Positions 1-64,000 of a DNA stretch of 64,000 bases are shown here, in pieces. The position numbers were made by a program, and so were the translations under genes. Every line of letters starts with the position of its first letter. Within the stretch, counting starts at the first letter, position 1. The stretch is taken from contig NZ_JAMXMC010000003.1 of the NCBI RefSeq assembly GCF_024055665.1, forward strand, positions 1 through 64,000, read 5' to 3'. This DNA is from Ideonella oryzae. Its GTDB lineage: Bacteria > Pseudomonadota > Gammaproteobacteria > Burkholderiales > Burkholderiaceae_C. The notes under the pieces were generated by a model that saw only the letters and a list, made by a program, of their open reading frames with translations, did not search any database and was not told where the DNA came from.

Positions 1-166
1 CCCGGCCGGGGTCTACGAGTTCGTCAACAAGGACGGCGCCGACCAGCTGGTGATCAACGCCCAGAACTGCGTGCACTGCAAGACCTGCGACATCAAGGAC
101 CCGACCCAGAACATCGTCTGGGTGACGCCGGAAGGCGGCGGCGGCCCGAACTACGCGGGCATGTAA
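1..166 (+). CDS. Electron transfer flavoprotein-ubiquinone oxidoreductase, C-terminal fragment
   Basis: This is the last 54 codons of a gene that begins outside the window; the reading frame starts at base 2 and stops with TAA at 164-166. The visible peptide contains [13 protein letters not shown] followed by [16 protein letters not shown], the ferredoxin-like 4Fe-4S end of ETF-QO, the inner-membrane flavoprotein that passes electrons from electron transfer flavoprotein (fatty-acid and amino-acid dehydrogenases) to ubiquinone. Three of the four cluster cysteines are visible; the fourth lies upstream, outside the window. The family assignment rests on this short but very characteristic tail. 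Confidence 0.9.
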
Positions 167-218
167 GCCCAGCCAGCTCCCCGAGGGGAACGCCCCTCCC
201 AACCATGGCGCGCACTCG

Positions 219-2360
219 GTGAGAATGCGCGCCATGTCGTTTCTGCGTCGCTGGAGCCTGGCCCTGCCGGCCCATGGCATCAATGGCCTATCGGTCCTGC
301 TAGGCCTCGGGTTGGTGCACCTGGTGTGCTGGGCCCTGGGTGGCCCCGCGGCATCCCTGGCCGCCGTGTCGGGGGCCATCTTCACGAGCCTGCCCGACAC
401 CCCGCTGGCCCCGGCCCGCACCCGTCTGCGGGTGGCCACCGGCGCTCTGGTGGGCACGCTCTCCAGCGTCCTGGCGCTGAGCTTGAGCACGCACCCCGTT
501 GGCCTGGCCGTGCTGGTGGCGATGATCGGCGGTGTGTCGGCCATGGGCATGGCTTGGGGGGCCCGCGCCGGCCCGCTGACCTTCGTGCCCATCCTGGCCC
601 TGGTCTTCTCGCTGGCCCACCCACCGACGGCGGATGTCCATGAGATTGCCCGGCACACTCTGTGGACCCTGGTTGGCGCCATGCTCTATTGGGGCTGGGC
701 GCCCTGGGTGTCACGCCGCCTGCAGCCCCGGCTGCGGCAACTCGCCGTGGCCTCCGCCTTCCGGGCCCTGGGCGAGTTGCTGCGCGCCCGGGGCCAGTTG
801 CTGGCGCTGCCGGCGACTGACACCCCGGATGCCCAGGTCGCCCTCACCCACTGGATCATCCACCAGGCCGCGCTGGACGAGCAGATCCAGGCCGCCCGGG
901 ACCTGCTGTTCGAGGCCCAGCACCGCCCTGCCGCCCTGCGCCTGAGCGACGCCCTGCTCCAGGCCATCGAACTGCGCGACGCCCTGATGGTGAGCGAACT
1001 GGACCTGGCGGGGCTGGGCAAGGAAGACACCGCCCAGGCAACGCGTCAGGCGCTGGGGGATTGGCTGGGATCTCTGGGCGACGCCCTGGCGCGCCAGGCG
1101 CAGGCCCTGGAGCTGGCGGAGCCGCCACCGCCAGTGGAGGCCGACGCCCTGCAGGCCCGCCTGCGCTACAGCCTGAATCAGCTGGAAGGACTGACCCCCA
1201 ACCGCCTGGGGCACATCCTTCTGGGGCGTGGCGAACACCTGCTCAAGGACTTGGCCCGACTGCGCGCCGCCTTGGTCGAAGGCTCAGGGCAACCGCTGCC
1301 TCCGCGCGATGAACTGCTGCGCTTCATCAGCGCCGAAGGTTGGCCCCTGGCCTCGCTGGCTTCCCAGCTGCATTGGCATTCGCCCATCCTGCGACATGCC
1401 GTGCGCAGTGCGCTGGCCCTGACCGCGGCTTATGTGCTGGCCCTCTGGCTGCCCTGGACCTCACACCCGAACTGGCTGGTGCTGAGCGTGGCGGTGGTGC
1501 TGCGCGGCAACCTGGAACAAACCCTGTCGCGTCGGGATGCCCGGATCCTGGGGACGGTGCTGGGCTGCCTGTTGGTGCTGGCCTTGGCCGTCACCCATGT
1601 CACGGCGCTGAGCGATGTCATCTTCCTGCTCGCAGCAGGCACCGCCCACGCCTTCGTCAACCGCCGCTATCTGATCACCGCCACGGCCGCCACGGTCATG
1701 GCGCTGCTGCAGGCCCATCTGATGGCGCCAGAGGGTGGGTTCGGCGTCACCGAACGCCTGCTGGACACGGTGCTCGGCGCTGCCCTGGCCTGGGGCGCCA
1801 GCTACCTGTTCCCCTGGTGGGAATACCGCAGCATCCCGATGCTGGCCCAGCGCGCCCGGCGGGCGCTGGCGGCGTTGACCGAAGAAGGCCTGCGCTGGCC
1901 GGAGGCCGTGCACTCGGACCTGCCGATGCGCCTGGCGCGGCGCCAGGCCTACGACGCCATCGGCGCTCTGGCTCTGGCCGCCAGGCGCACCGCGGTGGAG
2001 CCCGAGACAGTGCGTCTGCCCCTGCGCACCCTGGCCGGCCTGCTGGCCCAATGCCATGTGCTGCTGGCACAGTTGTCGGGCATCCGGCGCCTGCTGAGCT
2101 ACCGGCAAGCCGAACTCGATCGCAGCCAGGTCGAGCCCGCTCTGCAAGCCCACGGAGCCGAAATTGCCCGCATCCTGCGCAGCCACCTGGAAGACGAACT
2201 GCCCCAGACCTGGCCTGCCCCCGCCCAGCCCCAGCCCACATCGGACTTCAACCAATGGCTGCTGCGGCGTCTGACCTTGGCCGAACTGGCTGCCTGCCGG
2301 GTGGCGCATGTGAACCACGAACTGGCCCGCGCGGCCCGCGCCCTGCGCCGCAGCCCTTGA
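219..2360 (+). CDS. FUSC-family inner-membrane protein (YccS/AaeB-like)
   Basis: The 713-residue protein has the duplicated architecture of fusaric-acid-resistance-type (FUSC/YccS) membrane proteins: a hydrophobic block at about residues 15-155, a long charged helical cytoplasmic stretch, a second hydrophobic block at about 390-545, and a cytoplasmic C-terminal domain. Family members are putative efflux components for aromatic acids or other compounds; no substrate can be read from the sequence. The start is uncertain: GTG 219, ATG 225 and ATG 234 are in frame, and a GGTGAG at 218-223 sits best for ATG 234. No membrane-fusion or outer-membrane partner gene is adjacent, so a complete efflux system is not shown here. 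It converges on the acyltransferase gene, with 12 bases between the stops. Confidence 0.8.
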   Translation: MRMRAMSFLRRWSLALPAHGINGLSVLLGLGLVHLVCWALGGPAASLAAVSGAIFTSLPDTPLAPARTRLRVATGALVGTLSSVLALSLSTHPVGLAVLVAMIGGVSAMGMAWGARAGPLTFVPILALVFSLAHPPTADVHEIARHTLWTLVGAMLYWGWAPWVSRRLQPRLRQLAVASAFRALGELLRARGQLLALPATDTPDAQVALTHWIIHQAALDEQIQAARDLLFEAQHRPAALRLSDALLQAIELRDALMVSELDLAGLGKEDTAQATRQALGDWLGSLGDALARQAQALELAEPPPPVEADALQARLRYSLNQLEGLTPNRLGHILLGRGEHLLKDLARLRAALVEGSGQPLPPRDELLRFISAEGWPLASLASQLHWHSPILRHAVRSALALTAAYVLALWLPWTSHPNWLVLSVAVVLRGNLEQTLSRRDARILGTVLGCLLVLALAVTHVTALSDVIFLLAAGTAHAFVNRRYLITATAATVMALLQAHLMAPEGGFGVTERLLDTVLGAALAWGASYLFPWWEYRSIPMLAQRARRALAALTEEGLRWPEAVHSDLPMRLARRQAYDAIGALALAARRTAVEPETVRLPLRTLAGLLAQCHVLLAQLSGIRRLLSYRQAELDRSQVEPALQAHGAEIARILRSHLEDELPQTWPAPAQPQPTSDFNQWLLRRLTLAELAACRVAHVNHELARAARALRRSP

Positions 2361-2372
2361 AGCCCAACCGCG

Positions 2373-3449
2373 CTAACGGCCCGCCACCACGTCGCCCCCC
2401 GCTGGACTTCGTGCATCCAGCCACCCGATGCAATGGCGTGTCCAGCCGGCCACCCGACTTTCCAGAAAGCGGAACGACAGTCCCGCCAGGAACAGACTGA
2501 TCGCGAACACCACCACCAGACCACAGAGATACCCCGCCACGCCTTGCGGCAGCCATGGCAGCAGGGGCTTGAGCACCAGATCGATGACGGCGAAATGCAG
2601 CAGGTAGAGCGAATAGGAGCGACGCCCTGCCAGCGACAGCAGCTTGACGTGCCAACCCTGTTGGAGCGCCCAGGCCATGCCGGCCCCCATCAGAAAGACA
2701 GGCAGCCAGAAGAAGGGTCGCGTGGTCAGCGATGTGAATTTGCCGAGGACGGCCAGCATCAGCCACAGCGCCAACACCGTCGCAATGACAGGCAGATGCG
2801 CCCGTTGGCGTTCCACCACCACCCGGTAAAGCGCCATGCCGAGCGGAAAGATCGGCGCCTGGGTCAGCAGGCTGTAGTAATAAAACATCTCCGCATCCGG
2901 GAGCCACGGTCGCAGCAGTGCCGTGGCGCCGACCCCGGCAGCGTAGAAGCCGAACGCCGTCAACACGCAGGCCAGCGGGGTCTTCAGGCGAGTCGCCAGC
3001 AGCGGGAAGAACAGGTAGAAGCTCATCTCAACTGCAATGCTCCAGCCCCCGGGCACGACCAGATTGATCGCGTGCACCGAAAAGCCATTGAGAAAGAGCG
3101 CCGTGAGCAGCACATCCCAGCCGTTGATCTGTGCGGGGTTCTGTCCTGACCACAGAACCGGCAGACCGTAGCCCAGCATTGCCAGCCAGAACACGGGCGC
3201 AATACGCAGGCCGCGTCGGAGGTAGAACTTCCGGAACGGGAGGCTTTCCCCCGCACGGGCGGCCCACATGTAGGACATGGTGAACGCGCTGATCAGGAAG
3301 AACAGCTGGACGCCAAGATTGCCGATCTGGACCCAGGACGCCACCCGCCCGGGCAGTTGGAAGGGAATGCTGGAATGGAACAGGACCACCAGCGAGATGG
3401 CCACGCCGCGCAGCGTATCCAGCGAAGACAAACGTTGTTGTTCTGACAT
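2373..3449 (-). CDS. Acyltransferase 3 (OafA/YrhL-type) membrane protein
   Basis: A 358-residue polytopic membrane protein with the AT3 signature at its N terminus: SLDTLRGVAISLVVLFHSS, giving the R-x10-H pair (R14, H25) typical of O-acyltransferases that decorate surface polysaccharides or other envelope molecules. About ten hydrophobic segments run through the rest, and there is no C-terminal SGNH domain. I chose ATG at 3449 because the AT3 signature begins within ten residues of it and GCAGG precedes it; the open frame upstream to 3578 lacks family features. No polysaccharide genes are nearby, so the acceptor is unknown. Confidence 0.85.
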   Translation of the reverse strand: MSEQQRLSSLDTLRGVAISLVVLFHSSIPFQLPGRVASWVQIGNLGVQLFFLISAFTMSYMWAARAGESLPFRKFYLRRGLRIAPVFWLAMLGYGLPVLWSGQNPAQINGWDVLLTALFLNGFSVHAINLVVPGGWSIAVEMSFYLFFPLLATRLKTPLACVLTAFGFYAAGVGATALLRPWLPDAEMFYYYSLLTQAPIFPLGMALYRVVVERQRAHLPVIATVLALWLMLAVLGKFTSLTTRPFFWLPVFLMGAGMAWALQQGWHVKLLSLAGRRSYSLYLLHFAVIDLVLKPLLPWLPQGVAGYLCGLVVVFAISLFLAGLSFRFLESRVAGWTRHCIGWLDARSPAGGDVVAGR

Positions 3450-3588
3450 CCGGTACCTGCTGCGACTGCGATGTGGCCCCCGACGATCGCGCCCGCGCAA
3501 GTTGCGCATCCCCGCCATCGGTCCGAGCGCCAACCATATCCGGACCCGCCCCCTTGAAACCTCAGCGCTCGTCCGCAAATGTCATGAC

Positions 3589-3933
3589 ATGAGCACGATG
3601 CACGCCTTTGTCCTTCCTCCGCATCTGAAGCCGGTGGCTGAGACTGCGGCCCTGCTGCAGCGGCTGGAGGCCCCGCCTTTGCAGGTGAGCCCGGCCCAGT
3701 ACCGGCAGGTGGTGCAGCAATTGCAGCAACAGCTGGCAGATCTTGGCATGGACGACGCCCTCGACAAGCTGCTCCAGGCCTTCCCGGCCGCAGCGGTGGT
3801 GTACGAGAACCTGCACTACGAACAGGCGGGATTGTGCCGGGCACCGTTGGAAGCCTCTCTCAATGCGGAGTTGAGCGCAGCAGCCGTGATCCGTGCCATC
3901 CGTGCGGGTGCGGGCCGACCGCCAGTGGCCTGA
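3589..3933 (+). CDS. Hypothetical protein, 114 residues
   Basis: I do not recognise this protein. It starts at ATG 3589 (a second ATG is at 3598), is mostly helical and soluble-looking, and has a Gln-rich stretch VVQQLQQQLADLG near residue 40. There is no signal peptide, membrane segment or cysteine cluster; one Cys lies near residue 83. It is divergent from the acyltransferase gene, with a 139-base gap, and 28 bases upstream of the GNAT gene, so the two rightward genes could be co-transcribed. The open frame extends upstream to 3277, but that part is antisense to the acyltransferase and is not taken as coding. Confidence 0.55.
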   Translation: MSTMHAFVLPPHLKPVAETAALLQRLEAPPLQVSPAQYRQVVQQLQQQLADLGMDDALDKLLQAFPAAAVVYENLHYEQAGLCRAPLEASLNAELSAAAVIRAIRAGAGRPPVA

Positions 3934-3961
3934 GGGGCCATGAACGTGGCAGGATGGCGTC

Positions 3962-4552
3962 ATGGCCGATCCTGCCTCGCATCTCCGCACTGTGCCGCTC
4001 AACCCGGAGCGTTGGTCTGATCTGGAAGATCTCTTCCAGGCCCGGGGTTGCGCCCAGGCGCGCACCTGCTGGTGCATGTACTACCGACGCAGCGGTGAAC
4101 CGGTGGTCCCGGAGGGCCGGCGCAAGGCCGATGTGAACCACGACGAGTTCCAGGCCCTGGTGGCTGCCGGCACCTTCACGGGCCTGCTGGCCTACGAAGG
4201 TCCTCTGGTCGTCGGCTGGTTATCCCTCGGCCCGCGTGAGGACTTCGCCAAGCTGGCCCGTTCTCCGGTGATGAAACCGGTGGACGACCAACCGGTCTGG
4301 TCGGTGATCTGCTTCGTCGTGCGGCCCACACACCGGGGCCTGGGCGTGGCCCGCACACTGCTGCGTGCCGCCAAGCAGGAGGCCCAAAGGCGTGGCGTGA
4401 CCCTGGAGGCCTACCCGGTCGACAAGCCCGGCCCGCTGGAAGACGACAACCTCTGGTTTGGACCGGTTTCTCTCTACGCCGAGGCCGGCTTCACCGAAGT
4501 GGCCCGGCGCAAGCCGGAGCGGCCGGTGATGCGCTGGTGCAGCAAGATCTGA
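3962..4552 (+). CDS. GNAT-family N-acetyltransferase
   Basis: The 196-residue protein carries the acetyl-CoA-binding motif A of GNAT enzymes at about residues 118-145, with R-G-L-G-V-A at 125-130, preceded by the core strand SVICFVV. The N-terminal part has a cysteine cluster (C30, C36, C38) in GCAQARTCWCMYYRR, a pattern I associate with a common uncharacterised GNAT subgroup. The acceptor substrate is unknown. The start at 3962 has CAGGAT six bases upstream, which could be a poor SD or a -10 element of a leaderless transcript. The stop codon abuts the stop of the convergent lipoprotein gene in the palindrome CTGATCAG. Confidence 0.85.
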   Translation: MADPASHLRTVPLNPERWSDLEDLFQARGCAQARTCWCMYYRRSGEPVVPEGRRKADVNHDEFQALVAAGTFTGLLAYEGPLVVGWLSLGPREDFAKLARSPVMKPVDDQPVWSVICFVVRPTHRGLGVARTLLRAAKQEAQRRGVTLEAYPVDKPGPLEDDNLWFGPVSLYAEAGFTEVARRKPERPVMRWCSKI

Positions 4553-4882
4553 TCAGTTCTTGCTCCAGCCCTTGTCCGTCAAGCATTTGTCCACTATTAC
4601 CTCTCGCGGCTGAAGGTTGTCGTCACGCTGGGATTCTGGAACAAACTGCCCCGGCGTGTTGGTGCACTGCCGCGATGCACCTGATCCAGAACATTCCGTG
4701 TGCGGAGCGTTGCGGATGGCGGGCATCTTCACCCACTTGGGCGGCAAGGCCTGCAAGGCGGCCTGTTCGCAGACTTGACGATCCTGCACCAGTGCTTCTG
4801 GCGAAGCGCCCAACTTGTTCCAACCGGGGCTGGCGCATGCCCCCACCAACAGAACCAGAGGCAAAGAAACCCAACGCAGCAT
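4553..4882 (-). CDS. Small lipoprotein of unknown function
   Basis: A 109-residue protein with a short signal peptide and lipobox LVGAC (C16), so it is probably anchored to the outer membrane. The mature part has four further cysteines (in QVCEQ, HTECSG, RQCTN and DKCLT), which could make two periplasmic disulfides. No domain is recognised. The start is well supported: an AGGAGA ribosome binding site lies about eight bases upstream. It lies downstream of the eut genes on the same strand but 102 bases from eutC, so co-transcription is possible but not shown. Confidence 0.75.
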   Translation of the reverse strand: MLRWVSLPLVLLVGACASPGWNKLGASPEALVQDRQVCEQAALQALPPKWVKMPAIRNAPHTECSGSGASRQCTNTPGQFVPESQRDDNLQPREVIVDKCLTDKGWSKN

Positions 4883-4984
4883 GTGTCATCTCCTGTGAGT
4901 GTTGGACAAAAAGCGAGCTTGGCCGCCGACGACCATGCTATCGGGCCAATGGCACTTGAACTTCCTTCTTTGGAGGGAAGCCCC

Positions 4985-5761
4985 CTAAGGCACAGGGCTG
5001 TAAGGCAAAGATCGTTCGTCGCTGCAATCCTTCAAACCCACGCCCGTCAGCTGCAGCTTGCGCGCAGCCTGGGCCAGCCACCACAGCTTGCGCGCTGCCT
5101 CTGCCGGGGGCAGGCCCTCCGGTCGCACATTGGACAGGCAGTTGCGTTCAGCATCGGTGCGACCGACGCGCGGGGCGTGCGTCAGGTAGATACCCAGGCT
5201 GTCCGGCGAACTGAGGCCCGGCCGTTCGCCGATCAGCATGGCCACCTGCGCCGCGCCCAGGCGGGCGCCGATGTCGTCGCCCAGCGCCACGCGAGCCTGG
5301 GTGGCCACCACCAGCGGGCCCAGCGTCCAGCCCTCGGGCAGTTGGGCCAGCACCTCGGCCACCAAGGGCGCCGCCTGGCGCTCGATGGCGGCGGCCGACA
5401 GGCCATCGCCGATCACCAGCAGCAAGTCGCAGGGGGCCGCCACGCCCCCCTGATCCAGCATCCGGGCGCTGGCGGCCGACAGCCGGCGCCCCAGGTCCGG
5501 CCGCAGCAGGTAGGTGGCGCGGTCGGGTGCCGCGCTCTGCACCGTGAGCACCGGCGGGCCGCCCAGCACGGCCAGACGGGCGCTCAGGGCCGGCACATCC
5601 AGGGGCAGATGCACGGCGTCGCGCGCCTGGGCGTGGGCCGCGCCAAAGGCCAGTAACTCTCGCGTGGGCAGGCTGCCCCCCGCGCGGCCCAGCCCCACCC
5701 GCGCCGGCGTCTGGGCGCGCAGCCCGGCCCAGGGGTCGGGACGGACGAGGTCGTTGGCCAT
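4985..5761 (-). CDS. eutC: Ethanolamine ammonia-lyase small subunit
   Basis: EutC is the light subunit of adenosylcobalamin-dependent ethanolamine ammonia-lyase, which turns ethanolamine into acetaldehyde and ammonia. This copy has 258 residues, shorter than the roughly 295 of E. coli at the N terminus. Recognisable stretches are ARVGLGRAGGSLPTRELL near residues 20-40, the cobalamin-contacting LLVIGDGLSAAAIERQAAP near the middle, and GERPGLSSPDSLGIYLTHAP near the end. ATG 5761 is the start because GGAGGGG sits six bases before it; the in-frame TTG at 5776 would place translation inside eutB. It follows eutB with one base between stop and start, so the two subunits are translationally coupled. 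Confidence 0.95.
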   Translation of the reverse strand: MANDLVRPDPWAGLRAQTPARVGLGRAGGSLPTRELLAFGAAHAQARDAVHLPLDVPALSARLAVLGGPPVLTVQSAAPDRATYLLRPDLGRRLSAASARMLDQGGVAAPCDLLLVIGDGLSAAAIERQAAPLVAEVLAQLPEGWTLGPLVVATQARVALGDDIGARLGAAQVAMLIGERPGLSSPDSLGIYLTHAPRVGRTDAERNCLSNVRPEGLPPAEAARKLWWLAQAARKLQLTGVGLKDCSDERSLPYSPVP

Positions 5762-5762
5762 C

Positions 5763-7154
5763 TCAAACCCCTCCAAAATGCTGCAGCAGCGGGTGCGCCG
5801 GTGTCACCGGCAGCAACTGACCCGCCTCGTCGGTCAGCCCCATGCGCTGCAGCCAGGCCTCGAATTCCGGGGCCCGCTTCAGGCCCAGCACCTGGCGCAG
5901 CATCAGCGCGTCGTGGAAGGAGGTGCTCTGGTAGTTGAGCATCACGTCGTCCGCCCCCGGCACGCCGATCAGGAAGGTCACGCCCGCCGCGCTCAGCAGG
6001 GTCATCAGCGTGTCCATGTCGTCCGAATCGGCCTCGGCGTGGTTGGTGTAGCAGACGTCGCAGCCGATGGGCAGGCCCAGCAGCTTGCCGCAGAAGTGGT
6101 CCTCCAGCCCGGCACGGATGATCTGCTTGCCGTCGTAGAGGTATTCCGGCCCGATGAAGCCGACCACCGTGTTGCAGATCATCGGCTCGAAGGCGCGGGC
6201 CACCCCGTAGGCGCGGGCCTCGCAGGTCTGCTGGTCCACACCGTGGTGGGCATTGGCCGACAGGGCCGAGCCCTGCCCCGTCTCGAAGTACATGACGTTG
6301 TCGCCCAGCGTGCCGCGCTTCAGGCTCAGGGCCGCCTCGCGCGCCTCACGCAGCACCGCCAGGTCGATGCCGAAGCTGCGGTTGGCCGCCTCGGTGCCGG
6401 CGATGGACTGGAACACCAGGTCCACCGGCGCGCCCTGCTCCATCGCCTTGATCTGGTTGGTGACGTGGGTGAGCACGCAGGACTGGGTCGGGATCTCGAA
6501 GCGCCGGATCACCTCGTCCATCAGCTGCATCAGCCCGGTCAGCGGGCCCAGCCCGTCGCCGGCCGGGTTGATGCCGATGACCGCATCCCCCACGCCGTAG
6601 AGCAGCCCGTCCAGCGTGGAGATGGCGATGCCGCGGGCGTCGTCGGTCGGGTGGTTGGGCTGCAGGCGCATGGCCATGCGCCCCGGCAGACCCAGGGTGT
6701 TGCGAAAGCGGGTGATGACCCGGCAGCGCCGGGCGACCAGGATCAGGTCCTGGTTGCGCATCAGCTTGCTGACGGCCGCCGCCATCTCGGGCGTGATGCC
6801 GGCGCGTACCCGGCTCAGCGCCGCTTCGCCATCCGGTGCCACCGCCTGGATCAGCAGCCAGTCGCGGAAATCGCCCACGGTGAGGTGGGCGATCTCCGCG
6901 AAGGCTGCCTCGTCATGGCGGTCCAGGATCAGGCGCGTGACCTCGTCTGCCTCGTAGGGGATCAGCGCCTCGTTCAGGAAGGTGCGCAGCGGCAGCTCGG
7001 CCAGCGCCATGCGGGCGGCCATGCGCTCGGCAGCGCTCGCGGCCGCCAGGCCGGCCAGCACATCGCCCGAACGCAACGGGCTGGCCTTGGCGAGCAGGGT
7101 CTTCAGGTCCGCAAAGGACCAGACCTGCCCGCCCAGGGTGTGGGTGTATGCCAT
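5763..7154 (-). CDS. eutB: Ethanolamine ammonia-lyase large subunit
   Basis: EutB is the heavy, active-site subunit of coenzyme-B12-dependent ethanolamine ammonia-lyase. The 463-residue product is close to the usual 453-465 and contains the TIM-barrel landmarks of the family, including DGLLYGVGDAVIGINPAGD, LTHVTNQIKAMEQGAPVDL, YFETGQGSALSANAHHGVDQ and LPIGCDVCYTNHAEADSDD. It lies between the permease gene (16 bases upstream) and eutC. No shell-protein, EutA reactivase or aldehyde-dehydrogenase genes are next to it, so this is the short non-microcompartment form of the pathway seen in many proteobacteria; acetaldehyde must be oxidised by enzymes encoded elsewhere. Confidence 0.97.
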   Translation of the reverse strand: MAYTHTLGGQVWSFADLKTLLAKASPLRSGDVLAGLAAASAAERMAARMALAELPLRTFLNEALIPYEADEVTRLILDRHDEAAFAEIAHLTVGDFRDWLLIQAVAPDGEAALSRVRAGITPEMAAAVSKLMRNQDLILVARRCRVITRFRNTLGLPGRMAMRLQPNHPTDDARGIAISTLDGLLYGVGDAVIGINPAGDGLGPLTGLMQLMDEVIRRFEIPTQSCVLTHVTNQIKAMEQGAPVDLVFQSIAGTEAANRSFGIDLAVLREAREAALSLKRGTLGDNVMYFETGQGSALSANAHHGVDQQTCEARAYGVARAFEPMICNTVVGFIGPEYLYDGKQIIRAGLEDHFCGKLLGLPIGCDVCYTNHAEADSDDMDTLMTLLSAAGVTFLIGVPGADDVMLNYQSTSFHDALMLRQVLGLKRAPEFEAWLQRMGLTDEAGQLLPVTPAHPLLQHFGGV

Positions 7155-7170
7155 GCCAGCCAGTATCCGC

Positions 7171-8565
7171 TCAGCCTTGGGTCTGCACCACCTCGACGCT
7201 GACCACGGTCAGCTCGGCCACCGCGGCGCGGCGCTGGGCGGTGAAGAAGTGGAAGTACACCCAGGCCACCGCCATGGCGCCCAGGAAAATGGCGCTCAGC
7301 AGCGTGTTGAACCAGACCATGGTGATCAGGCAGCCCACCGCCAGCACCAGGGCGATGGCCGGCAGCACCGGGTAGCCGATGGCCGGGAAGGGACGGGCCA
7401 GGCCCGGCTCCTTGCGGCGCAGCACGAACAGGCTGGCCATGGACATGATGTACATGACGATGGCGCCCAGAACCGACATGGTGACGATGTTGGCCGTCAG
7501 CGGCTGGCCGCCGATCACGATCAGCTGGTCGCTGAAGATGGCCAGGATGCCCACCACGCCGCCCGCCAGCACGCCCACCCAGGGGGTACCGAAGCGCGGG
7601 TGCACCGCCGCCAGGAAGCCCGGCAGGTAGCCCGAGCGGGCCAGCGCGAAGATCTGGCGCGAGTAGCCCAGGATGATGCCGTGGAAGGAGGCGATCAGGC
7701 CGAACAGGCCGATCCACACCAGCATGTGCAGCCAGCCGCTGTGCTCACCCACGATCATCTTCATGGCCTGCGGCAGCGGGTCGTTGATGTTGGAGAGCTT
7801 GGTCCAGTCGCCCGCGCCGCCAGCCAGGAACATCACGCCGGCCGCCAGGACCACCAGGGTCAGGATGCCGCCGATGTAGGCACGCGGGATGGTGCGGTGC
7901 GGGTCCTTGGCCTCTTCCGCGGCCATGGCCACGCCCTCGATGGCCAGGAAGAACCAGATAGCGAACGGGATGGCCGCGAAAATGCCCGACCAGGCGGCAG
8001 GGCTGAAGGTGTCCGAACCCGCCCAGCCCTTGGCCGCGAAGTGGGCCACCGAGAAGCCCGGTGCCACCACGCCCATGAAGACCAGCAGCTCGAAGATGGC
8101 CAGGATGGTGACGAACAGCTCGAAGGTGGCCGCCGTCTTCACGCCGACGATGTTCAGCGCCATGAAGACCAGATAGGCCCCCACCGCCACCCATTTGGGG
8201 TCCAGCGCCGGGAACTGCACATTCAGGTAGGCGCCGATGGCCAGCGCAATGGCCGGCGGCGCGAAGACGAATTCCACCAGCGTGGCGAAACCAGCGATGA
8301 AGCCGCCGGTGGGGCCGAAGGCGCGCTGCGCATAGGCGAACGGGCCGCCCGCATGAGGGATGGCGGTGGTCAGCTCGGTGAAGCTGAAGATGAAGGTCGT
8401 GTACATGGCCGCCACCAGGATGGTGGCCACCAGGAAGCCCAGCGTGCCGGCGCTGGCCCAGCCGTAGCTCCAGCCGAAGTACTCGCCAGAGATGACCAGA
8501 CCGACGGCCAGGCCCCACAGGTGCCAGGCGTTGAGCGCCGGCTTCAGTTGCCCAGGTTGACTCAT
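7171..8565 (-). CDS. eat: Ethanolamine permease, APC superfamily
   Basis: A 464-residue amino acid/polyamine/organocation-type carrier with about twelve hydrophobic segments. The N-terminal AVGLVISGEYFGWSYGWASAG is typical of the ethanolamine permease subfamily, and the position directly before eutB fits uptake of the substrate for EutBC across the inner membrane. ATG 8565 is chosen because GAGGAG lies about nine bases upstream and the family homology begins there; the frame is open to 8640. It is the first gene of an eat-eutB-eutC operon read leftward from the region shared with the divergent regulator. Confidence 0.93.
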   Translation of the reverse strand: MSQPGQLKPALNAWHLWGLAVGLVISGEYFGWSYGWASAGTLGFLVATILVAAMYTTFIFSFTELTTAIPHAGGPFAYAQRAFGPTGGFIAGFATLVEFVFAPPAIALAIGAYLNVQFPALDPKWVAVGAYLVFMALNIVGVKTAATFELFVTILAIFELLVFMGVVAPGFSVAHFAAKGWAGSDTFSPAAWSGIFAAIPFAIWFFLAIEGVAMAAEEAKDPHRTIPRAYIGGILTLVVLAAGVMFLAGGAGDWTKLSNINDPLPQAMKMIVGEHSGWLHMLVWIGLFGLIASFHGIILGYSRQIFALARSGYLPGFLAAVHPRFGTPWVGVLAGGVVGILAIFSDQLIVIGGQPLTANIVTMSVLGAIVMYIMSMASLFVLRRKEPGLARPFPAIGYPVLPAIALVLAVGCLITMVWFNTLLSAIFLGAMAVAWVYFHFFTAQRRAAVAELTVVSVEVVQTQG

Positions 8566-8634
8566 TGCGTTCACTCCTCGCTCGATGCAATGGCGTGATG
8601 GTCCGCATCCGGGCCGGGGCGGTCTATCGCAAAT

Positions 8635-8648
8635 CGGCAAGCTTGCCG
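8635..8648. promoter_or_regulatory. Perfect 14-base palindrome in the eut control region
   Basis: CGGCAAGCTTGCCG reads identically on both strands. It lies roughly central between the divergent eat and regulator genes and 37 bases upstream of the sigma-54-type element, so it could be an operator or an upstream activator site. It could also be a chance palindrome around a HindIII-type core. Confidence 0.35.
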
Positions 8649-8684
8649 CGACGCGCCCGGCCCGCCCCGGTCAGGCAGATCGGG

Positions 8685-8700
8685 TGGCACATGGCTTGCT
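8685..8700 (+). promoter_or_regulatory. Candidate sigma-54 (-24/-12) promoter of the eut regulator gene
   Basis: TGGCAC at 8685-8690 and TTGCT at 8696-8700, five bases apart, match the RpoN consensus TGGCAC-N5-TTGCW exactly and point toward the AraC-type gene starting at 8731. Initiation would be expected near 8710, leaving a leader of about 20 bases. This would tie expression of the ethanolamine regulator to nitrogen status through an enhancer-binding protein not encoded in this window. Confidence 0.6.
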
Positions 8701-8730
8701 GGTGATGAACGCAGTCCCTCGCATCACGCC

Positions 8731-9717
8731 ATGAGCCACGCGCCCTCCCCTCACCCCCTGTTGCAGCAGCGTTCGTCCCGCGATGTGGACGAGCAGGCCA
8801 CGCTGCTGCAGGGCTGGCAGCAGGACTATGTGCAGCTGTCCTCGGGGGGGTTCGAGGGCCGGTTCGTCGAAGCCCGGCTGGCGCAAACGCACCTGTTTGT
8901 GGAAGACACCAGCCGGCGCCTGCTGCAGCGTGGTGCACGCCCGTCCGATCGCCTGGCCTTGGGCGTGCCCCTGTCGCTGGGCTGGGGGCCGGTCAGCTTC
9001 TGCGGCCACACGGCTTGGCAGGAGGGGCCAGGCCGCGACGCCCACTTCTGCAGCTTCAGCGGGACCGATGGCTTCGAGTTCATGACCCCCGAGGGGCTGT
9101 CGATGGCGGGGCTGGATCTGCCTCTGAGCGATCTGTTGGCCCTGGCCACCGAGGAAGACCGCCCCGGCCTGCTGCGCCTGGCCATGCAGGCCGGGCTGCA
9201 CCGCGCGGATCCTGCTAGCCTGCGCGCCCTGCAGGAACAGCTGAGTGGCGCCCTGCAACTCATCACGGCGCTGCCCGCCCGGCTGGATGACGAACGCGCC
9301 TGCGCCCTACTGCAGCAGGCGCTGATGTCCAATGTGCTGGCCCTGCTGCCCGGCAGCCACGCGCCCACCGCCCCCCACCGCGCTGCCCAGCTGGTGGCGC
9401 GGGCCCAGGCCTTTGTACGCGACGACCCGGAGACCCCCCACACCGTGGCCACTCTGTGCCAAGCCCTGGGGGTGAGCCGCCGCACTCTGCAGGCTGCTTT
9501 TCAGCAGGTGACCGGGCTGGCTCCGGCGGCATTCCTGCGCACGGTGCGCCTGGCCGGTGCCCGGCGGGCGCTGAAGACGGCCCGTTCGGTGGCCGAAGCC
9601 GCCACCCAATGGGGCTTCTGGCATCTGGGCCTGTTCGCGCAGGACTACCGGGAGCTCTACGACGAACTGCCGTCGCAGACCTGGCGCCGGCTGCATGGCC
9701 AAGCCGCCCTGCACTGA
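8731..9717 (+). CDS. AraC-family transcriptional regulator, EutR-like
   Basis: The 328-residue protein ends in an AraC double helix-turn-helix domain (about residues 225-325): the first reading head is VATLCQALGVSRRTLQAAFQ, and the family signature follows through ARRALKTARSVAEAATQWGFW and LFAQDYRELYDELPS. The N-terminal 200 residues resemble the effector domain of EutR and related ethanolamine regulators. Placement divergent from eat-eutB-eutC supports a role as their activator, responding to ethanolamine and perhaps B12. A sigma-54-type promoter and an 11-base repeat lie just upstream, the repeat covering the start codon, which would suit autoregulation. No good SD precedes ATG 8731. Confidence 0.88.
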   Translation: MSHAPSPHPLLQQRSSRDVDEQATLLQGWQQDYVQLSSGGFEGRFVEARLAQTHLFVEDTSRRLLQRGARPSDRLALGVPLSLGWGPVSFCGHTAWQEGPGRDAHFCSFSGTDGFEFMTPEGLSMAGLDLPLSDLLALATEEDRPGLLRLAMQAGLHRADPASLRALQEQLSGALQLITALPARLDDERACALLQQALMSNVLALLPGSHAPTAPHRAAQLVARAQAFVRDDPETPHTVATLCQALGVSRRTLQAAFQQVTGLAPAAFLRTVRLAGARRALKTARSVAEAATQWGFWHLGLFAQDYRELYDELPSQTWRRLHGQAALH

Positions 9718-9732
9718 GCTGCGCCGACGGGC

Positions 9733-10365
9733 TCAGCGCCCCCAGAGCGTGATGCGCGCGATGCGCAGGGACTGGCCCATGCCCTCGGAGCAGCCATCGA
9801 TCCACAGCCGCAACAGCGGTGCCCCGGCGTCTGGCGTGGCCTTGCTGGGCCGCGCACTGCGCACGCCGTCATAGCTGGCCACCAGGCCGGTGGCAGCCGT
9901 CCATTCCACCCGCACCTTGCCCGGCATGGTCTTGAAACCCGAGAGCCCGAGCTGATGGCGCTGGCCGCGGTAGACCAGCTCCAGGCGGGGAACGTCGTCG
10001 TCAAAGCGTCCCAACCCCAGGGCCCAGCGCTGCACTTCAATGTCGATCGCCAACACGGCCCACTGCCCCTTGTGCAGCCGAGGATCGCTCAGCAGCACCT
10101 CGGCGGCGGCCAGCGGACAGGCCGGCTGCCCCGCTGCCGTGTCATAGGCCTGGGCATCCAAGGCCAGCAAGCCGCCCTCGACGCGCACCCTGGCGGCTGA
10201 GGCCGGCTGCCCGGTGGTACGCCATGGGCGGCCCGCATCGGCCTGGGCAAAGTCCCACTGGGCCAGCCGCTGAAACGCGCCCGCCGCCGAAGCGGCTGAT
10301 CCCAGGCCCATGCCCGCCAGACCCGCCAACGCCAGCCAGGCGCGCCGCGCCAGACGGCCTCTCAT
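9733..10365 (-). CDS. Exported hypothetical protein, 210 residues
   Basis: The protein begins with a signal peptide (RRAWLALAGLAGMGLGSAASAA) and is otherwise beta-rich, with no recognised domain; the fold could be a laminin-G or concanavalin-like sandwich, but that is a guess. Two cysteines (in PACPLA and DGCSEG) may pair in the periplasm. Its ATG overlaps the stop of the transglutaminase-like gene as ATGA, making it the last gene of the leftward ATP-grasp/transglutaminase operon and suggesting a role with that system. Confidence 0.7.
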   Translation of the reverse strand: MRGRLARRAWLALAGLAGMGLGSAASAAGAFQRLAQWDFAQADAGRPWRTTGQPASAARVRVEGGLLALDAQAYDTAAGQPACPLAAAEVLLSDPRLHKGQWAVLAIDIEVQRWALGLGRFDDDVPRLELVYRGQRHQLGLSGFKTMPGKVRVEWTAATGLVASYDGVRSARPSKATPDAGAPLLRLWIDGCSEGMGQSLRIARITLWGR

Positions 10366-11357
10366 CGTGTCTCCTTCGGCACGCTGCGCAGCAGCGGCAA
10401 TTCATCCAAGGGGGCCACCGTCACGGCCACCCGCGGCAGAGCCCGGCCCCCGCCGCGGATGACACCGCGCAGCGGCGCCACATCGGCATAGTCCCGGCCC
10501 CAGGCCAGGGTGACATGGTCCACACCCACCGGGACGTTGTTGGTCGGGTCCAGCGCCAGCCAGCCGTTGTCCGGGCACCAGACGGCCGCCCACGCATGAG
10601 AAGCATCCGCGCCCACCAGCCGGGGTTGGCCCGGGGGCGGCTGCGTCAGCAGGTAGCCACTGACATAGCGCGCGGCCAATCCCAGCGAGCGACAGGCCCC
10701 GATCATCACGTGGGCAAAGTCCTGGCAGACCCCGCGCGAGAGGCTCAGCGCCTCGGTCGCCCGGGTGTTGACCGAGGTGGCCAGGGGTTGGTATTCGAAG
10801 CGCTCGTGCACCAGACTCATCAGCGCCAGCGCGCCTTCCAGCACGCTGCGCCCGGGCGTGAAGGCCAGGCGGCCGAAGGCGGCCAGTTGCGCCGAGCGCG
10901 GCACGAACTGCGACGGCAGCGTGAACTCCACGGCCTCGGAGTGCGCAGCCCCCGCGTGGTAGCGCAGCGACTCGGCCACGTCCTCCCAGGCCGGGCTGCG
11001 GGCCGTGTCCGGCATCACCGGCTCGGCCAGGCCAGCCTCGAAGGTGGAGCGGACCGTCAGCCGTTCATGCACCCGGGAATGGCTGAAGGCCAGACGTTGG
11101 TTGCCCCAGCTGTCCAGGCTGCGTTGGACCAGGGGCAGCGTCAGCCCCCCCTCCTCGCAGGCCGCGGCTTCGCCACGCGCCTCCTGCAGCGCCATCCATT
11201 CGTCGGGCAAGGGGTTGATGCTCAGCGTCCAGCCGCGCACCTGCTGGACCTCGGTGGCCCGTGGCTCCAGGTGGGCCACGTGGTGGGCCAGTTCCACCGG
11301 CGCGTCATAGTCGTAACTCGTCTCATGCTGCACCCGCAGCCAGCGCCAAGCCGTCAT
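10362..11357 (-). CDS. Transglutaminase-like cysteine peptidase family protein
   Basis: A 331-residue cytoplasmic protein with the bacterial transglutaminase-like N-terminal beta region (HETSYDYDAPVELAHHVAHL) followed by a papain-like catalytic core. The triad is visible as C211 in SRGVCQDFAH, H254 in ADASHAWAAVW and D270 in WLALDPTNN. Members of this family are thought to act as peptidases or amide-bond exchangers together with circularly permuted ATP-grasp and alpha-E proteins, as here. ATG 11357 is the start because it overlaps the upstream stop as ATGA and the domain begins there; its own stop overlaps the next gene the same way. Confidence 0.88.
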   Translation of the reverse strand: MTAWRWLRVQHETSYDYDAPVELAHHVAHLEPRATEVQQVRGWTLSINPLPDEWMALQEARGEAAACEEGGLTLPLVQRSLDSWGNQRLAFSHSRVHERLTVRSTFEAGLAEPVMPDTARSPAWEDVAESLRYHAGAAHSEAVEFTLPSQFVPRSAQLAAFGRLAFTPGRSVLEGALALMSLVHERFEYQPLATSVNTRATEALSLSRGVCQDFAHVMIGACRSLGLAARYVSGYLLTQPPPGQPRLVGADASHAWAAVWCPDNGWLALDPTNNVPVGVDHVTLAWGRDYADVAPLRGVIRGGGRALPRVAVTVAPLDELPLLRSVPKETR

Positions 11358-14050
11358 TGCCACACCATGCGTTCGACCGGCCCCACATGCGAGAACAGCT
11401 TGCGACCGATGGCATCGGACACCGCCTGCGCCTGCACGCTGCAGGACTGCAAGGCCTCGACCAGCGCAGGATGGGCATGGTCGCCGCGGTCGGCACTCAG
11501 GGCTTCGAGCGACCACTGTTCGGGACGGGGCAGCTTCTCCACCACTTCCTGAGCCCAGGCGGGCTCGTGGCGGGCCAGCTTCAGCAGGCGCTCGCGCATG
11601 GTGCGGCCCACCCAGGCCAGGGAACGGGGGTTGTCGGTGTCGAACACCAGCAGATGCAACAGCGGAGGCACTTCGCGCCGGGCCTGGAAGTGGGCCCGGT
11701 AGGTGATGGTGGAATCGAAGAAGCCCAGCATCAGCGCAAAGCCGTCGTCACAGCGATGCAGGCCATGCTCGAAGCTGCAGGCCATGGCGTGGGAGAGAAA
11801 ATCCAGGCGCTCCAGCTGCCGCCCCACGCTGAGCAGGCGCCAGCCGTCGTCGCGCGTCATGCGGTCGGTCTGCCCGCCGGTGATGGCCGCCAGGTGGCCA
11901 TCGGCCTGCGTCAGGGCGCCAATGACCTCGGTGATCGGATCGATGGAGGCGGACTCGAAGATGGCCGAGAGCCGATCCTGGAATTGCTCGCCCACCTCGC
12001 GGATGAGCTGCCAGTGCTCCGTCGACAGCCGCTCGCGCAGGGCCTGGGCACAACCCAGCAGGGCCTGCAGGTTGAAGGACACGCTGGTGGCACCCCGCGT
12101 GTCCCCCAGCGCATGGACCAGCGAGCGCTCGAACACGCGCTGCGATTGCAGCGGCGAGGGCACGCTGTCGCCCACCAGACCGTGGCGGCGGGCCAGTTGG
12201 TCCAGCACCGTGAACACGGCAGGCGTGGCCTCGTGCAGCGCGGCGCCCGAGAGCGACTCCAGGGTCAGGCGGGCCAGGCGCACCGAGTTCTCGGCCCGCT
12301 CGGTGTAGCGCCCCAGCCAGAACAGGTTCTCGGCCGAGCGACTGGTCACGCTGCGGTGCATCTGAGACAGGTCGGCAGCGCTCAGCGGCTTGGGCAGCAG
12401 CGTCGTGGGATCCACCGGCCCGTCCGTCAACACCCAGGTGTCTGCACTCGCACTGCCCCGCTGCATCGACAGCCAGGGGTCGTGCAGGGCATCGCGCCGG
12501 GTGGCCACCCGGGTCATGCCGCCGGGCAGGACCTGCCAGCCCCCTTGTCCATCAGAAATGGCGAAGACGCGGATCACCGCCGGGCGGGGCTCCAACCGGC
12601 CGTCGTGCCACACCGGCATTTCCGAAGGGCGGCTGCGGGACTGCAGCGTGTGAGCAGCCGGATCGGCCTCAATGCGCCCGGCCAAGCTGGCGCGCGCACT
12701 GGGCGCCTGGGTCGCGGCCAGCACAGGGGCAAAGCTGTGCGTGGTGTCGCTGGCCGGGAAGGTGGGCGCCACCACGAACTCCTCCAGCCGGCCCTTGTGG
12801 GTGTCCCACACGGTCTGTTCGCCACACCACCAGCTGGTGGCGCTGGGCAGCAGCAGTTCTTCACCCAGCAGGTGGCGGGACACCCCGGGCCAGAAGGCGG
12901 CCAGGCCCGGGCTTTCCAGCCAGCCGGCGCCGGGCGCATTGGCCACCACCACCTCGCCGGCCCGCAGGGCTTGCACCAGGCCGGGGATGCCCAGCGCGGA
13001 GTCGGGGCGCAGCTCCAGCGGGTCCAGGTACTCGTCGTCCACCCGCCGCAGCAGGATGTGCACGCGCTCCAGCCCACGCAGGGTCTTCAGGTAGAGCCGG
13101 TTGGCCCGCACCGTCAGGTCGCCGCCTTCGACCAGGGTGATGCCGAGGTAGCGGGCCAGGAAGACATGCTCGAAATAGGTCTCGTTGCGTGGCCCCGGCG
13201 TGAGCAGCGCCGCGCGGGAGGTCTCGCCCGCGGGCGAGATGCGCATCAGCCCTTCCATCAGGGTCTGGAAACTGGCCGCCAGACGCTGCACATGCAGGTC
13301 GCGGAAGGCCTCGGGCAGTTGCTGGGAGACGATCAGCCGATTCTCGACCAGGTAGCCCAGGCCGGAGGGGGCCTGGGTGCGCTGCTGCAGCACCCGCCAG
13401 CTGCCATCGGGCCCCCGGGACAGGTCAAAGGCGGCCACATGCAGGTGCACCCCCCCCAGGGGCTTGGCCCCGTGCAACGGGCGCAGGTACTGCGGGTGAC
13501 CGAGCACCAGCGAGGTGGGCAGCAGGCCCAGGTCCAGCAGGCTGCGTTCACCATAGATGTCGGCCATGGCCGCATTGAGCAGCCGGGCCCGCTGGGCCAC
13601 CCCCTGCTCGATGTCCGCCCAGTCGTCGGCGCCGATGAGCATGGGCAGCAGCTCCAGTGGCCAAGGCCGCGTGGGCTGATCCGGGTCGTCGTAGACGTTG
13701 TAGGTGGCGCCATCTTCGCGCACGCGATGGCGCAGGCGGTCCTGGCGGTTGGGCAGATCCTGCCAACCCTCTGCACCGGTGGATTCGAAGAAGCGCTGCC
13801 AGGTCGGGGTCAGCGCTCCCGCTGGCGCCGCGCCCTCGTTGAGCCGGCCGGTCAGCTCGTCGAAATGCCCCTCATCGCCGCGCTGCAGGGCCCCGTGGGC
13901 CAGGGCCACGGGGTCCAGCGGCTCGTCCGACAGCAGGCTGGTCTGCTGCGGCGGCATGGGAACGATGGCGGGTACTCCAGAAGACATCCCGCGATCATGC
14001 CTTGCCAGGCCAGCGCCCGGGCTCGGGGGTGGCCCTTCCCGCTCGGTCAT
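11354..14050 (-). CDS. Fused circularly permuted ATP-grasp and alpha-E protein
   Basis: An 898-residue fusion. Residues about 60-500 are a circularly permuted ATP-grasp type-2 domain, recognisable by HRVREDGATYNVYDD, QYLRPLHG, LTPGPRNETYFEHVFLARYLG and VHILLRRVDDEYLDPLELR. From about residue 570 an alpha-E domain follows, beginning SAENLFWLGRYTERAENSVRL. Such proteins are predicted peptide or amide ligases whose product is trimmed or transferred by the linked transglutaminases. The separate ATP-grasp gene (18671-20104) and alpha-E gene (17691-18647) are the unfused paralogues. The start is taken at 14050; Met22 at 13987 is an alternative, and neither has a strong SD. Confidence 0.87.
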   Translation of the reverse strand: MTEREGPPPSPGAGLARHDRGMSSGVPAIVPMPPQQTSLLSDEPLDPVALAHGALQRGDEGHFDELTGRLNEGAAPAGALTPTWQRFFESTGAEGWQDLPNRQDRLRHRVREDGATYNVYDDPDQPTRPWPLELLPMLIGADDWADIEQGVAQRARLLNAAMADIYGERSLLDLGLLPTSLVLGHPQYLRPLHGAKPLGGVHLHVAAFDLSRGPDGSWRVLQQRTQAPSGLGYLVENRLIVSQQLPEAFRDLHVQRLAASFQTLMEGLMRISPAGETSRAALLTPGPRNETYFEHVFLARYLGITLVEGGDLTVRANRLYLKTLRGLERVHILLRRVDDEYLDPLELRPDSALGIPGLVQALRAGEVVVANAPGAGWLESPGLAAFWPGVSRHLLGEELLLPSATSWWCGEQTVWDTHKGRLEEFVVAPTFPASDTTHSFAPVLAATQAPSARASLAGRIEADPAAHTLQSRSRPSEMPVWHDGRLEPRPAVIRVFAISDGQGGWQVLPGGMTRVATRRDALHDPWLSMQRGSASADTWVLTDGPVDPTTLLPKPLSAADLSQMHRSVTSRSAENLFWLGRYTERAENSVRLARLTLESLSGAALHEATPAVFTVLDQLARRHGLVGDSVPSPLQSQRVFERSLVHALGDTRGATSVSFNLQALLGCAQALRERLSTEHWQLIREVGEQFQDRLSAIFESASIDPITEVIGALTQADGHLAAITGGQTDRMTRDDGWRLLSVGRQLERLDFLSHAMACSFEHGLHRCDDGFALMLGFFDSTITYRAHFQARREVPPLLHLLVFDTDNPRSLAWVGRTMRERLLKLARHEPAWAQEVVEKLPRPEQWSLEALSADRGDHAHPALVEALQSCSVQAQAVSDAIGRKLFSHVGPVERMVWQ

Positions 14051-14078
14051 GTGTCACGGAAACATCACGAACCGCCCC

Positions 14079-17570
<3,492 letters not shown>

Positions 17571-17632
17571 GGGCCTTACCTCGGCACCCCGGGGGGCGCA
17601 TGAATCGGATCAATCGGGCAGGACGGGCGATG

Positions 17633-17644
17633 CTCCCATGGGAG
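17633..17644. promoter_or_regulatory. Perfect 12-base palindrome upstream of the DUF2126 gene
   Basis: CTCCCATGGGAG lies in the 120-base gap between the alpha-E gene and the DUF2126 gene, the only sizeable gap in this leftward series. It could be an operator for a promoter feeding the downstream genes. No T-run follows, so it is not a standard terminator, and no clear -35/-10 pair is visible. Confidence 0.25.
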
Positions 17645-17690
17645 ACCGCCGGTCCTTGTGACAGCGTCGAACCGGACCTCGGCCGTGGCC

Positions 17691-18647
17691 TCAGTCGCAG
17701 GCCACCAGGAAATCGCGGGCAATCCCGGCACCCAGGTCCCCGACGCGGTCGAGGAACTGGGTCAGGTAGGCATGCAGACCCGTGGAGAGGATCTCGTCGA
17801 TGCGGGCGTACTCCAGGTCGCAGCTCAGGCGGCCGGCCCGGCGCAGCGTTTCGCCCGACTGCTGGTTGGCCACCAGCTTGAGGTTGGTCACCACTTCGTG
17901 CATGCAGTGGGACAGCGAGCGCGGCATGTCCGGGCGAACGATCAGCAGTTCGGCCACCTTCTCCGGCAGGATCACGTTGCGGTAGACCTTGCGGTAGATC
18001 TCGAAGGCGGAGACCGAACGCAGGATCGCCGACCAGTGGTAGAAGTCGTAGTCGCTGTCCTTCTCGCCGGCGTTGCCGTAGAAGTCGCTCTCCACTGCCT
18101 GGAACTTGACGTCCAGCAGCCGGGCGGTGTTGTCGGCCCGCTCCAGGAAGGAGCCGATGCGCAGAAAGTGAAAAGCCTCATCCTGCAGCATGGTGCCCAC
18201 CGACACCCCGCGCGACAGGTGCGAGCGGAACTTCACCCATTCGAAGACGGCGGCCGGATCGCGTGCGAGCAGCCCGTCGGCCAGCACCCGGTTGAACTCC
18301 AGCCAGGTCTGGTTGGTGGTCTCCCAGACCTCGGTGGTCAGCGAGCCGCGCACGGCGCGGGCGTTCTCACGCGCCGCCCGCAGGCAGCGCAGGATGGACG
18401 AGGGGTTGCGCTCGTCACGCACCATGAAGTCCATCACCTGGCGGGCGGTGATGCCCTGGTAGCGGCTCTGGTAGTCGTGGGTGAGCTCGGAGATGCTCAG
18501 CAGGCTGCGCCAGCCCTGTTCGGCCACGGCCGCGGACTGCGGCAGCAGCGAGGTCTGGTAGTTGACGTCCAGCATGCGCGCGGTGTTCTCTGCACGCTCC
18601 ATGTAGCGCGACATCCAGAACAGATGGTCGGCGGTTCTTGACAGCAT
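17691..18647 (-). CDS. Alpha-E domain protein
   Basis: A 318-residue all-helical protein that begins directly with the alpha-E signature LSRTADHLFWMSRYMERAENTA and continues with the family repeats (for example LRIGSFLERADNTARLLDVKF at about 170-190). Alpha-E proteins accompany circularly permuted ATP-grasp ligases and transglutaminases, probably as a substrate-binding or regulatory partner; no activity has been assigned that I know of. ATG 18647 is chosen because homology begins at residue 1 and GGAAAG lies eight bases upstream; the open frame to 19862 is antisense-like noise over the neighbour. It follows the ATP-grasp gene by 23 bases. Confidence 0.9.
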   Translation of the reverse strand: MLSRTADHLFWMSRYMERAENTARMLDVNYQTSLLPQSAAVAEQGWRSLLSISELTHDYQSRYQGITARQVMDFMVRDERNPSSILRCLRAARENARAVRGSLTTEVWETTNQTWLEFNRVLADGLLARDPAAVFEWVKFRSHLSRGVSVGTMLQDEAFHFLRIGSFLERADNTARLLDVKFQAVESDFYGNAGEKDSDYDFYHWSAILRSVSAFEIYRKVYRNVILPEKVAELLIVRPDMPRSLSHCMHEVVTNLKLVANQQSGETLRRAGRLSCDLEYARIDEILSTGLHAYLTQFLDRVGDLGAGIARDFLVACD

Positions 18648-18670
18648 GTTCTTGGCTTTCCGCGTTCGAT

Positions 18671-20104
18671 TCAGTCTTCCAGCACCCAGGTGTCCTTGGT
18701 GCCGCCGCCCTGGCTGGAATTGACCACCAGGGAGCCCTCCTTGAGGGCCACGCGGGTCAGGCCGCCCGGCACCATCTGCACCTCGGCGCCCGAGAGCACG
18801 AAGGGGCGCAGGTCGATGTGGCGCGGTGCGACGCCCGATTCGACGAAGGTCGGGCAGGTGGACAGGCTCAGCGTGGGCTGGGCGATGTAGTTGCTCGGGT
18901 TGGTGACCAGGTGGGCACGGAAGTCCTCGATCTCGGCCTTCGTGGCAGCCGGGCCAACCAGCATGCCGTAGCCACCCGCGCCGTGCACCTCCTTGACCAC
19001 CAGTTCGCCCAGGTGGTCCAGCACGTACTTCAGGTCGTCCTCGACCCGGCACAGGTAGGTGGGCACGTTGTTGAGGATCGGCTTCTCGCCCAGGTAGAAC
19101 TCGATCATCTTGGGCACATAGGGATAGATGGACTTGTCGTCCGCGATCCCGGTGCCGATGGCGTTGGACAGGGTGACGTTGCCCGCCTTGTAGGCCTCCA
19201 CCAGGCCGGCACAGCCCAGGGTGGAATCCTTGCGGAAGACCTTCGGGTCCAGGAAGTCGTCGTCCAGGCGGCGGTAGATCACGTCCACCCGCTTGGGGCC
19301 CTGGGTGGTGCGCATGAAGACGAAGCCGTCCTTCATGTACAGGTCCTGGCCCTCGACCAGTTCCACCCCCATCTGCTGGGCCAGGAAGGCGTGCTCGAAG
19401 TAGGCTGAGTTGTGCATGCCCGGCGTGAGCACCACCACCGTCGGATCGTTCACCCCACCCGGGGCCACGCTGCGCAGGGTTTCCAGCAGCAGGTCGGGGT
19501 AATGCGCCACCGGGGCCACCCGGTGGTCCGAGAACAGGTCCGGGAAGAGCCGCATCATCATCTTGCGGTTCTCGAGCATGTAGCTCACGCCGCTGGGCAC
19601 CCGCAGGTTGTCCTCCAGCACGTAGTAGCTTCCGGAGCCATCGGGGTTGGCGGCTCGCACGATGTCGATGCCGGCAATGTGGGAGTAGAGGTCCCGCGGC
19701 ACGTCCACGCCCATCATCTCGGGCCGGAACTGGGCGTTGCGGGTGATCTGCTCGGACGGGATCAGGCCGGCCTTGAGGATCTCCTGGCCGTGGTAAACGT
19801 CGTGGATGAAGCGGTTGAGTGCGGTCACCCGCTGCCGCAGGCCCTTCTCCATCTCGCACCATTCCCCGGCGGGAATGACCCGCGGGATCAGGTCGAAGGG
19901 GATCAGGCGCTCGGTGCCCTCCCCCGAGTCCTTGTCGCCGTACACGGCAAAGGTGATGCCGACACGGCGGAAGATCATCTCCGCCTCCTCGCGCCGTGCC
20001 TTCATCACGTCGCGGGGCTGCTGGGCGAGCCAGCGGTCGTAGGTCTGGTAATGCTCGCGCACGGTGGCGCTGTTGGCATGCATCTCGTCGAAGCTGGGTC
20101 TCAT
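18671..20104 (-). CDS. Circularly permuted ATP-grasp type 2 protein
   Basis: A 477-residue stand-alone circularly permuted ATP-grasp protein. Landmarks are GITFAVYGDKD near residue 50, RDLYSHIAGIDIVRA, YYVLEDNLRVPSGVSYMLEN, LTPGMHNSAYFEHAFLAQQMG, DVIYRRLDDDFLDP and the C-terminal SSQGGGTKDTWVLED. The family is predicted to form peptide or isopeptide bonds using ATP. The start at 20104 has GGTAGGAGAG upstream and overlaps the comEC stop as ATGA, so its translation is coupled to comEC, an unexpected partner. The next gene encodes its alpha-E partner. Confidence 0.92.
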   Translation of the reverse strand: MRPSFDEMHANSATVREHYQTYDRWLAQQPRDVMKARREEAEMIFRRVGITFAVYGDKDSGEGTERLIPFDLIPRVIPAGEWCEMEKGLRQRVTALNRFIHDVYHGQEILKAGLIPSEQITRNAQFRPEMMGVDVPRDLYSHIAGIDIVRAANPDGSGSYYVLEDNLRVPSGVSYMLENRKMMMRLFPDLFSDHRVAPVAHYPDLLLETLRSVAPGGVNDPTVVVLTPGMHNSAYFEHAFLAQQMGVELVEGQDLYMKDGFVFMRTTQGPKRVDVIYRRLDDDFLDPKVFRKDSTLGCAGLVEAYKAGNVTLSNAIGTGIADDKSIYPYVPKMIEFYLGEKPILNNVPTYLCRVEDDLKYVLDHLGELVVKEVHGAGGYGMLVGPAATKAEIEDFRAHLVTNPSNYIAQPTLSLSTCPTFVESGVAPRHIDLRPFVLSGAEVQMVPGGLTRVALKEGSLVVNSSQGGGTKDTWVLED

Positions 20105-22647
20105 TCGCGCTCTCCTACCTGCAGGGGAGAAGCAACAACCGCACCAGCCACGGGCACCGGTTTTTCCGGCATCCACTGCCAGTAGTGGCGACGCACGTTT
20201 CGCGTGCAGCTTGCACCATCCCCATCCCACAACCATGCACCACAGTGGTCCGTTCGCACCACATCAATGCCATCTTGAATGTAACGATCCCATATTTCAG
20301 GGTGGGGGTGACCGAATCGGTTGCGGTAACCCAGTTGCATGACCGCCACACGCGGTGCCACCGCCGCCAGGAATGCCTCGCCGGAGGACGTGTGACTGCC
20401 GTGATGGGGCACCACCAACACTTCGCTGTGCAGGCTGTCACCCCAGCGCTGCACCAGAGCAGCCTCCTGCGCCAACTCGATGTCGCCCGTCAGCAGGGCG
20501 CTATGCCCCTGGGCATCGCGCACCTGGATGACACAACTCTGCGTGTTGGACGCCTCGTCGGGGCGGGCCACATGAAAGGGATGCAGCACACGGAAGTCGA
20601 CCCCGTCCCAGGACCACTGCTGCCCGGCCAGGCAGAGCCGGGTGTCGGTCACCTGCGCGAGCAGCGGATGGCCCGGCACGAGGCTGGCCCGCAAACGGGC
20701 CACCGGCAGCGCGTCGATCACGGCCTGGGCGCCGCCCACATGGTCGGTGTCCCGGTGACTGAGCGCCAGCTCATCGACCTGGCGCTCGCTCAGCGTCTGC
20801 AGCAGCGGCACCAGGACCTTGCGACCCGCATCGTTGTCCGAACCATAGCGCGGCCCGGCGTCATGGATCAGCAGATGGTGGGCGGTGCGGATCAGCACGG
20901 CACTGCCCTGCCCCACATCGGCCGCCAGCAGCTCAAAGCGCCCCGGCGCCGGACGAGACACGGGCGCCAGCAGCAGCGGCAGCCAGAGCAGCACCGCACA
21001 TGCACGCGCCCGCCACGGCAGCGGCAGGCTCAGCACAAAGCCCCCCAGCACCGCCAGCACGACGGGCCCCACCCCGGCTGAAGGCCCGGACCACGCCGCC
21101 AGCGGCCACCCACCCAGCCACTGCAGCCAGGCCTGCAGGGGCACGATCGCCCAGACCGCCAGCTGCCACAGCGGTGGCCACAGGGTGCCCAACAGGGCCA
21201 GCGGCGTGACCACCCAGGTGACCCAGGGCACGGCCAGCAGATTGGCCGGCAGTCCCACCAGAGACACCTGACCGAACAGCACCAGGCTCAACGGCGCCAG
21301 ACCCAGGGTGATGAGCAGCTGGATCCTCAAGGCCTGCCACAGGCCACGCCAGGCGGACCGTGACACGCCCTCAGCGTCCTCCTCCGCGGCCGGGCTCCCG
21401 TCCTCCATGCCCAGCAGCATCAGCACCGCCAGAAAGGACAGCCAGAAGCCCGGCTGCAGCAAGGCCCACGGATCGACCGCCACCGTGCCCGCCGCCGCCG
21501 CCGCACACAGGGCCCAGCCCGGCCAGGGTGCCCCCAGGCTGCGCAGCAGCACCGCGCCCCCCAGCATCCAGACGGTGCGCTGTGCCGGCACGCCCCAGCC
21601 GGCCAGCAGCGCATACAGCGTGGCCAGCCCCAGCCCACCCCAGCGCCCGGCCACCGGCGCCGGTACCCGCAGGGACAAGGCCGGGCTGGCGCGCCAGGCC
21701 CGCCCCACCAACACGATCGCCAGGGCGGCGAACAAGGTGATGTGGCTGCCGCTGATGCTGACCAGGTGCGCCACGCCGGTGCGACGGTAGAGGTCCCAGT
21801 CCCGCTCGCCGATGGCGCCCTGGTCGCCCACCGCCAGCGCTGCCAGCAGGCCCGCCGCCTGAGGCGAAGGACTGGACAGCAGGATGTGGTCCCGCCAGCG
21901 CTGGCGCAGATGATCCAGCCACTCCAGGGGGGGCCAGGGCCTGGGGCCGCCAAGCCGCACGGCCTGCCCCGGCAAGGTGCCACGCACCGTGCCCACCGCG
22001 CCGATGCCCTGCTCGAACAGCCACAACTCGGCATCGAAGCCACCCGGGTTGACCAGGCCGTGCGGCTGGCGCAGGCGCACGGGCAAACGCCAGGCCTCCC
22101 CCGCACGCGGCACGGCCCGCCCGCTGCCCATCGGGTCGGCCGCCGCAGCAGGTTCGGGCCAACTCAGGCGGATCAGCGTCGGCAAGCCCAGTGCCTCGGC
22201 GGGCTCGGCCCGTCCGCGCGCCCAGGCGGCGGCATCCAGCCGCCAGGCCTGTTCCACCTCGAAGCCCAGCATCTGACCTTCGGGGCCGGCCTGCGGCAGG
22301 CCCCGCACCCGACCCTGCACCAGCAGCTCCTGGCCCTCCAAAGCAGCGGGCAGGCGTTCGGCCAGCCGCTCGCGGGCCCGCTCACTGGTGCTGGCCGCGC
22401 CGGCCATCAGCAGAGCCGCAGCCCACAGTGCACAGGCCCAGCGCGCGCGCCCACCCCGCAGGAAGGGCCAGGCCGTCAGGAATGCCGCGCCCAGAAGAGC
22501 GACATCGACCCAGGCCGGCCACAACGCCGGCTGGGCCAGTTGCAGCGCCACGCCGGACAGCCCCGCCAGCACGCTCAGCAACAAGACCCCGCCGATCCCG
22601 GACAGCATGCAGGCCAGTGTAGGATCGCCCCGGAATCCCCCTCTCAT
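20101..22647 (-). CDS. comEC: DNA internalization-related competence protein ComEC/Rec2
   Basis: An inner-membrane channel protein for uptake of single-stranded DNA during natural transformation. The N terminus is hydrophobic (DUF4131 region); the competence domain is marked by VSISGSHITLFAALA; the C terminus is a metallo-beta-lactamase-like domain with LSHRDTDHVGGA, LLTGDIE and VVPHHGSHTSSGEA, keeping the metal ligands HxDxDH. The start is uncertain: ATG 22647 gives 848 residues, while ATG 22668 and ATG 22608 are in frame; none has a well-spaced SD. The stop overlaps the ATP-grasp start. It is divergent from ridA, with 19 bases between the chosen starts. No other competence genes are in the window. 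Confidence 0.9.
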   Translation of the reverse strand: MRGGFRGDPTLACMLSGIGGVLLLSVLAGLSGVALQLAQPALWPAWVDVALLGAAFLTAWPFLRGGRARWACALWAAALLMAGAASTSERARERLAERLPAALEGQELLVQGRVRGLPQAGPEGQMLGFEVEQAWRLDAAAWARGRAEPAEALGLPTLIRLSWPEPAAAADPMGSGRAVPRAGEAWRLPVRLRQPHGLVNPGGFDAELWLFEQGIGAVGTVRGTLPGQAVRLGGPRPWPPLEWLDHLRQRWRDHILLSSPSPQAAGLLAALAVGDQGAIGERDWDLYRRTGVAHLVSISGSHITLFAALAIVLVGRAWRASPALSLRVPAPVAGRWGGLGLATLYALLAGWGVPAQRTVWMLGGAVLLRSLGAPWPGWALCAAAAAGTVAVDPWALLQPGFWLSFLAVLMLLGMEDGSPAAEEDAEGVSRSAWRGLWQALRIQLLITLGLAPLSLVLFGQVSLVGLPANLLAVPWVTWVVTPLALLGTLWPPLWQLAVWAIVPLQAWLQWLGGWPLAAWSGPSAGVGPVVLAVLGGFVLSLPLPWRARACAVLLWLPLLLAPVSRPAPGRFELLAADVGQGSAVLIRTAHHLLIHDAGPRYGSDNDAGRKVLVPLLQTLSERQVDELALSHRDTDHVGGAQAVIDALPVARLRASLVPGHPLLAQVTDTRLCLAGQQWSWDGVDFRVLHPFHVARPDEASNTQSCVIQVRDAQGHSALLTGDIELAQEAALVQRWGDSLHSEVLVVPHHGSHTSSGEAFLAAVAPRVAVMQLGYRNRFGHPHPEIWDRYIQDGIDVVRTDHCGAWLWDGDGASCTRNVRRHYWQWMPEKPVPVAGAVVASPLQVGERE

Positions 22648-22666
22648 TCCTTCGGAGTACGTTGAC

Positions 22667-23128
22667 ATGTCCGTCGCTGCGCGCCTGCAGACCCTGGGCA
22701 TCGAACTGCCGCCCCTGGCCGTTCCTGCCGCCGCCTACGTCCCCTTCGTCCAGACGGGCCACCTGGTCTTCATCTCGGGCCACATCGCCAAGCAGGACGG
22801 CAAGCCCTGGATCGGCCAGCTGGGTGCCACCATGGGCACCGAGGAAGGCAAGCAGGCGGCCCGCGCCGTGGCCATCGACCTGCTGGGCACCCTGCAGGCC
22901 GCCACCGGCGACCTGAACCGCATCGCGCGCATCGTCAAGGTGGTGAGCCTCGTGAACTCCGCCCCCACCTACACCGAGCAGCACCTGGTGACCAACGGTT
23001 GCTCTGAGCTGCTGGTGTCGGTCTTCGGCCCCGAGGTGGGCTCGCATGCCCGCAGCGCCTTTGGCGTGGCCCAGCTGCCCATGGGCACCTGCGTCGAGAT
23101 CGAGCTGGTGGTCGAACTCAAGCCATGA
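22667..23128 (+). CDS. RidA/YjgF family protein
   Basis: A 153-residue member of the YjgF/YER057c/UK114 family, which hydrolyses reactive enamine/imine intermediates or has related roles in nitrogen metabolism. It is longer than classical RidA (about 128 residues) and belongs to the broader subgroup with conserved FISGHIAKQDGKP and VGSHARSAFGVAQLPMGTCV, keeping the Arg of the active-site region. GGAG lies nine bases before ATG 22667. The stop overlaps the dsbB start as ATGA, so the two are co-translated. Confidence 0.87.
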   Translation: MSVAARLQTLGIELPPLAVPAAAYVPFVQTGHLVFISGHIAKQDGKPWIGQLGATMGTEEGKQAARAVAIDLLGTLQAATGDLNRIARIVKVVSLVNSAPTYTEQHLVTNGCSELLVSVFGPEVGSHARSAFGVAQLPMGTCVEIELVVELKP

Positions 23129-23616
23129 GCTTCGCCTCCCGCGTGACGGGCTCGCCCCGGCTGCTGTTGGTGGGGGTGGCCGTGGCCTGCGTGGCCGCCG
23201 TGGGCGGCGCCCTGGTCGGGCAGTACCGCTTCGACATGCTGCCCTGCCCCTGGTGCACCCTGCAGCGGCTCATCTTTCTGGTGCTGGCCGCGGTGGCACT
23301 GCTGGCCGCGCTGGTGCCGCCGCTGCGGCGCCCGCTGGCGGGCCTGGGCGTGCTGCTGGCCGCCTGCGGCATCGGCACATCGCTGTGGCTGCATTTCGTG
23401 GCCTCGTCCAGCGCCAGCTGCGCCTTGACCATGGCCGACCGCATCATGCAGGCCCTGGGTCTGTACGACGCCGCCCCGGACGTCTTCGCGCCGATGGCCT
23501 CTTGCGCCGACGCGGCGGTGAACCTGCTGGGCATTCCCTTCGCCATGTGGAGCCTGGCCCTGTTCGCCCTGTGCGGTGCGGCCTGCGTGCCGGCCTTGCG
23601 CACCCGGCGGAACTGA
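23125..23616 (+). CDS. dsbB: Disulfide bond formation protein B
   Basis: A 163-residue four-helix inner-membrane protein that reoxidises DsbA and hands the electrons to quinone. The first redox pair is C41-C44 in MLPCPWCTLQRL; the second periplasmic pair is C99 and C127. Length and pattern match the family. It is translationally coupled to ridA and followed 80 bases later by a flavin hydroxylase of the ubiquinone pathway. Its activity would support the many cysteine-containing exported proteins of the large operon further right, though no direct link is visible. Confidence 0.92.
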   Translation: MSFASRVTGSPRLLLVGVAVACVAAVGGALVGQYRFDMLPCPWCTLQRLIFLVLAAVALLAALVPPLRRPLAGLGVLLAACGIGTSLWLHFVASSSASCALTMADRIMQALGLYDAAPDVFAPMASCADAAVNLLGIPFAMWSLALFALCGAACVPALRTRRN

Positions 23617-23696
23617 CCCCGGTCAAGGCGAACCCGGGCGGGCTTGGCGATGATGCCACCCGCCTGATCAGCGGGGCCACCCCGCGGGAATGCCTG

Positions 23697-25031
23697 ATGA
23701 CCGACACCGCCGCTTCTCCTGACACTGCCTCCGATGCCTCTCCCAAGGCCTCGCCCGATGTGCTGATCGTGGGCGCCGGGCCGGCCGGTCTGGCCCTGGC
23801 CTGCGCCCTGGCCGACGCCGGCCTGCGCCCCCAGGTGCTGGAGCAGGCCCCGCTGGACACCCTGGTGGCACCGCCTGAGGACGGCCGTGACATCGCCCTC
23901 ACCCACCGTGCCCAGCACATCTTCGACCGCCTGGGGCTGTGGGACCAATTGCCGGCCGACGAGATCGCGCCGCTGAAGGCCGCCCAGGTCACCAACGGCG
24001 ATTCACCCAGGGTGCTGCCCTTCAGCGGCCAGGCCGATGGGCACGAACAGCTGGGCTGGCTGGTGCCCAACCACCGCATCCGCCAGGCCTGCTACGCCGG
24101 CGCTGCATCACGGGCCGACAAAATCACCCTCACCGGCGACGCCCGGGTCACCGCCCTGCAGCGCGACGCCGAAGGGGCCCAGGTCACGCTGGCCGATGGT
24201 CGCGTGCTGCGGGCGCCCCTGGTGGTGGCCGCCGACAGCCGCTTCTCCAGCCTGCGCCGCATGGCCGGCATCGGCGCGCGCATGCTGGACTTCGGCCGCA
24301 CCGCCATCGTCTGCCGCATGCGCCATGAACAGGCCCACGATGGCACGGCCCATGAATGCTTTCTGCACGGCCACACCCTGGCCATGCTGCCCATGGCCGG
24401 GCACCAGTCCTCGGCCGTCTGGACGGTCACCAGCGACGGTGCGGCCGAACTGATGGCCCTGCCGCCGGCCGAGTTCGCACTGCGGGTGGATGCAGCCTTT
24501 GGCCACCGCCTGGGCGCCCTGGAGCTGGCAGGCGAGCGCCACAGCTACCCGCTGGTGGCGGTCTATGCCGAACGCTTCCATGCCGAGCGCTTCGTCCTGG
24601 TGGGCGATTCGGCGGTGGGCATGCACCCGGTCACCGCCCACGGCTACAACTTCGGCCTGTACGGGGTGGAGGTGCTGGCACGCGAGCTGGCCCAGGCCCA
24701 TGCCGAAGGCCGCGATCTGGGCGAAGCCGGGCCACTGACCCGCTATGCCGAGGAACACCGCCGGGTGACGCTGCCCATCTACCTGGGCACCAATGTGGTG
24801 GTGAAGCTCTTCACCAACGACAGCCGCCCGGCCAAGCTGGTGCGCGAAGCCGTGGTGCGGGCCACCAACTGGCTACCGCCGGTGCAGCGGGCCATCACCC
24901 GCCAGCTGACCGGGGACACCACGCAGCCGCTCTGGCGCAGCCTGCTGCCGCCGCTGCCCCCTTTGCCGGATCTTCCGGACCTGCCGCGCCCGCCACGCTG
25001 GGCGCGCGGCCCCTTCGGCCGGGGAACCTGA
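23697..25031 (+). CDS. UbiH/UbiF/VisC-family FAD hydroxylase, UbiM-like
   Basis: A 444-residue flavoprotein monooxygenase with the FAD dinucleotide fold at the N terminus (G26, G28, G31 in VGAGPAGLALACALADAG), a middle DG/GD motif region, and the second FAD motif as VLVGDSAVGMHPVTAHGYNFGL near residues 300-320. The HPVTAHGYN form is one I associate with UbiM-type demethoxyubiquinol hydroxylases, so a ubiquinone ring hydroxylation is the best guess; UbiH, UbiF or another aromatic hydroxylase is possible. A Pro-Leu-rich C-terminal tail (LLPPLPPLPDLPDLPRPP) is unusual. ATG 23697 is used; no strong SD is seen. It converges on parC. Confidence 0.8.
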   Translation: MTDTAASPDTASDASPKASPDVLIVGAGPAGLALACALADAGLRPQVLEQAPLDTLVAPPEDGRDIALTHRAQHIFDRLGLWDQLPADEIAPLKAAQVTNGDSPRVLPFSGQADGHEQLGWLVPNHRIRQACYAGAASRADKITLTGDARVTALQRDAEGAQVTLADGRVLRAPLVVAADSRFSSLRRMAGIGARMLDFGRTAIVCRMRHEQAHDGTAHECFLHGHTLAMLPMAGHQSSAVWTVTSDGAAELMALPPAEFALRVDAAFGHRLGALELAGERHSYPLVAVYAERFHAERFVLVGDSAVGMHPVTAHGYNFGLYGVEVLARELAQAHAEGRDLGEAGPLTRYAEEHRRVTLPIYLGTNVVVKLFTNDSRPAKLVREAVVRATNWLPPVQRAITRQLTGDTTQPLWRSLLPPLPPLPDLPDLPRPPRWARGPFGRGT

Positions 25032-25049
25032 TTCGAGCCTGGGGCTCGA

Positions 25050-27365
<2,316 letters not shown>

Positions 27366-27380
27366 CGATCTCGGTCGGGC

Positions 27381-28121
27381 TCAGCGCACGGGCTGCGCCC
27401 CTTCGTTCCAGCCCACCAGCTTGAGCTGGCGGGCGCCCGTCTGCAGGCGCTGCTGCAGCAGGGTCCAGTAAAGCTCGAGCACCATGTGCACATGGGCCCG
27501 CGTTTCGTCGAAAGGCGGCATCTTGCCACCAGCGCGGCGCACATTGCCCTCGCCGGCGTTCCAGGCGGCCAGCGCCACGTCCACGCCGCCGTAGCGTCGG
27601 GTCAGGTCGGCCAGCATGCGCGCCCCGGTCAGGATGTTCAGCCGCGGGTTGCGCATGCGTTGTTCGGCCGGGGCCTGGGCCTCGGCCTTGGTCGCGTAGC
27701 GATCCGCCGTGTCGGGCGTCATCTGCATCAGGCCGATGGCACCGCGGGGTGACACCAGTTCGGGGTTGAAGCCCGACTCCACCGTGATGACGGCCTTGAG
27801 CAGCTCGGCATCCACACCGGTGGCCTCCTCGGCTTCTTTCAGGAGCGGTTGCAGGCGCTTCACTTCGGGCGCGATGTCCAGCCAGGTCAGCAGGCCGTTG
27901 CCGGTCATCGTCTTGCCCGGCACACGGATGTTCAGCTGCCCCGGCTCCGGCAGCACCGGCAGGTAGCGGGAATCCAGGGCGCTGTCGGCAAAGTGCGCCA
28001 CCCCGGCGCCGTCCACATAGCCCCAGAGCTGCTGAGCCTGGCATGGCAGACCCAACCCGCTCACGCCCAGCAACACACAGGCCAGGCGAAGGACGAAAAG
28101 ACGGGTGGCAAGACGGGACAT
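27381..28121 (-). CDS. Periplasmic lytic transglycosylase, SLT family
   Basis: A 246-residue exported protein: a signal peptide to about residue 29 (GLPCQA), an N-terminal stretch QQLWGYVDGAGVAHFAD resembling DUF4124, and a C-terminal SLT domain. The catalytic Glu is in AVITVESGFNPELVSPRGAIGLMQM and the later motif is NILTGARMLADLTRRYGG with AAWNAGEGNV. Such enzymes cleave peptidoglycan to 1,6-anhydromuropeptides. The position between parE and parC is a recurrent arrangement in Burkholderiales as far as I recall. It is 15 bases before parC and 109 bases after parE. Confidence 0.9.
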   Translation of the reverse strand: MSRLATRLFVLRLACVLLGVSGLGLPCQAQQLWGYVDGAGVAHFADSALDSRYLPVLPEPGQLNIRVPGKTMTGNGLLTWLDIAPEVKRLQPLLKEAEEATGVDAELLKAVITVESGFNPELVSPRGAIGLMQMTPDTADRYATKAEAQAPAEQRMRNPRLNILTGARMLADLTRRYGGVDVALAAWNAGEGNVRRAGGKMPPFDETRAHVHMVLELYWTLLQQRLQTGARQLKLVGWNEGAQPVR

Positions 28122-28230
28122 GGCCAGGGGCTCCGGAAGGGATCAGGCGCGACAGATTCTAGGAATCGCCCCGCCCGCCAAAAGCCCGATAACCGGGGTT
28201 GCCGACGGCCGGCCACCCTCGCGCCCCCGC

Positions 28231-31566
<3,336 letters not shown>

Positions 31567-31581
31567 GGCCTCCCACAGCCC

Positions 31582-31737
31582 ATGGCAACCTCTGAAGCCC
31601 GCCCTGCCGACCGGATCCGACCGGGGCGCTGGCTCGGCTGGCTGGCGGTGATGGTCGTGCTGGCCCTGGTGTTCCTGGCCTATCTGCGTCCTGAGCTGGC
31701 TCTGGATCTGGCCGGCCGGCTCTGGTCCTGCTTCTGA
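31582..31737 (+). CDS. Small single-helix membrane protein, 51 residues
   Basis: A short open frame with a polar, Arg-rich start (ATSEARPADRIRPGRW), one strong transmembrane segment (WLAVMVVLALVFLAYL, about residues 20-36) and the C-terminal tail LAGRLWSCF. I recall similar 50-residue proteins ending in LW-A/S-CF next to transporter or methyltransferase genes in other Burkholderiales, which supports coding, but this memory is unverified. The gap to the MFS gene is 15 bases and to the methyltransferase gene 14 bases, so all three are probably one transcript. Function unknown; a partner of the carrier is possible. Confidence 0.6.
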   Translation: MATSEARPADRIRPGRWLGWLAVMVVLALVFLAYLRPELALDLAGRLWSCF

Positions 31738-31751
31738 GCATCGGCGGCCTG

Positions 31752-32309
31752 ATGTTCACCTGCGCCTCCCGCCCCTCGGACTGGGTGACCCGCTGGGCCG
31801 AGGCCTTGCCCGCCGGCGGCCAGGTGCTGGACCTGGCCTGCGGCGCTGGCCGCCACCTGCGCTGGCTGGCCGCGCGGGGCCACCGGGTGACAGGTGTGGA
31901 CCGCGACCTCTCGGGGCTGGCGGACCTGGACCTGCCGGTCGAGCTGCTGCAGGCCGACCTGGAAGCCGGCCCCTGGCCCCTGGCCGACCGGCAGTTCGAC
32001 GCGGTGGTGGTGACGAACTACCTCTGGCGACCCCGCTGGGCCGAACTGGCGGACACGGTGGCCCCCGGCGGCCTGCTGATCTACGAAACTTTTGGCGAGG
32101 ATCAGGCCTCCATCGGCAAGCCCTCGCGTCCGGACTTTCTGCTGCGCCATGGCGAGTTGCTGGAACTCTGCCGCGGCTGGCGGGTGCTGGGCTACGAGGA
32201 CGGGTTCCTCCAGGCTCCGGACCGCTTCGTTCAGCGCATCGCGGCGGTGCGGCCGGGTGGGACCGGGCAACGCCATGGGCTGCCCGTTCTGACCTCGACC
32301 CAGGGCTAG
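31752..32309 (+). CDS. Class I SAM-dependent methyltransferase
   Basis: A 185-residue compact Rossmann methyltransferase. Motif I is [20 protein letters not shown], followed by the acidic strand end VTGVDRD and motif IV-like [27 protein letters not shown] is motif post-IV. It lacks an extra substrate-binding domain, so the substrate may be a small molecule such as a thiol or tellurite-type compound; nothing decides this. The probable dapA promoter lies within its last codons. Confidence 0.85.
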
Positions 32310-32312
32310 AAT
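32307..32312 (+). promoter_or_regulatory. Candidate -10 element of dapA
   Basis: TAGAAT overlaps the stop codon of the methyltransferase gene and lies 25 bases before ATG 32338; a start near 32319 would leave a short leader containing the AAGGA ribosome binding site. The -35 is weak (CGTTCT at about the right distance). Confidence 0.45.
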
Positions 32313-32337
32313 CACCGCTTCCCCGAAGGAACTCCTG

Positions 32338-33219
32338 ATGACACCGATTGTTGGCAGCATCGTCGCGCTGGTGACGCCGATGCACGAAGATGGCAGCGTC
32401 GATTACGACGCGCTGAAGGCACTCATCGACTGGCACATCGCCGAAGGCACCGACTGCATCGGCGTGGTGGGTACCACGGGTGAGTCGGCCACCGTCGACG
32501 TGGAAGAGCACTGCGAAATCATCCGCGTGGCCGTCGAGCACGCCAAAGGGCGCGTGCCCATTCTGGCCGGTGCGGGCGCGAACAGCACCGCCGAAGCCAT
32601 CTCGCTGTCCAGGTACGCCAAGGAAGTCGGCGCCGACTGCACGCTGCAGGTCGTGCCCTACTACAACAAGCCGTCCCAGGAAGGCATCTACCGCCACTTC
32701 CGCGCCATCGCAGAGGCGGTCGACATCCCGGTGATGCTTTACAACGTGCCCGGCCGCACCGTGGCGGACATGCAGCCCGAAACGGTGCTGCGTCTGACCC
32801 AAGTGCCCGGTATCTTCGGCATCAAGGAAGCCACTGGCAGCATCGAACGCGCCGCCTGGCTGCTCAAGCAGGTGCCATCCAGTTTCTCCGTCTACTCGGG
32901 CGACGACAGCACCGCCATCGCTCTGATGCTGCTGGGCGGCAAGGGCAATGTCAGCGTGACTGCCAATGTGGCGCCCAAGCTGATGCACGAGCTGTGCATG
33001 GCCGCCATGGCCGGTGACATCGCCAAGGCCTGCGAGATCCACTTCCGCCTGCTGCCGCTGCACAAGCAGCTGTTCTGCGAATCCAGCCCCGCCCCCACCA
33101 AGTGGGCGCTGTCGCAGATGGGCCGCTGCCGCAACGTGCTGCGCCTGCCGATCGTCGAGCTCTCCCCGGCGGGTCAAGCCACCGTGGGCCAGGCCCTGCG
33201 CGAATCCGGCATCCTCTGA
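32338..33219 (+). CDS. dapA: 4-hydroxy-tetrahydrodipicolinate synthase
   Basis: DapA condenses pyruvate with aspartate semialdehyde in the lysine/diaminopimelate pathway. The 293-residue TIM-barrel protein has Schiff-base Lys163 in [11 protein letters not shown], Tyr135 in MLYNVPGRT and the pyruvate-binding [12 protein letters not shown], at the family's usual positions and length. AAGGA lies before ATG 32338. A strong intrinsic terminator follows the stop, separating it partly from bamC, although the dapA-bamC gene pair is itself conserved in many proteobacteria. Confidence 0.97.
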
Positions 33220-33228
33220 GCGACCTGT

Positions 33229-33256
33229 GCAGCGCCCCACCGGGCGCTGCAATTTT
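33229..33256 (+). terminator. Intrinsic terminator between dapA and bamC
   Basis: GCAGCGCCC and GGGCGCTGC form a nine-pair GC-rich stem with a CACC loop, followed by AATTTT. It ends 53 bases before the bamC start codon. The short T-run suggests partial termination, which would give bamC less message than dapA. Confidence 0.7.
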
Positions 33257-33308
33257 CCCTGTCCCTGCGGCGCCCCGACCCGGCATGCGCCCTCCGGAGA
33301 TCTCCCAA

Positions 33309-34469
33309 GTGAAACAAGCCTTCTCGATCACGGCCGTGCGCGGCGCCACCCTGGCCCTGGCCGCCAGCCTGGCCGGTTGCGGCATGCTCAGCAGCGTGCT
33401 GCCCGACGACAAGATCGACTACGGCACGGCCTCCCGCAAGGTGCAGCCGCTGGATGTGCCGCCCGACCTGACCCAACTCGCACGTGACAACCGCTACGCG
33501 CCACAGGCGGGTGCGGTGTCTGCGTCCACTCTGGGCACCGCCCGCCCCGCGGCCGCCTCCGGCGCAGCCACCCCCACGGTGGCCGTCAACAAGGCCGGAG
33601 ACGCCTATCTGGCCCGCATGGGACAGCAGCAATGGCTGGTCAGCCCGCGCAGCCCCGAGGAAGTGTGGCCACTCGTGCGCCAGTTCTTCCTGGACCGCAA
33701 CTTCAAGTTCCAAAAGGAAGATGCTGCCTCCGGCGTGCTGGAAACCGACTGGGTGGAGAACCGGGCCAACCTGCCCAAGGACATGATCCGCTCGACCATC
33801 GGCCAGGTGCTGGACCGCCTCTACGACAGCGGCCTGCGCGACCGCTTCACGGTTCGTGTCCTGCGGGGCACGGACGGCAAGGGCTCCGAGATCTACATCG
33901 CCCACCATGGCCTCGAGGAGGTCTACACCAGCCGCGATGGCAGCACCACCTGGACCAACCGCGCGGCAGACCCGGCGCTCGAAACCGAACTGCTGACCCG
34001 CCTGATGCAGGCGCTCTCGCCGGTGGCGACGGCAGCCACCCCAGCCAGTGGCGCATCGAGCGCCGATGCCTCGGCACCCGTGGTGCAGGTGGCCGCCAAG
34101 GCGCGCGTGCTCAGCGGCCAGCCGGGTGCCACGCTGGAAGTGGATGACGGCCTGGAGCGGACCTGGCGCCGCATCGGCCTGGCGCTCGACCGCACCGGCT
34201 TCACGGTGGAGGAACGCGACCGCGCCCTGGCCACCTACGCCGTCCGCTACGTCGATCCCAAGATTGCCGCCCAGGATTCGCCCAATTTCATCTCGAAGAT
34301 GTTCGGTGCGAAGGAACCTGCGGAGTTGGCCCTGGGTCGCTACCGGATCGTGCTCAAGGCGAACGGTGCCAGCACGCAGATCACCGTGCAAAAGCCCAAT
34401 GGCGAGCCCGACAACAGCGAGAGCGCCCAGCGCATCGCCCAGCAATTGGTGGACGAACTCAAATACTGA
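33309..34469 (+). CDS. bamC: Outer membrane protein assembly factor BamC
   Basis: A 386-residue lipoprotein of the BAM complex that folds outer-membrane beta-barrels. The signal peptide ends in lipobox LAGC (C24), and the N-terminal unstructured stretch DDKIDYGTASRKVQPLDVPPD is the part of BamC that binds BamD. Two helix-grip domains follow (about residues 95-210 and 255-385). Translation most likely starts at GTG 33309 because GGAGA lies eight bases upstream; ATG 33285 is in frame but lacks an SD. An Ala/Ser/Thr-rich linker joins the two domains. A terminator follows closely. Confidence 0.9.
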   Translation: MKQAFSITAVRGATLALAASLAGCGMLSSVLPDDKIDYGTASRKVQPLDVPPDLTQLARDNRYAPQAGAVSASTLGTARPAAASGAATPTVAVNKAGDAYLARMGQQQWLVSPRSPEEVWPLVRQFFLDRNFKFQKEDAASGVLETDWVENRANLPKDMIRSTIGQVLDRLYDSGLRDRFTVRVLRGTDGKGSEIYIAHHGLEEVYTSRDGSTTWTNRAADPALETELLTRLMQALSPVATAATPASGASSADASAPVVQVAAKARVLSGQPGATLEVDDGLERTWRRIGLALDRTGFTVEERDRALATYAVRYVDPKIAAQDSPNFISKMFGAKEPAELALGRYRIVLKANGASTQITVQKPNGEPDNSESAQRIAQQLVDELKY

Positions 34470-34489
34470 GCCGCTTTACCTTGATTCAC

Positions 34490-34516
34490 AAAAGGGCAGC
34501 ATGGGCTGCCCTTTTT
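34490..34516 (+). terminator. Intrinsic terminator of bamC
   Basis: AAAAGGGCAGC and GCTGCCCTTTTT form an 11-pair stem with an ATGG loop and a T-run, 21 bases after the bamC stop. The A-run on the other arm makes it usable from both strands. Confidence 0.9.
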
Positions 34517-34541
34517 CATGCCCTCATGCCAGACGGGGCAT

Positions 34542-34570
34542 AAAAAAAGCCGCCTTCAAGAGGCGGCTTT
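34542..34570 (-). terminator. Intrinsic terminator of the small lipoprotein gene
   Basis: Read leftward, AAAGCCGCC and GGCGGCTTT form a nine-pair stem with a seven-base loop, followed by a run of seven T. It lies 42 bases after the stop of the leftward lipoprotein gene and faces the bamC terminator, insulating the convergent units. Confidence 0.9.
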
Positions 34571-34611
34571 CTTTCATCACGTCGCTGCAGCGCAGCAACG
34601 CGGGAATCTGC

Positions 34612-34803
34612 TTAGTTCGAAGCGGCTTCCGAAGCGGGAGCGGCAACTTCCGAAGCGGCTTCCGAAGCGGCGGGAGCAACTTCCGAAGCGGTAGCGGCGG
34701 CCGAGGGAGCGGCGTCCATCGGAGCGGGAGCCTCTTCCTTCTTGCCGCAAGCGGTCAGGGCAGCAGCAGCGATCAGGGAAGCCAGCAGGAGCGACTTGTT
34801 CAT
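34612..34803 (-). CDS. Small Ala/Ser/Glu-rich lipoprotein
   Basis: A 63-residue lipoprotein precursor: signal peptide NKSLLLASLIAAAALTAC with lipobox LTAC (C19), then CGKKEEAPAP and a low-complexity tail built from variants of A-S-E-(A/V)-A. The tail DNA is a tandem array of units around GCTTCCGAAGCGG. ATG 34803 is chosen because GAGG lies about seven bases upstream. The gene has its own TATAAT promoter about 150 bases upstream and a strong terminator, so it is probably a well-expressed monocistronic message. The role is unknown; the extended tail could span or contact the cell wall. Confidence 0.8.
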   Translation of the reverse strand: MNKSLLLASLIAAAALTACGKKEEAPAPMDAAPSAAATASEVAPAASEAASEVAAPASEAASN

Positions 34804-34950
34804 GAATATCCTCGAATCGAAAAGAGTCGAACAAAAAATACCGGTCATTCTGGAAGCTCGCTGTTCGTGCGCGCCTCCTCCTCGCGAGGTCCAGAAATGT
34901 TCAAAGGGCGGTCGTTCGCTCCGAGAACCGTTTTCTGAGCCCAGACTGAC

Positions 34951-34977
34951 ATTATACGCAGACTCAGGGAAAGTTCC
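34951..34977 (-). promoter_or_regulatory. Promoter of the small lipoprotein gene
   Basis: On the minus strand a perfect TATAAT lies at 34956-34951. Upstream of it is GGGAACTTTCCC, an imperfect palindrome containing GGAACTT at 34977-34971, the -35 core recognised by extracytoplasmic-stress sigma factors of the RpoE type; the sigma-70 -35 at 17-base spacing (CGGGAA) is poor. The gene may be read by sigma-70, by RpoE, or both. The leader would be about 140 bases. Confidence 0.5.
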
Positions 34978-35060
34978 CGGTACAACATGGGGGAGCTGTC
35001 AGTGCGGCTGCGCCGAAACGTTGCCATCGCGCATCATGCCCTGCCAACGTCATATCCCGG

Positions 35061-36188
35061 TCAGACACCGTGGAGCCAGCCGGCCTCCGCCCAATCCGCC
35101 ACCAATTCACGGGCATCCGTGCTGAGCTGGGCCACTTCACGCGCGCCCAACACCCGCTGGTCCGCCAGCTGACGCATCAGACGGGCATCTCGCCCACCGG
35201 CGCGGAAGGATTCTCCGTTGATGAACACGTGCCGCTCGTCGTACATCATACGGGTGCGGCGGTCCAGGCTGAGGCCCTGCCCGTTCTTCAGGGGTTCACC
35301 GCCCTCGAACCAGACGATGGCCTTGGGTTCGGTCAGCGACTCGCCCAGTGCGCAGGCCAGGCTGTGGGCATCGTTGAGCGCGGCAATCACTGCTTTTTGC
35401 GCAAATTCCTGCAATGCCGTGGGAATCAGGCCCGGGGTGTCGGTGGCCGACTGGGCCGGGTCGCGGTAGTGAGGTTCCTGGTCCGGCGCTTCCAGGGCGT
35501 CGATCATGCGCTGCAGCACGTCTCGGGCGGTCTCGGTCGGAGTGGGCGTGCGGAAGCCGACCGAGCAGGTCATGCAATCGTTGCCCACGGCGATGCCGTC
35601 ATGCCCCCAGCGCGGTGGCAGGTAGAGCATGTCGCCCGGCTCCAACACCCATTCCTCGGTGGGCTGGAAGTTGGCCAGCAGCTTGACCGGCACGCCCTCC
35701 ACCAGGGTGGCATCCTTGACCGGCCCCACCCGCCAGCGGCGCTGGCCGGACACCTGCAGCAGGAAAACGTCGTAGGAATCGGTGTGCGGGCCCACGCCAC
35801 CGCCATCACTGGCGTAACTGATCATCAGATCATCCAGGCGGGCTTCGGGCACGAAGCGAAACTGGCTGAGCAGCTCGTTTGCAGCCTGCACGTGCAGATC
35901 CAGCCCCTGCACCAGCAAGGTCCAGCCCGGGCGGCTGAACGGCGGCACCTGACGCCGCTCGAAGGGGCCGTGGCGCAGTTGCCAACCCCCCTTGGCCTGC
36001 TGGACCAGGCGCGATTCGACATCATCGCGCGCGGCCAGCGCCAGCAGCTCGGGGCGCGTCACCGGCGGCACCACACCAGGCACGGCCTGCCGAATCAGGC
36101 AGGGTTTTTTTTGCCAATGGCGGCGCATGAACTGGGCCGGCGACATGCCGCCCAGCAAGGGGAGTTTCTGCAGAGGGTTCACGGTCAT
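35061..36188 (-). CDS. roxA: JmjC-type ribosomal protein oxygenase (YcfD/RoxA-like)
   Basis: A 375-residue cupin/JmjC Fe(II)/2-oxoglutarate oxygenase. The metal triad is H135 and D137 in GVGPHTDSYDVF and H196 in PRWGHDGIA, with the spacing of E. coli YcfD, which hydroxylates an Arg of ribosomal protein L16. The N-terminal PLLGGMSPAQFMRRHWQKKPCLIRQA and C-terminal winged-helix region also match. ATG 36188 has CACAAT eight bases upstream and no SD, suggesting a leaderless message. It is divergent from slyD, with only 39 bases between start codons. Confidence 0.88.
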   Translation of the reverse strand: MTVNPLQKLPLLGGMSPAQFMRRHWQKKPCLIRQAVPGVVPPVTRPELLALAARDDVESRLVQQAKGGWQLRHGPFERRQVPPFSRPGWTLLVQGLDLHVQAANELLSQFRFVPEARLDDLMISYASDGGGVGPHTDSYDVFLLQVSGQRRWRVGPVKDATLVEGVPVKLLANFQPTEEWVLEPGDMLYLPPRWGHDGIAVGNDCMTCSVGFRTPTPTETARDVLQRMIDALEAPDQEPHYRDPAQSATDTPGLIPTALQEFAQKAVIAALNDAHSLACALGESLTEPKAIVWFEGGEPLKNGQGLSLDRRTRMMYDERHVFINGESFRAGGRDARLMRQLADQRVLGAREVAQLSTDARELVADWAEAGWLHGV

Positions 36189-36196
36189 GGGGCCGG

Positions 36197-36221
36197 ATTG
36201 TGGCCGGCCTTGTGCGATCAT
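36197..36221. promoter_or_regulatory. Compact divergent promoters of roxA and slyD
   Basis: Within the 39 bases between the two start codons, CACAAT (minus strand, 36202-36197) lies eight bases before the roxA ATG and GATCAT (plus strand, 36216-36221) lies six bases before the slyD ATG. Neither gene has an SD. The two polymerases would need -35 regions inside the opposite gene, so firing should be mutually exclusive. Confidence 0.35.
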
Positions 36222-36227
36222 CCCCTG

Positions 36228-36749
36228 ATGGACATCACTTCCCCCTGTGTGGTGACGCTGACCTGGCGACTTTCGGACGGCCAGGGGCAGCTCATCGACG
36301 AGCTGAACGAACCCGTGGAGTTCTTCTACGGTGGCGACGACCTGCTGCCCAAGGTCGAGGAGGCTCTGGCGGGCCAGGCCGTCGGCTTCGAGGCCGAGTT
36401 GCATCTGGAACCGGAGCATGCCTTCGGCGACTATGACGCGGACCTGCTTTGCTACGAAGCCCGTGCGCTCTTCCCTGAGGGGGTGGAGCCAGGCATGCGC
36501 TTCGAAGGCCTGCCCGAGGGCGCCGTCACCCCCGACATGCCCGAGGACCTGATCTACACCGTCACCGAGGTCTACCCCGAGCACGTCGTGCTCGACGCCA
36601 ACCATCCGCTGGCCGGCATCGCCCTGCGCATTGCGCTGAAGGTGCTGGATGTGCGAGCGGCCAGCACCGAAGAGATTGGCGCCGCCTCGGTGGGCGAGTC
36701 GCCCTTTGCCGTGGTGAGCGGCTCGCCGCCCGGCGAGCCCCTGCACTGA
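36228..36749 (+). CDS. slyD: FKBP-type peptidyl-prolyl isomerase SlyD
   Basis: A 173-residue SlyD-like chaperone/isomerase: an FKBP half with VTLTWRLSDGQGQLIDELNEP, an insert-in-flap region carrying LHLEPEHAFGDYDADLL, and the return strand NHPLAGIALRIALKVLDVR. SlyD of E. coli also delivers nickel through a His/Cys-rich tail; this protein ends in a short Ser/Gly/Pro-rich tail without His clusters, so a nickel role is unlikely. Translation starts at ATG 36228; no SD is present. It converges on dut, with 24 bases between the stops. Confidence 0.88.
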   Translation: MDITSPCVVTLTWRLSDGQGQLIDELNEPVEFFYGGDDLLPKVEEALAGQAVGFEAELHLEPEHAFGDYDADLLCYEARALFPEGVEPGMRFEGLPEGAVTPDMPEDLIYTVTEVYPEHVVLDANHPLAGIALRIALKVLDVRAASTEEIGAASVGESPFAVVSGSPPGEPLH

Positions 36750-36773
36750 CCCAGCGCAGTGCGCTGGTCGGGC

Positions 36774-37223
36774 TCAGTCCCGGCCGGTCGAGCCGAAGCC
36801 GCCGGTCCCGCGGTCGCTGGCTTCGAAAGACTCCACGCGGCGGAAAGCCGCCTGCACCACCGGCACGATCACCATCTGGGCGATGCGCTCCATGGGTTGC
36901 ACCGTGAAGGCGGTGCTGCCCCGGTTCCAGCAGCTCACCATCAGCGGGCCCTGGTAGTCGGAGTCGATCAGTCCCACCAGATTGCCCAGCACGATGCCGT
37001 GCTTGTGGCCCAGGCCCGAGCGCGGCAGCAGCATGGCGGCCAAGCCCGGGTCACCGATGTGCACGGCCAGGCCGGTGGGAATCAGCGCAGATTGGCCGGG
37101 CGCCAGTTCCAGCGGCTGGTCCAGGCAGGCCCGCAAATCCAGGCCGGCGCTGCCGGGTGTGGCATAGGCGGGCAGCTGGTCCGCCATGCGCGGGTCCAGC
37201 ACTTTCACGTCGATCGTCGTCAT
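36774..37223 (-). CDS. dut: Deoxyuridine 5'-triphosphate nucleotidohydrolase
   Basis: dUTPase converts dUTP to dUMP, limiting uracil in DNA. The 149-residue protein carries the five trimeric-dUTPase motifs: [46 protein letters not shown] and the C-terminal [10 protein letters not shown]. Its start overlaps the coaBC stop as ATGA, the usual coaBC-dut arrangement of proteobacteria. Confidence 0.97.
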
Positions 37224-38440
37224 TCGGCGGAGGTCTTCAGTCGTTCGGCCAGCTCGCGCACCAGGGCGCGGGCCAGGCTCAGTTTGTCAGCGGTGGGCAG
37301 CTCACGGTGGCCGTCGGCGTCCACCAACACCAGGGTGTTGTCGTCACGACCAAAGGTGGCCGGGCCGAGGTTGCCCACGATCAGCGGCACCTTCTTGCGC
37401 AGCAGCTTCTCGCGGGCATGCTGCAGCAGGTGTTCGCTCTCGGCGGCAAAGCCCACGCAGTACGGCGCCTGCGGCAGCGCCGCCACCGCGGCCAGGATGT
37501 CCGGGTTCTCGGTCAGCTCGAAGGTGGGCGCCACCTTCTTGCCGTCCTTCTTGATCTTGTGGGCGTTCATCTGCGCGGGCCGCCAATCGGCCACCGCCGC
37601 GGTGGCGATGAAGACCTCATGCTGCGCCGCGGCGGGCAGCACCGCGTCGTGCATCTGCTGGGCGCTCTGCACGTCGATGCGCCGTACATGCCGCGGCGTG
37701 GGCAGGTGCACCGGGCCGGCCACCAGGGTCACCTCGGCCCCGGCCTCCTGCGCCGCACGGGCGATGGCAAAGCCCATCTTGCCACTGGAGTGGTTGGTGA
37801 TGCCGCGCACCGGGTCGATGGCTTCGAAGGTGGGGCCGGCGGTGATCAGCAGCTTGCGTCCAGCCAGCAGCTTGGGCTGGAAGAAGGCGATCAGCTCGTC
37901 GCGCAGCTCGGCCGGCTCCAGCATGCGGCCATCGCCCACCTCGCCGCAGGCCTGGTCGCCCGCGGCCGGGCCCAGCACGGTGGCGCCATCGGCCCGCAGC
38001 TGCGCCACATTGCGCTGCGTGGCCGGATGGGCCCACATCTCGCGGTTCATCGCCGGCGCCACCAGCAGCGGCACCCGCTCGATGGGCCGCGCCAGGCACA
38101 GCAGCGAGAGCAGCTCGTCGGCCCGTCCTTGCACCAGGCGCGCGATGAAGTCCGCGCTGGCCGGGGCGATCAGGATGGCGTCGGCCTCGCGCGAGAGATT
38201 GATGTGCGCCATGTTGTTGCCCGGGCGCGCATCCCACTGGCTGGTGTAGACCGGCCGGCCCGACAGGGCCTGCATGGTCACCGGGGTGATGAAGGCTTCA
38301 GCGCCTTCGGTCATCACCACCTGCACCGAGGCCCCAGCCTTCACCAGCTCACGGGTCAGCTCGGCGGCCTTGTAGCAGGCCACGCCACCGGACAGGCCCA
38401 GCACGATGTGCCGGCCCGCCAGATCCTGTCGCTCACTCAT
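37220..38440 (-). CDS. coaBC: Bifunctional phosphopantothenoylcysteine decarboxylase/synthetase
   Basis: CoaBC makes 4'-phosphopantetheine for coenzyme A. The N-terminal CoaC flavoprotein has H79 in NNMAHINLS, the APAMNREMW motif and C165 in [12 protein letters not shown]. The C-terminal CoaB half begins near residue 190 with [21 protein letters not shown] and later has NPDILAAVA and the GFAAE motif. 406 residues is the normal size. Translationally coupled to dut downstream. Confidence 0.97.
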
Positions 38441-38484
38441 CGCTCAACGTCCCCGCCGCGCACGGCTGCCTTCATTGCCAGCCT

Positions 38485-39258
38485 TCATTGCATCTGCGCG
38501 CCGTGGCACTTCTTGAACTTCTTGCCGCTGCCGCAGGGGCACGGGTCGTTGCGGCCGGGCAGATCACCCACCCGGCGCTGCGGCGGCTTCGGGGCATGGT
38601 CCAGCCAGTACAGGCGCATGTCCTGCGCCGCATACAGCGCCTCGTGGATCAGCTCGTCGCGGGTGAGTTCCTCGCCTTCGTAGAGCTCGTCGCAGACTTC
38701 CTTGATCTCCTCGGGCGTCATGGTCAGCGTGACCACCCGGGTCATGCATTCCTCGAAGAGCTGCCCCTCCTCGGTCTCGGCGTCCGGCTCCGGCCAGTCC
38801 TGCGGGAAGTCGCGCGTGGCATCGACGAAGCCCAGGGCCCAGACCTCGCCGGTCTGCTCCAGCATGTGCAGCTCATCGGCCTTCACATGACCTTCCTCGA
38901 CCAGGCGCTGCTTGTCCTCTTCGGTCAGCTCGATCATCAAGGGCGCCAGGCGCAGCACATCGGCGTCGTCCAGGATCTCCTCAGGGTCCAGCTGGTTCGC
39001 CAGCACATCCCAGCGGGCCTGGATGACCTCGCGCGCCGCCTGGGCATCGGCCGGGTCGGCAAAGGCCCGCTCGAACACGCCTTCGGCCATCACCGGCAGC
39101 CACTCGTCCAGCAAGAGTCGGCGCGGGCCGGCCATCAGGGCGGTCATGTAGCCATCGAGCCACTCGAGCGACACGCCTTCTTCGAAGCCAGCCATGCGCT
39201 GGCACAGCGCATCCAGTGCCTCGATCTCTTGTTCGGTGCTCATGCGGGGCGCCGCCAT
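38485..39258 (-). CDS. UPF0149/SEC-C metal-binding motif protein
   Basis: A 257-residue acidic protein of the UPF0149 (YecA-like) family: the central helical part ([21 protein letters not shown] onward) matches the family, and the C terminus is a SEC-C zinc-binding motif, [18 protein letters not shown], as at the end of SecA. Family members are thought to bind ribosomes or SecA-linked partners; the exact job is not known to me. ATG 39258 has GGAGAG six bases upstream; a second ATG at 39243 is in frame. A sigma-70-like promoter lies about 110 bases upstream. Confidence 0.87.
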
Positions 39259-39365
39259 CGGTCTCTCCAGGAATTCGGGACCCGGCAGTGTCGCACGTCC
39301 CAACGTGGCAGGCGAGCCGCCCGCCTGCAGGGTGAAGGAGCCCATCGGGGTGCGCAGCGGGAGGC

Positions 39366-39395
39366 TTGTTATATTTGTGCAAACATTTTATCCAA
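39366..39395. promoter_or_regulatory. AT-rich divergent promoter region of the SEC-C and MscS genes
   Basis: This AT-rich patch stands out in a GC-rich window. On the minus strand TTGGAT-like bases (39395-39390) and TATAAC (39373-39368) are 16 bases apart and would serve the SEC-C gene with a leader of about 100 bases. On the plus strand TTGTTA (39366-39371) with a weak TATCCA 17 bases on could serve the MscS gene. The minus-strand promoter is the more convincing. Confidence 0.45.
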
Positions 39396-39414
39396 ACCAT
39401 GGGGTGCCATCACG

Positions 39415-40512
39415 ATGCAGCCGCTGTTCACCTGGTTCCACAATCTGCCCGACCCCGTGGCCGAGTGGCTCGCCCTGCTCGGTGCCGCGCTGCTGGCCCT
39501 CATCGCCGCCGCCGTCGCCTACCGCCTCGGTGGCCGCCTGCTGACCCGCACCACACGTGGACGCCATCCGGCCGAGGCCATCGTCCAAAGCGCCCTGCTG
39601 CCCGCACGCTGGCTCGTGCCCTTGGTGGCCTTGAACGTCGTGTGGCACGGCGCGCCCGACGATCTCCATGGCGTGGAAGGCCTGCGGCGCATCACCGCCC
39701 TGGCCATGGTCGGCTGCGCCACCTGGCTGATCGCGCGGGGCATCCACCGCGTCAGCGGCGCCTACCTGGCCCGCCTGCCGATCCGGGAGACCGACAACCT
39801 GGAGGCTCGCCGCCTCTACACCCAGACCCGCGTGCTCTCGCGCACGGGGGTTGGTCTGGTGATCCTGGTGGGCACCGCGCTGGCCCTGATGACCTTTCCC
39901 ACCGTGCGTCAGGTGGGCACCAGCCTGCTGGCCTCGGCCGGCGTGGTCGGCATCGTGGCCGGCTTTGCCGCGCGCCCGGTGCTGGGCAACCTGATCGCCG
40001 GCCTGCAGATCGGGTTGACCCAGCCGATCCGGCTGGACGACGTGGTCATCGTCGAAGGCGAATGGGGCATGATCGAGGAGATCAACAGCGCCTACGTGGT
40101 CGTGCGCATCTGGGACCAGCGCCGGCTGATCGTGCCGCTGCAGTGGTGGATCGAGCATCCCTTCCAGAACTGGACCCGGGAAAGCGCCGAGCTGATCGGC
40201 ACGGTCTTCCTGTGGGTGGACTACCGCATGCCCCTGGAGCCCCTGCGACAGGCGCTGCAGCAGGCCTGCCAGGCCTCGCCCCACTGGGACGGACGGCTCG
40301 CCCTGCTGCAGGTGACGGAGGCGGGCGAGCGGGCCGTACAACTGCGCGCCCTGGTCTCGGCCGCCAATTCGTCAGCGGCCTGGGACCTGCGCTGCGCCGT
40401 CCGCGAAGCCCTGATCGACTTCATCCAGCGCCAGTACCCCGAATACCTTCCGCAATGGCGCACACAAGGCCTGGACCGGACGATGGCGCCGCCCGCCTCA
40501 GCCGGCCCCTGA
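39415..40512 (+). CDS. MscS-family mechanosensitive ion channel
   Basis: A 365-residue membrane protein with four or five hydrophobic segments in the first 170 residues and the MscS pore and vestibule: VVGIVAGFAARPVLGNLIAG (pore helix with Gly/Ala packing) followed by GLTQPIRLDDVVIVEGEWGMIEEIN and WDQRRLIVPLQWWIEHPFQNW. It probably opens on osmotic downshock to release solutes. ATG 39415 is preceded by a GGGGTG sequence. It is followed 62 bases later by an NADH dehydrogenase gene on the same strand. Confidence 0.9.
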   Translation: MQPLFTWFHNLPDPVAEWLALLGAALLALIAAAVAYRLGGRLLTRTTRGRHPAEAIVQSALLPARWLVPLVALNVVWHGAPDDLHGVEGLRRITALAMVGCATWLIARGIHRVSGAYLARLPIRETDNLEARRLYTQTRVLSRTGVGLVILVGTALALMTFPTVRQVGTSLLASAGVVGIVAGFAARPVLGNLIAGLQIGLTQPIRLDDVVIVEGEWGMIEEINSAYVVVRIWDQRRLIVPLQWWIEHPFQNWTRESAELIGTVFLWVDYRMPLEPLRQALQQACQASPHWDGRLALLQVTEAGERAVQLRALVSAANSSAAWDLRCAVREALIDFIQRQYPEYLPQWRTQGLDRTMAPPASAGP

Positions 40513-40574
40513 CCCACCCGACCCAACATGGTGCGAGACTTGCAGTCCCTCGTCCGGCACTCCCCACCCACACC

Positions 40575-41855
40575 ATGCACTACGACATCGTCATCGTCGG
40601 CGGCGGCGCCGGCGGCCTGGAACTGGCCGCCTCGCTGGGTCGGTCCCTGGGCCCCCAAAGTGGCCAGGAAAAGGTCCTGCTGATCGACCGCGCGTCCTTC
40701 CACATCTGGAAGCCCACCCTGCACGAGGTGGCCGCCGGCACGCTCGATGCTCATCAGGAGGGCCTGTCCTACACCACCCTGGCGCGGCGCAACCACTTCA
40801 GCTTCACGCTGGGCGAACTGGGCGGCCTGGACAGCCAGAAGCGCCAGATCACCCTGGCGCCAGTACTGGACATTCAGGGACAGGTGCTGGTGCCAGAACG
40901 GCACATCAGTTACCGCTGGCTGGTGCTGGCCATCGGCAGCGGATCGAACTTCTTCGGCACCCCGGGGGCCGAACACGCCTACGTGCTAGAGCAGACGCTG
41001 GATGCCGAGCGCTTCCACCAGCGACTGCTCACCGCCTTCGTGCGGACGGCCTTTTCCGAGGACAAGCTGCTGTCGCTGGCCATCGTCGGCGCCGGCGCCA
41101 CCGGGGTGGAGCTCTCCGCCGAGCTGATCGAGGCCCACCAGGAGCTGACCGAGGGGCTGAGCAAGGAGCAGCGCTTCCGCCTGGACATCACCATCGTCGA
41201 GGCCGCGCCGCGCATCCTGGCGGGCCTGCCCGAGAAGATCTCCCACCAGGCCCAGGTGGCGCTGCAGCGCAAGCAGGTCAAGGTGCTGACCGGCACCCGC
41301 GTGCAGGCCATCGAGGCCGATGCGCTGGCGACCGACAAGGGCCGCATCCCGGCCGACCTGATCGTCTGGGCGGCCGGCATCAAGGCCGCCGACAGCAACG
41401 AACGCCTGGGGCTGACCACCAACCGCTCCCACCAGTTCGTGGTGGATGCACAGTTGCGCACCTCGGCCGAGGGCATCTACGCCATGGGCGATTGCGCCGC
41501 CTGCGAATGGGAAAGCGGCCGCCTGGTGCCGGCCCGCGCCCAGGCGGCCCACCAGCAGGCCAGCTACCTGAAGCAGGTGTTGCTGGGCCTGCTGAAGGAA
41601 CGCCCGGTGAGCATGCCCTTCCAGTACCGCGACTTCGGCTCACTGGTCTCGCTGGGCGACAACAAGGGCGTGGGCAACCTGATGGGCGGGCTCTCGGGCC
41701 GCAACTTCTTCGTCGAGGGGCTGATCGCGAAGTGGATGTACATGTCCCTGCACCTGAACCACCACCGCGCCATCATCGGCACCATCGACACCATGGTGCT
41801 GGCCCTGGTGCGGCTGCTGCAGCGGCGCGTCTCCGGCCGCCTCAAGCTGCACTGA
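40575..41855 (+). CDS. ndh: Type II NADH:quinone oxidoreductase
   Basis: A 426-residue single-subunit, non-proton-pumping NADH dehydrogenase. The FAD fold is at the N terminus (IVIVGGGAGGLELAASLG), the NADH fold in the middle (LAIVGAGATGVELSAELIE), followed by AQVALQRKQVKVLTGTRV and the FAD-contacting GIYAMGDCAACEW. The C-terminal amphipathic region (GLIAKWMYMSLHLNHH) would bind the membrane. It supplies quinol without coupling, complementing complex I. Convergent with the DUF1993 gene, with 12 bases between the stops. Confidence 0.92.
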   Translation: MHYDIVIVGGGAGGLELAASLGRSLGPQSGQEKVLLIDRASFHIWKPTLHEVAAGTLDAHQEGLSYTTLARRNHFSFTLGELGGLDSQKRQITLAPVLDIQGQVLVPERHISYRWLVLAIGSGSNFFGTPGAEHAYVLEQTLDAERFHQRLLTAFVRTAFSEDKLLSLAIVGAGATGVELSAELIEAHQELTEGLSKEQRFRLDITIVEAAPRILAGLPEKISHQAQVALQRKQVKVLTGTRVQAIEADALATDKGRIPADLIVWAAGIKAADSNERLGLTTNRSHQFVVDAQLRTSAEGIYAMGDCAACEWESGRLVPARAQAAHQQASYLKQVLLGLLKERPVSMPFQYRDFGSLVSLGDNKGVGNLMGGLSGRNFFVEGLIAKWMYMSLHLNHHRAIIGTIDTMVLALVRLLQRRVSGRLKLH

Positions 41856-41867
41856 GCCAGCCCCGAC

Positions 41868-42386
41868 TCAGCCCGCGTTGGGCCCGGCCAGGTAGTCGGC
41901 CTTGCCCAGCGGCACGCCGGCCTGGCGCAGCAGGTCGTAGGCCGTCGTGACGTGGAAGAACAGGTTGGGGATGGCCCAGTGCAGCAGGTAGGCCTGGCCG
42001 CTCATGGTGCGGGTGGCCTCGCGGCCCACCGGGAAGGTGATCTCGGCGGCCTCACGGCCATCGATCTGCGAAGGCTGCACCGTGGCGAGCCAGGCCAAGG
42101 TCTTGGCCACCCGTTCGCGCAACTCGGCGAAGGTGGTTTCGTTGTCCTCGAACTTCGGCGCCTCAATGCCGGCAAGACGGGCGGTACCGTTCTTGGCGGC
42201 GTCACAGGCAATGCGGATCTGGGCCGTGAACGGCAGCATGTCCGGCGCAAAGCGCAAGCCGCAGAACACATCTGGGTTGAACTTGCGGGCCTCCGCGTTG
42301 GCCTGGGCCTTGTCCAGCAGATGGCCCAGGTTGGTCAGCGCGGTGGTGAAGACGGGCAGCGCGGTGGCGCCCAGGGTGATCGACAT
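41868..42386 (-). CDS. DUF1993 domain protein
   Basis: A 172-residue soluble helical protein of the DUF1993 family (PVFTTALTNLGHLLDKA at the start, HWAIPNLFFHVTTAYDLLRQAGVPLGK near the end), which has a DinB-like four-helix look. Its function is not established. ATG 42386 has GGAG six bases upstream. It lies 92 bases after alaS on the same strand. Confidence 0.85.
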   Translation of the reverse strand: MSITLGATALPVFTTALTNLGHLLDKAQANAEARKFNPDVFCGLRFAPDMLPFTAQIRIACDAAKNGTARLAGIEAPKFEDNETTFAELRERVAKTLAWLATVQPSQIDGREAAEITFPVGREATRTMSGQAYLLHWAIPNLFFHVTTAYDLLRQAGVPLGKADYLAGPNAG

Positions 42387-42478
42387 CTCGGTCTCCGGGA
42401 GGTTGTGGTTGGCGGGCGGCATGCTACGCCGCCCCCACAAGGACTGCCCGGCGCAGGGGCTTGCGCCCCCGGACGTGC

Positions 42479-45118
<2,640 letters not shown>

Positions 45119-45147
45119 CCGGAACTTTCGAGAAAGTGGCCCCCTCC
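45119..45147 (-). promoter_or_regulatory. Hairpin between the Shine-Dalgarno sequence and start codon of alaS
   Basis: Read on the minus strand the order is GGAGGGGG, CC, ACTTTCTCGAAAGT, TCCGG, ATG. The 14-base element can fold as ACTTT/AAAGT with a CTCG loop. Folding would reduce the effective SD-to-start distance from 21 bases to about seven. That it folds in vivo and controls translation is inference. Confidence 0.4.
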
Positions 45148-45197
45148 GACTGGGTGCATGCGGCCTCACAGGACCGTGCATCCGAGGGGATGGAATA

Positions 45198-45217
45198 GAA
45201 CCTTTCATTATAGGTTC
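45198..45217 (-). promoter_or_regulatory. alaS promoter -10 inside an inverted repeat
   Basis: A perfect TATAAT (minus strand, 45212-45207) is enclosed by the inverted repeat GAACCT/AGGTTC (45198-45203 and 45212-45217). It lies about 90 bases upstream of alaS. A repressor binding the repeat would occlude the -10. The -35 is not clear. Confidence 0.5.
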
Positions 45218-45635
45218 CGCCCCTGGCAGGGCCCGCCGCCGCGCCCTTTGGGCAGCAGCCCTGCCGCCCTGTGTCGCATCCACCCCAATTTGTAACAAGC
45301 GCCCGACATCGCACCGCGGCGTCCGCCTGTGAAAACCACAGGGGCACCAGGGACGGCGGCGGCACATCTTGTTACGAGCATCCCCGCGGCCAGCACTGCC
45401 TTTCCTTACATTGGCGGACACCTGCCAGGAGATAGGCGGGACACCACGCGGTGGACCCCAGCGTTCACCACCAGCAGTACTGTCGGGCCCCGGTCACACC
45501 CCGGGCCGACGCCGTTCGGAGGGGCCACATGGGCCGCACACACCAGTCGCGCCAGTTCCGCGCGACCGATGCCACGCGACTCGGGCGCCCCCGGGCAGCC
45601 TGTATCCACCCGCCGCCTGCCTGCCGGGTGAACCC
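45218..45635. other. Non-coding region between alaS and the sixteen-gene operon
   Basis: About 420 bases without a gene I can support. It contains TTGTAACAAG at 45289-45298 and the near-inverse CTTGTTACGA at 45368-45377, and the inverted repeat CCTGTG-AAAAC-CACAGG at 45326-45342. No convincing rightward -35/-10 pair is visible; TTACAT at 45406-45411 is the best weak -10. The frame upstream of ApbE stays open through here, but the translated stretch is Pro/Arg/Gly-rich and looks non-coding. It probably holds the promoter and control sites of the operon that follows. Confidence 0.5.
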
Positions 45636-46667
45636 GTGACCCTGCTCGCCTGGCTGCCCGCGGCCTTTCGGCGCACACCGGCTCCTGCGACACCCGCCGG
45701 ACCGGCTTGGTTCCGTCGCGAAGAGGCGATCATGGGCACGGCCATCACCGCCGAGCTTTGGGCCGACAGCCCGGCCCAGGCGGAGCAGGCCCTGGGACTG
45801 GTGATGGACGAAATGCACCGGATCGACCGCTGCATGAGCCCGCACCGGGCGGACTCCGAGCTTTCCCGCATCAACCGGGAGGCAGCGTTGCACCCGGTGC
45901 CGCTGAGCCCGGAAATGGCCCGGCTGATCGACCGGGCCCTGACCTTCTCGGCCCTGTCCGAGGGGGCCTTCGACATCAGCTTTGCCGCGGTGGGCCAGCA
46001 CTACGACTACCGCACCGGCCAGGCGCCGGACGCGGCCACCCTGGCCCAGGCCCGCGCGGCCATCGGCTGGCGCGGCCTGCTGCTGGACCGCGCCGCGGGC
46101 ACCTTGCGCTTTGCCCGGCCGGGCATGCGCATCGACCTGGGCGGCTTTGCCAAGGGCCATGCGGTGGACAACGCCATGGCCCTGCTGCGGGCCCAGGGCA
46201 TCCGCCATGCCATGGTCTCGGCCGGTGGCGACAGCCATGTGCTGGGCGACCGGCGTGGCCGACCGTGGAGCGTGGCCATCCGCGATCCGCGCCGCGAGGG
46301 CGGCGTGGTGGCCGTGCTGCCGCTGGAGGACGTGTCGATCTCGACCTCCGGCGACTACGAGCGCTTCTTCGAGCGCGACGGCGTGCGGCACCACCACCTG
46401 CTGGACCCGCGCACGGGCGAATCCGCCCGCGGCGTGCGCAGCGTGACCATCCTGGCCCCCGATGGCCTGACGTGCGAAGCCCTGTCCAAGATGGTCTTCG
46501 TGCTGGGCCCGGCACGGGGCCTGGCCCTGATCCACACCTTGCCCGACGTCGATGCCGTCGTGATCGACGCCGAGGGCGCCATGCATGTCAGCCAGGGCCT
46601 GGCCCAACCGCTGGCCGAGGGGGCTGCGGCAGTCGCCGCCCCATCCCGGGGAGACCACACACCATGA
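45636..46667 (+). CDS. FAD:protein FMN transferase, ApbE family
   Basis: ApbE transfers FMN from FAD to a Thr/Ser of extracytoplasmic flavoproteins. With GTG 45636 as start the product has 343 residues. Family motifs are REEAIMGTAITAELW (28-42), the FAD-binding LGGFAKGHAVD (168-178), SAGGDSHVLG, and RHHHLLDPRTGESA (251-264). At the metal site the usual D-A-L-S-T reads E281-A-L-S-K285, so the Asp is Glu and the Thr is Lys. No clear signal peptide or lipobox is seen with this start, so localisation is open. GGGTGA lies upstream of the GTG. It heads the operon and overlaps the next gene as ATGA, so its substrate is probably among the following proteins. Confidence 0.85.
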   Translation: MTLLAWLPAAFRRTPAPATPAGPAWFRREEAIMGTAITAELWADSPAQAEQALGLVMDEMHRIDRCMSPHRADSELSRINREAALHPVPLSPEMARLIDRALTFSALSEGAFDISFAAVGQHYDYRTGQAPDAATLAQARAAIGWRGLLLDRAAGTLRFARPGMRIDLGGFAKGHAVDNAMALLRAQGIRHAMVSAGGDSHVLGDRRGRPWSVAIRDPRREGGVVAVLPLEDVSISTSGDYERFFERDGVRHHHLLDPRTGESARGVRSVTILAPDGLTCEALSKMVFVLGPARGLALIHTLPDVDAVVIDAEGAMHVSQGLAQPLAEGAAAVAAPSRGDHTP

Positions 46668-49663
46668 AGCACACCCTTCTTCCCAACCCGGGCCGGCGCC
46701 CGCTCGCCGCCGGTCTGCTGGCGGCACTGGGCCTGCTGGCCGGCCTGGCCGGCTGTTCCGGCAGCACCAGCGGCGGCGGCACCGCCACGGTGGCCGGCGA
46801 TGTGCCGCTGGTCTACGTGAAGCGTGCCGACACCCTGAACCTCAACCCGACCGACGGCGCCCCCTTCGCCCCCGGAGGGGACCTGATGCTGCGCGAGAAG
46901 TCCTCGCCCAGCGCCCCCGAGCACAACCTGACCCAGCAGTTCACCCAGGGCAAGGGTGATGTGTCCGGCCCCGAGGTGTCCTACGACGCCAAGAAGGTGG
47001 TGTTCGCCATGCGCTGCCCCAGCAGCAACACGGCCAAGATCAACGGCGCGGCCGCCTGTACCGGCCGCTGGAACCTCTGGGAATACGACATGAGCAGCGG
47101 CGGGCTCACCGGCGGCAGCTTCCGCCGGCTGACCGCCTCCACCACCGACGACGACGTGGACCCGGTCTACCTGCCGGGTCACCGCGGCTTCGTCTTCACG
47201 TCCAACCGCCAGACCAAGTCCCATCTGGACCAGGCCCTGGGGCGCAGCTATTACGCGCTGGACGAGTACGAGCGCCAGCGCGTGTTCAACCTGCACACCA
47301 TGGATGCCGATGGCGAATCGATCACCCAGATCTCCTTCAACCAGAGCCACGACCGCAGCCCGGTGATCCGTCCCAACGGCGACATCATGTTCTCGCGCTG
47401 GGACCATGTGGGCGACCGCAACCACTTCAAGATCTTCCGCATGAAGCCCGACGGCACGGACATGTTCGTGCTCTACGGCGCCCACAGCGAGGGCAACACC
47501 TACCTGCATCCGCGCGACATGGACCCGTCCGGCAAATACGCCGGCTACCTGTCCACCGATGCCATGCCCCTGCAGCGCTCGAAGGAAGGTGGTGCGCTGC
47601 TGTTGATCGACGCGGCCAACTACTCCGAGCAGAACACGCCGGCCAATTCCACGGTGCCCACCACCGGCGGACAGCAGCAGCTGACCGCGCAGGAACTCAA
47701 CATGGACCGCGGCTTCTCGCGCTACGGCCGCGTGACCACACCCTACCCGCTGTGGGACGGCACCAACCGGCTGCTGGTGGCCTACAAGCCCTGCGAGGTG
47801 ACCCGCAGCGGCGAGGTGGTGCCCTGCGCCAACCTCACGAGCGATGAGATCGCCCGGCTGGAGTCCACCGATCGCACCGAGGCCGAGATCGCGACCGACA
47901 CGGTGCAGGACAACGTGCCGCCGCACTACGCCATCTACATGTTCGACCCGGCCCAGCAGACCTGGCTGGTGGTGGCCGCCCCGCCCGCGGGCTTCATGTA
48001 CATCGACCCGGTGGCCCTGCAGGCGCGCACCGAGCCGCACACGGTGGAGGCCACCAACGTGGACGCCGATCTGGCGGCCCAGGGCCTGGGGCTGCTGGAG
48101 GTGCGCAGCGTCTACGACACCGACGGCCTGGGCCGCATGGGCGACGCGGTGCTGGGCACTGCCGACCTGAAGGGCAGCTGCACCACCGCCATCGCCAAGA
48201 CCACCCCCACCGACGCGCTGGACACCCGCGCCCAGGTGGCCGACCTGATCCGCATGAAGAACCCGGCCGACAGCGCCTACGGCTGCTCGCCCGCCCGCTT
48301 CGTGCGGGCGGTGCGCGCGGTCGCGCCGCCGGCCAACACGATGAACCTGCGCGAGGCCATCGGCGAGACCAACTTCGAGCCGCAGCAGATCCTGGGCTAT
48401 GCGCCGATCGAGCCCGACGGCTCCTTCAAGCTGGTGGTGCCGGCCGACACCCCAATCGGGCTGGCCGTGGTCGATTCGGAAGGCCGTGCCTTCCAGACCC
48501 ACACCAACTGGATCCAGATCCGGCCGGGCGAGCGCCGCACCTGCGACGGTTGCCACAGCCCGCGCCGCGGCGCCTCGCTCAACAGCGGCAGCATCGTCGA
48601 CACCATGCCCTCGGCGCTGCGCAGCGCCCTGGCCTCGGCCCACCTCTCGGGCGAGACCATGGCGTCCACCCGCACCCGGCTGGATGCCAATGCGCTCAAG
48701 CTCGTCTCCGACCTGATCTACCAGGACGCCTGGGCCGACACCACCCAGGCCGGCGTGACCGCCCGGCCCTCGATCAGCCTGCGCTACACCGGCAATGCCG
48801 ACCCCAGCCAGGACCTGGCCACGGCGGCGCCCACCAACGGCGTCATCAACTACCCGGACCACATCCAGCCGCTGTGGACCCGCAACCGGGGCAGCAACAC
48901 CTGCACCAGTTGCCACAACGCCAGCGCCAGCCTGAACCTGCTGGGCACCGTTGCCGGCTCCGGCCGTCTGGCCTCCTATGACGAGCTGCTGATCGGCGAC
49001 CCGGTGATCGACCCCAGCACCGGTCTGCCCAAGACCCAGCTCAAGAACGGCGTGCCCGAGGTGGTGCGTCAGCCTGCCCTGGTGGAAACCAGGGCCAGCG
49101 AGGGTGATGCCCTGGGGCTGGCCCGCAAGAGTCGACTCATGGAGATCCTGGCCGGCCAGTTGCTGATGTCCTCGGCCGACGCGCAGACCACCCATCCCAC
49201 GCCCACCAGCGTCAACCACGCCACCATGCTCAACGCGGCCGAGAAGCGCCTGCTGGCGGAGTGGATGGACCTGGGCGGCAAGTACTACAACGACCCCTTC
49301 AATGCCAACGCCGGCGTGCGCACGATCAGCACGCTCAGCCAGGAGAGCTTCGAGGCCAAGGTGCTGCCCATCTTGAACAGCACCTGCGCCACCTACTGCC
49401 ACATGGGCGTGGGCAGCGGCGCAGGCAAGTCCTTCATCGACAACCGCTTCGTGCTGACCGGCGACCCGGAGGGCGACTACAACGTCACGCTGACGATGAT
49501 CTCGGACACCTGCAACCCTGCCAGCAACACCCTGCTGAGCAAGCCGTCCACCCGCCCCCACCCCAGCGGCGCCACCGGCCAGACCACCGCGGTCCTGCCG
49601 GCCGGCAGCACCGATTTCGCCACCATCGTCCAGTGGATCGCCACCGGCTGCCCCACCCCATGA
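46664..49663 (+). CDS. HzsA-like multihaem lipoprotein with beta-propeller repeats
   Basis: A 999-residue lipoprotein (lipobox LAGC, C31). Residues about 50-330 contain PD40/WD40-like propeller blades (SYDAKKVVFAMR, DPVYLPGHRGFVFTSNRQ, HPRDMDPSGKYAGYLST), and FSRWDHVGDRNHFKIFRM resembles the middle domain of hydrazine synthase alpha. A Greek-key segment ending GERRTCDGCHSPRRG carries haem-c motif 1 (C627, C630, H631); motif 2 is CTSCH (C747-H751); motif 3 is C908-ATY-C912-H913, a CX3CH variant. It is therefore probably a secreted, membrane-anchored c-type cytochrome with electron-transfer or oxidase function. Hydrazine synthesis is not implied; anammox genes are absent. Coupled to apbE and to the next lipoprotein by ATGA overlaps. 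Confidence 0.85.
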   Translation: MKHTLLPNPGRRPLAAGLLAALGLLAGLAGCSGSTSGGGTATVAGDVPLVYVKRADTLNLNPTDGAPFAPGGDLMLREKSSPSAPEHNLTQQFTQGKGDVSGPEVSYDAKKVVFAMRCPSSNTAKINGAAACTGRWNLWEYDMSSGGLTGGSFRRLTASTTDDDVDPVYLPGHRGFVFTSNRQTKSHLDQALGRSYYALDEYERQRVFNLHTMDADGESITQISFNQSHDRSPVIRPNGDIMFSRWDHVGDRNHFKIFRMKPDGTDMFVLYGAHSEGNTYLHPRDMDPSGKYAGYLSTDAMPLQRSKEGGALLLIDAANYSEQNTPANSTVPTTGGQQQLTAQELNMDRGFSRYGRVTTPYPLWDGTNRLLVAYKPCEVTRSGEVVPCANLTSDEIARLESTDRTEAEIATDTVQDNVPPHYAIYMFDPAQQTWLVVAAPPAGFMYIDPVALQARTEPHTVEATNVDADLAAQGLGLLEVRSVYDTDGLGRMGDAVLGTADLKGSCTTAIAKTTPTDALDTRAQVADLIRMKNPADSAYGCSPARFVRAVRAVAPPANTMNLREAIGETNFEPQQILGYAPIEPDGSFKLVVPADTPIGLAVVDSEGRAFQTHTNWIQIRPGERRTCDGCHSPRRGASLNSGSIVDTMPSALRSALASAHLSGETMASTRTRLDANALKLVSDLIYQDAWADTTQAGVTARPSISLRYTGNADPSQDLATAAPTNGVINYPDHIQPLWTRNRGSNTCTSCHNASASLNLLGTVAGSGRLASYDELLIGDPVIDPSTGLPKTQLKNGVPEVVRQPALVETRASEGDALGLARKSRLMEILAGQLLMSSADAQTTHPTPTSVNHATMLNAAEKRLLAEWMDLGGKYYNDPFNANAGVRTISTLSQESFEAKVLPILNSTCATYCHMGVGSGAGKSFIDNRFVLTGDPEGDYNVTLTMISDTCNPASNTLLSKPSTRPHPSGATGQTTAVLPAGSTDFATIVQWIATGCPTP

Positions 49664-50259
49664 TGAAGTCACACCCTCTCCTTCTGGCGCTGGCCGGCCT
49701 GACGCTGGGCGCGGCCCTGGGCCTGAGCGGCTGCGGCGGCGGCAACCCGCTGGGCAATCCCTCGGATGTGCAGAACCCCGCGGGCACCGGCGGTGAAAAG
49801 CTCTCCTTCGCCTACTACCAGAAGTGCATCGAGCCGCTGCTGGTCCAGGCCATCGCCACGCCGTCCGGCGGCACAGCCACCTGCGCCGCAGGCGGTTGCC
49901 ACTCCAATGCCAATGGCACGGGCGGTGCGCTGCGCATCATCGAGACCGCCAGCGTGGTGGACCTCTCCGCCTCGGCCGACACCATCCGCGCCAGCGACAT
50001 CTACAAGAACTTCTACTCCGCCATGGGCGCCAGCGTGCCAGGCAACTCCGCCGAAAGCCGCTTGCTCAACAAGCCGCTGGTGCGGGGCGTGCTGCACGGC
50101 GGCGGCCAGATCCTGGCCAGTGAGAACGACCCGGTGGCCGTGCTGATCCGCTACTGGATCGACCACCCAGCCCCCGAAGGCCAGGACGAGTTCAGCACCG
50201 CTACCTACAGCATGTTCACCCCGGCCGACCCGGCCACCGGCAGCTGCAACACCCAATGA
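49660..50259 (+). CDS. Lipoprotein with CX4CH haem-type motif
   Basis: A 199-residue lipoprotein (lipobox LSGC, C25). After a short Gly/Asn-rich linker it has FAYYQKCIEPLL and then C75-AAGG-C80-H81, an expanded haem-c motif, in a layout like planctomycete-type small cytochrome domains in which an early Cys precedes the CxnCH. Axial ligation and haem attachment are not certain with four spacer residues. C-terminal IRYWIDHPAPEGQDEF resembles the end of such domains. Overlaps both neighbours as ATGA, so it is very likely a partner of the HzsA-like protein. Confidence 0.75.
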   Translation: MMKSHPLLLALAGLTLGAALGLSGCGGGNPLGNPSDVQNPAGTGGEKLSFAYYQKCIEPLLVQAIATPSGGTATCAAGGCHSNANGTGGALRIIETASVVDLSASADTIRASDIYKNFYSAMGASVPGNSAESRLLNKPLVRGVLHGGGQILASENDPVAVLIRYWIDHPAPEGQDEFSTATYSMFTPADPATGSCNTQ

Positions 50260-51095
50260 AGCCCATGCGCACCGCCCACACCCTTGCCGCCGCGCTGCTG
50301 CCGGCCCTGTTGCTGGTGGCGCCCGCCTGGGGGCAGGATGCCGCCACCGCCCCCCCCGCCGACACGGCGTCGGCCCCGGGCATCCTGGACCGCTGGTTCC
50401 CGCCCAAACCCCAAGGCCTGGATGCGCTGGAGCGCCTGCAGGTCACCGCGCCCTTCGTCGAGCTGCACACCGGCCCGGGCCGGGGCTACCCGGTGTTCCA
50501 TGTGGTCGAGCGCGAGGGCTGGATCACCGTCGTGCTGCGCCACACCGACTGGTACAAGGTGCGCACCGAGGACGGCAAGCTCGGCTGGGTCAGCCGCGAG
50601 CAGCTGGCCAGCACGCTCACCGCCTCGGGCGACCGCAAGACCTTCCGCGAGGTGGTGCTGGACGACTACCTGCGCCGCCGCGTCGAGATGGGCGCCACCT
50701 TCGGCCGCTTCGACTCCGAGCCGGTCATCAAGCTCTGGGGCGGCTACCGCCTGTCCGACACGCTCAGCGTGGAGCTGGCCTCCAGCCAGGTGCAGGGCGT
50801 CTATGCCGGCACCAGCCTGTGGCATGTGGCCCTGCTGACCGAGCCCTGGTTCAAGCAGCGCCTCTCGCCCTTCTTCGGCGTGGGCATCGGCCGCTTCCAC
50901 AACGTGCCCAACAAGAGCCTGATCGACGCCCACACCACCGACGCCAACCTGGGCATGGTCACGCTGGGCGTCAAGTACCACCTCAGCGAGCGCTTCGTCG
51001 CCCGGCTGGACTACGAACTCACCACGGCCTTCCTCTCCGACGAGAAGACCTCCGACTACGGCGCCTACAGCGCCGGCCTCTCCTTCTTCTTCTGA
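50256..51095 (+). CDS. SH3-domain outer-membrane beta-barrel protein
   Basis: A 279-residue exported protein: signal peptide to about residue 26 (LLLVAPAWG), a bacterial SH3-like domain at about 60-115 (APFVELHTGPGRGYPVFHVVEREG, then YKVRTEDGKLGWVSREQL), and a C-terminal eight-strand-type beta-barrel ending in FFF, the usual C-terminal Phe of BAM substrates. The SH3 part could bind peptidoglycan and tie the barrel to the wall. Its start overlaps the upstream lipoprotein stop; the next barrel gene follows 12 bases later. Confidence 0.8.
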   Translation: MKPMRTAHTLAAALLPALLLVAPAWGQDAATAPPADTASAPGILDRWFPPKPQGLDALERLQVTAPFVELHTGPGRGYPVFHVVEREGWITVVLRHTDWYKVRTEDGKLGWVSREQLASTLTASGDRKTFREVVLDDYLRRRVEMGATFGRFDSEPVIKLWGGYRLSDTLSVELASSQVQGVYAGTSLWHVALLTEPWFKQRLSPFFGVGIGRFHNVPNKSLIDAHTTDANLGMVTLGVKYHLSERFVARLDYELTTAFLSDEKTSDYGAYSAGLSFFF

Positions 51096-51107
51096 CCCCG
51101 CCTCACC

Positions 51108-51740
51108 ATGCGACGCTCCCTCCTTCCCCTGCTGCTCGCCGCGCCCCTGCTCACTCCCCTGGTCAGCCAGGCGGCCGACGCCGCCAGCGAAGCCCCCGTG
51201 CAGCCGCAGATCGACCGCCGCGACGTGCGGGTGCCGCGCTTCCCTTCCAACGATTTCGAGGTGGGTCTGTTCTTCGGCCCCTATTCCACGCAGAACTTCG
51301 GCAGCAGCATCGCCCTGGGCGGACGCCTGGGCTACCACATCACCGAAGACTTCTTCGTCGAAGCCGCCTACGGCCGCACCACGGTGAGCGACGACGCCTT
51401 CAAGCGCGTGCTGCCGGGCGGCGTCTTCACGCCGGGCGAGAACAAGCTCAGCTACAGCGACCTGTCGGTGGGCGTGAATGTGTTGCCCGGCGAGGTCTTC
51501 CTGGGTCGCGACCATGCCCTGCCCTCGCAGCTCTACCTGATCGCCGGTGCCGGCACCACCCACTTCAACGGCCAGCGCCAGCAGACCTTCAACTTCGGCC
51601 TGGGCACCAAGGTGTACTGGAACGACAGCTTCGCGCTGCGGGTGGACCTGCGCGACCACGTCTTCTCGCTGGACCTGCTGGGCAAGCGCGACAGCACCCA
51701 CAACCTCGAGCTGACCGCCGGCGCCTCCTTCCTGTTCTGA
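51108..51740 (+). CDS. Outer-membrane beta-barrel protein, myxobacterial-type family
   Basis: A 210-residue protein with a signal peptide (TPLVSQA, cut near 22) and a barrel of alternating strands ending in SFLF. The strand NDFEVGLFFGPYSTQNFGSS and LGYHITEDFFVEAAYGRT match the outer-membrane barrel family found in myxobacteria and some other proteobacteria next to gliding-type motors. It pairs with the preceding SH3 barrel; the similarity at the C termini suggests the two are paralogues. Predicted location is the outer membrane. Confidence 0.78.
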   Translation: MRRSLLPLLLAAPLLTPLVSQAADAASEAPVQPQIDRRDVRVPRFPSNDFEVGLFFGPYSTQNFGSSIALGGRLGYHITEDFFVEAAYGRTTVSDDAFKRVLPGGVFTPGENKLSYSDLSVGVNVLPGEVFLGRDHALPSQLYLIAGAGTTHFNGQRQQTFNFGLGTKVYWNDSFALRVDLRDHVFSLDLLGKRDSTHNLELTAGASFLF

Positions 51741-51743
51741 GCC

Positions 51744-52250
51744 ATGCCCATGTTGTTGCGCCGTGCCCTGGTCCTGTCCTCGCTGGGTCTCCTGTCCTTC
51801 ACCGCCGCTCAGGCGGCCACACCCGCCCCGGGCGGCACCGCGCCGGATTTCACCCTGCGCGCCCTGCACGGCCCCAACCTGCGCCTGAAGGAGCAGCGTG
51901 GCCAGGTCGTACTGCTGAACTTCTGGGCCAGCTGGTGCGGCCCTTGCCGTGAAGAGATGCCCCAGCTCGACCGGCTCTACCGCAAGTACCAGTCGGCCGG
52001 CTTCACCCTGTTGGGCGTGAGCGTGGACGACGACCCCAAGGCCGCTGGCGCCATGGCCGACAAGCTGGGCGTGGCCTTCCCGGTGCTGCTCGACAGCGAC
52101 AAGCAGGTCAGCAAGGCCTATGACCTCAGCGCCATGCCCTCGACCGTGCTGATCGACCGCGACGGCCGCGTGCGCTACCTGCACCGCGGCTACCGCGACG
52201 GTTTCATCGCCACCTACGAACAGCAGATCCGCGAGCTGCTGAAGGACTGA
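51744..52250 (+). CDS. TlpA-type periplasmic thioredoxin
   Basis: A 168-residue exported thioredoxin-like protein: signal peptide to about residue 25, then APDFTLRALHG and the redox-active C65-GP-C68 in NFWASWCGPCREEMPQ, and the cis-Pro loop SAMPSTVLID. Proteins of this class reduce or isomerise periplasmic cysteines, including apocytochrome CXXCH. In this operon it may keep the haem-binding cysteines of the two lipoproteins, or the CGC tail of the DUF4266 protein, reduced. Three bases separate it from the neighbouring gene on each side. Confidence 0.9.
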   Translation: MPMLLRRALVLSSLGLLSFTAAQAATPAPGGTAPDFTLRALHGPNLRLKEQRGQVVLLNFWASWCGPCREEMPQLDRLYRKYQSAGFTLLGVSVDDDPKAAGAMADKLGVAFPVLLDSDKQVSKAYDLSAMPSTVLIDRDGRVRYLHRGYRDGFIATYEQQIRELLKD

Positions 52251-52253
52251 GCC

Positions 52254-52499
52254 ATGCCCCTGCCCTTCTCTTCCCCGCCGCGCGCCTTGCTGCTGCTGGG
52301 CCTGGCCCTGGCCGGCCTCTGCGGCGGCTGCAGCACCGAGCCCTGGGTCAAGCCCTACGAGCGCGAGCGCCTGGCCGACCCGATGATGCAGTTCTCGCGC
52401 GAGGTCCTGGCCGACAAGCAGCGCGACCACGTCTACTCGGTGCGCGAAGGCGCCCGCGGCGCCACCGGCGTGCAAGGAGGTGGCTGTGGCTGCAACTGA
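52254..52499 (+). CDS. DUF4266 small lipoprotein
   Basis: An 81-residue protein of the DUF4266 family: hydrophobic signal region, a Cys at 26 (GLCGGC, an atypical lipobox), the family block EPWVKPYERERLADPMMQF, and the invariant-looking tail GGGCGCN with C78 and C80. The C-X-C tail suggests a metal, haem or disulfide role. It is nearly always found with a DUF3570 gene, as here. Its last 14 bases overlap the DUF3570 start, and the AAGGAGG within its 3' end is the DUF3570 ribosome binding site. Confidence 0.88.
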   Translation: MPLPFSSPPRALLLLGLALAGLCGGCSTEPWVKPYERERLADPMMQFSREVLADKQRDHVYSVREGARGATGVQGGGCGCN

Positions 52500-53637
52500 G
52501 CATCGCCTGCCCCGCTGGGGCCGCAGCGCCTGGCGCCTGCTGGCCCCCCTGCTCAAGCTGCTGGGCCTGACCGCGCTGGCCACCCCGGCCGCCCGCGCGG
52601 TGGACCTGCCCCAGGACCACGAGGAAGCGCTCGTCCACCTCTACAACGGCGGTGGCGTCAAGGCCTACGGCCCGGCCCTGCTGGTGCGCAAGAACGTGGC
52701 CGACAAGGTCTCGCTGACCGGCAGCGTCTATGTGGACATGGTCAGCAACGCCTCGATCGACGTGGTGACCACCGCCAGCCCCTTCCGCGAGAACCGCGTG
52801 GAATGGGGCCTGGGCGTGGACCATGTCGAGCAGGACACGCTGATGCACCTGGGTGTCTCGCGCAGCACCGAGCCCGACTACGTGGCCAGCGCCGCCAACC
52901 TGGATGTCTCGCAGGACGTCTTCGGCGGCATGAGCACGGTGGCCCTGGGCTTCACGCTGGGCCAGGACGACGTGGGCCGCCATGGTGAAACAGGCTACTT
53001 CGACCACGCCCGCCACTGGCAGTACCGCCTGGGCCTGACCCAGATCCTCAGCCCGCGCTGGATCGCCTCGGTCAACGGCGAGGCCATCGCCGACGAGGGC
53101 TACCTGGGCAACCCCTACCGGGTGGCACGGGTGTTCGGCGCCTATGTGCCCGAGCGCATGCCGCGCACCCGCACCGCCCGCGCGCTGCAGTTGCGGGTGA
53201 TCGGCGACATCAGCGACGAAGGCGCCAGCGACCGCAGCGCGGTGCGGGCCTCCTACCGCTACTACCGCGACACCTGGGCGGTGCAGGCCCACACGCTCGA
53301 GCTGGGCTACACCCGGCACTTCGGCCCGGACTGGCTGGGCGACGTGGCCGTGCGCCTGAACCACCAAGGAGCCGCCCTGTTCTTCAGCGACAACGCCCAG
53401 AGCGAAACCCTCTACGTCACCCGCAACCGCCAGCTCAGTGCCTTCAACAGCTACGCGTTGGCCGGCAAGGCCAGCTACACGCTGCCGGGCGAGACCGCCC
53501 AGCGCTACGGCCTGCAGCTGAGCGCCAACCTCGAGCTGCTGAGCTTCCGCTACAGCGAGTTCACCGACATCCGCACCGGGCAGCTCTACCACTTCAACGG
53601 GCAGAACCTGCAGCTGCTCCTCACCGGGAAGTTCTGA
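52486..53637 (+). CDS. DUF3570 outer-membrane beta-barrel protein
   Basis: A 383-residue DUF3570 protein with a signal peptide (LLGLTALATPAARA) and a long series of amphipathic strands ending in LLLTGKF, as expected of a large outer-membrane barrel. Recognisable family segments are NKVS-like VADKVSLTGSVYVDMVSNASID and EWGLGVDHVEQDTLMHLG. GTG 52486 is taken as the start because AAGGAGG lies exactly five bases upstream; GTG 52480 is inside that SD. It could be a porin or an electron conduit sheath for the haem lipoproteins, which is inference. Confidence 0.87.
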   Translation: MAATEHRLPRWGRSAWRLLAPLLKLLGLTALATPAARAVDLPQDHEEALVHLYNGGGVKAYGPALLVRKNVADKVSLTGSVYVDMVSNASIDVVTTASPFRENRVEWGLGVDHVEQDTLMHLGVSRSTEPDYVASAANLDVSQDVFGGMSTVALGFTLGQDDVGRHGETGYFDHARHWQYRLGLTQILSPRWIASVNGEAIADEGYLGNPYRVARVFGAYVPERMPRTRTARALQLRVIGDISDEGASDRSAVRASYRYYRDTWAVQAHTLELGYTRHFGPDWLGDVAVRLNHQGAALFFSDNAQSETLYVTRNRQLSAFNSYALAGKASYTLPGETAQRYGLQLSANLELLSFRYSEFTDIRTGQLYHFNGQNLQLLLTGKF

Positions 53638-54233
53638 TGCGACGACTCCACCTCCTGCTGGGCACCGCCCTGCTCGCCATGGGCCTGAGCCTGTCCGCCC
53701 AGGCCCAGACGCCGCCCGCCGATGCCGCCTCCGCCGCATCCGCCGCGCCGGCCCCGGCCGCCAGCGCCTCGGCCCCCCTGCCGAGCGACGCCGCGCTCGA
53801 CGCCCGCGCCGAAGACCTCAAGCGCGAGGTCATTGCGCTCAACCGCGACCTGCTGGCGCTCGAGGAAGAGCTGCTCTACCCGGCCAGCACCCAGGTCAAC
53901 GTCTTCGTCTCGATGGACGTGGGCAAGCTGTTCATGCTGGAGTCGGTGCAGGTCAAGGTGGACGACAAGCTGGTCGCCCAGCACCTCTACACCCCGGCCG
54001 AGGTCAAGGCCCTGCACCGCGGCGGCGTGCAGCGCCTGTTCGTCGGCAACCTGCGCAGCGGCCCGCACGAGATCACCGCCTTCTTCACCGGCCAGGGCCC
54101 GCATGAGCGCGACTACAAGCGCGGCACCACGCTGCAGTTCGACAAAGGCAGCGAGACCCGCAACATCGAGCTGAAGGTGCGCGATGCCCTGGGCAAGCTG
54201 CAGCCCGAGTTCGACGTCAAAGTCTGGCCGTGA
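53637..54233 (+). CDS. Periplasmic protein of unknown function
   Basis: A 198-residue exported protein: signal peptide to about 23, an Ala/Pro-rich linker, a short coiled-coil segment (DARAEDLKREVIALNRDLLALEEELLYP) and a beta-sandwich-like C-terminal half (STQVNVFVSMDVGKLFMLESVQVKVDD... HYTP-type strands, VQRLFVGNLRSGPHEITAFFTG). I do not recognise a named domain. The layout, helix then PEGA-like sandwich, would suit a periplasmic adaptor. Its ATG overlaps the DUF3570 stop by one base and its stop overlaps the next GTG. Confidence 0.7.
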   Translation: MRRLHLLLGTALLAMGLSLSAQAQTPPADAASAASAAPAPAASASAPLPSDAALDARAEDLKREVIALNRDLLALEEELLYPASTQVNVFVSMDVGKLFMLESVQVKVDDKLVAQHLYTPAEVKALHRGGVQRLFVGNLRSGPHEITAFFTGQGPHERDYKRGTTLQFDKGSETRNIELKVRDALGKLQPEFDVKVWP

Positions 54234-56296
54234 CGCGTCCGAGTTCCGCCTTGTCCCGGCGCCCGCTGCCCCTGCTCGCGCCCCTGCTGATCGCGGGATG
54301 GATGCTGGCCGGGCCCGCCCGCGCCGCCTCCGACCCGCCCGAGCCCGAACACGTGGTGCGGGCCCCGCACTATGGCGAAGTGCTGTTCCACTTCCACCAG
54401 GATCAGACCTTCACCGCGCTCACCTCGCTGATGGTCTCGCAGCAGTTCGACCGCCTGGGCGTGCACGCCGACGAGGCCGAGGTGCTGCGCGGCGGCCTGC
54501 TGCTGTCCTACGGCATGCACCGCGAGGCCGGCCAGGTCTTCGAGCGCCTGATCGACCACGGCGCCACGCCCGAAGTGCGCAACCGCGCCTGGTACTACCT
54601 GGCCCGGGTGCGCTACACCCGGGGTGAGCCGCAGGCCGCCGATGCCGCCCTGGCCCATATCCAGGGCGAACTGCCCGGCGCACTCGACGACGACCGGCGC
54701 CTGCTGCAGGCCCAGGTCAAGCTGGCCCTGGCCCAACCCGCCCTGGCGGCCGAGGCCCTGACCCCGCTGGCCAGCGCCGATCAACCCCGCCCGCCAGCGC
54801 CCGCGCCGGTGGACGAGGACAACCCGCCGCCGCGCCCGGGCCTGCTGGCCCGCCTCAAATCTCTGGTGCTGGCCCCCTTCAGCGGCCCGGACCCGCTGGC
54901 CGCCAACGATGCCGACGCCCGGCTGTTCGCCCGCTACAACCTGGGCATCGCCCTGATCCGCCAGGGCGACGCGACCGGCGGCACCCGCTGGCTGGACGCG
55001 CTGGGCCAGATGCCCGCGGCCAACGAGGAGCAGCGTGCCCTGCGCGACCAGGCCAACCTGGCCCTGGGCTACGCCGCCCTGCAGCGCGAGGCGCCCGAGC
55101 AGGCCCGCCAGTACCTGGAACGCATCCGCCTGAAGGGCCCCAGCTCGGACAAGGCCCTGCTGGGCTACGGCTGGGCCGCCCTGGGCCTGAAGCAGCCCAA
55201 GCTGGCGCTCGTCTCGTGGACCGAACTGGCCCAGCGCGACCCGTCCCAGCCTGCCGTGCAGGAGGCCCGCCTGGCGGTGTCCTACGCCCTGGCCGAGCTG
55301 GGGGCTGACACCCAGGCCCGCGACGGCTACCAGTCGGCCCTGGGCAGCTACCAGGACGAGGACCAGCGCCTGGGCGAGGCCATCGCCGCGCTGGAGGACC
55401 CGGCCTGGCTGGACGAGCTGCTGGCCCGCAACCCGGGCGTGGAGATGGCCTGGTTCCGCGACGCCGAGGACGTGCCCCACCTGCCGCACCTGCGTCTGCT
55501 GGCCCCGGCCCTGGCCGGCCACGCCTTCCAGGAGAGCTTCAAGACCTGGCGCGACCTGCGCTTCCTGCAGGACAACCTGGCCGCCTGGCAGGAGACCCTG
55601 GCCGTCTACCGCACCATGCTGGATGAACGCCGCAAGGCCTTCCAGGAGCGCCTGCCCGACGTGGCCAGCCAGCGCCAGCAACTGGACTCGGCCGCGCTGC
55701 TGCCGCGCCAGCAGCAGCTCGACGGCGAACTGGCCCAGGCCGAGGCGGACGCCGATGGCCGCGCCTTTGCCGACCCGGCCCAGCGCGCCTTGCTGCAGCG
55801 TGCCGACCGCGCCCGCGACACCCTGGCCCGGCTGCAGGCCGCGCCCGCCGGCCAGGACGTGCCCACCGCCACACTGCAGGACGCCGCCGAGCGCCTGCGC
55901 ATCCTGCAGGGCCTGCTGGCCTGGGACCTGAGCCAGGCCTACCCGGAACGCCGCTGGGCCGCCCGCAAGGCCCTGGGGGACAGCGCCCAGGGGCTGCAAC
56001 AGGCCCAGGCCGCCCGCCAGGCCCTGGACCAGGCCGCGCGCGACGAGGCCCAGCGCTTCGTGCAGTTCCAGCAGCGCATCGACGAACTGTCCCGCCGCAT
56101 CCAGGCCCTGCAGGCCCCGCTGGCCACGGCCAGCACCCAGCAGGCTCAAGCCCTGAGCCGGCTGGCCCAGGACGGCCTGCGGCAACAGCAGGAACGCCTG
56201 GCCGGCTACGCCCAGCAGGCCCGCTACGCCCTGGCCCAGTTGCTGGACCGCGGCCGTGACGCATCGACGGAACCCGAGCATGCCCCGACGCCCTGA
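54230..56296 (+). CDS. Periplasmic TPR/coiled-coil protein, 688 residues
   Basis: An exported protein (signal peptide to about 33, GPARA) of which the first 400 residues are helical repeats of TPR type (for example EVRNRAWYYLARVRYTRG, ARLFARYNLGIALIRQGD, LALGYAALQREAPEQARQYLE, LGYGWAALGLKQPKLALVSW) and the last 250 are Gln/Ala-rich long helices predicted as coiled coil (RWAARKALGDSAQGLQQAQ onward). A Pro-rich break separates repeats near residue 190. Such proteins scaffold envelope complexes; Glt-type gliding machines use comparable TPR periplasmic proteins. Starts at GTG 54230 overlapping the previous stop. Confidence 0.8.
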   Translation: MTRPSSALSRRPLPLLAPLLIAGWMLAGPARAASDPPEPEHVVRAPHYGEVLFHFHQDQTFTALTSLMVSQQFDRLGVHADEAEVLRGGLLLSYGMHREAGQVFERLIDHGATPEVRNRAWYYLARVRYTRGEPQAADAALAHIQGELPGALDDDRRLLQAQVKLALAQPALAAEALTPLASADQPRPPAPAPVDEDNPPPRPGLLARLKSLVLAPFSGPDPLAANDADARLFARYNLGIALIRQGDATGGTRWLDALGQMPAANEEQRALRDQANLALGYAALQREAPEQARQYLERIRLKGPSSDKALLGYGWAALGLKQPKLALVSWTELAQRDPSQPAVQEARLAVSYALAELGADTQARDGYQSALGSYQDEDQRLGEAIAALEDPAWLDELLARNPGVEMAWFRDAEDVPHLPHLRLLAPALAGHAFQESFKTWRDLRFLQDNLAAWQETLAVYRTMLDERRKAFQERLPDVASQRQQLDSAALLPRQQQLDGELAQAEADADGRAFADPAQRALLQRADRARDTLARLQAAPAGQDVPTATLQDAAERLRILQGLLAWDLSQAYPERRWAARKALGDSAQGLQQAQAARQALDQAARDEAQRFVQFQQRIDELSRRIQALQAPLATASTQQAQALSRLAQDGLRQQQERLAGYAQQARYALAQLLDRGRDASTEPEHAPTP

Positions 56297-59200
56297 GCCC
56301 CGCCACCTGACTGTCCTGGCGGCTGCCGTCTCGGTGGCCTGGCTGGGCGGCTGCAGCCTGTGGTCGTCCCGCCCGGCGGGTGACGACGAGCCCACCCTGC
56401 GCACCCTGGCCGAGCGCACGCCCCCGGCCATCCAGACCGGGAAGCTGCGCAGCACCGAGGACCAGGCCCTGGCCGCCTGGCGCGCCCTGCTGGCGGCGCA
56501 GCCCGATCCCCGCCAGCGCGCCCAGGCCCTGCGCCGACTGGGCGACCTGGAGATGGACCGCAGCGACAGCGCGCTGGCCGCCGACACCGGCGCCTCGGCG
56601 CCACAGGCCAGCCACCGCGAAGCCATCGCCAGCTACCAGGCCTACCTGAAGTCCTACCCCCAGGCCCCGGACAACGACCGCGTGCTCTACCAGCTCGCCC
56701 GGGCCCACGAACTGGATGGCGAACCCGAGGCCGCGCTGGCCACGCTGGACCGCCTGGTGGCCAGCTACCCGACCACCCGTTATCTGGACGAAGCCCAGTT
56801 CCGGCGCGGCGAGCTGCTGTTCACCGCCCGCCAGTACCCGGCGGCCGAGCAGGCCTACAGCGCCGTGCTGGCGCGTGCCGAGCCCACCGTCTTCCACGAC
56901 CGGGCGCTCTACATGCAGGGCTGGTCGCGCTTCAAGCAGGGCCAGCTCGACGGCGCGCTCGAGGCCTTTCTGCGGGTGCTCGACGGCAAGCTGGCCGACC
57001 AGGACCCGGCCGTGCCGCTGGAACAACTCGACAGCCTGAGCCGGGCCGACCGCGAACTGCTGGACGACAGCTTCCGCGTCGTCAGCCTGACGCTGGAGAA
57101 CCTGCAGGGCGCGGCCAGCATCCCGCCGGTCACCGCCAGCCCGGCCCGCCAGCACTACCAGGTGCGCCTGTACCGGCGGTTGGCGGCGCTCTACCTGCAG
57201 CAGGACCGCCCCAAGGACGCGGCCGACACCCTGCTGGCCTTCACCCGGCTGCGGCCGGAGGACGCCCAGGCGCCCGCCCTGCAGGACGAGGTGATCGGCA
57301 TCTACGCCCAGGCCGGCTTTGCCCAGCAGGCCCAGCAGGTCAAGGTGGACTTCGTGACCCGCTACGGCGCCCAGGGGGCCTACCGCCAGGTCAACCCCGA
57401 AGCCTGGCAGGACGCCCAGCCCCAGGTGCGCGAGCACCTGGCCGAACTGGCCCGCCAGGCCCACGCCCAGGCGCAGCAAAGCCACGCCCCCGCCGACGTG
57501 GCCCAGGCCGTGCAGTGGTACCGCACCCTGCTGACCGACTTCCCGGACCACCCGGAAGCGGCCGAGAACCGCTTCCTGATGGCCGAGCTGCTGTTCGAGG
57601 CGCGCCGCTTCGACGAGGCCGCCCTGGCCTACGAACAGACGGCCTACCCGGCACAGGAAGGCATGGCCCGCAGTGCCCCCGCCCGGCGCACCGAGGCCGG
57701 CTACGCCGCCGTGCTGGCCCGCGCCGAGCTGGTGAAGGCCGCCCCGCAGGCGAGCCGCCCGGCGCTGGAGCGGGACCAGGTGGCCAGCGAGCTGCGCTTT
57801 GCCCAGGCCTTCCCCGCCGACAGCCGCGCCCCGGCCGTGCAGGCCCACGCCGCCGAGACGCTGTACCGCCTGGGCGACGCCGCCGGTGCCAATGCCGCCG
57901 CGCTGGCCCTGCTGCAACGCCAGCCCGCCGCCCCCGAGGCCCAGCGCCGCACGGCGCTGAACGTGCTGGCCCACACCCGCTTCGAGGCCGGCGCCTTCGA
58001 CGAAGCCGAGCGCTACACCCGCGAGGCCCTGGCCCTGACCCCGGCCGCCGACGCCAGCCGGCGCGACCTGACCGAACGCCTGGCCGCCTCGCTCTACAAG
58101 CAGGGCGAGCAGGCCCGCACGGCCGGCGACACCCGGCGCGCCGCCGAGCTGTTCGGCCGCGTCACCACCGAGACCCCCGAGGCCAGCGCCCGGGTGGCCG
58201 CGCAGTTCGACGCCGCCACCCAGCGCCTGGCGCTGAAGGACTGGGCCGGTGCCAGCCAGCTGCTGGAGGACTTCCGCCAGCGCTTCCCGCGCGAGGCGCT
58301 GCAGGCCCAGGTGCCGCCCAAGCTGGCCCTGGCCTACAGCGAGCAGGGCCGCTGGGCCGCCGCCGCGGCCGAGGCCGAGCGCATCGCGCAGAGCGAGACG
58401 GACCCCGAGCGCGCCCGGGCCGCCCGCTGGCAAGCCGCCCAGTGGTACGACCAGGCCCAGGCCGCCCCTGGCGCCGCACCCCGTGCCCGCGCCGAGGCCG
58501 CCCGCAGCTGGGAGGCCTACTGGCGCGCCCACCCGCAGCCCCTGCCCGAGGCCATCGAGGCCCTGAACCACCTGGTGTTGCTGGCCCATGCGGACGGACA
58601 GACCCCGCGCGAACGCCAATGGCAGCGCACCCTGGTGCAGGCCGAGGCGGCGGGCGGCACCGCCCGCACCGAGCGCAGCCGCAGCCTGGCGGCCCAGGCC
58701 GCGCTGGCCCTGGCGGACGAGGATGGCGAGGCCTTCCGCGCCGTGGCGCTCAAGGAGCCGCTGCAAAAGAGCCTGGCCAGCAAGAAGGCCCGGCTGGAAA
58801 CGGCCCTGCAGGCCTATGGCCGCGTGGCCGACTACGGCACGGCCGAAGCGGTCACCGCCGCCACCTTCCGCACCGCCGCGCTGTACCAGGACTTCGGCCG
58901 CGCGCTGATGGACTCCGAGCGCCCGCGCAAGCTCAGCAAGCTCGAGCGCGAGCAGTACGACGTGATGCTGGAGGAGCAGGCCTATCCCTTCGAGGAAAAG
59001 GCCATCGGCCTGCACGAGGCCAACGCCGCCCGGGCGCCGCAGGGCCTGTACGACCGCTGGGTGCGCCAGAGCTTCGACGCCCTGCGCACGCTGCGCCCGG
59101 CCCGCTGGGCCAAGGCCGAGCGCGAGGCGCCCTGCGGGGCTGGCGCGGCCCTGACCCGCCAGGGCCTGGCCGCCCGGCAGGACGGCAACTTCGTGGCCGC

Positions 59201-59474
59201 GGGGCAGGCCTGGGCCCAGGCCCTGAAAACCGACGCCGCCTGCGCCGCCGCGGCCCTGAACCTGGGCGTGCTCAACGACCTCTACCTGGGCTCGCCCGAA
59301 GAGGCCCTGCGCTGGTACCAGCAGTACCAGACGCTGGCCGCCGCACAGGGCCTGGGCGCCGACGCCCAGGTCGGCAAATGGATCACCGAGGTGCAGCGCC
59401 GCCTGCCCAAGCCCGCCGCTCCGGAAGCCGCCCCGAACGCTGCCTCCGCGCCCGCCAAGGAGACTACCCCATGA
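56280..59474 (+). CDS. Large TPR lipoprotein
   Basis: A 1064-residue lipoprotein (lipobox LGGC, C25) composed almost entirely of TPR-like repeats, such as DNDRVLYQLARAHELDGEP, YLDEAQFRRGELLFTARQYP, ENRFLMAELLFEARRFDEA, AQRRTALNVLAHTRFEAG and, at the C terminus, AAALNLGVLNDLYLGSPEEA. It should form a long solenoid on the periplasmic face of the outer membrane. ATG 56280 is preferred to GTG 56256 because the signal peptide fits directly after it; either start overlaps the upstream gene. Size and order (two TPR genes just before the TolQ-ExbD genes) are reminiscent of Agl-Glt clusters. Confidence 0.82.
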   Translation: MPRRPEPRHLTVLAAAVSVAWLGGCSLWSSRPAGDDEPTLRTLAERTPPAIQTGKLRSTEDQALAAWRALLAAQPDPRQRAQALRRLGDLEMDRSDSALAADTGASAPQASHREAIASYQAYLKSYPQAPDNDRVLYQLARAHELDGEPEAALATLDRLVASYPTTRYLDEAQFRRGELLFTARQYPAAEQAYSAVLARAEPTVFHDRALYMQGWSRFKQGQLDGALEAFLRVLDGKLADQDPAVPLEQLDSLSRADRELLDDSFRVVSLTLENLQGAASIPPVTASPARQHYQVRLYRRLAALYLQQDRPKDAADTLLAFTRLRPEDAQAPALQDEVIGIYAQAGFAQQAQQVKVDFVTRYGAQGAYRQVNPEAWQDAQPQVREHLAELARQAHAQAQQSHAPADVAQAVQWYRTLLTDFPDHPEAAENRFLMAELLFEARRFDEAALAYEQTAYPAQEGMARSAPARRTEAGYAAVLARAELVKAAPQASRPALERDQVASELRFAQAFPADSRAPAVQAHAAETLYRLGDAAGANAAALALLQRQPAAPEAQRRTALNVLAHTRFEAGAFDEAERYTREALALTPAADASRRDLTERLAASLYKQGEQARTAGDTRRAAELFGRVTTETPEASARVAAQFDAATQRLALKDWAGASQLLEDFRQRFPREALQAQVPPKLALAYSEQGRWAAAAAEAERIAQSETDPERARAARWQAAQWYDQAQAAPGAAPRARAEAARSWEAYWRAHPQPLPEAIEALNHLVLLAHADGQTPRERQWQRTLVQAEAAGGTARTERSRSLAAQAALALADEDGEAFRAVALKEPLQKSLASKKARLETALQAYGRVADYGTAEAVTAATFRTAALYQDFGRALMDSERPRKLSKLEREQYDVMLEEQAYPFEEKAIGLHEANAARAPQGLYDRWVRQSFDALRTLRPARWAKAEREAPCGAGAALTRQGLAARQDGNFVAAGQAWAQALKTDAACAAAALNLGVLNDLYLGSPEEALRWYQQYQTLAAAQGLGADAQVGKWITEVQRRLPKPAAPEAAPNAASAPAKETTP

Positions 59475-59779
59475 CCTCGCATCCCTCACTCACGCTGGCC
59501 CTCGGCCTCGGTTGGCTGCTGCCCCTGGCGCTGACCGTTCCCGGCGCCGCCCGGGCCCAGGACCAGGCCGAGGTGGCGCCCAGCAAGATCATCGGCAACC
59601 GTGAGCTGCCCAAGGTCCTGTACTTCGTGCCCTGGAAGAAGCCACTGACCGATCCGCTGGCCGGCAAGCCCCCGGCCAGCGTGCTCGACGAGGTGCTCTC
59701 GCCGATCGACCGCGAGGTCTTCCGTCGCAACGAGCGCTTCACGGCTGCGGCCACCGCCGCCTCGGCCCCCGCGCCCTGA
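59471..59779 (+). CDS. Small exported protein next to the motor genes
   Basis: A 102-residue protein that starts at ATG 59471, overlapping the TPR lipoprotein stop as ATGA. It has a signal peptide (LGLGWLLPLALTVPGAARA), then the block PSKIIGNRELPKVLYFVPWKKP, and an Ala-rich tail. I do not recognise a named family but the KIIG-ELPKVLY-VPWKK block looks conserved in type. Its frame is open far upstream, so an automatic caller may bury it in a longer false ORF. Probably a periplasmic accessory of the TolQ/ExbD motor. Confidence 0.7.
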   Translation: MTSHPSLTLALGLGWLLPLALTVPGAARAQDQAEVAPSKIIGNRELPKVLYFVPWKKPLTDPLAGKPPASVLDEVLSPIDREVFRRNERFTAAATAASAPAP

Positions 59780-59840
59780 ACCCGTCCCCGTTTCCTCTTC
59801 GACCCTTTCCCCACGCATCGCGCCCCCGGAGTTCCCCGCC

Positions 59841-60491
59841 ATGACCACCTTTGAATCCATCGTCAAGTTCTTCCAGGACTGCGGCCTGTTCATCATCCCC
59901 AGCCTGACCATCATGGCCATCGGGCTGAGCATCGCGATCGAGCGCTTCATCTTCCTGCGCCGCGCCCGGCGCGAGAACAGCGCCCTGTGGGCCCAAGTGC
60001 AACCCATGCTGCAGCAGGCCCAGTGGAAAGAGGTCTACAGCGTGGCCAGCAAGAGCGACGCAGCGCTGGGCAAGCTGGTGAGCAACGGCCTGCAGCGCCT
60101 GCAGAGCTCGCGCAAGCGCGAGGACATCGACGCCTCGATGGAGGAAGGCATGATGGAGATCGTGCCGCGCCTGGAGAAGCGCACCCACTACATCGCCACC
60201 TTCGCCAACGTCATCACGCTGGTGGGCCTGCTGGGCACCATCTCGGGCCTGATCAAGGCCTTCACGGCGGTGGCCCAGGTGAACCCGGCCGAGAAGGCCG
60301 AGCTGCTGTCGGGCTCCATCTCCATCGCCATGAACAACACCGCCTTCGCGCTGGGCGTGGCCATCCCCTTCCTGCTGATCCACGCCTTCCTGCAGGCCCG
60401 CACCGGCGAGATCGTCGACGGCCTGGAAGCCGCCAAGATCAGCTTCCTGAACCTGGTGCAGCGCCTGGCCCCCGAAGCCGGCAGCCGCTGA
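59841..60491 (+). CDS. MotA/TolQ/ExbB proton-channel protein
   Basis: A 216-residue inner-membrane protein with the three-helix TolQ/ExbB topology: helix 1 at about 15-38 (GLFIIPSLTIMAIGLSIAIE), a cytoplasmic region, then helices 2 and 3 containing NVITLVGLLGTISGLIKAF and SIAMNNTAFALGVAIPFLLI with the conserved channel Thr and the Pro of helix 3. It would form the pentameric ring around the ExbD-type subunits that follows proton flow. The 61-base gap before it is the largest inside the operon. Confidence 0.92.
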   Translation: MTTFESIVKFFQDCGLFIIPSLTIMAIGLSIAIERFIFLRRARRENSALWAQVQPMLQQAQWKEVYSVASKSDAALGKLVSNGLQRLQSSRKREDIDASMEEGMMEIVPRLEKRTHYIATFANVITLVGLLGTISGLIKAFTAVAQVNPAEKAELLSGSISIAMNNTAFALGVAIPFLLIHAFLQARTGEIVDGLEAAKISFLNLVQRLAPEAGSR

Positions 60492-60516
60492 GCCGCCGGC
60501 CCGAGAAAGCGCAACC

Positions 60517-61029
60517 ATGCGAGTCCGACGCCTGCGCAAGACACCGGCGGCGCTGGAGGTCACGGCCTTCATCAACCTGATCGTGGTGCTCGTGCCCTTC
60601 CTGCTGTCCACCGCGGTGTTCACCCGGCTGGCGGTGCTGGAGCTGTCGCTGCCGGCGAAATCCGCCGGGGTGGAGCAGCTCAAGGTCGACCACCTGCAGC
60701 TCGAGGTGGTCATCCGCCCGGACGCCCTGGACGTGGGCGACCGCGTGGGTGGGCTGATCCAGCACATCCCGCACACGGCCCAGGGCCCCGACCTGAAGGC
60801 GCTCAACGCGCTGGTCATGCAGGTCAAGGCCAAGTACCCCGAACAGAAGGACGCCACCATCCTGGCCCAGCCCGACACGCCCTATGAACTGCTGGTCAAG
60901 GTGATGGACGCCACCCGCGAGGGCCGCACCGCCCGCGAGGACGGCCAGGTCGTCAAGGCCGAGCTGTTCCCGGCCCTCTCCATCGGCGACGCGCCGCGCG
61001 GCACCCCCGCCGCGGCCCACGGAGGCTGA
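60517..61029 (+). CDS. ExbD/TolR-like protein lacking the channel aspartate
   Basis: A 170-residue single-pass protein with ExbD topology: short basic N terminus, transmembrane helix FINLIVVLVPFLLSTAVF (about 18-36) and a periplasmic domain. At the position of the invariant proton-carrying Asp of ExbD/TolR/MotB-type helices (usually LIDV) it has Asn20 (codon AAC) in FINL. The C-terminal half contains TILAQPDTPYELLVKVMDATRE, the normal ExbD ending. It precedes an intact ExbD, so the two probably form a heterodimer in one motor. Confidence 0.87.
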   Translation: MRVRRLRKTPAALEVTAFINLIVVLVPFLLSTAVFTRLAVLELSLPAKSAGVEQLKVDHLQLEVVIRPDALDVGDRVGGLIQHIPHTAQGPDLKALNALVMQVKAKYPEQKDATILAQPDTPYELLVKVMDATREGRTAREDGQVVKAELFPALSIGDAPRGTPAAAHGG

Positions 61030-61030
61030 C

Positions 61031-61534
61031 GTGCCCACCCTCACGCCCCTGCAGAAGCGGGCCGCCCGCAAAGCCCGCAACCACACCGATCTGGACATGA
61101 ACCTGGTGTCCCTGATCGACGTGTTCACCATCCTCATCTTCTTCCTGCTGTCCAACTCGTCCGAGGTGGACATCCTGCCCAGCACGAAGAGCGTGCGCCT
61201 GCCCGAATCCACCGCCGAGGTGGCGCCCCAGGACACCCTGGTGGTGGTGGTCAGCCCCGAGGAGATCATCGTGGACGGAAAGACCGTGGCCCGCGTGGCC
61301 GACGTGCAGGCCGCCCCCACCGACCTGATCGCCCCGCTGACCGCGGCCCTGCAACAGCAGCAGGCGACCCGCCGCGCGGTGCGGGCCGAGAACGCCCCGC
61401 TCAGCCAGGTCGTCACCATCATGGGTGACCAGAGCATTCCCTACCAGCTGCTGCGCAAGGTGATGACCAGCTGTGCCCAGGCCGGCTTCAGCGACGTGCG
61501 CTTTGCCGTGCGCCAGAAGGTGGAGAAGACATGA
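61031..61534 (+). CDS. ExbD/TolR-like protein with channel aspartate
   Basis: A 167-residue ExbD homologue. The helix MNLVSLIDVFTILIFFLLSN keeps the catalytic Asp30, and the periplasmic domain ends with TIMGDQSIPYQLLRKVMTSCAQAGFSDVRFAV, typical of ExbD. Starts at GTG 61031 with GGAGG five bases upstream, one base after the stop of the preceding ExbD gene. Two unequal ExbD proteins with one TolQ are the arrangement of the Myxococcus AglR-AglQ-AglS motor. Confidence 0.93.
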   Translation: MPTLTPLQKRAARKARNHTDLDMNLVSLIDVFTILIFFLLSNSSEVDILPSTKSVRLPESTAEVAPQDTLVVVVSPEEIIVDGKTVARVADVQAAPTDLIAPLTAALQQQQATRRAVRAENAPLSQVVTIMGDQSIPYQLLRKVMTSCAQAGFSDVRFAVRQKVEKT

Positions 61535-62658
61535 GCGCCGCTGCCGTGAGCTTTCGCCAGCCGGTGCTGGCCTGGGCCAATGCCCCGGACGACGAGACGC
61601 GCTTTCGCCGCATCTTCGTCCAGGTGGCCGTGCTGTGCCTTCTGCTGGGGCTGGTCACGCACTTCGTGACCCTGCCCGAGCGACAGCCGGACGAGGCCCA
61701 GGCCCTGCCCGCACCGATGGCCCAGCTGCTGCTGGACAAGGACAAGGCCGCTGCGCCCCCGCCCAAGCCGCTGGCACCCACGCCGGCCGAGCAGGCCCGC
61801 AAGGAGCCGGTCAAGGAGACCCCGGAGGCCACGCCGCCGAAAGAGACCGCCCGCCCGGCACCAGCGCCCGCCGGCAAGAAGAACGCCGCCCCGGTGCCCG
61901 AAGCGCGCCAGCCGGTCGAAGGCAAGCCGCCGGGCGAGATTGGTGAGGCCCGCCGCCGCGCCTCGGGCGTCGGCCTGCTGGCCATGAAGGACCAGTTGGC
62001 CGCGCTGCAGGGCGCGCCCGCGGCGGTGCAGCTCAAGGAAGTGACACCCGGCCCCGGTGTGGGCACGAACAAGGGCGTGGGCGTGGGGGCCGGCACCCAG
62101 CCCGGCCTGCCCGACCGGGCGCTCATCACCTCGACCGCCACCGGCGGCAGCGGCGGCATCAACACCGCGGGCCTGAGCAAGGACACCGGCGGCGGCGGCC
62201 TGGCCGGCCGATCCACCACGCTGGTGGCGGGGGTGGCCGGTGGTGGCGGTGGCCCCGGCGGTGGCGGCGGCAAGGGTGGCACCGGCGGGAATGGCGCCGG
62301 GGGCACGGGCACGGGAGGCAACGGCACGGGCGCCGGGGGAACCGTGCAGCGCGGCCACAGCGGCAAGGCCGCCCGCTCGCTGGAAGAGATCCGCCTGGTC
62401 TTCGAGCGCAACAAGGGCGCCATCTACGCCATCTACAACCGCGCCCTGCGCGAGGACCCTTCGCTGCAAGGCAAGGTGGTGGTGGAGCTGCGCATCGCCC
62501 CGTCCGGTCAGGTCACCGGCTGCACCCTGGTGTCCAGCGAGCTGAAGACGCCCGAGCTGGAGCAGAAGCTGCTCGCCCGCATCCGCCAGTTCGACTTCGG
62601 CGCCAAGGATGTGGACGAGATGGTGGTCAAGTGGCCATTGGACTTCCTGCCCTCCTGA
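61531..62658 (+). CDS. AgmX/PglI C-terminal domain, TonB-like energy transducer
   Basis: A 375-residue protein with TonB-like design: cytoplasmic N terminus, one transmembrane helix (IFVQVAVLCLLLGLVTHFV, about 31-49), a Pro/Lys-rich periplasmic stretch (residues 65-140), a Gly-rich linker (about 225-272), and a C-terminal AgmX/PglI domain (SLEEIRLVFERNKGAIYAIYNR, LQGKVVVELRIAPSGQV, LLARIRQFDFG). AgmX-type proteins act with AglRQS motors in Myxococcus gliding and sporulation. Here it would carry force from TolQ-ExbD to an outer-membrane partner. Last gene of the operon; starts inside the ExbD stop (ATGA). Confidence 0.85.
   Translation: MSAAAVSFRQPVLAWANAPDDETRFRRIFVQVAVLCLLLGLVTHFVTLPERQPDEAQALPAPMAQLLLDKDKAAAPPPKPLAPTPAEQARKEPVKETPEATPPKETARPAPAPAGKKNAAPVPEARQPVEGKPPGEIGEARRRASGVGLLAMKDQLAALQGAPAAVQLKEVTPGPGVGTNKGVGVGAGTQPGLPDRALITSTATGGSGGINTAGLSKDTGGGGLAGRSTTLVAGVAGGGGGPGGGGGKGGTGGNGAGGTGTGGNGTGAGGTVQRGHSGKAARSLEEIRLVFERNKGAIYAIYNRALREDPSLQGKVVVELRIAPSGQVTGCTLVSSELKTPELEQKLLARIRQFDFGAKDVDEMVVKWPLDFLPS
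62220..62341 (+). repeat. Gly-rich low-complexity stretch in the AgmX-like gene
   Basis: About 120 bases of GGC/GGT/GGG-type codons encode the flexible glycine linker of the AgmX-like protein. The run is prone to slippage and could vary in length between strains. Confidence 0.6.
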
Positions 62659-62680
62659 CGGGCTGCAGGCCGGCAGCGCG

Positions 62681-62686
62681 GACAAT
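62681..62686 (+). promoter_or_regulatory. Candidate -10 element of the deoxyribosyltransferase gene
   Basis: GACAAT ends six bases before ATG 62693, with no SD, the same spacing as at the MFS gene. A leaderless transcript is inferred. The -35 is not recognisable. Confidence 0.4.
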
Positions 62687-62692
62687 GCCGGC

Positions 62693-63184
62693 ATGCACGC
62701 CCCCACCGTCTACCTCGCCGGCTTCGATGTCTTCCGCCCGGATGCGGTGGCCCAGGGCGAAGGCCTGAAGGCCTGCTGCGCCGCCCAGGGCTGGCAGGGC
62801 CTGTACCCGCTGGACAACGCCCTGCCCGAGGGCCTGCAGGGCCTGACGGCGGCGCGCTGGATCTGCGAGGCCAACCTGGCCTTGATCCGGCGCGCGGATG
62901 CGGTGCTGGCCAACCTGAACAACTTCCGCGGGGCGGAGCCCGACTCGGGCACCGCCTTCGAGGTGGGCTTTGCGGTGGCGCTGGGCAAGCCGGTGGTGGG
63001 CTATCTGGACGATGGCCGCACGCTGCGGGAGCAGCTGGGCGGCGCCCTGGATGCCGACGGGCTCACGGTCGAGGATTTCGGGCTGCCGCGCAACCTGATG
63101 CTGGCCTGCACCGCCCACCTGGTGGTAGGCGATGCGCAGGCCGCGCTGCAGGCCCTGAGCCGCAGGTTCAGAAATCGGCCTTGA
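62693..63184 (+). CDS. Nucleoside 2-deoxyribosyltransferase family protein
   Basis: A 163-residue protein of the nucleoside 2-deoxyribosyltransferase superfamily, which exchange or hydrolyse N-glycosidic bonds of (deoxy)nucleosides or nucleotides. The N-terminal TVYLAGFDVFRPDA, the ADAVLANLNNFRGAEPDSGTAFEVGFAVALGKPVVGY block with its catalytic Glu in AFEVGFA, are diagnostic. ATG 62693 has GACAAT six bases upstream and no SD. Its last 17 bases overlap the 3' end of the opposite-strand small gene. Confidence 0.88.
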   Translation: MHAPTVYLAGFDVFRPDAVAQGEGLKACCAAQGWQGLYPLDNALPEGLQGLTAARWICEANLALIRRADAVLANLNNFRGAEPDSGTAFEVGFAVALGKPVVGYLDDGRTLREQLGGALDADGLTVEDFGLPRNLMLACTAHLVVGDAQAALQALSRRFRNRP

Positions 63185-63416
63185 TCTCCGGCCGCTTCTG
63201 GCCGAACACCCCGGTGCGCAGGCTCATCTCGGCATTGAGCAGGCCGTTGAGGGTGAGCGTGCAGGCGCCGCCGGCGGCCTGGGCCCGGGCCTGGTGTTCC
63301 TGGGCGATGTTCTGCTGGATCAGGCCGAGGAGCTGATCGGCATCCAGCGCCTCGGTGGGTTGCGCCAGCAGGGTGGCGACGTCGGACCGGACTTGCTGCA
63401 AGACTTGTTCACGCAT
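63168..63416 (-). CDS. Hypothetical protein, 82 residues
   Basis: I do not recognise this protein. It is short and soluble, begins MREQVLQQVRSDVATLLAQP with helical character, has one Cys (GGACTLTLNG) and a C-terminal stretch LLNAEMSLRTGVFGQKRPEIK. A clear AGGAGAG lies six bases before ATG 63416, which makes expression likely. Its stop is overlapped by the 3' end of the opposite-strand deoxyribosyltransferase gene. Confidence 0.7.
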   Translation of the reverse strand: MREQVLQQVRSDVATLLAQPTEALDADQLLGLIQQNIAQEHQARAQAAGGACTLTLNGLLNAEMSLRTGVFGQKRPEIKADF

Positions 63417-63567
63417 GGTGGCTCTCCTGTCAGAAAGGAAGTGGTGGCGTGCGTGATCTTGCGCAAACTTCGCGCTGAATGCAGTGCTCGGCTATGCGGG
63501 ACATTGCACCAGCGGCTGGCGCCACTGCGTCTTTTGGTGTAGACGCTGCACCGTTCAGGGTGCGCGT

Positions 63568-64000
63568 TCAGGGCGCATTGTGCAGGGCCTGCTGGAGGAA
63601 GTCGTACAGCGCGGGCTCCTGGCTGAAGGCCACGTTGAAGCGCAGCCAGGGGCTGGGGGCCAGGTCGCAGCTGAACAGGTGGCCCGGGCCCAGCATGATG
63701 TCCCGCTCGGCGGCCAGGTTGGACAGGGCCACGGTGTCGGCCAGGGCCGGGTGGCGGGCCCACAGGAACATCCCCGCCTTCGGCTCGGCGAACAGCTCGA
63801 AGCCCAGGGCCGTCAGGCGGTTGCCGGTGTGCTCGTGGGCGGCGGCCAGGCGCTCGCGCAGGCTCTTGAGGTGCTTGCGCCAGCGCCCTTCGGTCAGGGC
63901 GCCAAGGGTCAGCCGCTCGCTCAGCTCCGAGCTGGTGAGGCCGGAGACCATCTTCAGCTGGGCCAGGTCCTCCACCATGTCCGGATGGGCCATCAGGTAG
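63568..64000 (-). CDS. PLP-dependent aminotransferase, C-terminal part
   Basis: The 3' part (143 codons plus stop) of a gene that continues beyond the right edge; the frame is open through base 64000. YLMAHPDMVEDLAQLKMVSGLTSSELSERL and GFELFAEPKAGMFLWARHP, followed by SNLAAERDIMLGPGHLFSCDL and WLRFNVAFS, are the small-domain part of class-I/MocR-type aminotransferases. Whether a GntR DNA-binding domain is fused at the N terminus (MocR/PdxR type) cannot be seen. The 151-base gap before the 82-residue gene shows no clear promoter. Confidence 0.85.
   Translation of the reverse strand, partial: YLMAHPDMVEDLAQLKMVSGLTSSELSERLTLGALTEGRWRKHLKSLRERLAAAHEHTGNRLTALGFELFAEPKAGMFLWARHPALADTVALSNLAAERDIMLGPGHLFSCDLAPSPWLRFNVAFSQEPALYDFLQQALHNAP

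Follow-up and report, generated by a model that had tools for sequence, protein, structure and literature searches.

The closest described systems are the Agl-Glt and Agl-Nfs machines of Myxococcus and the flavinylation gene clusters. The Agl-Glt core complex (AglRQS with GltC, GltD, GltE, and GltG) was set out in Luciano 2011, passages of which give its function in gammaproteobacteria as unknown (PMC3169522). The M. xanthus genes gltB-gltA-gltC specify a pair of paralogous barrels together with a TPR protein, and the three products bind one another, as described in passages of PMC4488436; a single motor serving two modules has been published for this organism in part of PMC3858216. The cargo of these machines is slime or spore polymer according to the relevant parts of both papers (PMC4488436, PMC3858216). 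The flavinylation clusters of Meheust 2021 have ApbE, DUF3570, DUF4266, and thioredoxin in common with the present locus, and the words ExbD and TPR are absent from the main text of that paper (PMC8238504).

Layout of the cluster and its relatives

The window, a 64,000-nucleotide stretch of DNA from Ideonella oryzae, contains a cluster of 16 ORFs at positions 45636–62658, all on the + strand, adjacent genes being separated by −20 to +61 bases (Table 1), bearing out the claim of an earlier note that sixteen genes run tightly in one direction. The gene order is ApbE, two haem lipoproteins, two small barrels, TlpA, DUF4266, and DUF3570, followed by an Agl-Glt-type "core complex" half comprised of TPR proteins, an AglRQS-like motor, and a GltG-like transducer. 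Three corrections to the earlier note apply: the start of ApbE may be GTG 45636 or ATG 45732, g11 matches two genes that are separate in other loci, and the haem motifs of g02 and g03 homologues are as given below. A scan of 45200–63500, in itself weak evidence, gave 0 sigma-70-like promoter sites (shuffles mean 0.4) and, against a shuffle mean of 5.8, 2 sites resembling terminators, each of them on the − strand, which is nothing decisive.

Table 1. Genes of the Ideonella oryzae cluster, with positions in the window.
Gene	Product	Positions	Strand	Basis
g01	ApbE flavin transferase	45636..46667 (alternative start 45732)	+	PF02424 1.4e-79
g02	999-aa haem lipoprotein, HZS_alpha middle domain, two CxxCH and one CX3CH	46664..49663	+	PF18582 1.6e-18; PDB 5c2v alignment; motifs
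g03	Haem lipoprotein, CX4CH, related to C-terminal part of g02	49663..50259	+	Motif in homologues; hhalign 92%; no Pfam match
g04	SH3 domain and small barrel, GltB-like by position and paralogy to g05	50256..51095	+	Pfam; barrel models; paralogy
g05	Small outer-membrane barrel, GltA-like	51108..51740	+	TIGR04565 148.6 bits, cut-off 60
g06	TlpA/ResA-type thioredoxin (WCGPC)	51744..52250	+	Redoxin/AhpC-TSA Pfam match
g07	DUF4266 small lipoprotein, terminal CGCN	52254..52499	+	PF14086 1.5e-22
g08	Motor-linked DUF3570, predicted 16-strand outer-membrane barrel, motif DMVSNAS-DVVTTAS	52480..53637	+	PF12094 2.4e-29; model pLDDT 86.1
g09	Exported helix and beta-sandwich protein, marker of this motor type	53637..54233	+	Model pLDDT 86.4
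g10	TPR-like periplasmic protein, GltC-like by size and order	54230..56296	+	TPR match below cut-off
g11	TPR protein, fused GltD-like and GltE-like genes	56280..59474	+	TPR over cut-off; homologues split in two
g12	Small exported protein, also retained in core-only clusters	59471..59779	+	No family match (Pfam and other family models); locus map
g13	TolQ/AglR-type proton channel protein	59841..60491	+	PF01618 (MotA_ExbB) 1.1e-25; own subfamily
g14	ExbD-type protein, Asn at membrane proton site	60517..61029	+	PF02472
g15	ExbD-type protein, Asp at membrane proton site	61031..61534	+	PF02472
g16	GltG/AgmX-like transducer, TonB-like C-terminus	61531..62658	+	NF033768 65.8 bits, cut-off 40

Both halves have already been published, as the earlier note had stated. 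Its further suggestion that their union is a new class held as far as a recurring two-half unit is concerned, but the motor half matches the core complex described in passages of Luciano 2011 (PMC3169522): both have a TolQ protein, two ExbD proteins, a transducer with an AgmX/PglI domain, TPR proteins, and one or more extra genes in one gammaproteobacterial cluster. Whereas the core complex is treated as standalone in those passages, here it is joined to a flavin/haem module and to GltA/GltB-like barrels, and the GltD-like and GltE-like parts form a single gene in the window. No paper joining the redox half with the motor half was found in open-licence PMC text, a scope that leaves preprints aside.

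Redox, barrel, and motor genes

All four components of the flavinylation clusters (ApbE, DUF3570, DUF4266, and thioredoxin) are present by Pfam. ApbE has no obvious Sec signal with either start, and most Burkholderiales copies lack a hydrophobic signal, signal peptides being judged by hydrophobicity alone. Homologues of g02 mostly have 2–3 CxxCH motifs, with the extra CX3CH in 23 of 104, and homologues of g03 have CX4CH in 59 of 60. The likeness of g02 to the hydrazine synthase alpha subunit (PDB 5c2v) is a 66-residue alignment within the middle domain that stops at a CxxCH; the equivalog model (NF052339) gives 51.2 bits against a cut-off of 800, and no hydrazine synthase beta-gamma subunit was identified among the sixteen genes. 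For non-anammox HZS_alpha proteins, the top structural hits of a 2025 survey include no other experimentally confirmed function, as given in part of PMC12758564. The sixteen genes include no DsbD electron donor by Pfam, as is likewise the case for 316 clusters counted in a passage of PMC8238504, and no inner-membrane electron donor. An MtrCAB or MtrB-PioB porin-cytochrome conduit was considered and rejected, there being no PF11854 match in the genome of I. oryzae.

The Pfam match of g04 is to an SH3 domain, and its barrel match is below cut-off. The OMP_myx_plus model TIGR04565 is exceeded by g05 but not by g04; the two barrels are paralogues of each other. As two paralogous small barrels, probably of the outer membrane, beside a TPR protein, they recall the M. 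xanthus gltB-gltA-gltC arrangement, and differ from it, as far as the passages of PMC4488436 go, in that TlpA, DUF4266, DUF3570, and g09 here separate the barrels from the GltC-like gene. The earlier note had placed beta-barrels between the two halves; barrels are present, but g04 and g05 are more likely a GltB/GltA-type outer-membrane platform, so that the outer-membrane end of the motor probably lies within the "redox half."

The DUF3570 proteins fall on a tree into motor-linked (51 rows) and standalone (35 rows) sequences, parted by one branch with a support of 100. ApbE/DUF3570/TlpA loci that stand alone also occur, the I. oryzae genome itself having one, and their DUF3570 lies across this branch from the linked proteins. 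In its separate branch and altered motif the linked DUF3570 differs from the clusters presented in PMC8238504, of which the relevant parts were used. A fold search of the g08 model against the PDB returned export barrels, with PelB first and PgaA-type and BcsC barrels lower, and also general porins and FadL; profile searches by sequence with g08 and with g09 turned up no solved structure that was a convincing relative. The two [ST]GA[ST] flavinylation motifs do not occur in g08 of the window, which has SNAS and TTAS, on a face of the barrel judged from the loop lengths of the predicted structure. Among 99 linked DUF3570 homologues, the position of the flavinylation glycine is occupied by Asn in 50, Ser in 29, and Gly in 11, and the looser motif Dxx[ST]xA[ST] is found in 92. 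Since the glycine is replaced in most linked proteins and most Burkholderiales ApbE copies lack a hydrophobic signal, the flavin may have been lost in this branch or may be added in the cytosol.

In the motor half, g11 (1064 aa) corresponds to two separate genes in loci L034 and L074, of 944 and 935 aa for the large part (g11a) and 246 and 289 aa for the small part (g11b). GltE is the best model for these separate small homologues (55 and 43 bits, cut-off 225), and for the GltE-like homologue of L118 the Tgl model outscores the GltE model. Neither g10 nor g11a matches a Glt model, and their size, order, and TPR content agree with GltC and GltD. The transducer g16 is adjoined by one MotA/TolQ/ExbB protein, g13, and two ExbD proteins, g14 and g15. 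The channel protein belongs to an AglR-type subfamily clearly apart from other TolQ/ExbB proteins, and it reaches neither the TolQ nor the ExbB equivalog (56.7 of 221 and 37.2 of 206.2 bits, respectively). The membrane proton site has Asn in 104 of 110 g14 homologues and Asp in all 109 g15 homologues. In g16 the AgmX/PglI C-terminal domain is over cut-off, as is TIGR01352 for the TonB-like C-terminus, and the full-length GltG model is far under cut-off (30.4 of 650). Sequence matches of g16 in the PDB, mainly antibody constructs matched through glycine-rich linkers, were set aside.

Recurrence and linkage in other genomes

Around gene 9, 164 loci were fetched, of which 160 are distinct (four pairs are near-copies). 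The named relatives used are the best 80 out of 507 and come disproportionately from Burkholderiales, and the class-sample loci are 80 places chosen mostly by score from a longer list, 10 of which have under 6 kb upstream. In 53 of the 164 loci (52 of 160 distinct), g01, g02, g04–g11a, and g13–g16 all lie on one strand. Such full loci include the cultured Piscinibacter aquaticus (L204), Piscinibacter caeni (L228), Caldimonas caldifontis (L224), Sapientia aquatica (L229), and Rhizobacter sp. OV335 (L246). In other genera and families the genes come back in this order, more than chance would give. The two halves are one recurring genetic unit.

The redox half depends on the motor in a nearly one-sided manner. 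In 370 genomes drawn over the class, g02 was found at 100 bits or more in 54, with a four-row Burkholderiales profile that leaves uncounted HZS_alpha matches at 17–52 bits, some of them in genomes without g09; 53 of the 54 have g09, in 31 of 32 families, and the exception (G429) has a fragmentary g02 (137.7 bits). Conversely, g02 is missing in 34 of 87 g09 genomes, indicating that the motor works without it. With a line between redox-linked and core-only g09 at 150 bits, chosen after the scores were seen, five genomes exceed it and lack g02 at 100 bits: four (G413, G478, G430, and G557) carry redox genes other than g02 at their loci (L115, L135, L165, and L168), and in the fifth (G756) g09 lies on a 6.5-kb contig. 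The earlier note held that halves routinely found apart would speak against it. Mostly they are together: in 50 genomes with g02 and g09 (at least 150 bits), the two are within 15 kb in 39 and at 17–24 kb in 2, but on different contigs in 9, and in 14 class-sample loci the redox genes are on the opposite strand, where separate promoters must therefore exist (a fifteenth, L194, has a weak TlpA match only).

Twenty-one redox-linked loci lack g13–g16 in the fetched stretch, and all 21 genomes encode an AglR of the same subfamily elsewhere, with best matches of 344–377 bits, four further copies at 307–340, and the next match at 132. A second g09 match occurs in 14 of the 21 genomes with the motor elsewhere versus 3 of 31 others, an excess expected if one motor serves two modules, in likeness to Agl-Nfs as presented in part of PMC3858216. 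Redox-motor distances correlate in six pairs with r of 0.43–0.79, a level that none of 500 permutations reached, and motor-motor distances with 0.69 and 0.88 in two pairs, shared descent being left in throughout. A phylum-wide search of 299 genomes found g09 in 12, all of them the I. oryzae genome itself, the same family, or the same class; the loci that it returned are L281–L286.

In an unrooted gammaproteobacterial g11a tree (FastTree, no outgroup, long-branch warnings), redox-linked clusters are spread widely and core-only clusters are confined to a few groups. Its 46 "redox" rows have a redox gene inside the fetched stretch and its 33 "none" rows do not, so that a redox half elsewhere or a cut contig is scored "none" and the 12 changes on the tree are an overcount. 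In a more tentative reading of this distribution, the redox-linked form may be older in gammaproteobacteria, and the gliding and sporulation machines of Myxococcus may be relatives with changed cargo. In 17 gammaproteobacterial loci a partner protein contains a LamG lectin domain. A 550-aa partner (Tat-type by eye, RR start) has no Pfam or NCBIfam family over cut-off, and its copy in L237 has no PDB match.

Possible function of the cluster

Because the pairing recurs in many bacterial families, it is probably one machine acting on cell-surface electron transfer. We consider it reasonably probable that the cluster encodes a third machine of the Agl-Glt/Nfs type, one with an electron-transfer complex as its outer-membrane cargo in place of slime or spore polymer; that the motor has a redox cargo is a good inference. 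In the inner membrane, the AglR-like channel g13 and an unequal ExbD pair, with a proton-binding Asp in g15 and Asn in g14, would let proton flow move the GltG-like transducer g16. The force would be relayed by the periplasmic TPR proteins g10 and g11 and by g09 to the GltA/GltB-like platform of g05 and g04, with which a complex of the g08 barrel and the haem lipoproteins g02 and g03 would be physically associated as cargo. The barrel probably bears covalent flavin, installed by ApbE at the altered motif, and thioredoxin g06 with the CxC lipoprotein g07 may supply the complex or keep it reduced. The motor would then be needed to place, move, or open the complex at the cell surface, where it would be exposed and its electrons would flow to an outside partner. 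Weighing against this reading are the opposite-strand redox genes of 14 class-sample loci, the halves on different contigs in 9 of 50 genomes, the altered flavinylation motif together with the ApbE copies that lack a signal, the g09 genomes that lack g02, the absence of an inner-membrane electron donor from the sixteen genes, and the failure of g10 and g11a to match a Glt model. More tentatively, and with rather less confidence, this could be the first surface motor driven by protons to be devoted to electron transfer, carrying or gating flavin- and haem-bearing outer-membrane proteins and spending proton motive force on bringing their redox centers to an outside partner.

An unlikely alternative, though it fits the same linkage data, is a motor for assembly or export that energizes the transfer of g02, g03, and g08 across the outer membrane or their insertion into it, after which the redox complex would be independent of the motor. 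Proton motors power type IX secretion similarly, large TPR proteins share the operon, and the fold matches of g08 are export barrels led by PelB, although general porins and FadL are among them. Such proteins, however, can be exported by the usual routes for lipoproteins and barrels, no motor adjoins the standalone DUF3570 loci, and the redox proteins yielded no secretion signal domain. It is improbable that the TonB-like end of g16, itself suggestive, opens a barrel while the flavin, haem, and thiol proteins reduce iron or copper, free or complexed, for uptake; a passage of PMC8238504 puts forward iron as something that DUF3570 clusters may act on, but by Pfam the sixteen genes include neither a TonB-dependent receptor domain nor an inner-membrane transporter. 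There is also a slim chance that the redox proteins are helpers in folding, sensing, or control and that what the machine really carries is, as in Myxococcus, a polysaccharide or adhesin. The core-only clusters and the LamG domains are in keeping with this, but helpers in the form of two large haem proteins plus a DUF3570 barrel in the outer membrane would be costly, and Pfam finds no polysaccharide or adhesin gene in the window cluster.

What the Agl-Glt core does in gammaproteobacteria that do not glide has gone unanswered since 2011, as stated in passages of PMC3169522 and PMC3858216. Most class-sample g09 genomes hint at the answer favored here, a redox cargo, the flavin/haem module being almost never seen without the motor. 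This near-constant association makes the question testable in cultured Piscinibacter, Caldimonas, Rhizobacter, and Sapientia. The linked DUF3570 branch and one group of non-anammox HZS_alpha proteins gain a partner and a likely location, and electron transfer would join the short list of cargoes for this motor family.

Recurrence of the joined redox and motor cluster

The sixteen cluster genes occupy positions 45636–62658 of the window, and adjacent genes either share a few bases (20 at most) or are separated by at most 61 bases. The nearest named genome among the best 80 of 507 relatives, Ideonella sp. B508-1, shows about 95% DNA identity across 7 kb. The alignment of g02 with hydrazine synthase alpha from the PDB covers 66 residues with a CxxCH at its end, and the CX4CH haem motif of g03, unusual in its spacing, is kept in 59 of 60 homologues. 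In the window g11 is a fusion, the two parts of which (the larger termed g11a) are separate genes in relatives.

Genes of the cluster and related loci (g01, g02, g04–g08, g10, g11 and g13–g16 assigned by domain search)
Gene or locus	Position	Strand	Content
g01	45636–46667	+	ApbE
g02		+	haem lipoprotein, 999 aa, hydrazine-synthase-alpha middle domain
g03	49663–50259	+	haem lipoprotein with CX4CH
g04, g05		+	two small barrels
g06		+	thioredoxin of TlpA/ResA type
g07		+	DUF4266
g08	52480–53637	+	DUF3570
g09		+	exported protein, no family assigned
g10, g11		+	TPR proteins
g12		+	small protein, no family assigned
g13		+	TolQ/AglR
g14, g15	60517–61029 (g14)	+	two ExbD proteins
g16		+	transducer, AgmX/PglI domain
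Extra gamma proteins	L117:11531–16934; L138:3594–9308; L237:2852–8697		LamG-lectin haem, PSD2-like one-haem, Tat-like start
L031 (own genome)	contig C3, ~55137–56171		standalone ApbE/DUF3570/TlpA

DUF3570 is present in 49 of 399 genomes of the same order. The window proteins were mapped onto 54 stretches, none longer than 20 kb, that surround DUF3570 hits (the window's own included), and the full array was found in order in its own genome, in L034 and in L074, the last from a different family; L035 carries g01 to g11 in order before its contig ends. No motor genes were found in the remaining 50 stretches, one of which is a second DUF3570 locus from the window's own genome. This locus (L031), which has a canonical SGAS motif and is without the motor, is a natural control within one genome.

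Among 370 genomes drawn over the host's class, 87 carry g09, and its surroundings were annotated with iterated profiles at 80 class-sample places and at 80 named loci (the best 80 of 507 relatives). The union of a redox half (g01–g08) with an Agl-Glt-like motor, proposed in an earlier note from the window alone, is real and wider than could be seen there, with g01, g02, g04–g11a and g13–g16 on one strand at 53 of 164 g09 loci (52 of 160 after near-copies were merged). Upstream sequence is cut short at 10 of the 80 class-sample places; elsewhere the fetched stretch holds at least three redox families (31 places), one or two (11) or none (28).

Dependence of the redox half on the motor

Counted at 100 bits or more in the same 370 genomes, g02 occurs in 54, and 53 of these, covering 31 of 32 families, have g09; conversely, 34 of the 87 g09 genomes are without g02. 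The dependence is nearly one-sided, g02 being rare without g09 and g09 frequent without g02. Separate loci for the two halves, which the earlier note had set against its proposal, occur but are not the rule: in the 50 g02 genomes whose g09 match reaches 150 bits, the genes lie within 15 kb in 39, at 17–24 kb on one contig in 2 and on different contigs in 9. Although co-occurrence statistics are inflated by shared ancestry, a functional tie is favored by the family count and by the genomes in which the halves are unlinked.

At 21 redox-linked class-sample loci, none of g13–g16 was found in the 7–10 kb downstream of g09. All 21 genomes encode AglR of the same subfamily elsewhere, with best matches of at least 344 bits (further copies at 307–340 bits, next match below at 132 bits), and a second g09 match is present in 14 of them compared with 3 of 31 others (Fisher 3.7e-5). 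These observations fit a motor common to several modules, as has been published for the Agl motor with the Glt and Nfs modules (PMC3858216).

In a tree of 79 g11a rows, the redox-linked rows are scattered, and core-only rows (clusters without redox genes) belong mainly to a supported 13-row clade or a 6-row group, with a few single rows besides. Its 12 label changes exceed the true number, as rows with the redox half elsewhere are labeled 'none'. The pattern in this tree, which has no outgroup, would be explained more easily by duplication and later loss of the redox half than by repeated gain. Core-only Glt-type clusters are seen at L169, L172, L173 and L175–L193, and in several genomes such a cluster is a second copy alongside a redox-linked one. 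The core has been described in earlier work as standalone machinery in gammaproteobacteria (PMC3858216). In this sample the standalone core is the minority case, since g02 is missing from those 34 of 87 genomes; in at least 4 of these, the locus holds other redox genes.

Outer-membrane platform and flavinylation motif

The g05 barrel scores over the TIGR04565 cut-off; g04, which has an extra SH3 domain, is paralogous to it. In M. xanthus, the products of gltB-gltA-gltC, two barrels that are paralogues and a TPR protein of the periplasm, bind one another (PMC4488436). In the window, TlpA, DUF4266, DUF3570 and g09 intervene, in that order, between the two barrels and the GltC-like g10. By this analogy, the outer-membrane end of the motor is probably located inside the redox half, and the redox genes may be read as inserted into a Glt platform. 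The predicted fold of g09 is a beta sandwich preceded by a helix. The two ExbD proteins form an unequal pair: in g14, Asn replaces the membrane Asp (proton-binding site) in 104 of 110 rows, a feature of both cluster types, and g15 has Asp at this site in 109 of 109.

A FastTree phylogeny of 86 DUF3570 proteins separates 51 motor-linked from 35 standalone copies by one branch with support of 100; the motor-linked redox genes are one specialized set. At the Gly position of the flavinylation motif, 50 of 99 linked copies have Asn, 29 have Ser and 11 have Gly, compared with Gly in 46 of 50 standalone copies. Both proteins could be read at 59 linked loci; there, DUF3570 has Asn in 38 of 41 where the ApbE N-terminus is non-hydrophobic, and Ser or Gly in 15 of 18 where it is hydrophobic. 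This pairing may be a single change because it comes mostly from one clade. ApbE of Burkholderiales-type clusters is mostly without a hydrophobic signal, with SNAS in DUF3570 where standalone copies have SGAS; in gamma clusters the signal is mostly kept and DUF3570 has Ser or Gly. Flavinylation of SGAS-type DUF3570 is reported as experimentally shown (PMC8238504). For the Burkholderiales-type copies, the sequences make it possible that flavinylation occurs in the cytosol or that the flavin is lost.

In the AlphaFold2 model of g08 (pLDDT 86.1, pTM 0.80), 16 strands form a barrel and the motif is in the strand 3–4 loop (local pLDDT ~53). The longer loops on this side of the model suggest that the motif would be on the outer face. 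Foldseek with the model matched outer-membrane barrels, with PelB at the top.

Gamma versions and overall reading

Some gamma versions of the cluster carry added cargo. Adjoining g02 or ApbE are a PSD2-like one-haem protein in 34 gamma loci, a LamG-lectin protein, mostly with two CxxCH, in 17, and in 18 a protein that begins in Tat-like fashion and belongs to no known family. The redox genes are on the opposite strand in some gamma loci, and the two followed further (L275 and L278) keep the order g02, g04, g05, g06, g07, g08.

The cluster is placed with the Agl-Glt/Nfs machines, as a putative member whose cargo would be of flavin/haem type. As our best guess, the motor would either move the redox complex or gate it.
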